DNA of 64,000 nucleotides from Apostichopus japonicus (lineage: Eukaryota; Echinodermata; Holothuroidea; Aspidochirotida; Stichopodidae): contig NC_092564.1 in the NCBI RefSeq assembly GCF_037975245.1, positions 21,059,984 to 21,123,983 of the forward strand, in the 5' to 3' direction. Positions 1 through 64,000 of the stretch are shown in pieces. Under the pieces are notes generated by a model that saw only the letters and a program-made list of their open reading frames with translations, was not told where the DNA came from and made no database searches. Position numbers and translations under genes: made by a program. Positions within the stretch are counted from its first letter, which is position 1. The number at the start of each line of letters is the position of its first letter.

Positions 1-370
1 CTAACTGGCCAGCATTGCAAGTTTCTCAGGAAGTCAAAACAGGAACAATATTTTACCTGAATAAACTTGATTTAGATCCAGAGGGACTGCAATGAATAGT
101 AGTTTGTTCAGATAAACTTAGATTCACTTTAATAAAGCATCTTGTTTCATAACTTTATGATGAATAATTTAAAATACAGGATATTTGGTATTAAGTTCAT
201 TTCCATGACCCAGATCAAGTCATATTAATCCACCTTCTACAATAAACTGTATTGCATTGTGTTGTAAACATGTTGGTACTGTACATTGCTAGTTACAAAT
301 AGATATTAAACTAGTGGCTACTTAAACTGCATAATTACTAGATGAAGATGAAAATTACCAGCAATATATA

Positions 371-928
371 CAGATTAGCTTGGCTTAGGTGCAAATTGCC
401 TGTGTAAAGCAGATTAGCTTGGCTTAGGAGCAAATTGCCTGTGTAAAGCAGATTAGCTAGGCAAAGGTGCATAATTGCCTGTGTAAAGCAGATAAACTTG
501 GATAAGGTGCATAATTGCCTGTGTAAAGCAGATTCGCTTGGCAAAGATGCATAATTGTCTGTGTAAAGCAGATTAGCTTGGCAAAGGTGCATAATTGTCT
601 GTGTAAAGCAGATAAACTTGGATAAGGTGCATAATTGCCTGTGTAAAGCAGATTAGCTTGGCAAAGGTGCATAATTGTCTGTGTAAAGCAGATAAACTTG
701 GATAAGGTGCATAATTGCCTGTGTAAAGCAGATTAGCTTGGCAAAGGTGCATAATTGTCTGTGTAAAGCAGATAAACTTGGATAAGGTGCATAATTGCCT
801 GTGTAAAGCAGATTAGCTTGGCAAAGATGCATAATTGCCTGTGTAAAGCAGATTAGCTTGGCAAAGATGCATAATTGACTGTGTAAAGCAGATTAGGTTG
901 GCTAAGGTGCATAATTGACTGTGTAAAG
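371..928. repeat. 40-bp minisatellite, about 14 copies
   Basis: A unit of about 40 bp (39 bp in the first copies) built around 'ctgtgtaaagcagatta' repeats head to tail about 14 times. Between roughly 540 and 800 two variants alternate, one with 'gattagcttggcaaaggtgc' and one with 'gataaacttggataaggtgc'. This gives an 80-bp dimeric higher-order unit. Short minus-strand ORFs across it are repeats of the same words and are not credible genes. Confidence 0.95.
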
Positions 929-3398
929 GAGCACGCACACAGAGCAGTATATATAGTACAAAAGGAGGTGAAAGAAACTGCCGTAGGCCAAAACTCTGTT
1001 CAGTTTCAAGCTTACAGATCATTGGTTAATAGGATTGTTAGATCTACTGTGTGTTTTACCGCCCTCTGTCATTCAATAAACTGCCGGATAATGAATAAGT
1101 GATATTTCTTCTTTGCCCATATCTCACTGTATACATTGGTGTAGTCTTAGGACCTTCTGTGACATTGTGAACAGAATTAGGGATCAGAAGCTATCTGTGG
1201 TGAACAGTACCTAGATTATTTCATGATGGGCAGAACAAGGCAGATAGTGATATGTTATGAAAATGAACTTTATAGCAATATGATGAACCTGTAAATTAAA
1301 TTATTCTTAAAGGCATTGAAGACTTGGCCTAAACCGCGTGCGGTCGTCTGAAAAAGTTAACTTTCTGTTGCTTGCAAGTGACTTTTTGTTCGTGTCGCTA
1401 CAAAATGCAGACAGTAATGAAACGTGATACCTTAATTGTTATCTTTAGCTGGACACGAGATGTCAATCGCTGTATCGTTTGTACACTGTGCTGTGGGTAT
1501 TGACCGCAGCTGTATGTACTGACTGTACACCAGTGTCTAATTACCAACTGTAGCAAGCTGTGTGTGTATCTTCTGGGATCGATGGTGGTGTTTAACACTT
1601 CTGTTACACCTCATTCGAAACTAGGTCAAATTACCGGCATTAGACGTTTCTTTTTGCGCGAGTCTTCACACCCTTTAAGATTAGAACAAGAAATGCAGAC
1701 ATGTTACAAAATCAATTATGGAACATTTGATAAAATTCCTAGCTTGTTCTTAAATTTCATAGTGGTGGAAAACATGTAAATTAAAAACACAGCCAGAGAA
1801 TTTTGTCATGTCTACCTTGAGTATTAAATCAGTACTTTTTTAGCACAGGAATTAGCCACTTTGCAAAGAATTAGCAACTGAAAACTGTTGTCATGCATTA
1901 ACATGAACACTATAGTTTGTTTGCAAACAAAAGTGCTGGCCGACACTGTTCCATTTTGACTATGATGTATTGATCTTATTAACATAATCACTGTACAGCC
2001 TCCATATGTAATGCCCCACACTGATGTACACATGCAAACATGTGCTCCCTCGTCAAAACACGTTTCAAAACAAATCCAGCATGACGATGGACACAGAGAG
2101 AACAAGACATACCTGTTAGTGATATAAAACTAGACAGCAGATCTACCTAACAGCCCATGCATGGCCTGTCTCAAGAATCATTAATGCTATAGTCTGCTAC
2201 GGCAACAATCCTGGATTCTCTGCCATAATAATGGAAAAGTCACATTTTGCACTTGGGTCATGAATATTAAATAGTAGGTCAAAGCATGCCCTTAGGCACC
2301 ATGTCTCAGCAATATGTTGACAGTGGACAGTTGCTCTATTTGTAAACAGAGATGAGACAAGTTTGTTTACTTACTGATTTTTTATTTGCTCGATCTCCGT
2401 GAAGGGGCCAATAGTTGGGAGGAAAAAAAATGAGTAACTCATTATCATGTCTATGCGATTCTTTGCTAGGCATGAAGACTGTGAGAAAGATGGTTTAAAC
2501 ATTCAGGAAATGGTATCGATTGCTTTTATTTATAATGGAATGCAAATTGTAGCTTTGATGTAGTGCCCTGTTTAAACTATGAAAATAAGAGGCAATAAAG
2601 TAGACAGCAGAAAATTGCAATAACAAAATAAAAGTTGAATGATGCTATTTTCATCATTTCTTGTATTAAACAAAAGATTAGGAATCTCTTAATTCCCTGG
2701 TTGAACTGACCCAGTTTTCTGTCTCCAAGCTATTGTATTTTTTTTTTATCCCTTCATGTCGACTTTTTTTTTTCCGGGATCTCTATCTCCCAGAGTAATT
2801 CAATCGTGCTTTTAATCAAAGGGTTTGCCCTGTTTCCCTGAGGTTGTTATCATGATATTTGTGCCAATTCTTACAAAAACAACACCAGTATAAATGTAAT
2901 GTTCATTTGTGCAGCTTGTCGATAACAATATCACAAGATTCACAAAGGGTGTACAGAGCTCTGATCATACATTATGTTCAATCTTCTGGTCATTGGAGAA
3001 TTATTTTCTAGGTTACTACCCATGAAAATTGATTGACTGTACCTACTCTACAATTTCGTCTAGCCCACTACCTTCCCCCCCCCCTTCCCCAATTCCCCTT
3101 GTTTTAATTTTGTTGGAATAGCTGGATTATTATAGATATTGTGCAAATAGTTTGAAGTTGGAGTTGTAATTACTGTTGTTTATATTCTGTTTCCTGCTTC
3201 CCATTTCTGCCTTGCATTATAAATGTTTTATATGCCTCCCATATGAGTATCTACTGTATGGTGAAAGCAGCGATTGAAACAGCTAATATAAAAACTAAAG
3301 TAGAAGTTCAATCAACTAACCAAAATGGTAGAAAATCCCTAAATTTAATCAACTTTAGCTGATAGCATTGAACCAATCTTGCTTCTTTTTCTGCTGGA

Positions 3399-3523
3399 TA
3401 GCACAATCTAAGTGAGTAATGTTAACTACTGCATAGCACTATCTAAGTGAGTTATGTTAACTATTGCATAGCACAATCTAAGTAAGTAATATTAACTACT
3501 GCACAGAACAATCTAAGTGAGTT
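3399..3523. repeat. 35-bp tandem repeat, about 3.5 copies
   Basis: The unit 'tagcacaatctaagtgagta' plus 'atgttaactactgca' is repeated with a few substitutions and a partial last copy. It lies about 700 bp upstream of the receptor exon acceptor. Confidence 0.9.
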
Positions 3524-4206
3524 GTTTATTATAAGGTTATCATACTAGTGCAGAGTGATTTCAATTTTATTTTGCCTGAGTTAGATCTGCAGCCTGGGTT
3601 ACTATGTTACTGGGTTATTATGTAGACTATTTACTGATTTCAAGTGTACAATGATTACCTCACCATTTGGGTATGGATTAGATATTAAGTAAATTTGACA
3701 TAAATTAAGCTTTAAGTACCTATGTAACACAGTGTTGAACTATTTGCTTCAACTCACAAGGGTCTATGACTTGTTGGCTACTGACCAAGAAGTCAACTTA
3801 CTGGACAAATGCATTATCAAGTATTTAATTACAACAGCAGAAATGAAATATGATGAACATGTGTGCTATTAGTGACCTGGCATCCCACTTTATTTACTCG
3901 ATGGAATATATTAGAATAGACATTAGAAATAACTAATGGTGGTCACTACCAACTTCTGAACCTAATGTTTTTTTCTTTTTTCGTGACTGAAACAACATTA
4001 TATTGTCCTACATGGAACCATTTTCCTGATCACCCTAGGACAACAGTATCAGTGAGAAGAAGGGGGAAGGAATTAAACCACTACCAAATAACTGCTAGTA
4101 AAGTTTTGGACTGTTAAAAAGGGAGATAATTAATGTATTAATTTATTTTAGGAATGTCCTGACAATTGACATGAACTTCAACCATAGATTTCTTTATTCC
4201 TTTCAG

Positions 4207-4332
4207 CTTCCACAGATTTCACCACCACGGTTTTCTTTGAGTTGTTGTTCAGTCTGGCTGACAGCCTGCACTCGTTACCGCTACAGTTTCACGACGTGGC
4301 CATCTTCTCCGCTCTGTTACTCCTGCCTTCAG
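4207..4332 (+). CDS. Nuclear receptor ligand-binding domain, internal exon (about helices 4-6)
   Basis: This is an internal exon of a ligand-regulated or orphan nuclear receptor, a nuclear transcription factor. A pyrimidine-rich acceptor (ttctttattcctttcag) precedes it and a gttagt donor follows. It enters in phase 1 and leaves in phase 1. The open frame gives 41 residues, STDFTTTVFFELLFSLADSL continuing with HSLPLQFHDVAIFSALLLLPS. That matches the family pattern of a helix-4/5 segment (FxFxxSLxxLxLxxxExAxxSAxxLxxxD). The split codon (G plus the next exon's AT) makes Asp, where receptors usually have a conserved D in 'xDRxGL'. Recalled human NR4A proteins share SLHSL and SAL in this segment, and ROR/Rev-erb proteins have a similar exon start and end. 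The nuclear receptor call is firm. Subfamily is uncertain, with NR4A-like favoured over NR1D/NR1F-like. Confidence 0.8.
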
Positions 4333-7300
4333 GTTAGTTGACTGTAGACAAAGTTATGTGCTTCCTTTACAGATGATTGTTTGCGGGTTACTGTGTTCAT
4401 CATCTAAACACAAGGGGGAGTAATGTTACATACTTCAAATAACACAATATATATATATGGTTGGTATGACTGTTTCCCAGGCAGGTTTGGGTTAGCAACA
4501 AGTCTGTTGCAGAAACTGACGATCAGAAGAGGCCGAGATTTTAGACTAAACTGTATTTAAATGGACCGTGTGCATGTATCGGTGGAGATTGTTGTAATCA
4601 GGGGGAGTTATGTAACATACTTCAAATAACACAATTTATTAATAGTCTGTGAATATATAACAAAATGTCGGAATTTTTGTGTGTGGTTAAGACTGGGTTT
4701 TCTACTTATAAAAGATGATATGAGGAAAGGTGGTAGATATTTTAAGCTGTTCCATGAAACTATCTTGGAATCTCTCAGTCATATGAATCAATTTGGAAGA
4801 AGTACAATCAATTTCAAGGCATATTAACTTGTCATCTTGAAACTAAGTTGTTTCAGTTATTACTAACTATGACGATATCCAGTGGTGGTGCAATAAATAT
4901 CCCTTCTAAAACATGCTTCTATAAAAAATGCTTCTGTGTCTATGTATTGGCACACTCCCACTCCCCCCCCCCCCCCTACTTTCCTCACTCTACTATGGAA
5001 CTCTGATACCATGCAAGTTATGTGAGTTTGTGCCATTTACATTGGCACAAAAATGAATTGCCTGTAAACAACAAACTCTTGATTTGTTGTGTCTAGTATT
5101 TTTAATACCACAGTTTTTGAGTCAGTCGATCTTTTAGATCTTTTAGACATATGAAAACATCATTAATAATGCAATGAAATCTTGATAAATGGTAATGTCT
5201 CTCCCAGTGATCATCTTTTGCCATTTAATCCCTTTCTTTGTAAAACCACAAATCCACTCTTAATTTAGAATCTCAATATCCTCAAGACTTTTTGTTGTTG
5301 AATGAGATGCCAGAGAGAAGGGGGGCTGGGGGAGGGAATGCAGATAAAATGCTTAAAGATAAAATACTACCTGAATCAGGGATATGTTCATAAACATTTC
5401 TTGCTTATAAAAACCAGGTTGAGGTTACTTGGGAAATGGGGATGTATTCCTCTCCAAAAGGATGAATCATTTATGAGGACAAAAGATTTTAAGTGATAGC
5501 CTGACAGTGAACTGCAACTTTCCTGCTGCATTCATCTGCTCCTGTAAGCTCAAGGAGAATGAAAATGCAAGTACTCGGAAACAATCCCCTCAAAAATTAA
5601 ATTAAAGAGTGGGGTATAGAGCCATTTCTCCATCATAGCCTCAGGCATTTACTCTCAAACATCCTTGAATCTTGAGTATGGAAAATGGAACACAAGGAAA
5701 GTGCAAGTGACTTTCACAATGGCAAAGTTTATGTTCTATTTTTTACCCTCATATTTTATTTCTTTTCTTTTAATGTCTCCCTATCTTTCTCCTTTTCAAA
5801 TAAGCCTTCCTTCAATCTTTCCTTACTGTGCCCCACCGAGCTTGCATTTGCTTTCTAAGTTTCACACTTCACTGACAATTAGTTCTTGGGTGATTTCACA
5901 AACGGCAAATATGAAAGCATTTTCTTGGCAATTCATTCCGGCTTTGCCAATCCCTGCCTTATCTGACTCATAAACCTTATTGCATATGCATGAGATTGCC
6001 ATTCTGTCCTGTAGCCTTTGGGTAAAGAACTAGTTGTGAGTAATAATTGTTTCTGGGGCATTGAACTGCCCTGGCACTGCACACAGCAGCATCGTTGTCA
6101 TCATCTTATGAAACGTGCTTGTTGGCAGGAGACCATTTAATATATGGCAAAGAAAATATATAATTCAAGATTTAAAGGATTTACTGGTGATGTATGTGTG
6201 TTTGTCATGGTAGTAAACATGGGATCTATAAGTTAATGCAGATAGCTTAAAGTCTGAGATGTGTATAATGGCCATAAAGAACTCAATAATAAACTGCAGA
6301 GCTGTGCGGAACATGCAGCATGCAGTGCTGAGCTTGCAAAAAAGACATGTGTCGTATTGGTCTGGCATGGAGCTAACTAGCTAGCTAGGGCATGAGGACG
6401 GCAAGTGTATTATGTAGTACAATATTAGGAAGTAAACACACCTGGCTTTTATGATTATAAGGTTCAAGCATGTCATCTCTAACAGTGTCAGTTGAGTGAA
6501 CCATCCTTGTGGCTCACAGCAGAATGAAACTGTTGGAATAATTCTGACAAATGTTAGGCTCAAGTAACAACTGGAAATATAATCAAATTATCAAACTTTC
6601 ATGACATTCATTTATTTCATTTTTATGATGATATTCATTAAAATTGTTTATTCCTTTGGATGAATCCTTTCTGGCAAGGCTAAAGACAAAGATGTATATG
6701 TGAGGAATTTACAACTCTGATGACAAATCTAATGAATATATTGTTTGATTGACAATTATTGCCATCATTCCTACAGATATGCTTTAAATGATAGCATTGT
6801 AATTATTACTGATAATGTAAGAATATCATGTTCATATACTTTTCCTTCGTCATTGTAATGGTGTGTTGACCAATAATGTACTAAACTGTTGTTCCTACTC
6901 TGAAATCCTACAATCCTTGTGAATAGTACATTGTTAATGTGATCATGTATGAGTATTCTGACCGTACTGTACCCTCATCATTTCATTGGATGTCTGATGT
7001 CTGATAATGTATGTAGTGTGCTGACTGATAATGTATGAACATTCTGTTAATATATTATATATCCCCTAATCAAGAATTATGACCGTACAGCAGTCCCTTG
7101 ATCATTGTGAGCACATGTAGTACCACTTTAACTGAATATGTATGACTTCATATTTTGTTAATATGATGTCCTTGAATCAGTGTGAACAGAACTACTGTAT
7201 GTTGATTGATAATGCATGCAAATTCTATTCATACTGTCACTTGATCAGTATTTATCAGAAAGAAAACTTTGACATCTCAAATTTGCATGATTTCTGTCTG

Positions 7301-8897
7301 TCCATGATACTAGTTTATTGCTATTTTTAATAATAGTCAAAGCTAAAAATGGACCAACTGACACCATCAGTGATAATGAATAGTTTTTTAAATACACCAT
7401 CCTTAAAGTGTCATATGTGCCCTGGTCACTCTGATAATTGCATGTGGTCAGATTACTGGCGACGGTCAGACTGCACTTAGACTTGTTTGATTTCCTCTAC
7501 TTGAATCAGTTTGGTCATTGCTGCCCTGCAAATCAAATTTCTCCCTAATTGACATGCATAAACTTTTCCTGGACAGCGGAAGCTTTGCATCTTCACTTGC
7601 GTCTTGAATTACTGTTTTGTCTTGTACTGTTTAATAAAGGCATTGGGGTAATTAGCTTGCAAGATGTATTTATGCATGTGGTAATTTTAATACTACTATG
7701 TAATGATGGATGCCTCATATTTTAACTAGGCTTCCTCTTAAGTGATCATATAATGAGGATTAAATATTCTTCCGTTGGATTATAATTCATTGGATCTTTA
7801 AAGCTATGTATTATGTTGAATTTCATAGGCATCAATCCCCCAACCATTTAGAATTTATCATGTAAGCATTCCCCTAATAGCATAATACATGTATGGACGT
7901 TCCAGTCTGCCAACAGCTTTAACCACAAAAGGTCAAGCTGGCATATGAAATCCTCAATGGTTTGTAAATATAACAAGTTTTCTAAGATTTAAATTTGTGT
8001 GACATGAGTTGTAACAGCTTTCAGGACATATCAACATTTGTTATTAAAGGAGCCACTGATTTTGAGCATTCAGATAGTTGCAACAACATCAAAACCCTGG
8101 TAAATTAACAGTTTAACAATGATTGTTGCTTTAATAAACAATTGACACGGTTACTTCAACTGTACTTGCCAAATCGGCAACTTCTAATTTGAATGCTTCT
8201 ACGTTAACAGCAGACAAACTTTTTAATTGTTTTGGCAAATATCCATGGATAAATTTCACTTCCAACAGGAAATCAGACAAAAGGTATCCATCTCGCCCGA
8301 CCCCCAGCTCCTCTTTCCTTCAGCCCAACAACTCCAGCTATGTGTGTAACCAAGCTGGTATAGAATAATACATGGGTTTGCTTGAATAATGTGTAACGAA
8401 GTGTTTTTTGCTATTTCAAATCTGTTTTAATATTAATCAAACTGCTCTAACATTCTGGAGATCTTCATCTTTGCAGATATTTTAAGTTTCCATTCTATTT
8501 GCATTTCAGGTATATTTTATTACTTATATATTATGAAAGTTGAGCAGACTTCCCCCAAGTTTGACTTTCGCATTCATCGTTTTTACAGATGTTAATTTGA
8601 TTTGTGCTTCCCTTCGCCAAAAAGAGAAATTGTGTAATGTGCTGGTACTTAATCTGATCAGTTGATGGCAGGCACAAATATAATTTGATTTGTTTTTAAA
8701 TGCAGGTTATAATGCTGGGCCTATTTATCTGTTTCTCAAGTCTTGTAACAAGCAGCCTATTGGTTATGCTCAGTGCTGTACAAGGCAGCTAGGAGTTCAG
8801 ATGCTTTAATTCATGACAGTAGTGTGATAAACTGGTGATATTACTTTTCATGATTTATATAATTATGTATTATTTTCTTTCCCTTATATTTCTGCAG
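4333..8897 (+). other. Intron between the two receptor exons, 4.6 kb
   Basis: It starts gttagt and ends tatatttctgcag, matching GT-AG rules. It is CpG-poor and AT-rich, with no second gene seen inside. Small ORFs here show no codon bias or recognisable domains. It contains short poly-C and poly-T tracts, for example near 4966. Confidence 0.7.
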
Positions 8898-9109
8898 ATC
8901 TTCAAGGTATCCAGAACAGACAACAAGTAGAAATTCTCCAAGAAAAGATACTGAATTGTCTCTCAGGATGCCTCATGTCCAGAAACAAGTCTTGCTTCCC
9001 ATGTCTCTTGGCACAGCTCCTAATGTCTATGCCCACCTTACGGACTCTGTCCACAACATATCTAGAGCTTACCTCCGAGAAACGACTCACGTCAAGTACA
9101 AGTAGCTAG
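8898..9109 (+). CDS. Nuclear receptor ligand-binding domain, terminal coding exon (about helices 7-11, no helix 12)
   Basis: This is the last coding exon of the receptor. A clean acceptor (tatatttctgcag) is followed by a phase-1 start that joins exactly to exon 4207-4332, giving ...LLLLPS-D-LQGIQNRQQVEILQEKILNCL... Then come CLLAQLLMSMPTLRTLSTTY and a stop TAG at 9107. Family hallmarks are visible: 'D-x-x-G-x-Q-N-x-x-x-VE-x-LQ-x-K-I' for helices 7-8 and 'LLAQLLxxMPTLRTL' for helix 10. VExLQxKIxNCL is the strongest NR4A-like feature. The protein ends 23 residues after the 'PTLRTLS' segment with a Ser/Thr-rich tail, TSSTSS. No PLLxEL-type or NR4A-type AF-2 helix follows in any forward frame before a stop. 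Rev-erb proteins also lack helix 12, so either natural AF-2 loss or an alternative 3' exon would explain it. The antisense ORF here is a shadow. Confidence 0.82.
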
Positions 9110-9345
9110 TCAATTTGCCAGGGTCACCCCAGGACTTCGATATTTGACAGAGAATCCCAGCATATTTTGACTCATGGACAGAGAGTAAAATATCACTGGC
9201 TTGTTAAGGTCAAAGGTCAGAGAGAAATGGCAGGTGGAGTTCATCATGGCCTCTGGTAGCAGTGAAAAATAGAGGAGAATTGTGGAAGGCCATTCTGCAT
9301 CTAAGCTTGCAGTAAATCAAAGCAACAATATTTATAATAAAAAAA
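9110..9345 (+). terminator. Receptor 3' UTR with AATAAA poly(A) signal
   Basis: AATAAA occurs at 9336-9341, about 230 nt after the stop, followed by ATTAAA variants in an A-rich run. This is the nearest canonical signal, but others such as one near 9867 could be used. Confidence 0.5.
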
Positions 9346-12300
9346 TTAAAAAATTAAAAAACATAAGCAAACAGGGTAAAAAAGGAGAGGCTGACAAAAT
9401 TGGTGTTCACCAGAAAAGGTTCCACAGGTGTTTTGACTTGAAGTTTCAATTAGCACCTTTTGGGGTATACTTAAGAATGATGAGGTATTGTCTTACAGGG
9501 TACAGAATATGCACAATGCATGAAGTTATTTATAATAACAGTATATTAGGCCGACTTGGAAAAGAAATGTTTTCCCTCAAAGTTATTTTAATCTTATTAA
9601 AGTTCTTTTTTTAAATACAATGGCACAAATGGAGTTGTTTTCTTTTCAAGCATGGACATTTTACAAAAGATATCAGCTCTAGGGCAATATCTAATGGCAT
9701 GAAAGCATTATTGTTTAATTGACCAATTAAAATTTAGCAAAATAAGTTGTGAAAAAAGTTGTAAGAAAAGACAGAATTGTTTGCCTGTCACAATCTCGAG
9801 GAGATAACCGACAAGTTATCGAAAAGATTCCGAGATTACCAAATGGGCAGCACTAGAAGAGTCTTGAATAAATCAAGATTAACAATGAAAGATGAAGAAA
9901 GAGAAAAGAAAAAAAAAAGGCTAGAGAGAAACTGGTTTCTTAACCAATTTCACTCGAAAAGTAGGTTCAAATCAGAGTTTATTGACACACTTTTATTATT
10001 TTGAGAGAAAGGATGGAATTTACTTTGCGGAGTGTGCTGCATTAGTGTCGGCCATTGCCGCCAATGTGTAGATGGGGCAAACATTGTTTCTGATGTCAGT
10101 GGAAATCGGGGCACGCATAACTGATGTAAATATTTAGACAGAGCCAGATGTTAGCAAAGAAACGAAAGAAACGTGACTCTAACAAGATTGGGCAGCTGAT
10201 GACACAGGGTCATTGTCAATGCATGCAAGGTGGCAAATTGCGTGACAAGCACCATTTTTTTTCACGTGCCGTGTAGCCGAGGTTTCTCATTAACACTGCC
10301 GTCATTGTCTTTGCAATACAAGATCGTTTTTCAGCCCGACCATTTTCATTCTGTTGAGGTTCATGGCGGTATTTGGCTTGTGTAAATATGGAATGAGATG
10401 CATGTCAATGGCTTAACCAGAGACATTGATTAAATGTCAGAGGACAAAAGTTTGGAACCTCTTTTAAATCAGGCTGGAATATCCGCAAGCATAGTCACTT
10501 TTCAAGTTTGTTTCTCTTTCTCTGTTGAATCAAGTCAGCAACTTTGTTGTGATAACAGCTACCATAAATAACAGCAAATGCTAAAAGATGAATCAATTTT
10601 ACATTTTCAGCCGTAAATGCTTACTTTTTAACGTTTGTTTTCTTCTAAATGGATCATAATTTTTTTCTTCCTGCTACTGTATGTTTGGTGGTTTGTTGAT
10701 CTGCTGAAGCTGGTACTAGATGTTTCTTGCAGAACAGACTGTTCTTATAGTAAATCAGTCCTCTAAAGTACCAGGCAGTATCCTAAACAATAGAAGTAGC
10801 TCACATGTGGAACAAAGATATATTTTGTAAAATAGATTTGCTGAAGTATCTATGAGCTAGATGATCATAATTATCTCTGCAGCAAGTTTGATTATGTTTT
10901 CATTTTGTTAACCTTCCCATACTATCTCCATTTTGGCCTGCTGCCAATTCTGCTTTTGTATATACACCAATGTACAGACCTAAAAATTCAAAGGCAGTGA
11001 AGTTGGAAAGCAGATAAAAATCCACCAAGTTATCCCTCACCCACCCCTTGCCCAAGTAAACTATAGGCTTCCTGGTCCTGTTTTGCTTTTCACTGTCCAA
11101 GGCTTTGTATGAAAGTTCAACTCTCACTTTAAGCATATGCTGTCTTTGAGGCAGCCACACCCAGTATATAACAAAGCAATTTAAGCATATGTTGTCTTAG
11201 AGGCAGTCGCACCCAGTATATAACAAAGTTATTTAAACGTATGCTGTCTTTGAGGCAAACTGTTATGTTTGCGGAATGATTTTTTAATATTCTCAACATT
11301 TAGAAGGTTCGTAACCACTATTTTTTTGGTCTGTTTTTTTTTTGTTGTTGGCATAATTGGGTTAGAACAAACTTTATGAATTGAAGTATGTTTCAATTGA
11401 CTTGACTTTTTCAATTAAATTATATCCTTGTCATTTGCAAATCCAAAAAATGTCTTACTATCCCCCAACCGCCGCCATCTACTGAAATATCTTTTTCCTT
11501 CCTGTTTGATTAGGGCAGAGGTTATCTCTGGTCATTCGAATGACCTACTTGATAGTAATTTTTCTGTTTGTGTCTAATCTCTGGATTATCTACATCTTTT
11601 AGCTCAAAGTACCAGATTCCATTTTAGCTAGCTCTCCTATTCGTCTTATCTGTGCAAAGTACCAAGGCTGCTTAGTCGCTGCTATTGATTGCAATTTTCT
11701 CAGCCTTTCGCCTGAAGTGTGTTATGAAATGTTAATCAGACCATTACTTAGCGGCTTTGCATATATAATAGGAAACCGTTGAGCCTTGAGAGGCATACAA
11801 GCTGAGAACTTATTCAAAAGAGATATTTCTTCTGTTGATTTTTTTTTTAAAACTTTGTGCTTTATTATATTTTTCTGCATTTTTTCCCCCTTTTTCTGCC
11901 CTCTCTTTATTTTCTTTGATAGTGGAAGTTATTAGGGAATAATCATGACGGCAGCTTTATATTCAATATAAATACAAGATATGGGAACATAAATTAGTTT
12001 GTGGTGATGTAGTCTGTAGACACTGCATAGCAATCAAACAATTCCTGGCCACTACCGTGTTTTGCTGGTTTACTGTGTTATATCAGCCATGCATTAAGCT
12101 TGTCTTGCAAAACCTATAAATATTTACAACAGAGTTTGACTGACGCCAAGTAATGCCTGCAAGTCCAATAAAATGGCTGTCTTCATCACTGTTCCCATTT
12201 ATAGGGGCATCATTGACTCTTGACTTGATTGGTGACTAAATCAGCAGTAGATGTAGCATTTGGTCTCTATATTTAGCTCCAGTTGCTGGATATTAAATAA

Positions 12301-15300
12301 TGTCACATAGAAATGTGGGCAGGAACGTTTCATAAATGCTTAATTTTGTATTAGGTAGTAACTTTGAGTCACACTTATTGAATTAGTGTGTGATATTAAA
12401 ACATAACTGCTATGCTTTAGTCTAATTAAAGAGATATACAGACACAGATCTGCGACCCATCCTCCCCCCCCCCCCTCCCTCCTTCAACGTTTCTCACACA
12501 AATTCAAATGTAGTTATCAGCACAAAGTTGCATTTAGACAGAATTATAGTTAATATTGATATAGTCTAGATTGCCTGTAAATGCCAGCACCACTTGACAT
12601 CTAAAAGTTCATTTGTTTTCTGGGATTTGTCCCTTAGACACCCCCCCCCCCCCTCCCCCTTCATATGAGTCGGCTCCAATGAGACCAGGGCTGCATACCC
12701 TACTTTATAAAGCTATAGGCAGAAGACAAAACTCTTTGGAGGAATGTGAAAATTTCATCAGGTGGTAGGGCGATTGCTTCCCTAGGGGGATTCCATATTT
12801 TATGCAGCCCTTGAATGTACTTTCTGTCAATCCTGGTGTATGTTACAGTTGGATTTGGAAGATTCAATATGAAATCACAGGTCTCTCTCTGCATACACAG
12901 CATGTAATGAATTCTTCTGTCTGGTACAGCTAGTGCACTATTCCTTAGTAGAGACACACACAGTTTACAAGTAGAGAGAGAGCTTGAACTGCTGCTGTAA
13001 GTTCAGTGGAGGTCACATCATACACTTTAGTCTATTGTGAACTGGCATGCTCAATTTGGTTTCCTGTTTGAATTCTTCTTGTGCTGTGCCCTACTTCAGT
13101 TTTCAATAAAGGAGAGACCATTACCAGTTCAGATCCTGTCAAGGTGTGAACCAGATTACTCAATTGAAACCACAACTCAATAAGTGTTTTGTACAAAACA
13201 ACTCAAGGTTAGCCAAACAAAAAAAGAGGTGGATAAAAGCCCTATGCAATATTTTCCATTGATGTCATCAAACAATAAAATTGTAAAGAGTGGTATTTTA
13301 TTATCCTCATATCATAGAACAAAGAGTGTCTGTCACATATTAAACTTAATCGATTTGCCTTTGGGTACTGAGCAGATCATGATACCCCTGCAACCCCCTC
13401 CCACCCCCCCTCTCCTACACACAACTCTTGAATCCGGCACTAATAAGGTGAAGGTTACACAGCAACTGCTCACCTGTTTTCACATTTGTGGTGTTGTGTA
13501 GACATGGTGAATGTTACACATTATATATAGATTGTGTAAGCACTAGGTTTTGAATGGTGTTAAAGAATACTGGATTTTATATTGTATAGTTCATAGATGA
13601 TGGTAGTAGGAGGTATATAATGATCTATTTTAAAGGTTGTGCATTAATTCTTACATGATAATATCCTATGCAGTTGGATAATTCTATTAAGGGAAAGCTT
13701 TAACGGGAACCGCCAATTTTGGTGTTCAGTAATGAACAAGTCTGACTAAACACGTGATGCCCTGCCATGAGGGTCTCAGTATGTTGGATAAAGTGAGGGT
13801 ATCTCATAAGTATGGATCCTGTCTATATGTACAGTTGGGTACATGGAGATGTATTGTAGAGGTACATTATGGGGACCAGCTAGTATGTAGGCCGCTGAGT
13901 GCATGAAGGGATACATTAATGACTCTTCATGTGGCATTAAGCATCCTAGAGAAAAACCTTATCTACCAAGAAATAGTTATCCATATGACAAGATAAAAAT
14001 GAGCATGGTACTGTTTTCCTTTGCATGTGTTTGACGTGTAGGGCGATGAGAGTAGATGGGATGCTGGAAGGCAGGAGGCATTGGTTTTCATTAAAGTTGT
14101 AACCGATATACTTCTGTTTTGACATTTAGAACTTTGAAACAACTTTAACATTTTGGAAATGATGTTGTTATTTTCATGTTTATTTCCTGTATGTTATCAT
14201 TTCCTTTTATTGCAAGACAAAGAGGATACCACCTAAGCCTAACAATAAAACATCATGTACATTAAACAAATCATAAAAACAATCTCAGTTCCGTATCATG
14301 AAAATATTATATAAAAATATTGAAAATGATGACCAGTGCCTGTGACTTGGTCTTTGTTTAAACCAGGGTAACTTTATACTCTTTCTATCCTGATATTTTT
14401 CTCTTTTTTTCTTTTTTGTTGTTGTGTGTTTACCTTTAAGATGACTTACAAAACAATTCTTGCTAACAACAACTCTTCTGCATTTCATTGCACCCTTTTG
14501 CCTGTGATGTTTTGTCTTCATGTAAACATTCATCTTTACACCACAATTATTATCATACCTTGTTTTGTTATATCTTTGTCAAGATGTCATTACATCGCTA
14601 ACTTAACCCTTTCATGAGAGATCTTGTTGTGACGAGTCATGTTCTAGGCAGTGAGTAGGTGATCATTTTAATATTTCATTGCTATATTACAAGGGTAGTT
14701 GCAGACGTTCAATTATCCTTTTTATTACATTTTCATCAAACCTTTCAATCTAGAAAATTCAGTCATATGTACAAATTATTCATCCCGATTTTGAAATGTT
14801 CTGTTCAGATTTTGCATCTTCAGCCATAACATCTTTTTACAGAGCAAAGTAGAAAGTTACATCAGGGAGATTTAATATTATTATTTACCCCGAACAGTTG
14901 GATGTTATTTTATTCTTCTCTATTTTCCTGTCACAAAAGAGAGAGGCACACAGTCAGTCAGTTAGCTTATTTGATCATGGTTTTAATGTTTTGTGCAGTG
15001 AAATCCTTCATGATATAAAGTTTATGTCAAATGAAATAGGATGCATTTATACCACTCAGTGGGCAGAGATACATCACATGAAGATGGTATTAGCAGCATA
15101 ACCAGATTGCTTAACATGGATTAAAGAGACATTATGAAAATAATATCAAATTTCAAAACTTTTAATAATTTCCTTAGTTGATTAATCGGAGTATAAAGAT
15201 TGTTTTTCCTTTTTATTGAAAGAAGGCAAATATGACAGAAGTGCATGACAGAATACCAGGTTGTTTTATCAACTTTAGTTTGAATCTTATTGACAAATAT

Positions 15301-16380
15301 TGACAAATACTGAGAGATCGTTCAAGATAATGATTGTGGATTGCTGGCTTGATGCAGTTTTAATTATTTGATGCTGGTAATGTGAGTTAAACACATGTAA
15401 GATCATACATGTTCAAGTACTTGATTGTTACATATAGCAGTAAAATGTTTGTAGACAAATATTCACTGCTTTATATTTCTAAGTTAGAAATCATTGGAAA
15501 CGTCACAAGGTCATAGTGAAAGAAATGCAAAGTGATGTTGAGTGAAGCAGGAAAAAAACATTGCTTAATGGAACTACAAATAACCAGTGAAGACTCCCTC
15601 TCTCAGGTTTGGTAACCTTGGAAACTTATCCTTACAAAATTGTGAATACCATGCAAACAGATACTGGCTAAATTTGCAAAGAAATGCTGTCAAGTAAGTT
15701 GTCAGTTTTAGAAACATAGTGGCTAGCTTATCTAGCAAAGTCTGTGCCACTATATGGTCTCTTGAAACATATTATCCATCTTGACTGAATGTTTTTGTCA
15801 AAATTTTGAGTCAACTTTGTTCCTTTTGAATTAAGTTTAGGCTAACATATGTTATTTCGTAGGTGAACTAAGAAAGAAAAAAAGAGAGCAAAAATCTGTA
15901 ACTTTTTAGCAATTAAAATATTTTTAACTCTACAGGGAACTTTGGTCCTTTACCCCCAAATAATAGAAAATATTCTTGTCATTTTCCCTTTTCTTTTTTT
16001 TCTTTTCTGTTAGTAACTTTTTGAAAAGTGTTTCCTTAAATGAAAAAAATTAGAAAATAATTAATAAGGCCTTTTACTATTCTAGGAAACCTTCGAAAGG
16101 TTGACAAAAAATTAAGCACAAAAAAAGATGAAATGATTTATAATTCCTAACTTTTTACCCTGTAGATCTTCTATGTTGTGAATATTGGATATTGTATATG
16201 TGTATAGATTGAGCAAAAACACAAATAAAATGACAAAAAAATATCCAAAAAAAGTTTTCTGGTTAATTGTTTTTATTTCTTGTTGTGTCTTTCTTAATTT
16301 AAGTCAGTGATAGAGGATGAATGTTGGTATGATTGAGATTAATTAATTGCCCCCAAGTATGCTAGACAGTTAGATAATGG
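9346..16380. other. CpG-poor non-coding DNA, no supported gene
   Basis: About 7 kb is AT-rich and poor in CG dinucleotides, with scattered poly-C tracts near 12466 and 12642 and T-rich tracts. The longest ORFs (for example 9282-9614 and 12700-12957) are AT-driven and show no domain, signal peptide or splice support. Two near-identical pieces of about 60 bp sharing 'taagcatatgctgtctttgag' (cut here to about 20 bases) lie at 11130-11260 and form a short tandem duplication. The depletion level resembles the receptor introns, so the transcription unit may extend here. Confidence 0.4.
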
Positions 16381-16404
16381 TCACCCATGCTCAACTTTCA
16401 CAAT

Positions 16405-16735
16405 CAAAGGTCATACTAGGTCATCAGAGGTCAAACTGTCAAAACATTGTACACATGATATCTCAAGAAGAGAAGCTTTGAGGAATCTCATGCTTGGTAT
16501 ATTTATGTCCCATATTGAGTGGAGAAGCACTATTGAAATTGGTGGAGGTCAATGATCATTTGCGTTCAACATTTAAGTCAAAATTCTGAAAATCTTGTAA
16601 AAACAATAACCTTACATTTACATCTTTTTTGAACTTCATACATAGTATGTAGATCCAGCTTGGTGAGTACAAGAACCCTATTGAAATAGGTAGAGGTCAA
16701 CAGGTGTCAAAGTCTGAAAACCTTTCCAATATTAT
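16405..16735 (+). repeat. Interspersed repeat of the 'atatctcaagaag' family
   Basis: It contains repeated blocks of the form 'ggtcaaactgtcaaaac', 'gatatctcaagaagagaagc', 'catattgagtggagaag' and 'attggtggaggtcaatg'. The same order recurs at 33929-34340 and 34660-34830. Divergence between blocks is considerable, so this is an old family. No terminal structures were found and its class is unknown. Confidence 0.75.
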
Positions 16736-18373
16736 TATTCAAAAATTAATGCTACATAATTAATCTGACTTCACCAATGCTATGACTTTTATTGGTGAAC
16801 GTAGTTTGGTCAAATTCAGTTCTGTTTAGTTTTGTGAAGGGGCTTATAAGTCTGCAACAAAACATACAATCATCCAGGAAATAAAATCTGCTTCAAAGAA
16901 TCAATAGTCTTGCTTTAGCACACTCACACAGGCCCTTTTCAGTTTTCACCTGCTGAGCTTCAATGGGTCAACAGGTAATCTCAAATTGGCCACTTTCTCT
17001 ATGATTTACACTAGATGAATTTTCTTTGGCATTAACTTGTGCAAATCTTTCACAGTGTATAAACAATGTCATGTAACTCTCATTCATTAATAAACAATTA
17101 GCTGATTTGCTAGCTCAAAATTGTTAAAAGAAAATGTCCTTTAATTCACACAATCAATGTGTCTATATTTAATATAGGAAGACTGTTCTTTCTGGGTATT
17201 GAAACATTTTGGAATAAACAGAATACCGGTGAATGAAATGGTTGATGCCCAGAAGTGATTGCTACATTATTACAGCTGGAAATGTCTGATCTTTTCAGGT
17301 TCTAACTTAATTCTTGGACAAATTTAACTCACTTGTTCTACATTAGGCAGATAGTTATTTGGAATTTGAGCAAATTGTATGGCAAGGAATCATAAAGCCA
17401 ACTGGCTCTCTGGTTAGCAAGTTGGGACCATTATGGATGACCTTTAAGTTGCAATACAACATATTATACCAGGGAGAGGGATAAAAGGGAGGGTGGGGGG
17501 GGGGGTGTCGGTAGAAATAGTGCAATGCTAGTGATGTATTGTTAGTTATGGTATGGATCTAATTGATTCCCTAAACACTACTGACTGAATCCCTGTTTAA
17601 GTCTTAACTTCTTTACGTCTGATCAAGACCTCAAATACTTTCAAACCGACCTCCTGAGTATCTTGTTAAAGGGCCAAACCACATTCTCCCAACCTAATAA
17701 TCCAGAGGAAATGGGTAGGAGGATATGTGTGTGTGATTCTTGCCAATGATGTGCAAGGAAATTCAAAGTTGAAAGAAAATGAAGTTAGTTAGGAGTCTAC
17801 TAAGAAAATTGAACAAGAGCAGTTATAGACTAGAAGTCCTCAAAGAGCAAGAAAACCAGTCAACAAGGGAAAGAGGATGGACTACGAACTGAGAAACAAG
17901 GTAAAGGTAAAGTATTATGCCGAGAGAGTTGCTGAATCTAAAACTTGTGGTTGTGTAAGGAATAACGATTGGGAAAGAAGGAGGTTTCAAACACTTAGGT
18001 AGAGCACATTGCCAAATTAGAACACAAAGGTTGCAGTCTGATGGCTGTTGATATCTGAAATCAAACATGATTATTGTGAAGAAGAAAGGAGTTGTTTGTG
18101 ATGTAACGCACTGCCCTTTACATGAAGAAGTCACGAAGAATAGATGTTGGCCCGGGTAGAATTACAGTAAGGTAAGTAAGTACTGAGGTAGGATATGTTT
18201 GTATTGTAAACAAAACGGAGAATTGTTTTTGGCCTGTGAAATCTCAGACGGTTGCTAATACAGACTTTCTAACTTTGCTGCAGATGTAATCAATGGTGTT
18301 GCTGCAAAGTTCAATATTATCAGTGTAAAGAACTCAGAATTTAGCAACATGAGACATTTTGATTTGTTTTTTG

Positions 18374-18748
18374 CAGTGGCGTAGGAAGGTACTTTTGAGT
18401 GGGGGGGCTGAAGACTGATGGCCGACCTGGGGGAGGGGTCTAAGGGGAGGGGGTGTCCCCCTCCCCTTTGGATTTTTTTGCATTTCCAGGTGGCCTCAGA
18501 TGCAATTTGGTGCAATATAGCACACTTCAACCCACCCACTCCATTTTGTATATAATTTTGCATTTTCACCTGGCCTTAGATGCAATTTGGTGCTCCAAAT
18601 GAGATTTTTTTCTCATTTGGAAATGAAAAGGGGGTTTTCTGACTTGCGAAGCGGGGGGGGGGGGGCGGAATGATACTTCCGCCCCTCCATATTTTTCACT
18701 GGGGGGGGGGGGGCTGGCGCCCCCAGCCCCCCGGTTCCTACGCCCTTG
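18374..18748 (+). mobile_element. hAT-type MITE, 375 bp (family G, copy 1)
   Basis: The left end is CAGTGGCGTAGGAAGG and the right end reads, in reverse complement, CAAGGGCGTAGGAACCGG. An exact 8-bp target duplication GTTTTTTG flanks it (18366-18373 and 18749-18756). CA-starting terminal repeats plus 8-bp duplications point to the hAT superfamily. It encodes no transposase and carries poly-G tracts near both ends. A second copy of the same family with its own duplication lies at 56079-56410. ORFs over it are shadows. Confidence 0.92.
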
Positions 18749-18756
18749 GTTTTTTG

Positions 18757-21144
18757 TAGATATTAAGTCCCTCTACTCGTGTAAAAAATCCCTTGACAAA
18801 AGCTTTTCCCCCACTTAACATTCCCCCCCCCCCCCCGTCTCCGCCGCCGATGATAGTGGTCAGGGCCATGACTGGTGCTCCTACACCCTCCTCTATTCCC
18901 TCCCACTTTCCCTTGCGCACGCCACTGTTGTTCACCAATCATCCCCCCCCCCCCCAGCAAGTAGTTCCTTTATTTGTGACGGTAAAACATACCTGAATTC
19001 GAAAAGGGTGGCCGCGCTCATTTTTTTTAAATAGAGGACGCCATTTATCAATGAAAGTAGACAGACGAAACAGAACAAGAGGTATATCACATATAATTTA
19101 TATGACTTATTTACACACTAAATGGTCAGAGCAAAATGTGGTGGTCTCTCAGGTCTTACTAGAAGTTTTCCTTATGTAACAGAACTCCTCACGGGATATA
19201 CATGACACGTTGCATTGGCAATTCATGGCTCATATAATCATCCGTATCATGACCATGTAGTTATAAATAAGCTTCTTCGACTCACCAATAAAGCAATTAT
19301 CTTAAGCTGTTCTTTGAAGGTTCAAAGTGTTCTAACTTACCTCCATTTTCCTTACTTCCTCGCACCATTTGTGCACTTTGTAATTCATGTCCAGAGAGAA
19401 ATCAAACCACATCTTTTATGTCATTTGAAAACTATCTATATGCTAGTTCATGTCGAAAAGTGACGAATTTTGTGTAAGTCAATTGAGAAATTAATTTTGG
19501 TACTTGGTACTTTGGTACTTTGGACGAAACCAGACTGCGCCATATTATATAACATGATGAACAAAATGACAGTGCCCCCTTCCCTCCCTGACCTTCACAC
19601 CCACCATCATATGTGAGGAACCTTATATTACGTTTAACCTTTGAGGGAACGGTTTTATTGTGGATTGTGATAATTTTTTCTACCAAGTAATGAATAAATC
19701 ATTCGATTTCCGCCGGTTCTCTCAATACAACACAGGAGTTCCAAGAATAATCTACTAGGAACCCCTATCGGACACAGATGGAATGAAAGCATGGTACCTA
19801 ACAGCATATTTGATGCCACACCTTGAAAAAGGTGGGGGTGGGATTTCTCATGAGGGGGGGGGGGAGGGGTGGTGGTTGCCAGCGTGGCTATGCCGTTTTT
19901 CGCCGGAAATTTCTTGTTCTGTCGTAGTGAATTTCAAGCATCACAATAGGCCTATAAATCAGAAAATGGAACTTACGCTACAATGAAAGTTCTTTGGAAA
20001 TGTATCTCATCTGTTCCCCTTATGCATCAGGTTCTACTCGTCTCGCAACAATCAAATCTCGCTTTGTGATCATAAATAGAGACGACAATCCACATCAATT
20101 CAATGTATTTTTATGATTTGCCCAATATTCGGTCATCATTGTTATCGGCATCATCTTCTTATGAAGAAAGTTTTGTTTTGTGGTATATTCGTTGATAAGT
20201 GAATTGGGAACCCAAAGACTGGACGCACATAAACTAGCTTTGATGCCGCTCGGACAGGTTCCCAGAGCTAGTGAGATTTCTGAACATTACATTAACAACA
20301 TTAATTAGTTGCATCCATAACAACCCGTCCGCTCCTAAATCCCGTTCTATAATTTGCACTGTGGCACATAAATTGATTTTATCAGAAAAGTGTACATGTG
20401 TATACAATTGCCCTCTTTATGTCAGCCGCTTAGGCTGCGAAAAATGTCACCAGACATCGACATAGTATATCCACATTTTAATATCTCCATGCACACACGT
20501 TCATCTACGTGTCAGTATGCCATGAGGTACCGGACCTGTCACATATTCATAAAACTCTATATCAAGGAATGAGAGAGAAAGAAATAAACGTTTATACGTT
20601 AGGTCGAGATACCTTAAGAGCCCTTACAAATTTTGTCTTCGTTTTTAAGGGGAAACTTTAATTAACCTGCCACCTCTCGCGGCCCTCATTCGACGTTACT
20701 CGGGACAAAGCGTAATGACAAAGCTACCATGTGAGAAGTTACTTCTGCCACGCGCTCCGGCCATTGACATTTTAGCTTGTGTGAAGCGTAACGGCGCCTG
20801 TGTGACCTACATAGTCAGTCGCCTGTACTCGTGACTGTATGACAAGCTGTAAGTTCAGAGAACGACTTTTATGGTCTGCTTCTCACGGATTAACCAAAGC
20901 TTTTGATGAAAGACGTTTGTTACTCGCGTCTTTTATGCCAAAGGGTAAGTCTTTAAAACGGGTTACTTATCAAAATTTCAAAATTATAGCGTCGAATATT
21001 GTTTTCCCGTCCATACCGGAGGAAGGTGAGACTCAACCTTAAAGCTGTTTATTAGCTGTATATGTTTGACGGTTCTATAATCACAAATGTTGCATACAAA
21101 TTTAGGTATGGTCAGTGGCGTACGCAATGGGTGCCGGAGAGGTT
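18757..21144. other. Repeat-fringed unannotated stretch with a CpG-rich segment
   Basis: An unpaired hAT-like right terminus (cttgcgcacgccactg) ends at 18927. Poly-C and poly-G tracts occur near 18826, 18946 and 19855. From about 20660 to 20960 CpG density rises sharply compared with the left third of the window. No complete gene is supported; a possible first exon is discussed in the findings. An unpaired hAT-like left terminus, cagtggcgtacgcaat, begins near 21114. Confidence 0.4.
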
Positions 21145-21224
21145 TGTGGGCGGGGAGGCGTGTGGGCGGGGAGGCGTGTGGGCGGGGAGGCGTGTGGGCG
21201 GGGAGGCGTGTGGGCGGGGAGGCG
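21145..21224. repeat. 16-bp G-rich minisatellite, 5 copies
   Basis: The unit tgtgggcggggaggcg is repeated five times almost perfectly. The GGG/GGGG spacing can form G-quadruplexes. ORFs that read it as Gly-Arg-Val runs are artefacts of the repeat. Confidence 0.95.
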
Positions 21225-22699
21225 GTACGGAAGGGGCACCCACCTCTATCGTCAGTCACGGAAAAGCGTTTCTCCGGTGGAGATTTTACTTTCAGAACAA
21301 TTAGACCACTGCTTTCATTTACACCTTATTATAGGCCTAATTTAAAGTAACAGATGCCAAAATATGCACCATTGTAGTCCTGGGGGAGACCTCACAGCCA
21401 CTCATTTAGAATATCATGGATCTGCCTTTCCGTTAGCACCCCCACCCTGCCTCCCCATCTTTAAAATTGTAAGGATTTCTATATTTATTAAATGGCTGTT
21501 AAGCTACTGAATGACATGAAACCACTAGTTCTGTTCATATTTATTCCTGTTATGGTGGTGCAAAGATATTTAGGCACTACCCCCTCACACTTCCCTCACC
21601 TGTCCGATTTGATAGTACGGTTAATAAGGCGACCATTTCAATACCAGATGTCTTGCATTTGAAGGTTGTGTTCACTTGTTTAACCACGGCCACGTAATAT
21701 TTATACTATCTCTAACGATTTCATTGTGAAAATGTTGATCTCTTCCAGTTCACTTTATAACAATAAATGAGCAACAGAAAACTAACTGTGAAATTTAAAA
21801 GATCTGAGCTTCGAATGGTCACTGATTCGAATCCTGCTCCAGCAAAAACTCTCGTTGCTCTTTTATACGCTTCACTTTACAAGAATCTAAATATCTACAA
21901 TATATATTTTACAAGAAACATATTTAAACAAATGCTAATTATATTTTTATTATTGTACACTACCAATTTATCAACTTGTTTCATTTTTAAGCGCTACAGT
22001 TATCCAACCCAAAAATGTGACCAGTGGCAATTCAACGCCCCTGCCCTACCCCTACCCTATCTCCCACCCCTCCTCATCACTTGGCGAAGGTCAAAGAAGC
22101 ATGTTCTGCATAATGAAGTCACAACTTCGTCTAAATATTAATCGTTGTTGTTTAAAGAGTAGCATACTTTAACTTTAACAGATACTGTAACCTACAAGAT
22201 AAGAATCGTTGCCATTATTGTCATGGCAGATAGCCCTACAGGTATCGTTCCACAAGTACAGTCCTCTACGTCATTTTGAATGTTTATATAAAATACACTA
22301 ATGCAGTGCTTGTTTTGGCATATTTTCAGTCACTATGTTCGTTTTTCTGCCTTTATGTGAAAGATGATAAATCAAAGTACAGATGGTGTGACAAAAATAA
22401 AGAGAATTGAATGTGATTTAAAACATTCTAGAATTACCTTGATTAATGATGTGGCTATTACTCTGAGCGAGCAGTCACAAGCCTGGTTGCGATTCGTCAT
22501 ATACTTGATTTCTTGACCATGTTACTAAACCGCAGATAGATGATATTCAGCGAAAGTAAATTTGTCATTTTGCTATTACGTATACGTCAGGATAATCCTG
22601 TAATTCCAAAAACCTCACTGTTTTTACGGAGGTATAAGAAGTCAAACTTAGCCTAGTGGCGTCATCATGTTGCATTCACAAAGTTAGTTCAAATTTTTA

Positions 22700-22860
22700 G
22701 TTTCCCGAAAGGGAAAACTATGGAGTCACTCATACCGACCTTGCAAAGTTGTGAGGGGACCGCGGATTGCAAAGTCGGCAATGACTATAACGCGGATTGC
22801 AAAGCCGGTAGTTACTATTACGCGGTTAGATTCGCCCAACATTTACTTTCGGGAGCATTT
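22700..22860 (+). repeat. Interspersed repeat with terminal tttcccgaaaggg motif
   Basis: The segment opens tttcccgaaagggaaaac and continues ctatggagtcactc...accgaccttgcaaag. It includes an internal tandem 'cgcggattgcaaag', and ends gattcgcccaacatttactttcggga. A related copy lies at 62885-62985, with the same 'actatggagtcactc', 'accgaccttgcaaa' and 'gattcgtccaaca' blocks. Its class is unknown. Confidence 0.7.
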
Positions 22861-23937
22861 ATACTGTAGTTTTTCTTTTTCTTTTCCATGTCTTTCTTTT
22901 TTTATTACATAGAGCTATGTAAGCGGTTTACACATTGCAGTCTAACACTCTTGAAACCAATTTTGATTTATATCAAATATAAGAGAACATTTCTCATTTT
23001 TCCTCGAAGCCTTCTAAGTTCATATTTAAAATGCTGTCATTTTCCCTTAGACTTTGAAAAAAATATTCGAAATAGAACATTGGAGAGGGGCCTGTTATAG
23101 ATTAGAATCATTGAAAAGTTGCACAAACCCAAATAGCTAAGGAAAAGTCTGTGGGTTGTCATCTAGGTGTGAATCTGTGATCGGATGTTATAGCGCCACC
23201 AGTTTTGATTTTTTTTTTACATGCTCTTGGTTTTCTGTTTTCATATAGTCAAGTTTTACTGTTGACAGTGAAGTCAATGTCATCATTATAGTGTTAAGCG
23301 TTCTGATAGTTTACACACAGCATTGCCAAAACTCATATCCATTACAAAAAAAGCCCCATCGTAATACCCAACTAATGATAAACATGAACAGTCGATGCCC
23401 AATCTGTGGCTAATCGATGTCATATTCAGACTTGCTCCAGTTATCAGCTTTTGTGTGATGTTAAGCTATGACATCTTCCACATGGAAGAAGATTTTGATT
23501 TAGCTATTTGGGGAAGTTGTTCACAGACTCTCTCAAACAAACCGATGATGTTTGTTTGGGTTTGCATCTCTTGAGATAAGCGGTAAATGAGCGATGAAAT
23601 TGGTTGAGTTGTGCAGGCGCCTTACAACGGTGTTAAATACATGGAGGCGCTATTACAAAAAAAAATCCAGAACCGTGTAATTAGATAAGCTAAATCAAGG
23701 AGACACACAATTTTTGCAATCCGTGCTAGAAAAATAGCCCGAGAAATTGTTCTTCTTTGTGAACGACCTATATGCGAAGGAAATTACACTCTTTTGTATA
23801 TATATATATATACTTATGAACGCACCCACGTTCCTCCATCGCCTGTCCCTTTAGACCAGGCTATGAATGAGCTAGGTATCACCTGGAAGGAGGATTTATC
23901 TCATGTGGTTTTTCTAGACCAGAATTTCAGGGGGATC

Positions 23938-24490
23938 TTTCTGGGGGCGGGTCCATTTTTAAGGAAAAAATACCAGAGGTTACATTTACACACAAATAGG
24001 ATAAAATGTGGTTTTCTAAACCCAGATTTCATAAGGAATAAGAATATCTTGGGTAAAAAGCCCAAATCCTGAACGCACCCCTCGAAAAGGCCGGTTCTTT
24101 CTGGGGGCGGGTCCAATTTTTAAGGAAAAAATACCAGAGGTTACATTTACACACAAATCGGATAAAATGTGGTTTATCTAGAACAAAATTTCATAAGGAA
24201 TAAGAATATCTTGGGTAAAAAGCCCAAATCCTGAACGCACCCCCCCCCCGAAAAGGCGGGTTCTTTCTGGGGGCGGGTCCAATTTTTAAGGAAAAAATAC
24301 CAGAGGTTACATTTACAAACAAATAGGATAAAATGTGGTTTTTCTAGACCAAACTTTCATAAGGAATAAGAATATCTTGGGTTAAAAGCCCAAATCCTGA
24401 ACGCACTCCCAGAGAAGTTTTTTTTCGGGGGGTGGGGTCCATTTTTAAGGAAAAAATACCACAAGTTACATTTACACACAAATAAGATAA
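23938..24490 (+). repeat. About 160-bp tandem repeat, 3.4 copies
   Basis: Copies begin near 23938, 24098, 24264 and 24420. Each opens with 'tttctgggggcgggtcc' or a variant. Shared blocks are 'aaggaaaaaataccagaggt', 'ggataaaatgtggtt', 'cataaggaataagaatatct' and 'cccaaatcctgaacgcac'. The last copy is degraded and truncated. ORFs here on either strand are shadows. Confidence 0.9.
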
Positions 24491-25155
24491 AACAAACTCT
24501 TATTAACCTCAAAATTTAAACTCAGTTAAGTTAATAAAGCCTTATATATTGGATGTGGTAACACTGTGGTGGTGGGAAGTATTAGGGGGTCTCTGAAGGA
24601 CCCCTATTTAATCCTAACTGCACTGGGGGGGGAGCATTATGACATTTTTTGCCACGGATGTTGAATCGTTTGAGATATGAACTAGATTTTTGACAGCACT
24701 TTTATCCATATAGGAGGAATTTTGGACCCCAAAAATTGGTCCAAAAAAATGTCGGTCACAAAAGCATTGGGGTCTGAAAACTTGTTTTCTTGGTACAAAC
24801 GTTTTTTTTTTTGGATAAAAAAAGATGTCCCGAAGTATTTCTTTTTGTCGGAACATAGAGACGTTGGAACATAGAGACTTCGGAACATAGATATGTAACC
24901 GTTCTAGCAACCACTGAGTCACCTAACTTTTGCATGAGAAATAGTTCAGAGACTATGTGTGCAGTAGCGACCGATTAGGACATCCGTATAGTTCTATACA
25001 GTGGCGGAGCTAGAGGTATTGGTCAGGAGGGGCGAGAATGGTCTGTAGGGGCGCTTTCGACACTATCTAAGCGGAGCGCCACCACAGGTGTAGCGTACAG
25101 AATTTTTTTGAGTAAAGATACTCACTAGATCGCCGGAAATGACCCTTTCCGGGCC

Positions 25156-26145
25156 GCGAATTTTTTTTCCCAAACAGGTTTGCAATTATGGAGTTTTCAG
25201 CCAATCAGATTGTTCGTGACGTCAGCATAAATAATAACCATCGCTTGGAAGTTCGAAGACATATACTGAGTTACACACTGACACTTGATTGAGTCTAGTT
25301 AAGGGGTTTCCCTTCAAACGCCCTAACTTGACTTTTAATGCTTGGATTACATGTTGACCTCACTTATGATACATACGCTACATTCTATTTGGTCCGTGTT
25401 TACGTTATCCACGATTCGTGAGCCGTTCTATTGAAATCAGAATTCGTTTCGTGGAATGGGTAGGCCAACACTAAAAGCAACTTCACGACGCGAGTTCACG
25501 AGTCTTGAGAGAATATACGCAAAACAGTATAGTGTATAGTGTGATATATTCCGTCACTGCACTGTGTACAGAGTTAAATGCTTGGATTACATGTTGACCT
25601 CACTTATGATACATACGCTACATTCTATTTGGTTCGTGTTTACGTTATCCACGATTCATGAGCCGTTCTATTGAAATCAGAATTCGTTTCGTGGAATGGG
25701 TAGGCCTACACTAAAAGCAACTTCACGACGCGAGTTCACGAGTCTTGAGTGAATATACGCAAAACAGTATAGTGTATAGTATGATATATTTCCGTCACTG
25801 CACTGTGTACATAGTTATTATACATATAGGCCTACAGCGCATGTGTGATGCACCCTGTACCAAACTTTCACTGTGCGATGTTATCGATTAATGCCTTCAC
25901 AGAAAACTTCATTCAAAGTAGATCATACAATACTAGTGTGCTAAATATGTCTAAACCAATTCCAAACATATCTAAATATATGTACGTAAAGCTACGGGTA
26001 ATTTTGAACGGGTATATCTTCGTTGCAACAAATGGATGCAGAACCTCGAAGTGAAGGTTTCTATGGTGATGACGTAACTTTTCCGACCAATCATGAACGA
26101 CTATTTACGCACACTTGCAAACTTGTTTGGGAAAAAAAAAATCGC
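25156..26145 (+). mobile_element. Nested non-autonomous DNA element with 9-bp target duplication
   Basis: Terminal repeats read gcgaattttttttcccaaac on the left and, in reverse complement on the right, gcgattttttttttcccaaa. They continue into caggtttgcaa-like sequence. The duplication TTCCGGGCC is exact (25147-25155 and 26146-26154). A 9-bp duplication suggests a Mutator-like element, but no transposase is present, so the class is inferred. It contains a 240-bp tandem duplication. An inverted second copy at 55927-57391 has only one copy of that segment. Confidence 0.85.
25337..25805 (+). repeat. 240-bp tandem duplication inside the nested element
   Basis: The segment starting aatgcttggattacatgttg at 25337 restarts at 25577, with few differences through 'gtcactgcactgtgtac'. 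The homologous copy at 55927-57391 has this segment once, so the duplication arose in this copy. Confidence 0.92.
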
Positions 26146-26385
26146 TTCCGGGCCTGGCTAATTTGCAGATAAACGAAGAATAAATAGGTGTCATCGCCAA
26201 ATTACACCAACAAACTGTGACAAATGTCAATAGGTAGATGAGAGCGCAATAAAAAAGTCAATAATCGCGAATAAGTAAAAAGTGGTAAAGAGCTGAAAAG
26301 AGCGCCAGCAGTCCACTTGAGTCCGTCAAGAGGGGGGGGGGGTCCGCCCCCCTGACTGTATGGACGCTCCGCCACAGGTTCTATA

Positions 26386-27500
26386 TATATCACTTCCCCC
26401 TTCGGTGCACAGCATAGAATTTGAAGTAGGAAGAATGACGTCAAGCGACATATACCGAAGCCACTCATCCAACTGGTGGAGCTTTGCCTGTACGGCAAGA
26501 AAGTACCGGCGCGTTATACAAACGCTACAGTGATAAAGTTGACATAAATCACTCGAAATGTTGATATCGTGTGCCGCATTTGGGTGCCAAAATCGTCAAA
26601 ATGTGGCAGTGAACTGCACTTTAACAGGTGATTCTTAGGAAGCGATAATAGAAGCAATTACATAGGAATCTAATTACTTTAATAGTGTCGTCTGCTCAGC
26701 TGCTGTATTGTTATACACTGGACCCTGGATATAGTTAGCCTATGCCCCTTGACGACTACGGCTGTCCTTTCGGATGCGATATGACTAAGGCCTAATGACA
26801 ACAATTACCACCTCGTTTTACATAAACTGTATCCCTAACGATAGATGCACTTGCCAGAATAACATGGGATGGTTTATGATGTCCTTAAGTTGGCTTATCA
26901 CTGCTTATCAATACTATAGGCAAATAGGCTTAGCCTAACTTAGGCCTATGTACGTAGCCTTGCCCTTGGTCTAACTTAGGTTAGCCTAGCTCATAACTTA
27001 AGCCTAGAATATTTCAGTCTATTAACATATCTAGAATTGTAAAAATATTCAAACACATCCTCCATTTGCAACATATTCCCAACACTGTAAATGTGGCAAA
27101 AGGGCATAAGCAGTATAGGCCTAGCCAGTAATCTGAGTTTTGAGGTAGGCCAAAGCCTACTCAGCCTAGCCAGGTATGTTCTGGACAGTAACTTTATAGG
27201 CTATTTACCTACTTTTATTCAACTATGATTTTAAGGCCTTGTGATATTCACTAACCATGTTTGGTCAAAGCTTTGTAGGCAAAACGACACATTCAAACCA
27301 CTACTCGTGCTAACATCTCATCATTTGATGGCTGTGACTGAATGTAGACAATCATCAAACTGTTTGTACTCTCACTTCATAAGGTGGGATATGTTATCTT
27401 ACATACACTACTACCCACTTTGTTACATTAACATTAAACTGAGAACTGCTGCATGCACAGACTAAAATGGAAGTATTACATAAAACGAGGTGAGTGTGGA
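26386..27500. other. Unannotated, taggcct-rich stretch
   Basis: No gene is supported. Many short taggcct/aggccta words occur between 26700 and 27240. They are dispersed rather than tandem. Confidence 0.3.
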
Positions 27501-27665
27501 AAGGGGGGGGGGGGAGGGAGGGTTGCATTTCACGGCATTTTCCAGGGACAACTATGACACTATCTGAGTGGAGCAATAAAATAATACAAGCAAGAAAAAT
27601 GTTTGCCATGTGCCTCTCAGATACCGGAAATGACACATTCCATGCATTAAAAGTTGCATAAAGCA
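27500..27665 (+). mobile_element. Relic of the shared-core MITE family
   Basis: It has a poly-G tract near 27505, then 'gacactatctgagtggagc' and 'gcctctcagataccggaaatgacac'. It then has 'gcattaaaagttgcataaagc'. These match the interior of the elements at 36528, 39964 and 45075. No terminal repeats remain. The 164-aa minus-strand ORF that covers it is therefore not a gene. Confidence 0.75.
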
Positions 27666-29150
27666 CTCCACTTGCTCGAATCATAGAAGCAAAAACAAAG
27701 TTGTCAAAGTTGGTTCTTAAGTCAGGAGTATAGTAATTACCACTCTGGTCGCCATAACATGTCTCTATTATGAAAAAAACCCCTAAACTTTCGAAAAATC
27801 GGGTAAAATCAAATTCAATTTCAAAGTCGAATGAACAATGTATGTTTGAAGACGTACAAATGATCTGGCTTTTTGCCGTACAACGCAAAGCGCCTTCACT
27901 TTTTCATATGCTTCACTGCTTAAACACACGGCGATAGACTGTGTCAGCTTTCTTCTTAGTTCAATTTCTATGGTGCACAGACATAAGTTTGCGTAAACAA
28001 ATCTATTGCAGGGGAAACCCCTTTCAGTGTCCCATCCTCAAACAACAGGAAACTAACGTACTACATGGTCGAAACGATTATGTTATAACCCTGCAAGTTC
28101 CCATGTTTTGTATTATTGACTAGAGTTTCTGAAAACTGTGCACGTCAAAGTGAGTTAACGGTTTGGAGTGTGTGACAAACTGAAAAGGTTTGTAAAATTA
28201 TGTAAACGTCACAACGTTGTAAATCTACTAATTACAATTACTTTGTGTGACCAATTGTTTGTAAAAACAAACTTTATTTCTCGTGGTATGACAACCGTCA
28301 TCTAACCGCTTAAAGTCATTGCCATGGCAACATCACGAGTCAGGGTAATCGGGTAATATCTGACACACCCAGATTATGTTGCCGTAACTATTAACGTGAT
28401 TACATGTATACTGTATGAGAAAAAACACAAGGTAATATTTTTCATGATGTTTCAATCTACCGTCGGTGTTGTTAATGGATGAAATATTTCATTTAATGAC
28501 TAACAATGACAGTGATACTTGTTAACACTAACGGAAACGGCGTAAAAACGGTAAACATTTTAATGCATTTTAAGAAAATAAAAAGGTTCTCATTATAAGA
28601 GCTAGACCACGCCTAGATGTGATTTAGTAATGAATATGCAACACTTAACAGAGACGGTGCCACCGTGTAACACAAGCATATACTACCCAAGTTTTAGATC
28701 CCAAATTTGAGTTAAAATGTTGAATTGGAAGCCACCCGACGTGAGATTGTAATTCATAAGCCCTTGCGGGATTCTCCCACATTCATGGTCGCTTAGCGTC
28801 GTAAAAATAAGTGCCTAATGGCCTGTATTTATTCATTTAGCTCCATGGTCCGTCAGCGGTATTCCGTTCTGATAGTAATACTGCATTGGTAAGGTATACA
28901 CACTGTACATGTACTTACACTAATCCTGTTAGAGAGTTGTAGGCTCAGTGTACTAGTTGTGATAGCGGTTGTTTTCTTCTCGACTTAATTCTTCCTCTGC
29001 GTAAGGTTTTATCACCGGACAACCGTTTTCATAACATAGGACTTTAGAAGCGATATTATTGCTGAACTGAATAAGCACTTAAGATGGTATACAAGTCAGT
29101 GTTCCTTCGATCAGCTTCATCGAGCGTCAGTTAGAACTTGAATTGTAGTC
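27666..29150. other. Unannotated intergenic DNA
   Basis: No repeats longer than a few bases and no gene-like ORF with splice or domain support were seen. Confidence 0.3.
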
Positions 29151-29158
29151 GGTCCTAG

Positions 29159-29680
29159 CAGTGGCGTAGCTAGAGGTTTTGGCGCTTGGGTGCAAGAGTA
29201 GAAAATTGCGCCCCCTCCACAACTGAAAGAAAAATAAACTGCGCGCGAAAATTTTTGGTTATATTTTTTCGGGCAAGTGTTACAGCCCCCCCCCCCCTAC
29301 TAAATCAAATTGTGCTCCTACGCCTATGATATTTTCACCTTTCGAAATCTACTGCCTTGGAACTGTATATACTGAAATACCCGTGACATTTCCGTGACAT
29401 GTAGTCATTACAGAATACAGAACAGAGTAAAAAAAAAGAGAAACGGTCGAAATGGACAGAAAAGAAATCACAATCTATAAATTTGCTAATAAAAACAACT
29501 AAATTCAGTTCAGATTCTTATTAGTAACTGGAAAATATACATGCCTGACGACATACATTAATTTCGTCATGTTTTTCTAAACGTGCTTTTTTTATTTTAC
29601 TCTCATTCTCCCATTTCAGCGCCCCCTAAACCCGGCGCCCGGGGCACGTGCCCACCCTTGAACCCCTAACTACGCCACTG
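29159..29680 (+). mobile_element. hAT-type MITE, 522 bp
   Basis: The left end is CAGTGGCGTAGCTAGAGG and the right end, in reverse complement, is CAGTGGCGTAGTTAGGGG. An exact 8-bp duplication GGTCCTAG flanks it (29151-29158 and 29681-29688). A poly-C tract lies near 29286. No transposase is present. Confidence 0.94.
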
Positions 29681-30569
29681 GGTCCTAGTACTAGAGGTAG
29701 AAGCCTATAGGTCTTAGTATAATATTATATTTTTCATGGTTCGTCAGATCTGATTACAGCTTAACGTTTTGTCTCCAAAACTTTTGGCATTATGGATGTA
29801 GGCATGTACATATATACGCTTACCCCAATTAGACCCAAGCATACATTGCCTTTACATGATTATACTATGATAATCAAGTGCTTACAAACGTTGACTGTGG
29901 ACCAGGCTCGTAGCAAGAGTTCGAAATTTCTTGCACCAATGTTAGCTGATTCCATTGCAAGGAATAAACAGGTGTTTTGAGACGTTTCCTCCGTGTAATT
30001 GGGTGATAACAGTGGACGATACGAGTATATATAGGTTATACATCGTGTAATGAACATGCTGATATGGGCGGTCGCCTGCAGTGATTTTACGGTAAATCGT
30101 TCGCGCGATAAGGGCAACATTTCTTTCTTTCGATTGCGACAGCTTTTCTCCATTAAACCCACCTGGTCAGAGTGCATTTAGAATAAGAAACATTGAATCT
30201 TCTTCGGAAGTTTGTTTTCCGAAATTCATCAGCAAACAGGTATTGAGACTTTACGTGTTATGGATGCGTTGCAAACTTTCTTCTGACCCGTGTGTAGTTT
30301 TCCTTTCTGTCTATGTGCCTATGGTAAGAAACCAAAGTATGCTAATCAAGGTAGCTTTTTCTACGTCTTTGGCTTCTGTCTGAGATCTCTCGATAGGGAA
30401 GATTTACACGATTTTTCTCGTGTAAATCAAAACTAAAGCATAGTTGTGCGTTCTGCTTCGCTCCTTGGAAAGCTGCCCGTGATAGTAAACCAGTAATCTG
30501 TAAAAAAATGGTTTTGAAGAGATATTCCGATGGCAGATAAAGTGACATGATCTCTCATAGTAGAAATCA

Positions 30570-30780
30570 TTAAGACCCCTATTGCTTTTGGTGGAGGTGT
30601 GTATTGTCACTCACGTACATTATAGACTGACCTGTGTTTACCATGCCATAGTGTAATTGTACATCAATAAAGTGGTTCGGGCCATATATATTGTGACAGC
30701 TATTTCTGGTTAACAAGCAGAAGTCTAGTGCAATGAAGTCATCGAAACCTCAATGCATTTTGCATTCTGGTTTTTATTGG
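30570..30780 (+). repeat. Interspersed repeat 'gaaacctcaatgc' family, copy 1
   Basis: It matches 34806-35000 on the same strand and 49385-49560 on the opposite strand. Shared blocks are 'ccatagtgtaattgtacatc', 'tggttcgggccat', 'acagctatttctggttaac' and 'atcgaaacctcaatgc'. The class is unknown. Confidence 0.85.
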
Positions 30781-33234
30781 ATTCCTTTGTAACAAATTGT
30801 TAAATAGTGTTACATACTTTATACATATTATTATCATTTAAGTTCATTTGATATAACAAATTGACAATGTTTTCATTGCAATTTAGTGTAGCATTCCTAC
30901 TCATACATAACCTAGTCATCCAGGTAAGATGGAGATAGAGAGAGAATTCTTTCTCGGCAGAGGGAGCTCCTCAGCACTTTGATAGTCTGGTTTTAATCCG
31001 TACAGAGATGTATTACTGAGATGGATGAAACTGCAGGCTTATCGATCTAAATGTTATGATTGGCTAATACCTTTCAATGTCAAACGTTCGAATTGCATGT
31101 TTTGATGAGCATCTGTTGTTATTCTTCATCATGAGTATTTCCTGTCATACTACGAAAAACTGCTGACAATAAACAATGCTTTGATCAAAGGGTTAACATC
31201 GCCAAGGTCACAAGTTTCACTCGATAACAAAAGGGAAACCGTCTGTCCGCGTCTATTTAGCAATGCTACATTGAACTGTGAATAACTTCTTTATATTACA
31301 AGCTAATGCAGAAGACTACAAACAAGTCTCTTAAGTCGAAATTTAATTGAATGGAATTAGATATTTCTCTTGTTAATTTCGTACGGGAAATTCATTCCAA
31401 GTATGGCGTTTGAATTCAATCTATAACCACCGATATCGAGTCGCCTCACGTCGAATATTGTGAATTTCTATTGAATATGATCTTCGTACCAATTCGGGTC
31501 CTCTTTTACACCTCGCATAAGTCTAGATTAAGGTCATATAGTCTGGTAAGTGTATGCTACTTAAAGGTTACCATTGATGGCTTAGCATAGACTTATTGTC
31601 AGCGTCTGAAACCTGATTCAACGGGAATCTCTTTTGTTGGATTTCCTTACATTGGCACATCCCTGACATGCCTTTCTTTCTGCAGCTTCTAAACCTAGAT
31701 GAAAAAGGTCTTCAGTATTGGCCCAATATTTGTAGTTTGTTAAACTTTCTGCTAGCTCACAAACGTTATTTGTGTGAGGTTCGGTTCTGACCTCACATAT
31801 ATATATATCCATGATTTGAGGAGTACTTTATTAGACCATCAAATCTCTTTGAAAGAGAACAAAAAATCTAATATATAAATAAATTCATTAAAAACAAATG
31901 CAAATATGCATCTATAGCTTTCGATGACGTTATAGAAATTATGTATTCCTAATGACCCCCCTTTTCAGATATTGTGTCTACAAGGTTTCCACTCTCTGAC
32001 CTTAAGTAACAGTAGGTTTTATCGCTATCTGCTATGGGGCAACCTCATTGGAAGTATGGTATCCATACTAGATTTACGGTCGGCTTCTTATTGGGAGATC
32101 GCAGTTTACAAGGTATTCACATGTTGAACTCATTTATACTCAAATTTACTTCTGACCTCCAATACCAAATATAGGCTGATTCAACTCATCAGACGAAAAC
32201 CTATACAATACCTTCTTGAAATACTTTGTTTACAATGTATAAAACTTTACTTATGGCAACCATAACTGAACCTGATCTACACTTAAACAATTAGGAACTA
32301 TACTTAGTAAATATATGGGCATATAGGTCCCCTGATACAAAGGATGATATCAATTCAATTTTACTGTCTTTGAGCTATTGTGTTTTATTGGATCTCTAAT
32401 TACATTTGACTTTCACTAAAGACAACATATTTCATCTGCTTAATATGGGTCCACACCCCTCCTACAATTAGAAGGGGGTGACCCAAGGAAATGAGATAAA
32501 TATGTTTATATAACAGTTCTCTTAATGGTTAAAATAGGGGGGTATATGTATATTAATTTATGTTTGATATAGTGTAACCTAGTTTATATCGACGTCATTA
32601 ACATTTCAATTAATCAATGGTCATGATGAGGTAAGTTGATGTTAAACATTTAAAGCAAAATATGCTGCTGTGGAACGGTTCTTTCTTTCTTTCTTTTTTC
32701 GTTCATCTTTTACATTATCCTAAAAGTGTTATCTCATAATGGTTTGACATTACCTTATATGTTTTACCCTCATGAAATTCCGTCCACTGTACGTTATGTG
32801 TATAAATAAAACAAATGCACGGCTGTTTCTTGCTGCTTGAATTGAGTTTATGTATATCAAAACATGCAAACAAAAACAACAAAGAAATACACGACAAAAT
32901 AGATTGAAAAGAATAAACAAGCTGACAATATGTGAACTCCATTTTTGGTCAAAAACACCCACGCACATCAAAAAATATGTAAATATATCCACCAATTTGC
33001 GATTGATGATTTCTAGATAGACATTTTCACGTATCTTTTCAACTTTTACCATAATTAGTATGATTTAAAACTTGATATATGTTTTCGTTTCTATACGTTT
33101 ATTTCCTGTACGGTTTTTCTTCGTTGCGGTGACGGTATACATCGACCTATCGATGCACAGGAAGAGTTCGGTACAGGCTCTTAGCAATTTATGTTGACTC
33201 TTACATTAATTTTGCGATTCCAAAATAATTGCTT

Positions 33235-33236
<2 letters not shown>
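30781..33236. other. Unannotated intergenic DNA
   Basis: AT-rich, with no supported gene. A minus-strand ORF at 31618-31812 has varied amino-acid content but no start context, splice site or recognised domain. Confidence 0.3.

Positions 33237-33321
<85 letters not shown>
33237..33321. repeat. (TA)n microsatellite
   Basis: About 42 TA units with two G interruptions. Confidence 0.97.
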
Positions 33322-33928
33322 TTACACCATATATATATTTACACCATGCTATATGCAATTGTTAGAATGAGTTTAGTGCTTAATTTTTTTTTTTTATTGC
33401 CATGACCGATCTCTATGTAACATGATCGGCTACGGAGACACCGTAACCACAAATGCTCAGTGTTATATATGTATATAAAACTGACTTCACATATCTTAAG
33501 AATCCATATATCTGAATAACACTTTTAAGTTATCTTGAATTTAATTTGATTTAGAACTTAATGAGTGGGTTAAAGACACGAAAAATAAACGGCAGCAAAC
33601 TATTGGCAAATGCTGTAAACAATGGATTGGATGAAAATAGCACTGATGTATGTCCACAAGTTATACACTGAGTGAATCTTAGGTACCAGAAACACCACGA
33701 CAATGAATGGAAAATACTTCAAACGTTCTTTAAACTTGCAACAGACCAATTAGGGGACGGTTTTATACTACAGCGGCCTAAATTGTTGTTCAAATGTCCA
33801 CAATATTCATTTCGGTAAACATACAGAACAGTTTTTGGTTTCGATGATAATCGTAACCTATGCAGTCATGCTGGCGGATGAGGGTGTGTGTGCGCGTGCG
33901 CGTGTGTGACGCATTGCTTGTAAACACG

Positions 33929-34340
33929 ATATCTCAAGAAGTGAAGCTTGGACCAATCCAATATTCTGTGTTTAATAGTACCTCATTAAGGAGAAAAAGT
34001 CTATTGTTTTTTATGGAGGTCAATGGTCATTCGGGGTCTTCAATTTTGAAAACCTTGTAAACAAGTTATCTCAAGAAGAAAAGCTTGGATCAATCTCGTA
34101 TTTCGTGTGAGGAGTACCACATTAAGGAGAAGGAGCCTATTGTATGTGTGGAGGTCAAAGTTCATTTCGGGTCAATAGGGGTCAAAGTGTGAAAACCTTG
34201 TAAACACAATATCTCAAGAAGGGAAGCTTGGACATAGTTACTATGTAGTTGTGAAACGTTCAGTAAAAACAGCATGTAGTTGGTTATGGAGGTCAAATGT
34301 CATTTGGAGTCACCAGAGGCAAAATAGTGGAAACCTTGTT
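33929..34340 (+). repeat. About 140-bp degenerate tandem repeat, 'atatctcaagaag' family
   Basis: The word tatctcaagaag recurs near 33930, 34067 and 34210. Each copy is followed by 'aagcttgga', 'cattaaggagaa' and 'ggaggtcaa' blocks. A fourth, separate block lies at 34660-34830, and a related group at 16405-16735. A short (GT/GC)n purine-pyrimidine run sits just upstream at 33883-33908. Confidence 0.85.
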
Positions 34341-34805
34341 ATATAAGCTACCATATCTGCCAGCGACCAGCCTATCAGATAACATGTGCGTAACGCCACA
34401 TGAGAATCAAATAAAATCTCACGAACAAAGTTCCGTAGGCTTCAGCGTGTCGTGGTGCTTTTGGAAGTTTTCCGTCATATTTTGCAGTTGTCGAGATTCA
34501 GTGCCAACTAAAAACTTCAGGTTTGGATGTAGTTACGTTAGGGTAGTAGCTAGGCGCCGTTTACGAAACTTAACTGTCTCCTAGTTAGATTTTTATCAAT
34601 GCGAGTTAACTGTGCAATATGGTTCTCTATCTGCACGTGCATATACATGGTATATGGATTTGCCATATTGAGTACAAGAATCCTGTTGCTGTGAGGTCAA
34701 ATCTCATTTGTGGTCACCAGAGGTCAAACTTTGAAAACCCTTTTACATGATATCTAACGATGGGAATCGTGGATACTTCTCATATGGTGTATGGATGCAT
34801 CATAT

Positions 34806-35000
34806 TGAGTCCCTATTGTTTTTGGTGGACTTGTGTATTGCCACGCACAGTAGACTGACTTGTGTTTATCAGGCCATAGTGTAATTGTACATCAACACAA
34901 TGGTTCGGGCCATTTATATTGTAACAGCTATTTCTGGTTAACTAGCAGAAGTCTAGTGAAATGACATCATCGAAACCTCAATGCGTTTTGCGTTCTGGTT
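34806..35000 (+). repeat. Interspersed repeat 'gaaacctcaatgc' family, copy 2
   Basis: Same block order as 30570-30780, with about 10-15 percent visible differences. It directly follows a copy of the 'atatctcaagaag' family. The same junction, inverted, appears at 49385-49630, so the two blocks probably form one composite repeat. Confidence 0.85.
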
Positions 35001-35687
35001 AGTACCCGCAGTTCTGCCAACTAGTATCAAGCAACTGGTCACCTCTATGTATTGTGTTTGTAGCACAAGTAACAGAGACAGTCAACACACAAACTACAGC
35101 AGTATAAGTAGAGTATTGTGATGTTAATTCTTCTCTGGCCATTCACTGACATGGCCATAGAAGAACGACCCTTTCAAAAATCTTTCAAATTTGTCTCAAC
35201 CCTTCTTTCGATGTGTTTATGGAAACTGTCGAAAAATCTATCGGAATGCAACCATATGATTTTCTAAATGGCTGATTAACAATAATTAACTTAGTTCCCA
35301 TGTATATACTCTTACCGCTTTTGATCAGGATAGAGCACAATTTCATCCACGATTCGCATGATCGCCTCGAATTATACGTAAAGCCTGTGTAACTTGCACA
35401 CTCTGTCGCCTGTGTATCTTCGATACGCATTTTTCCTTTGAGAGTAGATATTTTGCAGATTTTCGCATCTATTTCTTGTTTTGAAAGTTGAACAAAGGCC
35501 TTGGTATATAGTATATAAATTCGTATGAAATATAAACAGTGCTTGTGATAACAATTACGTCACCTCTGTACATTTTTAAGCGACTGTATATTACTGGCAA
35601 TATCTCTTGTGAATAGAACAGATCATGTTAGTCACTTAACGGTTTGAATTAATTATTGAGTTAATTATTGAGTGAAATCAACTAGCA

Positions 35688-36070
35688 TCATACCGGTATA
35701 TTGTCCTTTTCGAAAACGGTCTCATTAGTTTCCTCTACAGAGTTTTCAGGTCGAATTTGTTGGTCTTTTTCACTCGTTAGCATCGTTTCTGAATTGTTGA
35801 TGACGCAGTCGTCATGGAGTTTTATTGTTACACAATCTGTTCCCCTTCTGTTGCGTCCAATAGAAAGTCTTGATATTAATGATACATTACTTTCTGATCT
35901 GCGAGAACCGGTTAATCGTGAGACAGTCACAGCAAATTGACCCTGAATTCTCTTCACATATAACAAAACAAGTATAACAGTAAGCAACAATACTATGAAA
36001 AGTCCCGAGCCAACAATGATACCAACATTCGATGATTTTGAGTATTGTGCATCGGACGTGTTCAAAGCGT
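35688..36070 (-). CDS. Terminal exon of a single-pass membrane protein
   Basis: On the minus strand a strong acceptor (pyrimidine-rich, ending ttccttatcacag) opens at 36070 in phase 1. The frame runs to a TGA at 35688-35690. The exon encodes a short juxtamembrane stretch, ALNTSDAQYSKSSN. Next comes a strongly hydrophobic segment of about 23 residues (GIIVGSGLFIVLLLTVILVL) with a basic stop-transfer YVKR. A cytoplasmic tail of about 85 residues follows, rich in Ser, Arg, Asp and Glu. The tail has no Tyr motif, kinase or TIR-like pattern. The layout fits the 3' end of a type I receptor or adhesion protein whose phase-1 upstream exons encode extracellular modules. Those exons must lie at higher coordinates and were not identified, because the next 2 kb upstream is minisatellite and MITE. 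The family is unknown. The in-frame TTG near 36065 is not a real start. Confidence 0.72.
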
Positions 36071-36228
36071 CTGTGATAAGGAAATGGAATATACAAGAAG
36101 AAACAAATGAAATGATTTAATTGACTTATTAATTGATATGTGAAGATAAAGCGAGATGTGGGTGGAGAGAGAGAGATATAAAATGAGCTATACATATGAC
36201 TTGGAGGGTGATGTATAGTACGGACTGG

Positions 36229-36430
36229 AAATGGACTGGGGTTGGGGATGGACTGGGGTTGGGGGATGGACTGGGGTTGGGGGATGGACTGGGGTTGGGG
36301 GATGGACTGGGGTTGGGGGATGGACTGGGGTTGGTGATGGACTGGGGTTGGGGATGGACTGGGGTTGGGGGATGGACTGGGGTTGGGGGATGGACTGGGG
36401 TTGGGGGATGGACTGGGGTCGGGGAGGGTA
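36229..36430. repeat. 18-20-bp G-rich minisatellite, about 10 copies
   Basis: The unit is ggggttgggggatggact, with one- or two-base length changes between copies. It is strongly G-biased on the plus strand and could form G-quadruplexes. It lies about 160 bp upstream of the minus-strand exon, within the inferred intron. ORFs of Gly-Leu-Gly-Asp type are artefacts. Confidence 0.95.
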
Positions 36431-37101
36431 GAGATTAATACATGCTGTTATTTAAATTTATAGTTTATTCTCAATCGATGTATTGAAAAATAGCATAGTT
36501 TAGAGTTACACTTACCCCATTCGAGGACATAGGCGTACGGGACCATTTCAGTTTGGGGGGGGGGGGCAGAACTTTTTGTGCCCGAAAGTTCCTGTGACAC
36601 TATCTAAGCGGAGCGCCACCATCGGTTGGCGCGTAGCGTACAAGAATTTTTTTGGCAAAAGATGCCTCTCAGATTGCCGGAAACGGCACTTCTGAGGCCT
36701 TGCAAGTTGCATCTAAACATTCTTTATTTTATAATCTCACGTTTTAGAAATTTACACTTCCCCAAAAATTTGGTAAATTAGAAGAAGAAAAAATGGTAAC
36801 ATCACTTTGAAGGGGAAAAATGTGACAGTATATTTTTTAAGCTCCTATTAAGTTATCTTATTTATTATTTTAACACAGTACTCAGCTACCTCCAGAAAAA
36901 CATACATTGTTCAACCACACGTAGGCGGGATAATGTCGCTGTGCCGGGTGAGACTGCAATTTGTCTCACAAAACAGTATAAAATGTAACAAGAATATGAT
37001 AAACCTGTACTACTAGGCTTGTAGGCACTCCCCCACCCCACCCCACCATCCATGAAAAAGAAAATGTTTCTTATATACACTCATGTTGGGGATGTCCAGG
37101 T

Positions 37102-37756
37102 CAAGGGCGGCGGAAGCACTTTAATCTGGGGGGGGGCACCGACATCAAAGGGCACTTTGTAGAAATTCGATTGGACTGAAGCAGTCTTACATTTAGTACC
37201 CTTTATAACTCTTATTGTATTATCTTATTTGCGTATACACATCACTCCATCAACGCCCCCCCCCCCCCCCAAAGGAAAATATGCCCATACTAGCACTGCA
37301 ATATCCAATGCGCAAATTGGGAAACAAGGAACAAGTTTTCTTTTGAGACAAAATGAGGTGAAATCATGCTAGTTGCTAATGTAGGAATCTTCCGAATTAG
37401 AGTTTTTTTCTTGTTAATATCTTAACAATTTTTTTTCCATTCAAAATAGCTTTGAGTTTGACCCACAGAAATTCATTAAAAGTCACGGGCTTAGCCAGGA
37501 TTTGCAAAGTTGTATGTACGACTATCTGAGCGGAGTGCCACCATCGGTTGGCGCGGAGCGTACTAGAAAATTTTTGGTTTTTACAAACCCCTCAGATGGC
37601 CGGAAACGGCCCTTCCCGAGTATTCATTCTGGTTCCCTGGCCTCTTGCTAACTTGAGGCACCTCAATTTTTATGTAGAAAAAAGGCACATTTTTAACCTG
37701 AGGAAAAGTGGGGGGGGGGCACGTCCCCCTGTTCCCCCCCGGTTCCGCCGCCATTG
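37102..37756 (+). mobile_element. Nested hAT-type MITE, 655 bp
   Basis: The left end is CAAGGGCGGCGGAAGCAC and the right end, in reverse complement, is CAATGGCGGCGGAACC. An exact 8-bp duplication GTCCAGGT flanks it (37094-37101 and 37757-37764). The sister element at 45075-45994 has a single uninterrupted gtccaggtata at the same place, which confirms the insertion. It carries its own copy of the shared core at 37521. Confidence 0.94.
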
Positions 37757-37936
37757 GTCCAGGTATACAATTGACTAGTTAGAAAAAAAAAATGTTCGTG
37801 CAAAAAGCGTGGTAGCCCAGATGAACTGCGCTTACGATGGTGTTACACGGAAATATTCGGGCAGCATGATGCTAAATAAAGAAAATCATGGAATTGTCGG
37901 GCAAAAATTTGAAAAAATTTCGGGCAAGCTTCTGTA

Positions 37937-37967
<31 letters not shown>

Positions 37968-37970
37968 TTC

Positions 37971-38110
37971 CAGAGGACAAGAAATTCGGGCAAAAGTCCT
38001 GAAAAATTCGGGTAGCCTAATAGGAGAAAAAAAATATATATATATATATTTTTTCTCCTCTTAGGCTGCCCGAATTTTTCAGGACTTTTGCCCGAATTTC
38101 TTGTCCTCTG
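37971..38110. repeat. 140-bp near-perfect palindrome
   Basis: Two 70-bp arms, centred between 38040 and 38041, are inverted copies with about three mismatches. The outer ends read cagaggacaagaaattcggg and its complement, and the centre is a TA-rich run. The relative at 45075 has only one arm, so this is an inverted duplication inside the MITE. Confidence 0.95.
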
Positions 38111-38163
38111 AAAATTTGGGGGGCAGTCTGCCCCCCCCTGCCTCGTACGCCTATGTTCGAGGA

Positions 38164-39275
38164 AGGAATGGGATAGACATGATACTGCGGGAAAATGACA
38201 CGGGATGGTGGGGGTGGGTGGGGGCGGGGGGGGGGGGGTGGGGTTAGGCTAGGGTTATTTCTCCCATATAGTTTTCGCAACGGTTCAATGGATTTATCTG
38301 TATCATGTGTGATGTGTGTAATGGGTCTAAAGATCATAAGAATATTACTAATAAGCTTTGTTTTTATTTATAGTATTAGGCCTACATCAAATAATCTTTG
38401 CAGCACATGACAGAATGCTGACATTTTCCAGTCTGGTCGTTTGTTTCCGTCATATGCAAACTTATAAATATTAAACATATCTCAAGACTGAGTCCTATCA
38501 ATGTATATCCATTCTTTGCTTCAATTCCATGAATATATATAAATATTTTTTAAACAATTTCTGTTTGCCAGCGTTTATGATTTAAGTACATCAACATAAA
38601 TTGCCTGATAAGGCTATCTGAAATGAAACTTAAACACTTTCATCGGGGTTTGAACCGACAATTGCCAGAAAATTTACAAAAAACTATCACTAATTATAAA
38701 TATTTGAGATTTATTGGTCAAATTAAGACACCCCTTCTGATGAATATTAAGTTTACTAGCACAAGTAATGAATATTTTCGTTCGTCATTCAGGGCGAGTT
38801 TCACAGACATAAGCTTTATAGAAATCACATGCAAGAAGGAAATTGAGATCTTATTTTCTGTTGTTCTTTTTAACTGAACTTTGACCATTAAAGCTATATA
38901 TATCTATCTATCAGGTTGGTATGTTAATTCAACATCGATTCACCTCCCCCCCCCCCCCCCCCCACAAAAGGTGAATGTAAAATTATACTTTGTAAAGAAT
39001 ATTTGCACTAAAATGTGGTTTATGCGAGTCTTGCAGATTAAATTACGTGCACCTTACCAAAAAGAGGTAACTTCGGTAGAGACAGTTCATTTTGTAAATT
39101 TAATACGCATTTGCGGTCAAACGTCCGACCACAATATGTTCCCTCAGAACGAATCCAAGTTTCACAGAAGTTGAGGACCTTTTCCATTGTGGCACAGTTA
39201 GTATCTTTGTGTCACTTATACGTCACGACTGACCCAGATCTGTTAACAACAACGAGAAATTGTCAAATGGTATAG
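38164..39275. other. Unannotated intergenic DNA
   Basis: A G-rich run lies at 38205-38245 and a poly-C run near 38946. The 84-aa and 97-aa ORFs here have no recognised domain. Confidence 0.3.
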
Positions 39276-39452
39276 GTGAGCAGGCTTTGTAGATATCCCC
39301 GTATATACAGTCAGGGGACAGGGATGAGCAGGCTTTACAGAGATCCCCGTATACAGTCAGGGGACAGGGATGAGCAGGCTTAATAGAGATCCCCGTTAAC
39401 AGTCAGGGGACAAGATTGAGCAGGCTTTATAGAGATCCCCGTATACAGTCAG
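39276..39452. repeat. 46-bp minisatellite, left part
   Basis: The unit contains gagcaggctttatagagatc, cccgtatacagtcagggg and acaggg. About four copies are present before the array is broken by inserted elements. The array resumes at 43040. Confidence 0.95.
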
Positions 39453-39963
39453 CAGGCGCGTTTCCAAGGATTTTCTAACCCGGGGGGCGCGAATTACTAT
39501 CTAAGCGGAGCGCCACCATCGGTTGGCGTGCAGCGTACACGAAAATTTCTGGTTTTGATATCCCCTCAGATCACCGGAAATGACACTTCTCGGGCTTGAA
39601 AATGACCATCCAGATGTACACTTTTGCCTGAGAACCAAGTATTTCCCAATAGTTTTTTTTCCCATCCATAACCTTTTTGAAGATTTTCACCAGTCACACA
39701 TCATGTTCGACCTCATCGCGTCTCCTGTGGATCATTGCTTTTTGTAGGTGATTCTACGTCGCGGCCCACAATACCCGACAGCCTCAGGTTATAAGCCCAA
39801 TTTTTGTTCAGAATTTCAAAATTCACATTTCTCGTGATTAAACTCACTTCAAAACATACCCATATTGTTGCAAAAAATTTCATCTATGGACAACCAATAT
39901 AGAAAAACCTCCTTGAACCCCTAACAGACTGGTCAAAATTGCACGAGTAGAGGGAAGTATGAT

Positions 39964-40797
39964 CATAGGCGTACGGGACCATTTCAGTTTGAGGGGGGGG
40001 GGGGTCAGAAACTTTTGTGCCCGAAAGTTCCCGTGACACTATCTCAGCGGAGCGCCACCATCGGTTGGCGCGTAGCGTACAAGAATTTTTTTGGCAAAAG
40101 ATGCCTCTCAGACTGCCGGAAATGGCACTTCTGAGGCCTTGCAAGTTGCATCTAAACATTCTTTATTTTATAATCTCACATCTTAGAAATTGACATCCCC
40201 CCCAAAATTTAGTAAATTAGAAGAAGAAAAAATGGTAACATCACTTTGAAGGGGAAAAATAGGACAGTATATTTTTTAGGCTCCTATTTAGTTACCGATA
40301 TTTATTATTTTAACACAGTACTCAGCTACTTCCAGAAAAACATACATTGTTCAATTGTAGGCGGGATAATATCGCTGTGTCGGGTGAGACTGCAATTTGT
40401 CTCACAAAAAAAATATAAAAAATAACAAAGAATATGATAAACCTGTACTTCTAGGCTTGTAGGCACTACCCCCCCCCCACCATCCATGAACAAGAAAACG
40501 TTTCTTATATACATTCATGTCGGGGATGTCCAGGTATACAGTTGACTACTTAGAAAAAGTTTTGGATGATAGTGCAAAAAGCGTGGTAGCCCAGATGAGC
40601 TGCGCTTACGGTGGTGTTACACGGAAATATTCGGGCAACATGATGCTAATTAAGAAAATCGTTAGGCCTTTATTAATATTAATGTCACAAAACAAATAAC
40701 ATAAAACGCTCTCCACAGAATTTTCGGGCAAAATTTGAAAAAGATTCGGGCAAGCTACTGCATATTTATATGTTCATATATATATTTTTTCTCCTTG
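39964..40797 (+). mobile_element. Family C MITE, 3'-truncated copy
   Basis: It starts CATAGGCGTACGGGACC and follows the interior of 36528-38155 and 45075-45994 through the shared core at 40038, 'caagttgcatctaaacattc' and 'gtggtagcccagatgagctg'. It stops in the TA/T-rich zone near 40795 without the right terminal repeat. It has an extra segment with 'gcctttattaatattaatgt' not seen in its relatives. Confidence 0.85.
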
Positions 40798-41251
40798 GTA
40801 ATTAAAATAAAGTTCTAAGCTTGGCCGACTAATTCGCCATTACTAATGTAAAAGAGTTTTGACATAATTGGACCTCCATGCTTTTTCTCAATCTACATAA
40901 GACAAAACGTTGTTTATATGAGCATCCAGCGGTATACTGCGCAACTTTCAGTGACCGTACGGTACATGATGGCATGCGAAGTAATAACCGATGCTTGCTT
41001 ATATGATATTGACATTAACAATGTTGATTATGTTGAAATGTTGGTTATATTTTTCGGGGAAGTCGTTACAGCTCCCCAAATCAAATTGGGCTCCTTCGCC
41101 TTTCACTACACACAAACAGTTTTGAGGCTCTTCATCCTGGAACGCCATTTTCATGCTCCCTAATATGATGTGATATCTGCTGTTTGCTTTACAAAATCGA
41201 ACTGGTGCGTAGCGAATAATTTGCCAAGTGAGTGGCGAAGCCTGTTGGCAA

Positions 41252-41475
41252 ACTATCTAAGCGTAGCGCCACGATGGTTGGCGCGAAGCGTACAAGAAAA
41301 TTTTGCTCGAAAATGCCTCCGAGATCGCTGGAAATGACACTTCCCATGCCTCGTAAGTTGCATCTAAGCATTTTCTATTTCGAATTGACTAGCGATATCA
41401 TAATAAAAATATGCTCGGGGGGGGGGGGGGGGCGGTCGCCCCATTCCCGAAATGCGTCATGTTCCCCGACGCCTC
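41252..41475 (+). mobile_element. Diverged shared-core MITE fragment
   Basis: It carries 'actatctaagcgtagcgcca', then 'ggttggcgcgaagcgtac' and 'gccgcctccgagatcgctgg'-like blocks. A 15-base poly-G tract lies near 41417. The terminal repeats were not resolved. Confidence 0.6.
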
Positions 41476-41744
41476 GGTCTAGTTCGAGACCAGCCACAGT
41501 TGGTTTCATAGCACAATTGTTTAAGGCGTCCATACACACACGCGCGTTATGGTAGACCATATATAGTATATATATAGATACATTAGTGAGAGAGGAAAGA
41601 TGGAAACGTCAAAAATGGAGTTGTCGGTGTAAGGGGTAGGGTGAGGCGTACGCCCTTCCGAGATCCTCGATCCGTCACTGGCTACCCGACCATGTGTATG
41701 TAATACTAGGTTCAGCGCAGCGCTGTCACTGGCGGTGTCTTGGC

Positions 41745-41897
41745 GTTTATCTTCTGCTTCCTCCTTTTCTCCTTTTTCTCTCCTTCTTCCTTTTCTTTTC
41801 CCTTCCTTCCTCTCCTCCTCCTCTTTTTTCCCCTTTTTCTTCCTTTTCCCCCTCTTTTTCCTTTTTTCTTCTCTTTTTTTCTCTCCTCTTTTTCTTA
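41745..41897. repeat. 150-bp polypyrimidine tract
   Basis: Almost pure C/T on the plus strand, with long T and CTT runs. It creates a Lys/Arg/Glu-rich ORF on the minus strand and Phe/Ser/Leu/Pro ORFs on the plus strand, all low-complexity. Triplex (H-DNA) formation is possible. Confidence 0.95.
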
Positions 41898-41948
41898 CCC
41901 GGGGGGCGCGCGCCCCCAACGCCCCCTGGATACGCACCTGGTCAGGGG

Positions 41949-43039
41949 CAGGGTTGTCACCAGACCATTTTTAGAGCCGGGTAATTTGTGACAGTGATCC
42001 GCGTCCTGGGGGGAGGGGTATAAGGGGAGGGGGTGTCCCCCTCCCATTTGAAAATTTTTCAAATCCTGATGGTGCCTACATGCAAAATGGTGGCATTTAG
42101 AAAGGGATTTGATCCTCAAAATTCTCCTGAGATGCCTTTGTTTTTTCATGTGCATCACTGAATTTTCCTGGGATCTTTTTTCGGTATTTTTTTTATTTAG
42201 AGCCCCTCATCACTCACCCCAGTGTTAATGTGATTTAATTGCATGCTACAGTAGGCTACTGTACAATATTCTTACAATGTGTGTGAAACACTTGTTCTTA
42301 GTTAAACTTGGCAAATCGCTAAGAAACGATTGGCAGTGGAACGTCTCTACATAGCGAAACAGCGAACAGAATCCAAAGCACCGAGTCTTGTCTTGACATG
42401 TTTTTAGAACAGTACTCAGTGCAACGTTTCCTAGCCTAATGTGCCTAAAGTCCACACAAAACGCGAGGCCTAATGTTACTATTAAAAATGATATGTTACC
42501 CCGAAAGTATAAGGCACGAAGTTTCCTTCTTGCTCTTTATTACTTCTGGTAACCAGAACATATCGGGGAATAAAATAAACACGTATCAAAAGGGTTTTGC
42601 CCTTCAACACGAAACTATTGTCAAAGTTCGTAAACTTCGTACTCGTAGGCCTACTCTTATGTTTACAATAAACAATTGTGATGCATATAACGTGTGTTGC
42701 TTACAAGCGATCGGTTTACGCTACCTCCACGCTATGAATAGCGTTGTATCGATCGGTTCACTCCCATTGTGTCGGTGGTGAATAGCGAGCGAGGGGAAAT
42801 TGCGTTCCTTTATTTGGAGTGCGGGGAAAGTAGCGTTCCTTTATTTGGAGCGGGGTCAATAATGTCAGTTAAGCTACGTTTTGCACTGAATCACGCTAAT
42901 CTTTACCAAGTTACTTATTGGCGGTACTGTAGGCTAATTTGTGCCGGGCGGTAAGGCTGAAATTGACCTTGAGTACCGGGCGGAAATTTTGAGAGCTGGG
43001 TAGCACCGCCCGGCGCCGCCCGGCGTGGTGACAACCCTG
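41949..43039 (+). mobile_element. hAT-type element, 1091 bp, inserted in the 46-bp minisatellite
   Basis: A perfect 14-bp terminal repeat CAGGGTTGTCACCA is at both ends, with an exact 8-bp duplication GTCAGGGG (41941-41948 and 43040-43047). That duplication is part of the minisatellite unit. Subterminal G- and C-rich blocks (gccgggcgg near 42950, gcgccgcccggcg near 43012) resemble transposase-binding repeats. ORFs inside are at most about 100 codons and show no transposase motif, so it is non-autonomous. Confidence 0.93.
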
Positions 43040-43675
43040 GTCAGGGGACAGTGATTAGCAGGCTTTGTAGAGATCCCCGTATACAGTCAGGGGACAGGCC
43101 GGTTGAGCAGGCTTTATGATCCCCGTATACAGTCAGGGAACAGGGTTGAGCAGGCTTTATAGAGATCCCCGTCACAGAATACAGTCAGGGGACAGGGTTG
43201 AGCAGGCTTTACAGAGATCCCCGTATACAGTCAGGGGACAGGGTTGAGCAGGCTTTATAGAGATCCCCGTTAACAGTCAGGGGACAGGGTTGTGCAGGCT
43301 TAATAGAGATCCCCGTTAACAGTCAGGGGACAGGATTGAGCAGGCTTTATAGAGATCCCCGTATACAGTCAGGGGACAGGGTTGAGCAGGCTTTACAGGG
43401 ATCCCCGTATACATTCAGGGGACAGTGATTAGCAGGCTTGATAGAGATCCCCGTATACAGTCAGGGGACAGGGTTGAGCAGGCTTTATAGAGATCCCCGT
43501 TAACAGTCAGGGGACAGGGTTGAGCAGGCTTAATAGAGATCCCCGTTAACAGTCAGGGGACAGGGTTGAGCAGGCTTTATAGAGATCCCCGTATACAACC
43601 AGGGGACAGGGTTGAGCAGGCTTTATAGCGATCCCCGTATACAGTCAGGGGACAGTGATTAGCAGGCTTTATATT
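43040..43675. repeat. 46-bp minisatellite, right part, about 14 copies
   Basis: It continues the array seen at 39276-39452. Copies differ mainly at 'gtatacag' versus 'gttaacag' and 'ctttatag' versus 'cttaatag'. It ends where a 24-bp repeat starts. Confidence 0.97.
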
Positions 43676-43830
43676 GACCGTCAGCCCTATAGTGTCCTTG
43701 AGCGTCACCCCATAGTGTCCTTTAGAGTCAGCCCTAATGTGTCCTTAAGGGTCAGCCCTATAGTGTATTTGAGGGTCAGCCCTATAGTGTCCTTAAGGGT
43801 CAGCCCTATAGTATATTTATCGTTAACCAT
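43676..43830. repeat. 24-bp tandem repeat, about 6 copies
   Basis: The unit gtcagccctatagtgtcctt plus 'aagg' is repeated with single-base changes and one 23-bp copy. It directly abuts the 46-bp array. Confidence 0.93.
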
Positions 43831-45066
43831 ATAGTGTTCCACAATTAGAACTTACAGGAATCACTTTAACATTAATTGAGAAACAAAGATGAAAGTGACG
43901 TCAGCGCTGATTTAGAATCATTTCAGGTACTAGGCTTATCATGGGCAGATCTATGATTCTAGAAAGGAGGGGATGTGGCATTGGAGTCGTTGAAACTACC
44001 TCCCATAGGCAAAAATATTTAAACAAATAGTACATTCTGGGGAATATTTAGTTGGCAAATTAGGTTATTATTTAGGTCAATACGAACGTGTGTGCTCATA
44101 TCTACGTTGGAAATACAGGGGGGGGGGGGGATGGCACTCCCACAACCCTCCCCTGGATCCGTCCTTGCATATTGGCTATGTCGCATGATAGTATACTAAC
44201 TAGTTTAATTTATCACATCGATGGTGTCTGGTGTTAGGCATGAAGTGCAAATAATGTGAGTTAAAAGCTAATCCAAACAGTATGGCGTTTTAATTTGGAA
44301 ACTGTGTGATTCGAGTCACGGGGGTTAACTGTACAACAATATAAGTAACTCTATTATAGAAGACATGCTCATACATGTATCTGGGAAATGTTACACTGTC
44401 ATTTCCCTGCTACTATGATAGATAACATTCAGTATAGCTTTGGTCTGAGGTATATTCTGTTAAAACTCACCCAATACCACCAGCTCACAGGACAAGAACA
44501 ATATTGTTCGACCGATGTACTATCGCTAACACTTTCATGGGAGGTTGATGTGCTACAGTCGCCAATGGTTGCAACAACTCACTGGGCTCTCTCTCTCTTG
44601 CACCGAAACAGAGTTGTTGAATGTTCGTCCTAGGGGTGGTAGATACTTGTGTGACGAGCACCGTTAGCTATGTTATGGTCTCTTTCGACATTAAGTATAA
44701 CCTACACGTAGACCCTCACACTTCCTTCCTTAACCTGTAGTTTTGCGTCATTATTGATACAGAGAAAAGCGTACTTCCTGAATGAGGTTAGGTCAGTTTC
44801 GGGTATATTGAAATACATTTATACACAGCAAATCGGTTGTTTGTCGTCACGCATTTTTGTGTAAAAGAGTGTTTTTTTTATCATGCAATCAGTTGCAGCA
44901 AGTCATACGTAGCTGGTCATTATGACTAAGCAACTAGGTTTTTCTATGCTTGTTATTCTCTTTGGTTCACTCATAAAAGCAGGGATCCATTATGTTTAAG
45001 GCTCTTGAGGGAAAAGGACCTTACGTAAACTACATATTCTAGTCCACGGAAACTGCATATTGAGAG
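43831..45066. other. Unannotated intergenic DNA with a possible MITE relic
   Basis: Between about 43940 and 44167 the ends catgggcagatc and, in reverse complement, caaggacggatcc look like degraded hAT termini around a poly-G tract. The flanks do not match, so it is not called. No gene is supported elsewhere. Confidence 0.3.
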
Positions 45067-45074
45067 GTGTTCCC

Positions 45075-45808
45075 CATAGGCGTACGGGACCATTTCAGTT
45101 TGGGGGGGGGAGAATTTTTTTCCTGAAAGTTCCCGTGACACTATCTAAGCGGAGCGCCACCATCGGTTGGCGCGTAGCGTACAAGAAATTTTTTGACAAA
45201 AAATGCCTCTCAGACTGCCGGAAACGGCACTTCTGAGGCCTTGCAAGTTGCATCTAAAAATTCTTTATTTTATAATCTCACGTTTTAGAAATTTGCACTT
45301 CCACAAAAAATTGGTAAATTAGAAGAAGAAAAAATGGTAACATCACTTTGAAGGGGAAAAGTAGGACAGTATATTTTTTAAGCTCCTATTTAGTTACCGT
45401 ATTTATTATTTTAGTACTCAGCTACCTCCAGAAAAACATACATTGTTCAACCACACGTAGGCGGGATAATGTCGCTGTGTCAGGTGAGACTGCAAGTTGT
45501 CTCACAAAAAAAGTATAAAATATAACAAAGAATATGATAAACCTGTACTTCTAGGCTTGTAGGCACCCCCCCCCCCCCTTACCATCCATGAAAAAGAAAA
45601 TGTTTCTTATATACACTCTTGTCGGAGATGTCCAGGTATACAGTTGACTAGTTAGAAAAAAAATTTGATCGAGCATAAAGCGTGGTAGCCCAGATGAGCT
45701 GCGCTTACGGTGGTATTACACGGAAATATTCGGGCATCATGATGCTAAATAAAGAAAAAGTGGAATTGTCGGGCAAAAATTTGAAAAAGATTCGGGCAAG
45801 CTACTGCA

Positions 45809-45893
<85 letters not shown>

Positions 45894-45994
45894 TTTTTTT
45901 TTCTCCTCTTAGGCTGCCCGAATTTTTCGAATTTCTTGTCCTCTGGAAATTTGGGGGCAGTCTGCCCCCCCTGCCCCCGCCTCGTACGCCTATG
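45075..45994 (+). mobile_element. hAT-type MITE, 920 bp (family C, copy 3, full length)
   Basis: Ends CATAGGCGTACGGGACC and, in reverse complement, CATAGGCGTACGAGGC. The flanking 8 bp are GTGTTCCC (45067-45074) and GTGTTCCT (45995-46002), a duplication with one change. It holds the shared core at 45140 and a long (TA)n tract at 45813. This is the reference copy for family C. Confidence 0.92.
45813..45893. repeat. (TA)n microsatellite inside a MITE
   Basis: About 40 TA units with one C interruption. The related elements at 36528 and 39964 have much shorter TA runs here, so it expanded after insertion. Confidence 0.97.
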
Positions 45995-46525
45995 GTGTTC
46001 CTATTGTTTCTGTGTTGTTCTAACTTGTCGATTAAATCATTTACGAAGGGTGCCCTATATAGACATATAAGCTTCTCGTAAATATTATGTCGTTAAAAGT
46101 TCGAATTTAGCTAATCAGGAAATCAGACTAGGAGTATGGTGCCATTTTATACTTTTATAGCTACGACAAAGTACAGTAAAGAGCCTAAGAAATGTACACT
46201 TATACAAATATAGTACACGTAGGCCTAGGCATATTATCTCATTGTGGGGGGGGGGGGCGGTGTACGAAGAGTAATATGAATTCCCCGACATTGAAGTCTC
46301 CAGGTTAAGGTAACTATCTCCCCCTGGATTCCAGTGACATTTTATGGACGTTGACATCAAGGGTTAACTATATATATACGTGTAAAGGAATTCGTTTCGC
46401 CAGGATCTCTCGCTGTTTTGGTGTTCATATGTTTTCAAATGCTGAAGGTTAGATCACCTCACCAAGAAACAAGTACTTCTTCCAAGATGAAAATCCAGCG
46501 CCAAAACCTTAAAGGTAACTGGGAG

Positions 46526-47751
46526 CAAGGACGTCGCTAGAGGGGGTGGGGTTGGGGGGGGGTGTCTCACCCCCAAACTTGATAAAACTGACAATAGTTG
46601 GAACATTGAGTGCGACAGTCGGAATTTCCGACTGTCACACCCTTATTTACCTAGGCCTATTCGTATATTCCTGTGAATATTTACCAGTTTTCTTTGCGTC
46701 TTTGAAAAATTGTATCTCGCGATCCTTATACTCCACAATACAAATCTTCGTATGATTTTGAATACCCTAAAAAAATGCCTAATAGAACAACTGTGCAACG
46801 TTCGCCAGCTTCAATTCGGTTTTTTATGTAATAATTTTACTATTGGATGGGTTGACCCTGCTCGCTAGCTTCAAGTAAGTTCAGGATATATATTTTCTCT
46901 ATGGTATACAATTAAAACACTCAATGCTAATCTACGGAAGCTTAGACGTGCCATCAACATAAGAAAAACTTTGCCCCATAAGTTGACATTTTTCAGTAAA
47001 TTGTTTAGATAACAAGATCAAATCTTATCAAAAATCAGAAAAATGTTGCATTGCTCATTTGCTTTAACTGAGCAATTGAACAATTTTCTGCAAAATGTTT
47101 AATTGACAACTTATCGTATCTCGTCAACTCAAAAAGTTTATGCAAAATGTTTAATTGTTCTCTTCATTCCAAATGCTCATTTGGAATGAAGTGAACATGA
47201 AGTGAACATGAAGTGAACATGAAGTGAACATGAAGTGAACATGAAGTGAACATGAAGTGAACATGAAGTGAACATGAAGTGAACATGAAGTGAACATGAA
47301 GTGAACATGAAGTGAACATGAAGTGAACATGAAGTGAACATGAAGTGAACATGAAGTGAACATGGAGTGAACATGGAGTGAACATGGAGTGAACATGGAG
47401 TGAACATGGAGTGAACATGGAGTGAACATGGAGTGAACATGGAGTGAACATGAAGTGAACATGGAGTGAACATGAAGTGAACATGAAGTGAACATGAAGT
47501 GAACATGAAGTGAACATGAAGTGAACATGAAGTGAACATGAAGTCTATGTAGCCTTCAAGCAGATAACTTATACTCAGTTGCTTACTTACTTAACCAGAG
47601 TGATTAATAAGTGTGTGAATTGATGGGGTGGGGTGGGGGGGGGGTACAAGGCAGCAATCGGAATTTTTTGGCTTCAAAACCCTTCCAGTTGGAATTTCAG
47701 CCACAACACCCCACCCCCCCCCCCAATAATCAGGTCTTAGCTACGTCCCTG
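46526..47751 (+). mobile_element. hAT-type MITE carrying a minisatellite, 1226 bp
   Basis: The left end is CAAGGACGTCGCTAGAGG and the right end, in reverse complement, is CAGGGACGTAGCTAAGAC. An exact 8-bp duplication ACTGGGAG flanks it (46518-46525 and 47752-47759). G and C tracts sit just inside each end. A perfect inverted repeat, gacagtcggaa/ttccgactgtc, lies near 46614-46638. The 11-bp array at 47186 is internal. Confidence 0.93.
47186..47544. repeat. 11-bp minisatellite, about 33 copies
   Basis: The unit atgaagtgaac is nearly perfect. A block near 47361-47470 consists of the variant atggagtgaac, which marks a local expansion. Because 11 is not a multiple of 3, one reading unit spans 33 bp; the repeated 'MFTSCSLHVHF' minus-strand ORFs come from this. 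A 28-bp palindrome (ttcattccaaat-gctc-atttggaatgaa) at 47163-47190 abuts the array. Confidence 0.97.
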
Positions 47752-47759
47752 ACTGGGAG

Positions 47760-49379
47760 CCTTATTGTTCGTCACTGGGCCTCAGTGCCAACATGTGATT
47801 TCGTCCGGGGAGTGTCCCTGGACATCGGGACGTCTAGTCATCTTAGTAACAACAGGCTAGTGTAGCTTTGCAGCATTCAAATGGTATCTATTTGTTCCTG
47901 CATAATATTATTTTGATCAATTTACATCAAGCTGGTGGTTTAAATCTCTTTCTAGATGTAGGACTTCGTATCCCACGAGTTTCCCTATTGACCGAACCAC
48001 CATCGCAACTTCCCCCTCCAAATGTGGGTTCGTGCTTACGATTACGTCCTTACCATGACCGGTTATATAAAGCTCGAAGTGGTACAAGTTGAGCGCTAGG
48101 AGACCATTTTAACCCTTCCTACTGCACTAAAACGGATTGATCTCCACAAGTAGCCAAATCACTTCTATGGTGCTTTAAATCACTTCCAACCACCTTTTCT
48201 TTCACACCATCTGTACACGTTGATTTATGCTCTTCCACAAACAATGATATAAACAAGATGTACTTGGAAATATGTCGAAACATTCAATTCTCTTTATGCC
48301 ACATGAGCCCCTCTACTTCTACATACCAGTAACTCGTTAAAAGATACTTAAAAGAGTATACTCTGTCATTTTTAGTAACCTGTATATGATCCTAACATAT
48401 ATAAGGTTGTTGATTCCTATGCATGGAAGAAGAAGAATTTGACAGATTGCGCACCCGTCCAAGTATTCACCGGTGAATACAATTCAAGTGACTTGTAAAT
48501 AACCGTAAATAATATGTATATTTCATAGAAACGACAGCATTTGTCAGTAACGTATACAATCATGCATTTTGAGTATTTCATGGAAATTTTGTAGTTTATT
48601 ATCAGGATGTGATTTCCATCATCCACCCCCCCCCCCCCAAGTTAGATTTTGGTCAAATTGTTGACATAATGAACATCGGCCGTGTATCGTTCTCCATACC
48701 TCTACATCGATCAGAAAAGATGAGCTGTTTATTCTTATCCAGGTCATTGTCTAATTCTATCTCGAATTTATATTCATATTATTTGATACACTAAACAGTA
48801 ATTTAATTTATTAAATTACTTAGCTATTAAATTCAGGTATCGGCTCTCTCTGTTTAACAAAGCTACGCCCGGTTATCATATAAACACACAATTTTAATAT
48901 TTGCAACAACAACAAGAGAAAAAATTGTAGCTGGTTGAATAATGTATTTCGCCATCAAATACGTAAACTAATTTATTCCTTGTACTATTTCATTAACGTC
49001 AGAACAGATGCTTATAGGTATGCTGTATGGGCTCCAAAAGTGCTAGATATTCAAACTGTTTTTATTATAACCTTCGAAGAAAATTTTCCTCACTGAGACA
49101 TTCAGTCATCTTGTGTGTTTCTTAAAAAATGACTAAGAACAATTTGGAGAGTAAAGACCTCCAGGAAAGTACTTTTTGAAAACTTCTAGCAATTATAGCG
49201 TGCCATAATTTGGGGCCTATTCTGACTACCTGTAACTTTCGAAAGTTTGCAACAAAATAGCCTAAACAATGGATGGAGTCAAGACTTTATATAAAACCAC
49301 ATGTGTCATAATTGACGTTGAAAATGCCACTGGTAGGGCACGCAAGATTTTCTATTTGCGCAGTAGCGTAGGAAGTTAT
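47760..49379. other. Unannotated intergenic DNA
   Basis: Both strands are open around 47930-48095, and a consensus-like acceptor (aaatctctttctag) lies at 47955 on the plus strand. Neither reading could be tied to a gene. The rest is AT-rich. Confidence 0.3.
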
Positions 49380-49631
49380 AACCATAATTTAAAATGCATT
49401 GAGGTTTCGATGACTTCATTGCACTAAACCACTATTTGGATGTACAATTATACTATAGCATGATAAACACAGGTCAGCCTATACTGTACTGTACGTGGCA
49501 ATAGACACCTCCATTAAAAACATAAAGAGTCTTGTACTCAATGTGATGCATCCTAATGTGCACTAAGTATGAGAACTATTCACGATTCCCATCGTTAAAT
49601 ATCATGTATAAGGGTTTTCAGAGTTTGTCCT
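49380..49631 (-). repeat. Composite interspersed repeat, inverted copy
   Basis: It is the reverse complement of the region 34720-35000: 'gcattgaggtttcgatgact' at the left end, then 'gatgtacaattata', 'acgattcccatcgttaaata' and 'gggttttcagagtttg'. The 27-bp array begins immediately at its end. Confidence 0.85.
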
Positions 49632-52315
49632 CTATCATAATGAAAATATATGTACTACCTATCGTAATGAAGGTATATGCACTACCTCTCATAATGAAGG
49701 TATATGACTACCTATCATAATGAAGGTATATGTACTACCTATCATAACGAAGGTATAAGTACTACCTATCACAACGAAGGTATATGTACTACCTATCATA
49801 ATGAAGGTATATGTGTACTACCTATCATAATGAAGGTATATGTACTACCTATCGTAATGAAGGTATGTACTACCTATCATAATGAAGGTATATGTACTAC
49901 CTCTCATAATGAAGGTATATGCACTACCTCCCATAATGAAGGTATATGTGCTACCTATCATAATGAAGGTATATGTACAACCTATCGTAGTGAAGGTACA
50001 TGTACTACCTATCATAATGAAGGTATATGTACTACCTATCGTAATAAAGGTATATGTACTACCTATCGTAGTGAAGGTACATGTACTACCTATCATAATG
50101 AAGGTACTGTATGTAATACCTATCGTAATAAAGGTATATGTGTACTACCTATCATAATGAAGGTATATGTACTCCCTATCATAATGAAGGTATATGTACT
50201 ACCTTTCATAATGAAGGTATATGTACTACCTATCATAATAAAGGTATATGTACTACCTATCGTAATAGAGGTGTATAAACTACCTATCATCATGACGGTA
50301 TATGTACTACCTATCATAATGAAGGTATATGCACTACCTATCATAATGAAGGTATATGACTACCTCTCATAATGAAGGTATATGTACTACCTATCATAAT
50401 GAAGGTATATGTATTACCTATCGTAATAAAGGTGTATGTACTACCTATCGTAGTGACGGTTCATGTACTACCTATCATAATGAAGGTACTGTATGTAATA
50501 CCTATCGTAATAAAGGTATATGTGTACTACCTATCATAATGAAGGTGTATGTACTCCCTATCATAATGAAGGTATATGTACTACCTATCATAATGAAGGT
50601 ATATGCACTACCTATCATAATGAAGGTATATGTACTACCTATCGTAATAAAGGTATATATACTACCTATCGTAGTGAAGGTACATGTACTACCTATCATA
50701 ATGAAGGTACTGTATGTAATACCCATCGTAATAAAGGTATATGTGTACTACCTATCATAATGAAGGTGTATGTACTCCCTATCATAATGAAGGTATATGT
50801 ACTACCTATCATAATAAAGGTATATGTACTACCTATCGTAATAAAGGTGTATATACTACCTATCATCATGAAGGTATATGTACTACCTATCATAATGAAA
50901 GGTATATGTACAACCTATCATATTAAAGGTATATGTACTACCTATCATAGTGAAGGTATATGTACGTAATAAAGGTGTATATACTACCTATCATCATGAA
51001 GGTATATGTACTACCTATCATAATGAAAGGTATATGTACAACCTATCATATTAAAGGTATATGTACTACCTATCATAGTGAAGGTATATGTACGTAATAA
51101 AGGTGTATGTACTACCTATCATAATGAAGGTATATGTACTACCTATCATAATGAAGGTATATGTGTACTACCTATCATAATGAAGGTATATGTACTCCCT
51201 ATCCTAATGAAGGTATATGTACTACCTATCATAATGAAGGTATATGTACTACCTATCATAATGAAGGTATATGTACTACCTATCGTAATAAAGGTGTATA
51301 TACTACCTATCATCATGAAGGTATATGCACTACCTATCATAATGAAGGTATATGTACTACCTATCATAATGAAGGTATATGTACAACCTATCATATTAAA
51401 GGTATATGTACTACCTATCATAATGAAGGTATATGTACTACCTATCGTAATAAAGGTGTATGTACTACCTATCATAATGAAGGTATATGTACTCCCTATC
51501 CTAATGAAGGTATATGTACTACCTATCATAATGAAGGTATATGTACTACCTATCATAATGAAGGTATATGTACTACCTATCGTAATAAAGGTGTATATAC
51601 TACCTATCATCATGAAGGTATATGCACTACCTATCATAATGAAGGTATATGTACTACCTATCATAATGACGGTATATGTACAACCTATCATATTAAAGGT
51701 ATATGTACTACCTATCATAATGAAGGTATATGTACTACCTATCGTAATAAAGGTGTATGTACTACCTATCGTAGTGAAGGTACATGTACTACCTATCAAA
51801 ATGAAGGTATAAGTTCTACCTATCGTAATAAAGGTATATGTACTACCTATCATAATGAAGGTATATGTACTACTTATCATAATGAAGGTATATGTTCTAC
51901 CTATCGTAATGAAGGTGTAAGTACTACCTATCATAATGAAGGTATATGTACAAGATATCATAATGAAGGTGTATGTACTACCTATCATAATGAAGGTATA
52001 TGCACAAGATATCATAATGAAGGTGTATGTACTACCTATCGTAATGAAGGTGTAAGTACTACCTATCATAATGAAGGTATATGTACAAGATATCATAATG
52101 AAGGTGTATGTACTACCTATCGTAATGAAGGTGTAAGTACTACCTATCATAATGAAGGTATATGTACAAGATATCATAATGAAGGTGTATGTACTACCTA
52201 TCGTAATGAAGGTGTATGTACTACCTATCGTAATGAAGGTATATGTACAAGATATCATAATGAAGGTGTATGTACTACCTATCGTAATGAAGGTGTTAGT
52301 ACTACCTATCATAAT
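49632..52315. repeat. 27-bp minisatellite of about 99 copies with higher-order units
   Basis: The basic unit is tactacctatcataatgaag plus 'gtatatg'. Variants include cgtaataaag, catcatgaag, catattaaag, gtacaagatatcat and tactccctatcctaat. Unit order repeats on a larger scale: eleven units (297 bp) near 51160-51460 recur at 51460-51770. In the last 400 bp a two-to-three-unit pattern with 'acaagatatcataatg' dominates. Since 27 is a multiple of 3 and few variants create stops, several frames on both strands stay open for hundreds of codons (nine-residue words such as TTYHNEGIC, or MIGSTYTFI on the minus strand). There is no promoter, start context or splice support, so it is treated as non-coding satellite. 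Confidence 0.95.
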
Positions 52316-52945
52316 GTCAGTCACGTTAAAGAGTCATCAGGTACGGTAACGTTTTCTGTGACAATAAGTAATTGTTTATAACCGTTAAGGAGCTTTGCGC
52401 AAGCGCGGAGTGGTTGAAAGTGCCGGTCCCCATGTTTGTGTAATATCGTGGAATGTACAAACCATGCGTTAATCTTACGAAGAATCTTTCCCACTCCTGT
52501 GTATTTATAGGCTAACAGAGAACATTGTAAGCATATCAAAAAATAACAAATACGTTTGAACTTTGCGACTATTTCCAAATAAAACGAAAGTGGCTCGTAA
52601 ATTAAAGCGGAAAATATAGACAAATATTGTTTTTCCTATTATGCTGATGTGCACTAGGAAGCAATTTATTGGAGTCTGCGGAAACCATATATGATTTTGT
52701 TACCAGTACCAGCAAAATTTTAACCTCGCGAACAGAAACGAACAGTGTAAGCTGTTGAAAGAACGGATACATCCATAGCAGATAATGTTCTGATCCATAG
52801 CTCCTCAGAACGCCGCCATTGTACTCATGTGATTTCCATTGCTATCAGCATAGGCTAGGAACAGGGGAAGACTACCCCCCCCCCCAAAAAAAATAAGGGA
52901 TTTAAAAATTCGGGCAAAAAAAAAATATTCCGAAGGCTAAATACA
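52316..52945. other. Unannotated intergenic DNA
   Basis: No supported gene. A poly-C then poly-A run lies near 52875-52890. Confidence 0.3.
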
Positions 52946-53112
52946 CGGTCGCTTGCCCGGATTTTTTTCGATTCTTACGTGAATTGTTCCCGATTCTTGC
53001 CCGAATCGTTCTCAATTCTTGCCCAAATCTTTCCCGTTTCTTACCCGAATCGTTGCTGATTCTTGCCCAAAACGGCAACGGCTCTTGCCTGATTTTTTCG
53101 ACTCTTGATTAA
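52946..53112. repeat. Degenerate 20-27-bp tandem repeat
   Basis: The word 'gattcttgcccgaatcgtt' recurs about six times with substitutions and spacing changes. The same 'cttgcccgaat' word occurs near the right end of family C MITEs, so it may derive from one. Confidence 0.7.
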
Positions 53113-53732
53113 AACGATGAAAAAGATGAAAAAGATTGTCAGCATTTTTATACCCCAACATTTCAGGGGACTCAAAATTCGGCAAGAGTTGTTGTACCAG
53201 TCAGGGCGCTATGCCTCAGCCACCCCCCCCTCCCCAAATAAGAGGATTCCTAAATATAATAAAAAGTAGCACCATTTTGCATCTAAGCCACCTGACATTA
53301 ACAAAAATTTCTCGACACCTTCCCCTTACACCCCTCCCTCAGGACGGCATCCCCTGTACTGGGTGACAAGGGAAAGATCCGTCCCGGGTGCCAACTATTC
53401 TATGTAAACTACTGCTTACAAATGACAATCTGAATAAAATCATACTTGCAACCGGCATCAACATGTTTGATGCTCATGTAAGTTTCGAAAATTCGAGCAA
53501 ATACTTTTGCCCCCCCCCCAACTCCCTCTCAGTTTGTACGGTGCCGTTCGCCTTTGATCATCAGCATTGCCCCAAGATATGCTAGATAGTAAAATATTGG
53601 TCACTAATGCTCAGATTTTAACAAGCACTGACTCAATGTATTTGCATTAATGAAGCATGTAAATACATATATCTGGAAATAATTTATGAAGAGGGACACT
53701 TTTTTTCATACAAACTGTGTGCATGTATTTCT

Positions 53733-53846
53733 CACCCCTCCCACCCCTCCCACCCCTACCACCCCTACCACCCCTCCCACCCCTACCACCCCTACCACCC
53801 CTACCACCCCTACCACCCCTCCCACCCCTACCACCCCTACCACCCC
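53733..53846. repeat. 9-bp C-rich minisatellite, about 12 copies
   Basis: The unit is ccacccctm, where m is a or c. The minus strand reads GGGGTGG runs, giving Gly-Gly-Arg ORFs that are artefacts and some G-quadruplex potential. Confidence 0.95.
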
Positions 53847-54700
53847 GGTCCTTCTCTAACACATTGATCAATGATGGTTGGGTTTGTTTCTCCTATGAGA
53901 AAACAGGAAGTGAGATTTAGAACCAGTTATATTAATAGTAGTACTATTCCATTCACTGCCACCAGCATAAGTCATGCCATACCTTCTAATAGAAAATGTG
54001 GAGGGGGCAACCCAGTATAATTGGAGGAACCTTTTTCAATGTATTGTCGTTTTATTTCGAGGGAACATCCGAGAAAGGCGCGAAACATTTAAAAAAGTTA
54101 ATAATGAGTCGAACACGGTCATCTCATTACGCAGTACTGTTTTGTTTTGTACACTATATTAATTTGTTTATAGCCCCCCCCCACACCGCCCCACCCCAAC
54201 CTATATTATATATTAACGTACCACTCCGTGTATCTTTCTTCTAACTATAGCGCCAAGAGTTAACAAACTAATAAGAAAGCGTCTCCGATAAGTGTAAACC
54301 TTTCAAATGTTTAGAAAAGGGCAAGGTAAGAGTTTAGAAAAGGGAGAGTTTAGGAAGTCAAAAATTGGGAAATGTTCATGCTCTTTATACCATAAGCCTC
54401 ACATTAAGCTGTCTGACGCCGGAAACCGATTGTTTTTCCTCGAATGGCTGCAGTGTATACATAAACTATAACCGAATAACTTGGAGGTTATATTATAGAT
54501 ACATAAATACTAATATTATATTCAAATATACGATCAAGAGTGACCTACATGTACCCTACCGTCGGTTTTTATTTACATTGCTTTTCTTCAAAATTAATAC
54601 TATTTTCTAGGTACAGAAAGAAAACAAAATTATCCCAGCTTGACAGCTTGAATAAACAAAAAATAACAGAGAGAGAGAAACAAAAACGATAAAACAATGG
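53847..54700. other. Upstream region of the Kazal gene, no gene seen
   Basis: AT-rich, with a short poly-C run near 54172. ORFs of 60-80 codons lack any recognised feature. Confidence 0.3.
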
Positions 54701-54707
54701 ATGATTG

Positions 54708-54714
54708 TATAAAA
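54708..54714 (+). promoter_or_regulatory. TATA box of the Kazal gene
   Basis: TATAAAA lies 148 bp before the ATG. With transcription starting about 25-30 bp downstream, it predicts a 5' UTR of roughly 115 nt. No competing TATA-like word lies nearer the ATG. Confidence 0.55.
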
Positions 54715-54855
54715 GGTTACTGTTTGAAAGAAAACGATTCATATACTGAGAGAATCTTGTTATCTATAAGCTTGAGTTTAACCAGTCTTGTTACCAGTTT
54801 GTTCGTTATCACTCGAAAGGCAACGTAGAAACAGGGAAAGAAGCCGAGACCCAAA

Positions 54856-54922
54856 ATGAAGTTTGTATTAGCAATGTTCGTCGTTGTTTCTCTCAGTGGA
54901 TGCAACGCGTTACCTGCCAAAA
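54856..54922 (+). CDS. Two-domain Kazal inhibitor, exon 1 (signal peptide)
   Basis: This is the first coding exon of a secreted serine-protease-inhibitor-like protein. The ATG has an A at -3 (ccaaaATGaag). It encodes MKFVLAMFVVVSLSGCNALP plus AK: a short basic start, a hydrophobic core of about 12 residues, and likely cleavage after the GCNA region. A perfect donor GTGAGT follows at 54923, and the exon ends in phase 1, matching the next acceptor. Splicing exons 1-4 gives a 133-residue precursor of signal peptide, Kazal 1 and Kazal 2. Such proteins act outside the cell, in secretions, coelomic fluid or gut, on trypsin- or subtilisin-like proteases. The target here is unknown. Confidence 0.85.
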
Positions 54923-55361
54923 GTGAGTATATAAAAATAATAACTTAATATACAGTTAATATATTGATATAAGTGGCCCATAAAATATACATTCGATTGG
55001 AACTTTTTTTGCTGGTAATATCTGACGTCATAATGGTAAACGGTCTTCCAGGCTGACAATATAGATTGGGTTAAATTTATAATAATTTGTCTTTGTAAGT
55101 ATTTCAGCATTTGTCGTATATTTTAGAGTACCATCGTTTCGGTAAATAGGAGAAAATTTTCTTTTTCATCGTTTCCAATTGATTGGAATAACCGTTCATA
55201 AATACCAGATTGACCAAGCAGTCAAAATGAGCTGAAAGATGCAGCATAACTAGTAAATAAATACGTTCTGTACCATCTTTATAGTTTATTCATTACACTG
55301 TTATCACTTATTTTTTGCTTAATAATAAAAAAATACCTTCTTCTATTGACATTCTTTGCAG

Positions 55362-55520
55362 GAACCGCCAGTAAAAACGGCTGCTTCCAGTCGTGTTTCT
55401 CTATGTTCCAGCCGGTATGCGGTACAGACGGACTAACGTACGGTAACCAATGCGAACTTGAGAATGCCAAAGAATGCGTATATAGCGCAATAAAATTAGC
55501 CCATGATGGAGAATGCACTG
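55362..55520 (+). CDS. Two-domain Kazal inhibitor, exon 2 (Kazal domain 1)
   Basis: A 159-bp phase 1-1 exon with acceptor ttctttgcag and donor gtaagc. It encodes one whole Kazal domain. The six cysteines have spacing C-x3-C-x7-C-x10-C-x7-C-x12-C, with the hallmark PVCGTDGLTYGNQCELENAK and the closing HDGEC. By family numbering the P1 residue, second after Cys2, is Ser (C-F-S-M), so strong trypsin inhibition is not predicted for this domain. An elastase-like or non-inhibitory role is possible. The phase 1-1 structure is typical of shuffled extracellular modules and allows domain duplication. Confidence 0.93.
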
Positions 55521-56078
55521 GTAAGCTAAGAATTTTATTATATATATAGTATTAAAAATACCTGCTCCACTCAAACATGCATTTATAACTTGACACAGAC
55601 AAAAAAGGTGATAGCATGATATCGTTATCAAATTTGTTAGAGAAAACCATGACTTTAGTGCAGAGAAAAAAACGTTGGGTAGGAGGGGTGGGGGGGGGGT
55701 ATTTTTGCATTACTACAGGATTCAGAGAACCAGTAACCTAGGAAATACATATCCTGGTCTTCACTACAGCGTATGTAAACCAAACGTTCCAAACACATGG
55801 GGTACACTGATGGAGCAACTGTAACTTAATCGGCATATCCGAGTAACAAGAAAGCGATTCGCCATCCGGAAAACTCAATACCAACAAAATAGCTATAAAT
55901 AGCAATAGCTTTATGGTAACCCAGCGGCGATTTTTTTTTCCCCAAAAGAGGTTTGTAATTGTGTGTAGATAGTAGCTCATGATTGGTCGGAAAAGTTATG
56001 TCATCACAATAGAAACCTTCACTTCGAAGTTACCAAAATGTCTGCATCCATTCGTTGCAACGAACATATACCCGTTCA

Positions 56079-56410
56079 CAGTGGCGTAGGAAGGTACTTT
56101 TGAGTGGGGGGGGGGGGGCTGAAGACTGATGGCCGGCCTTGGAATTATTTTGCATTTGGCCTCAGATGCAATTTGGTGCAATATAGCACACTTCAACACC
56201 CACTCCATTTTGTAAATAATTTTGCATTTTCACCTGGCCTTAGATGCAATTTGGTGCTCCAAATGAGATTTTTTTCTCATTTGGAAAGGAAAAAGGGGTT
56301 TTCTGACTTACGAAGCGGGGGGGGGGGGGGGGCGGAATGATACTTCCGCCCCTCCATATTTTTCACTGGGGGGGGGCTGGCGCCCCCACCCCCCGGTTCC
56401 TACGCCCTTG
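56079..56410 (+). mobile_element. hAT-type MITE, 332 bp (family G, copy 2)
   Basis: It starts CAGTGGCGTAGGAAGG and ends, in reverse complement, CAAGGGCGTAGGAACCGG, as in the copy at 18374. An exact 8-bp duplication CCCGTTCA flanks it (56071-56078 and 56411-56418). The homologous site at 26000-26020 in the other host element shows the same word once, confirming the insertion. It lacks about 40 bp present in copy 1 and has longer G tracts. Confidence 0.95.
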
Positions 56411-56552
56411 CCCGTTCAAAATTACCCGAAGCTTTCGTTAATATATGTAGATGTGTTTGGAATTGGTTTAGACATATTGAGCACACTAGTATTGTATGAT
56501 CTACTTTAACCGAAGTGTATAGCCTTTAACCGAAGTGTATAGCCTCCTAGGC

Positions 56553-56876
56553 GGAGTGTATAGCCTAGTGGTTAACGCCGGCGTCTCCCAGTCATGAGAT
56601 CCCCGGTTCGATTCCCCGCCGACACCAATGTGTGTCGTCTGGCAAGGGTGTTGTTCAATAACAACTTCCTGACATGGACGTTAAATGGATGTGTGCCGAG
56701 AGATTGGCTTCGGTCAGCTTGCGAGTCTACAAGCCTCCATGGCTTCTTTCGCGAGTTCCTGCTTGCGGGAAGATCACATATACATACATACATACATACA
56801 TACATACATACATACATACATACATACATACATACATACATACATACATACATACATACATACATACATACATACA
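56553..56876 (+). mobile_element. tRNA-derived SINE with (CATA)n tail
   Basis: The tRNA-like head has a pol III A box (tagcctagtgg, 56561-56571) and a consensus B box (ggttcgattcc, 56605-56615). They are 33 bp apart, normal for a tRNA gene. The head is followed by a body of about 140 bp and a (TACA)n tail of about 100 bp. Just upstream, 'gtgtatagcct' is repeated twice more, a short duplication of the head. The tRNA stems are imperfect and the body continues past the tRNA-like part, so this is a SINE and not a working tRNA gene. It interrupts the element at 55927-57391 at 'ctacttt|aagtttt'. Confidence 0.85.
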
Positions 56877-57985
56877 AGTTTTTTGTGAAGGCATTAATCG
56901 ATAACATTGCACAGTGAAAGTTTCGTACAGGGTGCATCACACATGCGCTTTAGGCCTATATATATTATAACTGTATACACAGTGCAGTGACGTAAAATAT
57001 CATACTGTACACTATACTGGTTTGCGTATATTCATTCAAGACTGTCAACTCGCGTTGTGCAGTTTGATTTTAGTGTTGGCCTACCCATTCCACGAAACGA
57101 ATTAAGAATTCCATAGAACGGCTCACGAATCTTGGATAACGTATACACGAACCCAATAGAATGTAGCGTATGTAGGCTATCATAAGTAAGGTCAACATGT
57201 GATCCAAGCATTAAAAGTAAAGTTAAGGCGTTTGAAGGGAAACCCCGTAACTTAACTTAATTAAGTGTCAGTGTGTAACTCAGTGTATGTCTTCGAACTT
57301 CCAAGCGATGGTCATTATTGATGCTGACGTCACGAGCAATCTGATTGGCTGTAAACTCCATAATTGCAAACCTGTTTGGGAAAAAAATCGCAACCAGTCC
57401 CACTGTACACAACTTATAATATTTCACATTGACCCCCACTTTTTCCACCCAGTTCGATAATCTATACCGCACAATAGTGCAGAATACCCTCCCTCCCCCT
57501 CCCCACCCCTCCCCTCAGTCTAGTACAGTCGTCCGGAGATCGTGCAACATATAGAAGTTTGTTCCTGGGTTAGTATTGAAGAATAATCCCAAACTGAAAG
57601 AGTGTAGTAAATAAAGAAATATTTGTGTGGTCCCAAATTCAGATCTACTACGCGTTGCTTTGTCCATTCATGAAGACATTGTCCTAGCAAATGACAGTAC
57701 AGTACAATTATAGGAACTATGATAAACCCGTCATAAAGAACCCGACAACATAATGTGAAGATTATGTAGACATTTTCCTGTAGAGGTTTGATAAACCATG
57801 TCATGACATAAATATGCCCCCATGACCAAATATGTTAGGATTTAATTACCAATATACCGAACTGTTAAAATATCGTCATAGATGCAATCAGTCTGCTACA
57901 GCCTGCAGGGAAAAACGAAGACGATCTTATAGTGAGACTTTGGTACATTCTTTAAAGTCACTTACGATATACTCTGTTATTTCAG

Positions 57986-58153
57986 ACTCCAGTAGTACAT
58001 CAGCGTGTCCCCAGTTCTGTACTCGGGATTACAGGCCCGTTTGTGGGTCTGACGGTGAGACCTACAGTAACTATTGCGTTCTGCTGCGTGAGCGATGTCA
58101 GACGAAGGATACAAGTTTGGTCCGAGCCAATGACGGTTCCTGCTCTAGGAGAG
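57986..58153 (+). CDS. Two-domain Kazal inhibitor, exon 3 (Kazal domain 2)
   Basis: A 168-bp phase 1-1 exon with acceptor tctgttatttcag and donor gtgaga. It encodes a second Kazal domain: DSSSTSACPQFCTRDYRPVC, then GSDGETYSNYC, and after three more cysteine-bounded stretches ANDGSC. Spacing is C-x3-C-x7-C-x10-C-x6-C-x13-C. The predicted P1 residue, second after Cys2, is Arg (C-T-R-D), so this domain is the likely trypsin-like protease inhibitor of the pair. A short Ser/Thr linker separates it from domain 1. The longer ORF that starts at 57832 in the intron is not used. Confidence 0.93.
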
Positions 58154-59095
58154 GTGAGATGAATCAATGACCGTATTCAGGCTGACGTAGGGCATGATTT
58201 GCTCCAGCAGTCCAACCGACTTCCCTTAGATCTTGAAGCTAGCGGCGCATTCTACGCTTCGGACGAAACTGGCAGCTTTTGCGACCTTGAATGCCTTTGA
58301 TACCTCGAACCATGCAGCGCATTTGTTCTTAGAGGCAGTAAACCGGTAAACCGGTAGGCCAACCTCGACCTCTTTAGTCCAAGTAGTTACATCTTTCTTT
58401 CTCTTATTTACACACACTCTGCTGCTGTAATACCACGAAAATTGTTTAAACCTCGTTAGTAAAATATGTTAACCTGCTTAATCTGGAGGATACGGTCCTA
58501 ACAAACGAAGCAAAATGCTTGTAGGTCTAATCTACGAAAATTTTGCAAAGCCGATCGAAAACCCCTTGCATGATCGTCAAACGGGAACAGGGTATTTTAC
58601 GCTTTAGAACGCTGCTCGAATCGTCTTCTTTGCGCCTTGTTAATAGAAAGTTTATTTGACGAACTTTGGTTGGGAGTGAAGCAAGTTGTTGGATTTTTCG
58701 TACCAAGGATCGGTCTTTGACATTTTATTCTTCAAAAAGTACGTCGACAGTGATCTACAAAGACGACGTGGAATTAGATATGCATTAGATTGAACAGCTA
58801 TAAAAGGAAGGCATATCCTCCGAACAAACCATTTACAACATTTGCTCGTTGGTTTCCCTGTTTGTAGTAGTGTAGAAGGAATTGAAGAAATTCCTTTACC
58901 ATAGATTCATAGCATGACTTTTTGAGAAAGTTCTGTGTGTGTATAGGCGTGTTTGACTTATCAAAGCAAGCAACGTAGTGTATATAAAGAAAGGTAGTGC
59001 CGCTTTAATTTCAAATTAATCAGTACCATAGGAAGTAAATTAGTCATTCTGCATAAATGTAAACTTATACTTATGTTTTTATTTACTCTTCTCAG

Positions 59096-59103
59096 GAATG
59101 TGA
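59096..59103 (+). CDS. Two-domain Kazal inhibitor, exon 4 (last codons and stop)
   Basis: The acceptor tttactcttctcag precedes 'gaatgtga'. In the phase-1 frame this completes Gly and adds Met then TGA, so the protein ends ...CSRRGM. The rest of the exon is 3' UTR. A gtgagt at 59113-59118 could start a UTR intron. No third Kazal domain was found downstream. If exon 3 is instead read through its donor, the frame stops after 'GEMNQ', a possible alternative end. Confidence 0.65.
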
Positions 59104-59246
59104 GGCACAGATGAAGGAAAATGTGAGTACTTATTGAAAATATACTTATTTACACATACTTATTGAAAAGATCAACTTTATGAAGCAGCATTAATTATTG
59201 TATTGAATTGTAACTCTGTTGGCCTTATTGCTGCATTTACCGAACC

Positions 59247-59252
59247 AATAAA
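59247..59252 (+). terminator. Kazal gene poly(A) signal AATAAA
   Basis: It lies 144 nt after the stop and is followed by a GT/T-rich stretch (gtgcgttgttcttcc), a normal downstream element. It sets the gene end near 59270. Confidence 0.7.
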
Positions 59253-59604
59253 AGTGCGTTGTTCTTCCGCCTTAATTAACCTCACGCAATGCGTTCCTTT
59301 TCAAAATTGACAGTTGTGAAATGCACATGAAAAATCATAGCAAAAGCCCAACATTCTACTTAAAAGTTAAATCAGGGTAGAGGGGGGGGGGGGGGGTGAG
59401 AGTTAATGAAGGGGAACATGGAAAGGGGACAGGAAGAGGACAGGAAGGCTATAACTCCCACCGACTGTAGAAGCTTGAGATCTTCAACCGATTTCTATTT
59501 CTGAATCCCAAGCAGATAATATATTCAAGATTAATTAAAAATAAGTATGAGATCATAGAAGCAACAGTTAGGTAACTACAGATTGAAACATCCGTCCCTT
59601 CGTT

Positions 59605-59932
59605 GTCCAGAGCGGAGTGGGGGTGGGTGACGGGCTGTCGAGAGTGGAGTTGGTTGGGTGACGGGCTGTCGAGAGTGGAGTGGGGTGGGTGATGGGCTGT
59701 CGAGAGTGGAGTGGGAGTGGGTGACGGGCTGTCGAGAGTGGAGTGGGTGGGTGAAGGGCTCTCTAGAGGGAGTGGGGAAGGGCTGTCGTGAGGGAGTGGG
59801 TTGGGTGACGGGCTGTCGAGAGTGGAGTGGGGTGGGTGACGGGCTGTCAAGAGGGAGTGAGGTGGGTGACGGGCTATCGAGAGTGGAGTGGGGTGGGTGA
59901 CGGACTGTCGAGAGTGGAGTGGGGAGGGGGTG
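59605..59932. repeat. About 30-bp minisatellite, 10-11 copies
   Basis: The unit gtcgagagtggagtggggtg plus 'ggtgacgggct' varies by a few bases in the G-run. Some copies have 'gagggagtgg' instead. Pro/Ser/His-rich minus-strand ORFs over it are artefacts. Confidence 0.95.
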
Positions 59933-60204
59933 ATTAAATGTCGGTATCCATATCGGTATCCACATATACATCTAGCAGGAGTTTCTAAATATCGATTATT
60001 AAAACCCTCCATTAATGCAATTCACTTAAAAGTAAGGAATTATGGTAATCTGAGGCCACATTTTCTCCAATCCCTTTGCTGTGACAGGGCCTCAAGAACT
60101 TAATTTCCAAAGGTTAAAAGTCGAAGTTAAAATTTATTAGAATACTACTCCTCTCGACGTTAGGCCAAATACTGACACTATCAATACTGGCAGAAGTCTT
60201 AATA

Positions 60205-60214
<10 letters not shown>

Positions 60215-60283
<69 letters not shown>
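60215..60283. repeat. (TA)n microsatellite
   Basis: About 34 uninterrupted TA units. Confidence 0.97.
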
Positions 60284-60286
<3 letters not shown>

Positions 60287-60597
60287 AATTACTTTGAACC
60301 CCCAGCGCCCTCTCGTGTATTGCAGTAAAGCTTTGGTTAAGTTTCTAAGTGGCGTAGTATAGCGACATTAGAAAGTTAAATAGATTCGATATTCTCTGAG
60401 ATACTGAGACAGAGTTGGAAATGAAATATTAAAATTTCAGAGATTCAAAGATCACAGAAAGGTCGAGATTAGGAAATCAATTTTTTATCAATTCTCGGCC
60501 TCAGCACGGTTTACTCTGAACTAATGACGACAAATGTGTTTGGTTTAAAAATTCCCGATACGCCGTTAATAAGGTTGTTTGACAGCTCATCGTGTCC

Positions 60598-60701
60598 ACC
60601 CTCCACCACCCTATCGACACCCTCCACCACCCTATCGACACCCTCCACCACCCTATCGACACCCTCCACCACCCTATCGACACCCTCCACCACCCTATCG
60701 A
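60598..60701. repeat. 21-bp minisatellite, 5 copies
   Basis: The unit accctccaccaccctatcga plus 'c' is almost perfect. Because 21 is a multiple of 3 it opens ORFs on both strands, none credible. Confidence 0.96.
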
Positions 60702-61362
60702 GTACTTTGTTTTTATACTCTTCATTTTGTTAGCTTAATATAATTTCTTGTTAATTTTCAAGATGTCCTACTTTTCTTTACAGAAGGATGCATCTTGTTT
60801 TGCCTTGCTATCTATGCTCCTGTTTGTTGATCTGATGTCATTGTTTACAGTAATCTCTGCCTCCTGAAAGCCCAATAACGTCGAAATCCAGGTCTCACAA
60901 AAGCTAATAATTGTGTCTGAGTGATGACTGGAGCCGGATAAAATACACAAATTCCCTTTTCACAGAGGAAAGTTACCCTATACATATATTATAGATAGCA
61001 ACCTTCATTTTAAAAATAAAGCACGAATTTGTATCTTTCGTTGCTAGCTGTCAACCGAAGTCTTGCTTGTTTGTAAGCATAAAATATGACATTGTTTTGG
61101 TAAGATAAACTTAATTCGTGTCACAATTAATTTTGCACATTTTCTTCTTTTTCTACTTTGTTCTATGTCTCTTTTCATTAATGTAAAGAACAGTTTGTAA
61201 GCGGTTCAGCCGAGAAACTCCTCTTTCGGTATACGATTTAATAAACTCCAATAAGAGCCGATATCATAACTAAGTCCCTCCTCCAACTTCATATTTGTGT
61301 CGGTTTCCTTGAAGAAGGATATGCAATATGACGGTATTAAACCGGATCAAACAACGGCTTAT

Positions 61363-61452
61363 TTGCCTAAGTTCTGTAACAGAAAGGGGTTCATAAACAA
61401 CATTGACATTAATTGTTTGCCTAAGTTCTTTAACAGAAAGGGGTTCTGAAAC
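61363..61452. repeat. 54-bp tandem duplication, 1.7 copies
   Basis: The segment tttgcctaagttctgtaaca followed by 'gaaaggggttc' restarts 54 bp downstream with two substitutions. Confidence 0.9.
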
Positions 61453-61601
61453 AATGAATATCAATGTTATTTGTTACGTTCGACGGCACGCGGAGCTTAA
61501 CAAAACGGGCGTGTCATGGCACGCTAGGAACTAAAATCATGATACCTGCTTCAAGTGTTACCAGTCTTTGCATGGAAAGTTGTCAAATGAATGAATAGCA
61601 G

Positions 61602-62491
61602 CATGGGCGTCAACAGGTGGGGGACGGGGGGGGGGGGACATGTCCCCCCCCACTTTCAAAAGTGGAGGGGATATCATATCATTTGTCCCACCCACTTTTC
61701 AGAGTAGTTATTAAAAAAAATCACATGCATATGCGCGATTTTCTATTTAAGGTCAAGAAATCTGGACTCCCTGGGCCCCTTCTATCTATCACTTGCACCG
61801 TCATTTATCTCCCATTCTCCCAATATCCTAAATCTGCCCATTTAATTCGTTCGGGGGGGGGGGGGAGACCATTCGAAAGTGTATTGAATCTTGCACACAT
61901 GTTGTTTGTATGGGTTCCAAGGGATTAGGTAAGCCATACAGGTAGATGGTGATGAGTTACTATGTTCATATCACTACCTCCAGTCCCTTGGACTGCACGG
62001 ACGAATAGGGGTGTAGGGGTTAAGTAATTAAGGCTACATGTATTCGCCGGATATGGTAGATCTTTATTGTTGAGTGCCGGCTAGGCGCTACACACGCTCT
62101 GCGCGCGGTGCCTTTTTCTGATTATTATTATTAAAGTACCTGGGCACATAACAACTGACGTCTCGCACCTACATGCACTCATCCCGGAGGTGACGGCGCC
62201 ACTTTTTCAATATTTCGTTTGAGATGGACGCTGTGTAATTCGTCTCCCTTGGTGTCAGAACGGCATCTTTCTACCAGTACTTTCTGTCGGGATTTAGTTT
62301 TGTGAGACAAAATTTCTCCTCACAGATCTGGTTCTGATGTAACTAAAAACGACTCAGGAAGGCCGTCTCCTGCGATCTAGGGGGTCTTATGTACCCAAAA
62401 TTTTCTGGTACGCTACGCGCCAACCAATGGTGGCGCTCCGCTTAGATAGTATAGTGTCCCCCTCACTTTCTGAAGCCTGCTGACGCCCATG
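61602..62491 (+). mobile_element. hAT-type MITE, 890 bp
   Basis: The left end is CATGGGCGTCAACAGG and the right end, in reverse complement, is CATGGGCGTCAGCAGG (15 of 16 match). An exact 8-bp duplication AATAGCAG flanks it (61594-61601 and 62492-62499). The shared core is present in reverse orientation at 62407-62450. The middle, about 61960-62390, has a different composition and may be a further insertion. No transposase is present. Confidence 0.94.
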
Positions 62492-62499
62492 AATAGCAG

Positions 62500-62884
62500 A
62501 AGTTCAATACTAAACAAATATATATATATATATATATTATGGTAATATTGGGTAGTGGTGTTGCTATCCAGAGGTGTCAAGAGCGCTACATCGCCCGGGA
62601 CAATTATGTTAACCAAGCATCCTTTTAGCACTCTTCCATATCTCATATATTTCATGGCCCTCAAATTAATCCCAGACCGGGAGCTGTAGCCCCTGGACCC
62701 CCTCTCCTCGTGTCTAGTGGTCTCCAGGACGCGCTCCTAATGCAGCAGTATCTCAAAAAAGATTTCAAACATGAATGTCATTTAATTTCTTAAACTCACT
62801 ATAGGGAGAGCTTACCGCCCTGCAGTCAGACATCGTGCGACGTATTTTTTGTTTGACCAAAATACTGTATCTAATTCCCATTTT
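62500..62884. other. Unannotated intergenic DNA
   Basis: A short (TA)n run lies at 62520-62537. No supported gene. Confidence 0.3.
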
Positions 62885-62985
62885 GGTTTCCCGAAAAGGA
62901 ACACTATGGAGTCACTCTTACCGACCTTGCAAAATTGCGAGGGGGGAGGGGCTGATACTATTACGTGGTTAGATTCGTCCAACAC
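62885..62985 (+). repeat. Second copy of the 'actatggagtcactc' interspersed repeat
   Basis: It matches 22700-22850 in order: 'ggtttcccgaaaaggaacac', 'tatggagtcactcttaccga' and 'gttagattcgtccaaca'. The internal 'cgcggattgcaaag' tandem present in the other copy is missing here. Confidence 0.7.
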
Positions 62986-63139
62986 GGCAACATACGTTGT
63001 ACACAACAAGAAACGCTGTACTCAAAGCCGAAGACTTTGTTGTTTGGCCAGGCGACGAGGGACCGTCAATTCTCAGAAAGGTTGCTAATACTGTCAGCAC
63101 TGTTAGAAAACAATTCAACAGAGACGTCTTGAAAGTGAA

Positions 63140-63275
63140 CAGCGCCGTCAGCATCAAAGGAGACAATAACATCAAAGGAGACAACAGCAACAAAGTAGAC
63201 AACAACGTTGAAGGGAGACAACAACATGAAAGAAGACAACAACATAAAACGGCAGACAACATAAAAGTAAACAAC
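63140..63275 (+). repeat. Degenerate 15-18-bp 'gacaacaacat' repeat
   Basis: About eight blocks of the form 'aaaggagacaacaacat' lie inside an open frame (62997-63410). The frame reads as an Asn/Lys/Asp/Gln-rich stretch (IKGDNNIKGDNSNKVDNN). A non-repetitive lead (EDFVVWPGDEGPSILRKVAN) precedes it, but no domain or splice evidence supports a gene. Confidence 0.6.
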
Positions 63276-63410
63276 ATAATACATTGCACTTTCGGCGTTC
63301 CATACTTCAATGCCGCCCCTATTCTCCTTTCGGGGGAATCATTTCATACTGTAGTTCTGATTCTAGTTTTATCTGGAAAACCCGAGCTACCAACAACATG
63401 CATGCAGTGA

Positions 63411-64000
63411 CTGGATATATTAATTGAGTTACGATTAACCGTTTAAGCCAAGTGAGATGTCGTGAAGCAACTTTTTGCGCCCTTTCTATGATTTTCCAAC
63501 CTCATTGACCCCACGATGCCATAACGACATACGGTACATAACTAGCTTATATATTCCAATCTAACTTCAACTGATGGAGTAACAGTCGAAAAATTTACAA
63601 CTTTGAACGTTGTTTTTTCTCGAAGATATTTTCCGTTAGGTTCACAATAAACCCCGCCCATAAAATGAATATTTAAATTATATGGACGTCATTGAATAAC
63701 GAGGTAAATAAATTTCACTTGTACACCAACATGTACTACGGCACCATGCTTTATTTGTGTATATTGTGTATGGATGTAGTACCGACGCGACTTTTTCGGA
63801 TTGCTGGGAATGAATTTATTTTAGGCAAAGGCTCATAAATAAACACGTTAGCTATTCACTGATTGGTTGAATTCAAACTATAGTGGATATGTGGAACTGC
63901 GTGCGACTATAGGAATTCGCCGGAAGACACTCTGATCATTATCTGCATAAATCCTTAATTACTCTCCAATTAATGCTCTTGGCAGGAAAACAATTTGGCT
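63411..64000. other. Unannotated end of window
   Basis: AT-rich, with no repeat, RNA gene or coding feature seen. Confidence 0.3.

What the first reader, a model, noticed from the sequence alone, without database searches (positions are those of the whole stretch)
24999..62491. One conserved hairpin core shared by hAT-like MITEs with different ends and interiors
A block of about 45 bp, 'actatctaagcggagcgcca' then 'ccatcggttggcgcgtagcg', occurs at 25062 (decayed), 27559 (decayed), 36599, 37521, 39496, 40038, 41252 and 45140, and reversed at 62407-62450. It sits in elements whose terminal repeats differ (CATAGGCGTACG, CAAGGGCGGCGG, CATGGGCGTCA, CAGTGGCGGAG). The centre can fold as GCGCCA-CC-ATC-GG-TTGGCGC, and the loop base varies (atc or att) while the stem persists. 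In most copies a 'gcctctcaga..gccggaaa.ggcacttc' block follows. A core kept while the ends diverge suggests a function: transposase binding, an RNA structure, or a module swapped between elements. I do not know a described family with this core.
Basis: partly seen in the sequence, partly recalled or inferred. Interest (0 to 1): 0.72.

Follow-up and report, generated by a model that had tools for sequence, protein, structure and literature searches.

The report
Shared palindromic module in hAT transposons
Many families of jumping DNA in this genome have different tips but carry the same short palindromic module just inside one tip, and the same module sits in full-length elements whose enzymes are only about 30 to 43 percent alike, so it is probably a docking site that these enzymes use.

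Summary
In detail: nine copies in the window, in hAT-type elements with 8-bp target duplications. The conserved unit is about 105 bp: a 43-bp quasi-palindrome plus a weaker 62-bp block. Over 10 cluster representatives the 43 bp average 88.7% identity, the 62 bp 69%, and DNA on either side is near the shuffled level. Genome-wide 10,494 sites fit a strict pattern, control 0; I count 13 end-families.

I found the source. Four transposase lineages (29-43% aa identity where compared) carry the module antisense, downstream of the gene, 47-66 bp from that end; their cores are 86-98% identical. One family has a compensatory stem switch. The module also moves: one window MITE is a core-less element that took up a core-bearing piece, and one copy joins a foreign end at the core.

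Best reading: an asymmetric subterminal transposase-binding site, as in Hermes. Against: a relative 36% identical to the F4 transposase has no core in its non-coding parts; binding is untested; RNA structure is not excluded. Precedents: coral CMITEs, Hermes left end. New variant of a known kind.

The parts
36599..36703 (+). core module (43-bp quasi-palindrome 36599-36641 plus 62-bp block), family F6
36528..38155 (+). F6 hAT MITE, TIR CATAGGCGTACG, TSD TTCGAGGA, with a nested element
37102..37756 (+). nested MITE with group B ends (CAAGGGCGGCGG), TSD GTCCAGGT, carrying a captured core
37484..37665 (+). 182-bp F12-type piece with the core, inserted in group B derived sequence
   Evidence: 92% to L067
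37521..37625 (+). core module, F12 type
39496..39600 (+). core module, family F1; left end near 39453 (read by eye)
40038..40142 (+). core module, family F6; left end CATAGGCGTACG at 39964, no right end found
41252..41355 (+). core module, family F3 type; decayed left end near 41202 (read by eye)
45140..45244 (+). core module, family F6
45075..45994 (+). F6 MITE, TIR CATAGGCGTACG, TSD GTGTTCC[C/T]
62346..62450 (-). core module, family F11
61602..62491 (-). F11 MITE, TIR CATGGGCGTCA, TSD AATAGCAG
25062..25159 (+). decayed core module (right arm deleted), family F2
24999..26377 (+). F2 element, end CAGTGGCGGAG, TSD GTTCTATA (by eye)
27559..27661 (+). strongly decayed core module; a possible enclosing element is 26413-27972 (TSD GTGCACAG), family unclear

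Best explanation
The core is a conserved cis-acting subterminal module of a set of hAT transposons with DUF4371-type transposases. In four autonomous lineages it lies 47-66 bp from the end downstream of the transposase gene, antisense to it (shown). It consists of two inverted GGCGC-type arms around a variable 6-8-nt centre, then an A/T tract and a second block (shown). Most likely each arm is bound by the N-terminal zinc finger of one transposase subunit, so that the palindrome recruits a pair of subunits to one end and orients the synaptic complex, as the left-end STR1-STR2 quasi-palindrome does in Hermes (inferred). MITEs keep it because those without it are not amplified (inferred). TIRs drift with each transposase, and ends can also be exchanged beside the core by recombination or gap repair, so one core is found behind many ends (exchange shown in two cases, mechanism inferred).
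For: Conservation is an island: over 10 cluster representatives (45 pairs) mean identity is 0.470 upstream (shuffled 0.449), 0.887 in the 43-bp core, 0.690 in the 62-bp block and 0.469 downstream (shuffled 0.454). Found through the transposase, not the core: F4 (L071, 5519 bp, TSD ATCGGATA, 796-aa open frame with DUF4371 and Dimer_Tnp_hAT), F14 (L118/L119), F15 (L117) and F5 (L123) carry it antisense downstream of the gene, 47, 58, 66 and 59 bp from the end. Their 43-bp cores share 38/44 to 42/43, while the 44 bp outside share 19-23 of 45-49 and DNA 110-270 bp further in 40-52%. Transposases: F4-F15 and F4-F5 29-30% over about 255 C-terminal residues, F15-F5 43%, F4-F14 31%. MITE cores sit at similar distances: 31 of 40 sampled copies have a CA..GGCG-like end, 30 of them 42-68 bp upstream, one at 91. 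Arms: both intact in 81 of 100 sites, changed on one side in 17, on both sides with pairing kept in 2. 5 of 5 full transposases examined have an N-terminal CxxC..HxxxxxH-like motif (shuffles show it in 2.6-13.5%). Hermes precedent: PMC10368747 (passages and section 8).
Against: A related autonomous element, group B (36% aa identity to F4, TSD GATGGACC read), has no core hit in its 5' and 3' non-coding parts, so not every close relative needs it. L069, L072 and L070 show none in 2.05, 1.66 and 1.7 kb downstream and L074 none in 1.1 kb, though their ends were not defined. Presence does not follow transposase similarity simply, which fits gain and loss by exchange as well. A second small hairpin seems to keep pairing rather than sequence, which a protein site does not predict. 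No binding data; one genome only; that MITEs without a core fail to amplify was not tested.
Confidence: 0.6

Rival explanations
1. RNA (or extruded single-strand) structure: the module is transcribed, in the transposase 3' UTR or from an end promoter, and works as hairpins that control processing, export or translation, or are cut as small-RNA precursors.
For: On 20 aligned rows the first stem is 98.1% paired; over both stems the covariation score is 0.095, reached in 0 of 500 shuffles and above the six slid controls. Family F8 switched C-G to G-C: of 100 listed left-arm variants 61 are G with C, 3 G with T, 2 G with G. A second hairpin varies in sequence but own halves pair better than cross-matched halves, p 0.008, region chosen after inspection.
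Against: Symmetric change in both arms is equally expected of a dimeric DNA site, and it is one family-level switch. In one search the count of further pair types is ordinary (120 of 500 shuffles reach it) and one of the three second-stem pairs is unpaired in 11 of 20 rows. In one search only 4 of 16 rows fold better than shuffles at p<0.05 and F14 is at p 0.97. Of five window copies folded, one is clearly more stable than shuffles (z -3.15; the others -1.07 to +0.45). No Rfam match in the window at gathering score. Non-coding MITEs would not need a transposase-mRNA element.
Confidence: 0.15
2. A portable module selected for cross-mobilisation: the core is recognised by many transposases of this group, and elements gain it by recombination or gap repair, so its uniformity reflects exchange among elements rather than long vertical constraint.
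For: Window MITE 37102-37756 is built from the core-less group B plus a 182-bp core piece of family F12. L120 carries F6 core and interior (90% over 729 bp) behind an unrelated 48-bp end, homology starting at the core. Core presence does not track transposase similarity.
Against: Exchange would usually carry flanking DNA too, yet between the autonomous families nothing clearly aligns beyond the module. L120 is a single copy with unlike ends and may be dead. The copies of the 37102-37756 chimera that I saw are inside F6 composites, so its own mobility is shown only by its TSD in the window.
Confidence: 0.12
3. Host-factor or promoter site: the core binds a host protein (for instance a cell-cycle or chromatin factor reading GGCGC) that drives expression or timing of transposition.
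For: Two inverted GGCGC arms with flexible spacing look like a paired factor site (sequence).
Against: The E2F-like TTTSGCGC (motif recalled) occurs in 1 of 100 sites. In the four autonomous lineages the core is downstream of the gene. MITEs have no gene to express.
Confidence: 0.08
4. Inherited homology only: all families descend from one element and the core is simply the part that still aligns.
For: All families have hAT-type ends, and elements are inherited by copying.
Against: Flanks on both sides, including the adjacent 40 bp, are near the shuffled level while the core is near 89%, and transposases have diverged to about 30% identity. A neutral segment would not survive that.
Confidence: 0.05

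Closest known systems
CMITE families of Acropora corals (PMC2872659; abstract, sections 10 and 14 read)
   Same: MITE families with different TIRs that share an internal region more conserved than the TIRs; the authors suggest a role in transposition and cross-mobilisation and describe tandem arrays and a new element made by insertion.
   Different: CMITEs are about 100 bp with TTAA duplications and piggyBac-type ends, about 1600 copies in A. millepora, internal region of unknown origin. Here ends and 8-bp duplications are hAT-type, more than 10,000 cores fit a strict pattern, the module is subterminal at one end, and autonomous carriers are identified. No sequence comparison was made.
Hermes left end, STR1-STR2 quasi-palindrome bound by two BED fingers (PMC10368747; passages and section 8)
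   Same: hAT element; a quasi-palindrome near one end read by N-terminal zinc fingers; asymmetric ends.
   Different: Hermes sites lie within bp 11-27 and are AAG(T/C) repeats. Here the site is 43 bp within a 105-bp conserved unit, 41-72 bp from the end, and shared by many families. Binding is not shown here.
Tip group of hAT transposons, BuT2 and Tip100 (PMC3942097; passages)
   Same: DUF4371 plus hAT dimerisation domain (reported for BuT2); 8-bp duplications.
   Different: The text does not contain the word subterminal, and no shared module was seen in the passages; phylogenetic placement of the transposases here was not tested.
SINE highly conserved V domain spread by the MER6 DNA transposon (PMC6887750; search listing and start of abstract)
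   Same: A conserved domain shared by elements that otherwise differ, with a link to a DNA transposon.
   Different: The domain is SINE-specific; here no tRNA or Rfam match in the window and a fixed place inside DNA transposon ends.

Membership tests
hAT superfamily (elements) | 8-bp target site duplication | tested here: met
   4 core elements (one with a mismatch), F4 autonomous, group B, 24999-26377 by eye
hAT superfamily (elements) | short TIRs beginning CA and ending TG | tested here: met
   CA..GGCG-like end in 31 of 40 sampled copies, the other nine decayed, variant, interrupted or unclear
hAT superfamily (elements) | partner transposase with C-terminal dimerisation domain PF05699 | tested here: met
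   F4: E 4e-8; L069, L070, L072 also
Tip group of hAT | DUF4371 with hAT dimerisation domain | tested here: met
   the feature as reported for BuT2 in PMC3942097
Tip group of hAT | groups with Tip100/BuT2 in a transposase tree | not tested
   reference transposases were not at hand
MITE | short, non-coding, TIR plus TSD, high copy number | tested here: met
   655-1628 bp elements; no ORF of 140 aa or more in the four bounded core elements; 10,494 strict core sites genome-wide
CMITE (coral, piggyBac) | TTAA duplications, piggyBac-type ends | tested here: not met
   8-bp variable duplications
CMITE (coral, piggyBac) | internal region more conserved between families than the ends | tested here: met
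Hermes-type BED-bound quasi-palindrome | quasi-palindrome near one transposon end only | tested here: met
   for F4 the other end was read and has no core, for F14 and F5 it was not read
Hermes-type BED-bound quasi-palindrome | bound cooperatively by two transposase zinc fingers | not testable with these tools
   needs EMSA or a structure; only a CxxC..HxxxxxH-like motif seen
SINE with conserved core domain | tRNA-, 5S- or 7SL-derived Pol III head | tested here: not met
   no tRNA and no Rfam match at gathering score in the window
Known structured RNA family | match to an Rfam model | tested here: not met
   window: none at gathering score; 36500-41500 at E up to 1: 14 matches, none over a core

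The most novel reading that the evidence does not exclude
The core is a common docking module for a whole guild of hAT transposases. Elements that carry it can be moved by several enzymes, and selection acts on the module rather than on the element: ends are swapped at it and elements without a core acquire it. The unit of transposon evolution here would be a 105-bp cassette shared across lineages whose enzymes are only about 30-43% alike.
Probability: 0.25. Interest if true: 0.75.

Novelty: new variant of a known kind. Interest (0 to 1): 0.52.

Why it matters
A non-coding site that stays near 90% identical while the enzymes that would use it diverge to about 30% is unusual, since transposon ends and transposases are expected to co-evolve. 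If it is a shared docking site, it explains how one genome supports over ten thousand such elements with many different tips, and it makes the old question of what makes a MITE successful directly testable: add or remove a 105-bp cassette and measure mobilisation by several transposases. It also suggests where the conserved interior of coral CMITEs might come from: the subterminal region of autonomous elements.

Tried and rejected
SINE-like or tRNA origin: no tRNA, no Rfam match. E2F-type site: TTTSGCGC in 1 of 100 sites. A third hairpin around GCCGGAAACGGC: pairing not kept across families (judged by eye). Within-family rate test: 1 of 430 substitutions in the core against 23 of 620 in the second block for 10 F6 copies, but copies were chosen by similarity to a query spanning both, and the F11 alignment downstream is unreliable, so I give it no weight. 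Likeness of TIRs to the core on the same strand: 11 of 1000 shuffles reach the observed sum, 353 of 1000 for the opposite strand; TIRs of related families are not independent, so weak (F8 and F13 left out, ends unclear). L108 first looked like an end swap, but the foreign stretch resembles the small insert in L097. L120 was not counted as an autonomous carrier because its core belongs to an F6-type copy with an F6-like right end. A viral-contig scan found nothing. Two more stem positions could not be surveyed: the genome search was busy at each attempt.

Rows dropped before counts. One search used 10 of 19 clusters (dropped: close variants of a kept family, truncated or decayed copies); two of the ten (L067, L064) are one family. 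One search used 16 rows with F5 twice and related families. One search used 20 rows, several from the same family. Of the 40 sampled loci, L114 was chosen for its variant; the other 39 are the first 39 sites of the list.
Full report
OBSERVATION. A profile built from six of the reported copies finds nine copies in the 64-kb window at the reported places. Five of the nine fit the strict pattern CTATCTAAGCGN{22,25}AGCGTAC by reading; that pattern has 10,494 exact matches (5200 + 5294) in the 671.6-Mb genome against 0 for the reversed control, so the true number is perhaps near 19,000 (rough extrapolation from 5 of 9). A TIR/TSD scan bounds four core elements with 8-bp duplications and different ends: 36528-38155, 37102-37756, 45075-45994 and 61602-62491. 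A fifth, 24999-26377, I read by eye. Four hAT-like elements of the same scan have no core: 29159-29680, 41949-43039, 46526-47751 and 56079-56410.

FAMILIES. I fetched 40 core sites, the first 39 of the list (all on contig C1) plus one chosen for its stem variant. They fall into 15 sequence groups. With the other loci I count 13 families with a recognisable end of their own, for example CAGGCGCGTATCC (F1), CAGTGGCGGAGC (F2), CAGGCGTGTAGCG (F3), CAGGCGCGGCGG (F4), CAGGCGCGTAGCC (F5), CATAGGCGTACG (F6), CATGGGCGGCGA (F7), CATGGGCGTCAG (F11) and CAGGGGCGTAGCC (F12); two more groups (F8, F13) have unclear ends. A pattern search finds a CA..GGCG-like end within 110 bp upstream of the core in 31 of 40, 30 of them at 42-68 bp and one at 91 bp with a local insertion. 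Of the other nine, by eye, four have a decayed or variant end (L076, L088, L106, L111), one differs by a letter (L087), two are F8 copies with unclear ends, one is strongly diverged (L085) and one is interrupted (L108).

WHAT IS CONSERVED. Over 10 cluster representatives (45 pairs) mean identity is 0.470 in the 40 bp upstream (shuffled 0.449), 0.887 in the 43-bp core, 0.690 in the next 62 bp and 0.469 further on (shuffled 0.454). The module is thus an island of about 105 bp. Among 100 listed sites the six-base arms GCGCCA and TGGCGC are both intact in 81, changed on one side in 17 (some of these leave a G-T pair), and changed on both sides with pairing kept in 2, while the centre has 24 variants of 6-8 nt. 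The pattern fixes bases outside the arms, so strongly decayed copies are not sampled. A search for left-arm changes at the fifth base finds 539 sites; in the 100 listed the G variant is matched by C in 61, T in 3 and G in 2; T is matched by the usual G in all 19; A is matched by C in 8, G in 6 and A in 1. This is one family-level compensatory switch (F8), not many. On an alignment of 20 rows the first stem is 98.1% paired; over both stems the covariation score 0.095 is reached by 0 of 500 shuffles and exceeds all six slid controls, changes on both sides in 3 pairs are reached by 13 of 500, and the number of further pair types is ordinary (120 of 500); related rows inflate such counts. A second small inverted repeat just downstream takes forms such as GGGT/ACCC, GAGT/ACTC, GGCA/TGCC and GTCT/AGAC. 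Own halves pair better than cross-matched halves (152.5 against a mean of 135.4, p 0.008), but I chose the region after looking, some rows are related, only 4 of 16 rows are individually below p 0.05, and F14 shows no such stem (p 0.97).

WHERE IT COMES FROM. Searching the genome for the hAT dimerisation domain and then for relatives of one transposase led to full-length elements. L071 holds a 5519-bp element with TSD ATCGGATA and TIRs CAGGCGCGGCGG/CAGTGGCGGCGG. It has a 796-aa open frame with DUF4371 (E 5.1e-19) and Dimer_Tnp_hAT (E 4e-8), and the core lies 47 bp from the end downstream of the gene, on the opposite strand. A second copy (L073) is 99.95% identical over 4184 bp and its homology stops at the same end. 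BLASTN of the whole element against the window returns only the core region (element bases 39-153). Three further lineages have the same arrangement: F14 (L118 and L119, whose mutual homology starts within 5 bp of the end CAGGCCCGTCGG), F15 (L117, end CAGGGGCGTCAATCC) and F5 (L123, end CAGGCGTGTAGCC), end-to-core distances 58, 66 and 59 bp. For these three only the downstream end was identified; no matching duplication was found for F15 in the 2.2 kb read upstream. Over about 255 C-terminal residues F15 and F5 are 29-30% identical to F4 and 43% to each other; F14 is 31% to F4. Their 43-bp cores share 38/44 to 42/43 positions, while the 44 bp outside share 19-23 of 45-49 and the 160 bp from 110 bp inward 40-52%. 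These elements were found through the protein, so this comparison is not biased by searching with the core, except that only elements with a detectable core can be compared.

RESULTS AGAINST A SIMPLE STORY. Ten transposase lineages were looked at with flanks: F4, F14, F15, F5, L037, group B, L074, L069, L072 and L070. Four carry the core at their own end. L037 has one downstream in the same orientation, but no end was recognised. Five have none there: group B, and L069, L072, L070 and L074 within 2.05, 1.66, 1.7 and 1.1 kb downstream (L070's two cores lie upstream, in a separate 1213-bp element). Only for group B are the ends known. Group B is closer to F4 (36%) than F15 (32%) or F14 (31%) and is bounded by GATGGACC on both sides; its coding part was not read in full. 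So the core has been lost or gained within the group. In the 30 loci, with about 1.5 kb of flank each, 2 had a core nearby.

EXCHANGE OF PARTS. The window MITE 37102-37756 is made of group B's 3' end (37102-37367, 91%), a piece of its 5' region (37366-37477, 87.5%) and its 5' end (37664 to the element end, 91%), with a 182-bp piece at 37484-37665 that matches the core-bearing F12 copy in L067 at 92%. A core was thus taken up by an element of a core-less lineage. L120 has core and interior of F6 (90% over 729 bp) behind a different 48-bp end, homology beginning at the core; it is one copy with unlike ends and may be dead. Nested elements also amplify as composites: 21 of 99 gaps between successive listed sites are under 1.3 kb against 1.5 expected, in spacing classes near 335, 700, 1080 and 1200 bp. 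Of the 8 F6 loci (L001 is the window copy itself) 7 hold a second core in the same orientation, 6 of them at the nested spacing of about 900-920 bp.

HOW IT PROBABLY WORKS. Similar distance and fixed orientation at one end, a palindrome with flexible centre, persistence in non-coding MITEs and near-identity across diverged transposases are what a transposase docking site would show. Hermes offers a worked example: two BED fingers bind a quasi-palindrome of the left end cooperatively (PMC10368747, passages and section 8); Kat1 also depends on sequence beyond the TIR (PMC4763223, passages). All five full-length transposases examined have a CxxC...HxxxxxH-like motif in the N-terminal part; shuffled sequences show it in 2.6-13.5%, and Pfam finds no zinc finger in the F4 N-terminus, so this is suggestive only. 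Binding itself is not shown. An RNA role remains possible because symmetric stem changes cannot tell a hairpin from a dimer site, and because the second hairpin seems to keep pairing more than sequence.

WHAT IS KNOWN. The nearest phenomenon in print that I found is the coral CMITE group: piggyBac-type MITEs whose 75-bp internal region is more conserved than their TIRs, origin unknown (PMC2872659, abstract and sections 10 and 14). The DUF4371 plus hATC architecture is reported for BuT2 of the Tip group (PMC3942097, passages). Nine paper searches listed no description of this module; Repbase and Dfam were not available, so a database entry cannot be excluded.

Noticed in passing
L097 (C1:1399176-1399597) and L108 (C1:2005872-2006293): A 24-bp palindromic insert with a 10-bp duplication (GGAGACTATC) sits at the 5' edge of the core in an F4 copy; a similar stretch ends at the same edge in an F1 copy. 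Possibly another tiny element that targets this site.
   Followed up: no
contig C1 sites; L001-L008: Nested MITE-in-MITE composites with two cores have amplified as units in several spacing classes (about 335, 700, 1080, 1200 and 900-920 bp).
   Followed up: partly
L045/L046 (C21:19333823 and 19334041): Two F11 cores 218 bp apart in direct orientation, apparently an internal duplication of an element end.
   Followed up: no
window 39206-39481 and 43041-43702: The same 46-bp tandem repeat unit occurs in two arrays about 3.6 kb apart.
   Followed up: no
window 49646-52400: Large diverged 27-bp tandem array, open over up to 406 codons on both strands; probably not a gene.
   Followed up: no
window 25162-25909 and 56876-57387: Inverted copies (91-93%) of a longer repeat about 31 kb apart.
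   Followed up: no
window 18376-18754 and 56081-56410: Copies of another hAT-like MITE, without core, that also lies in the flank beside a group B transposase copy in L115.
   Followed up: no
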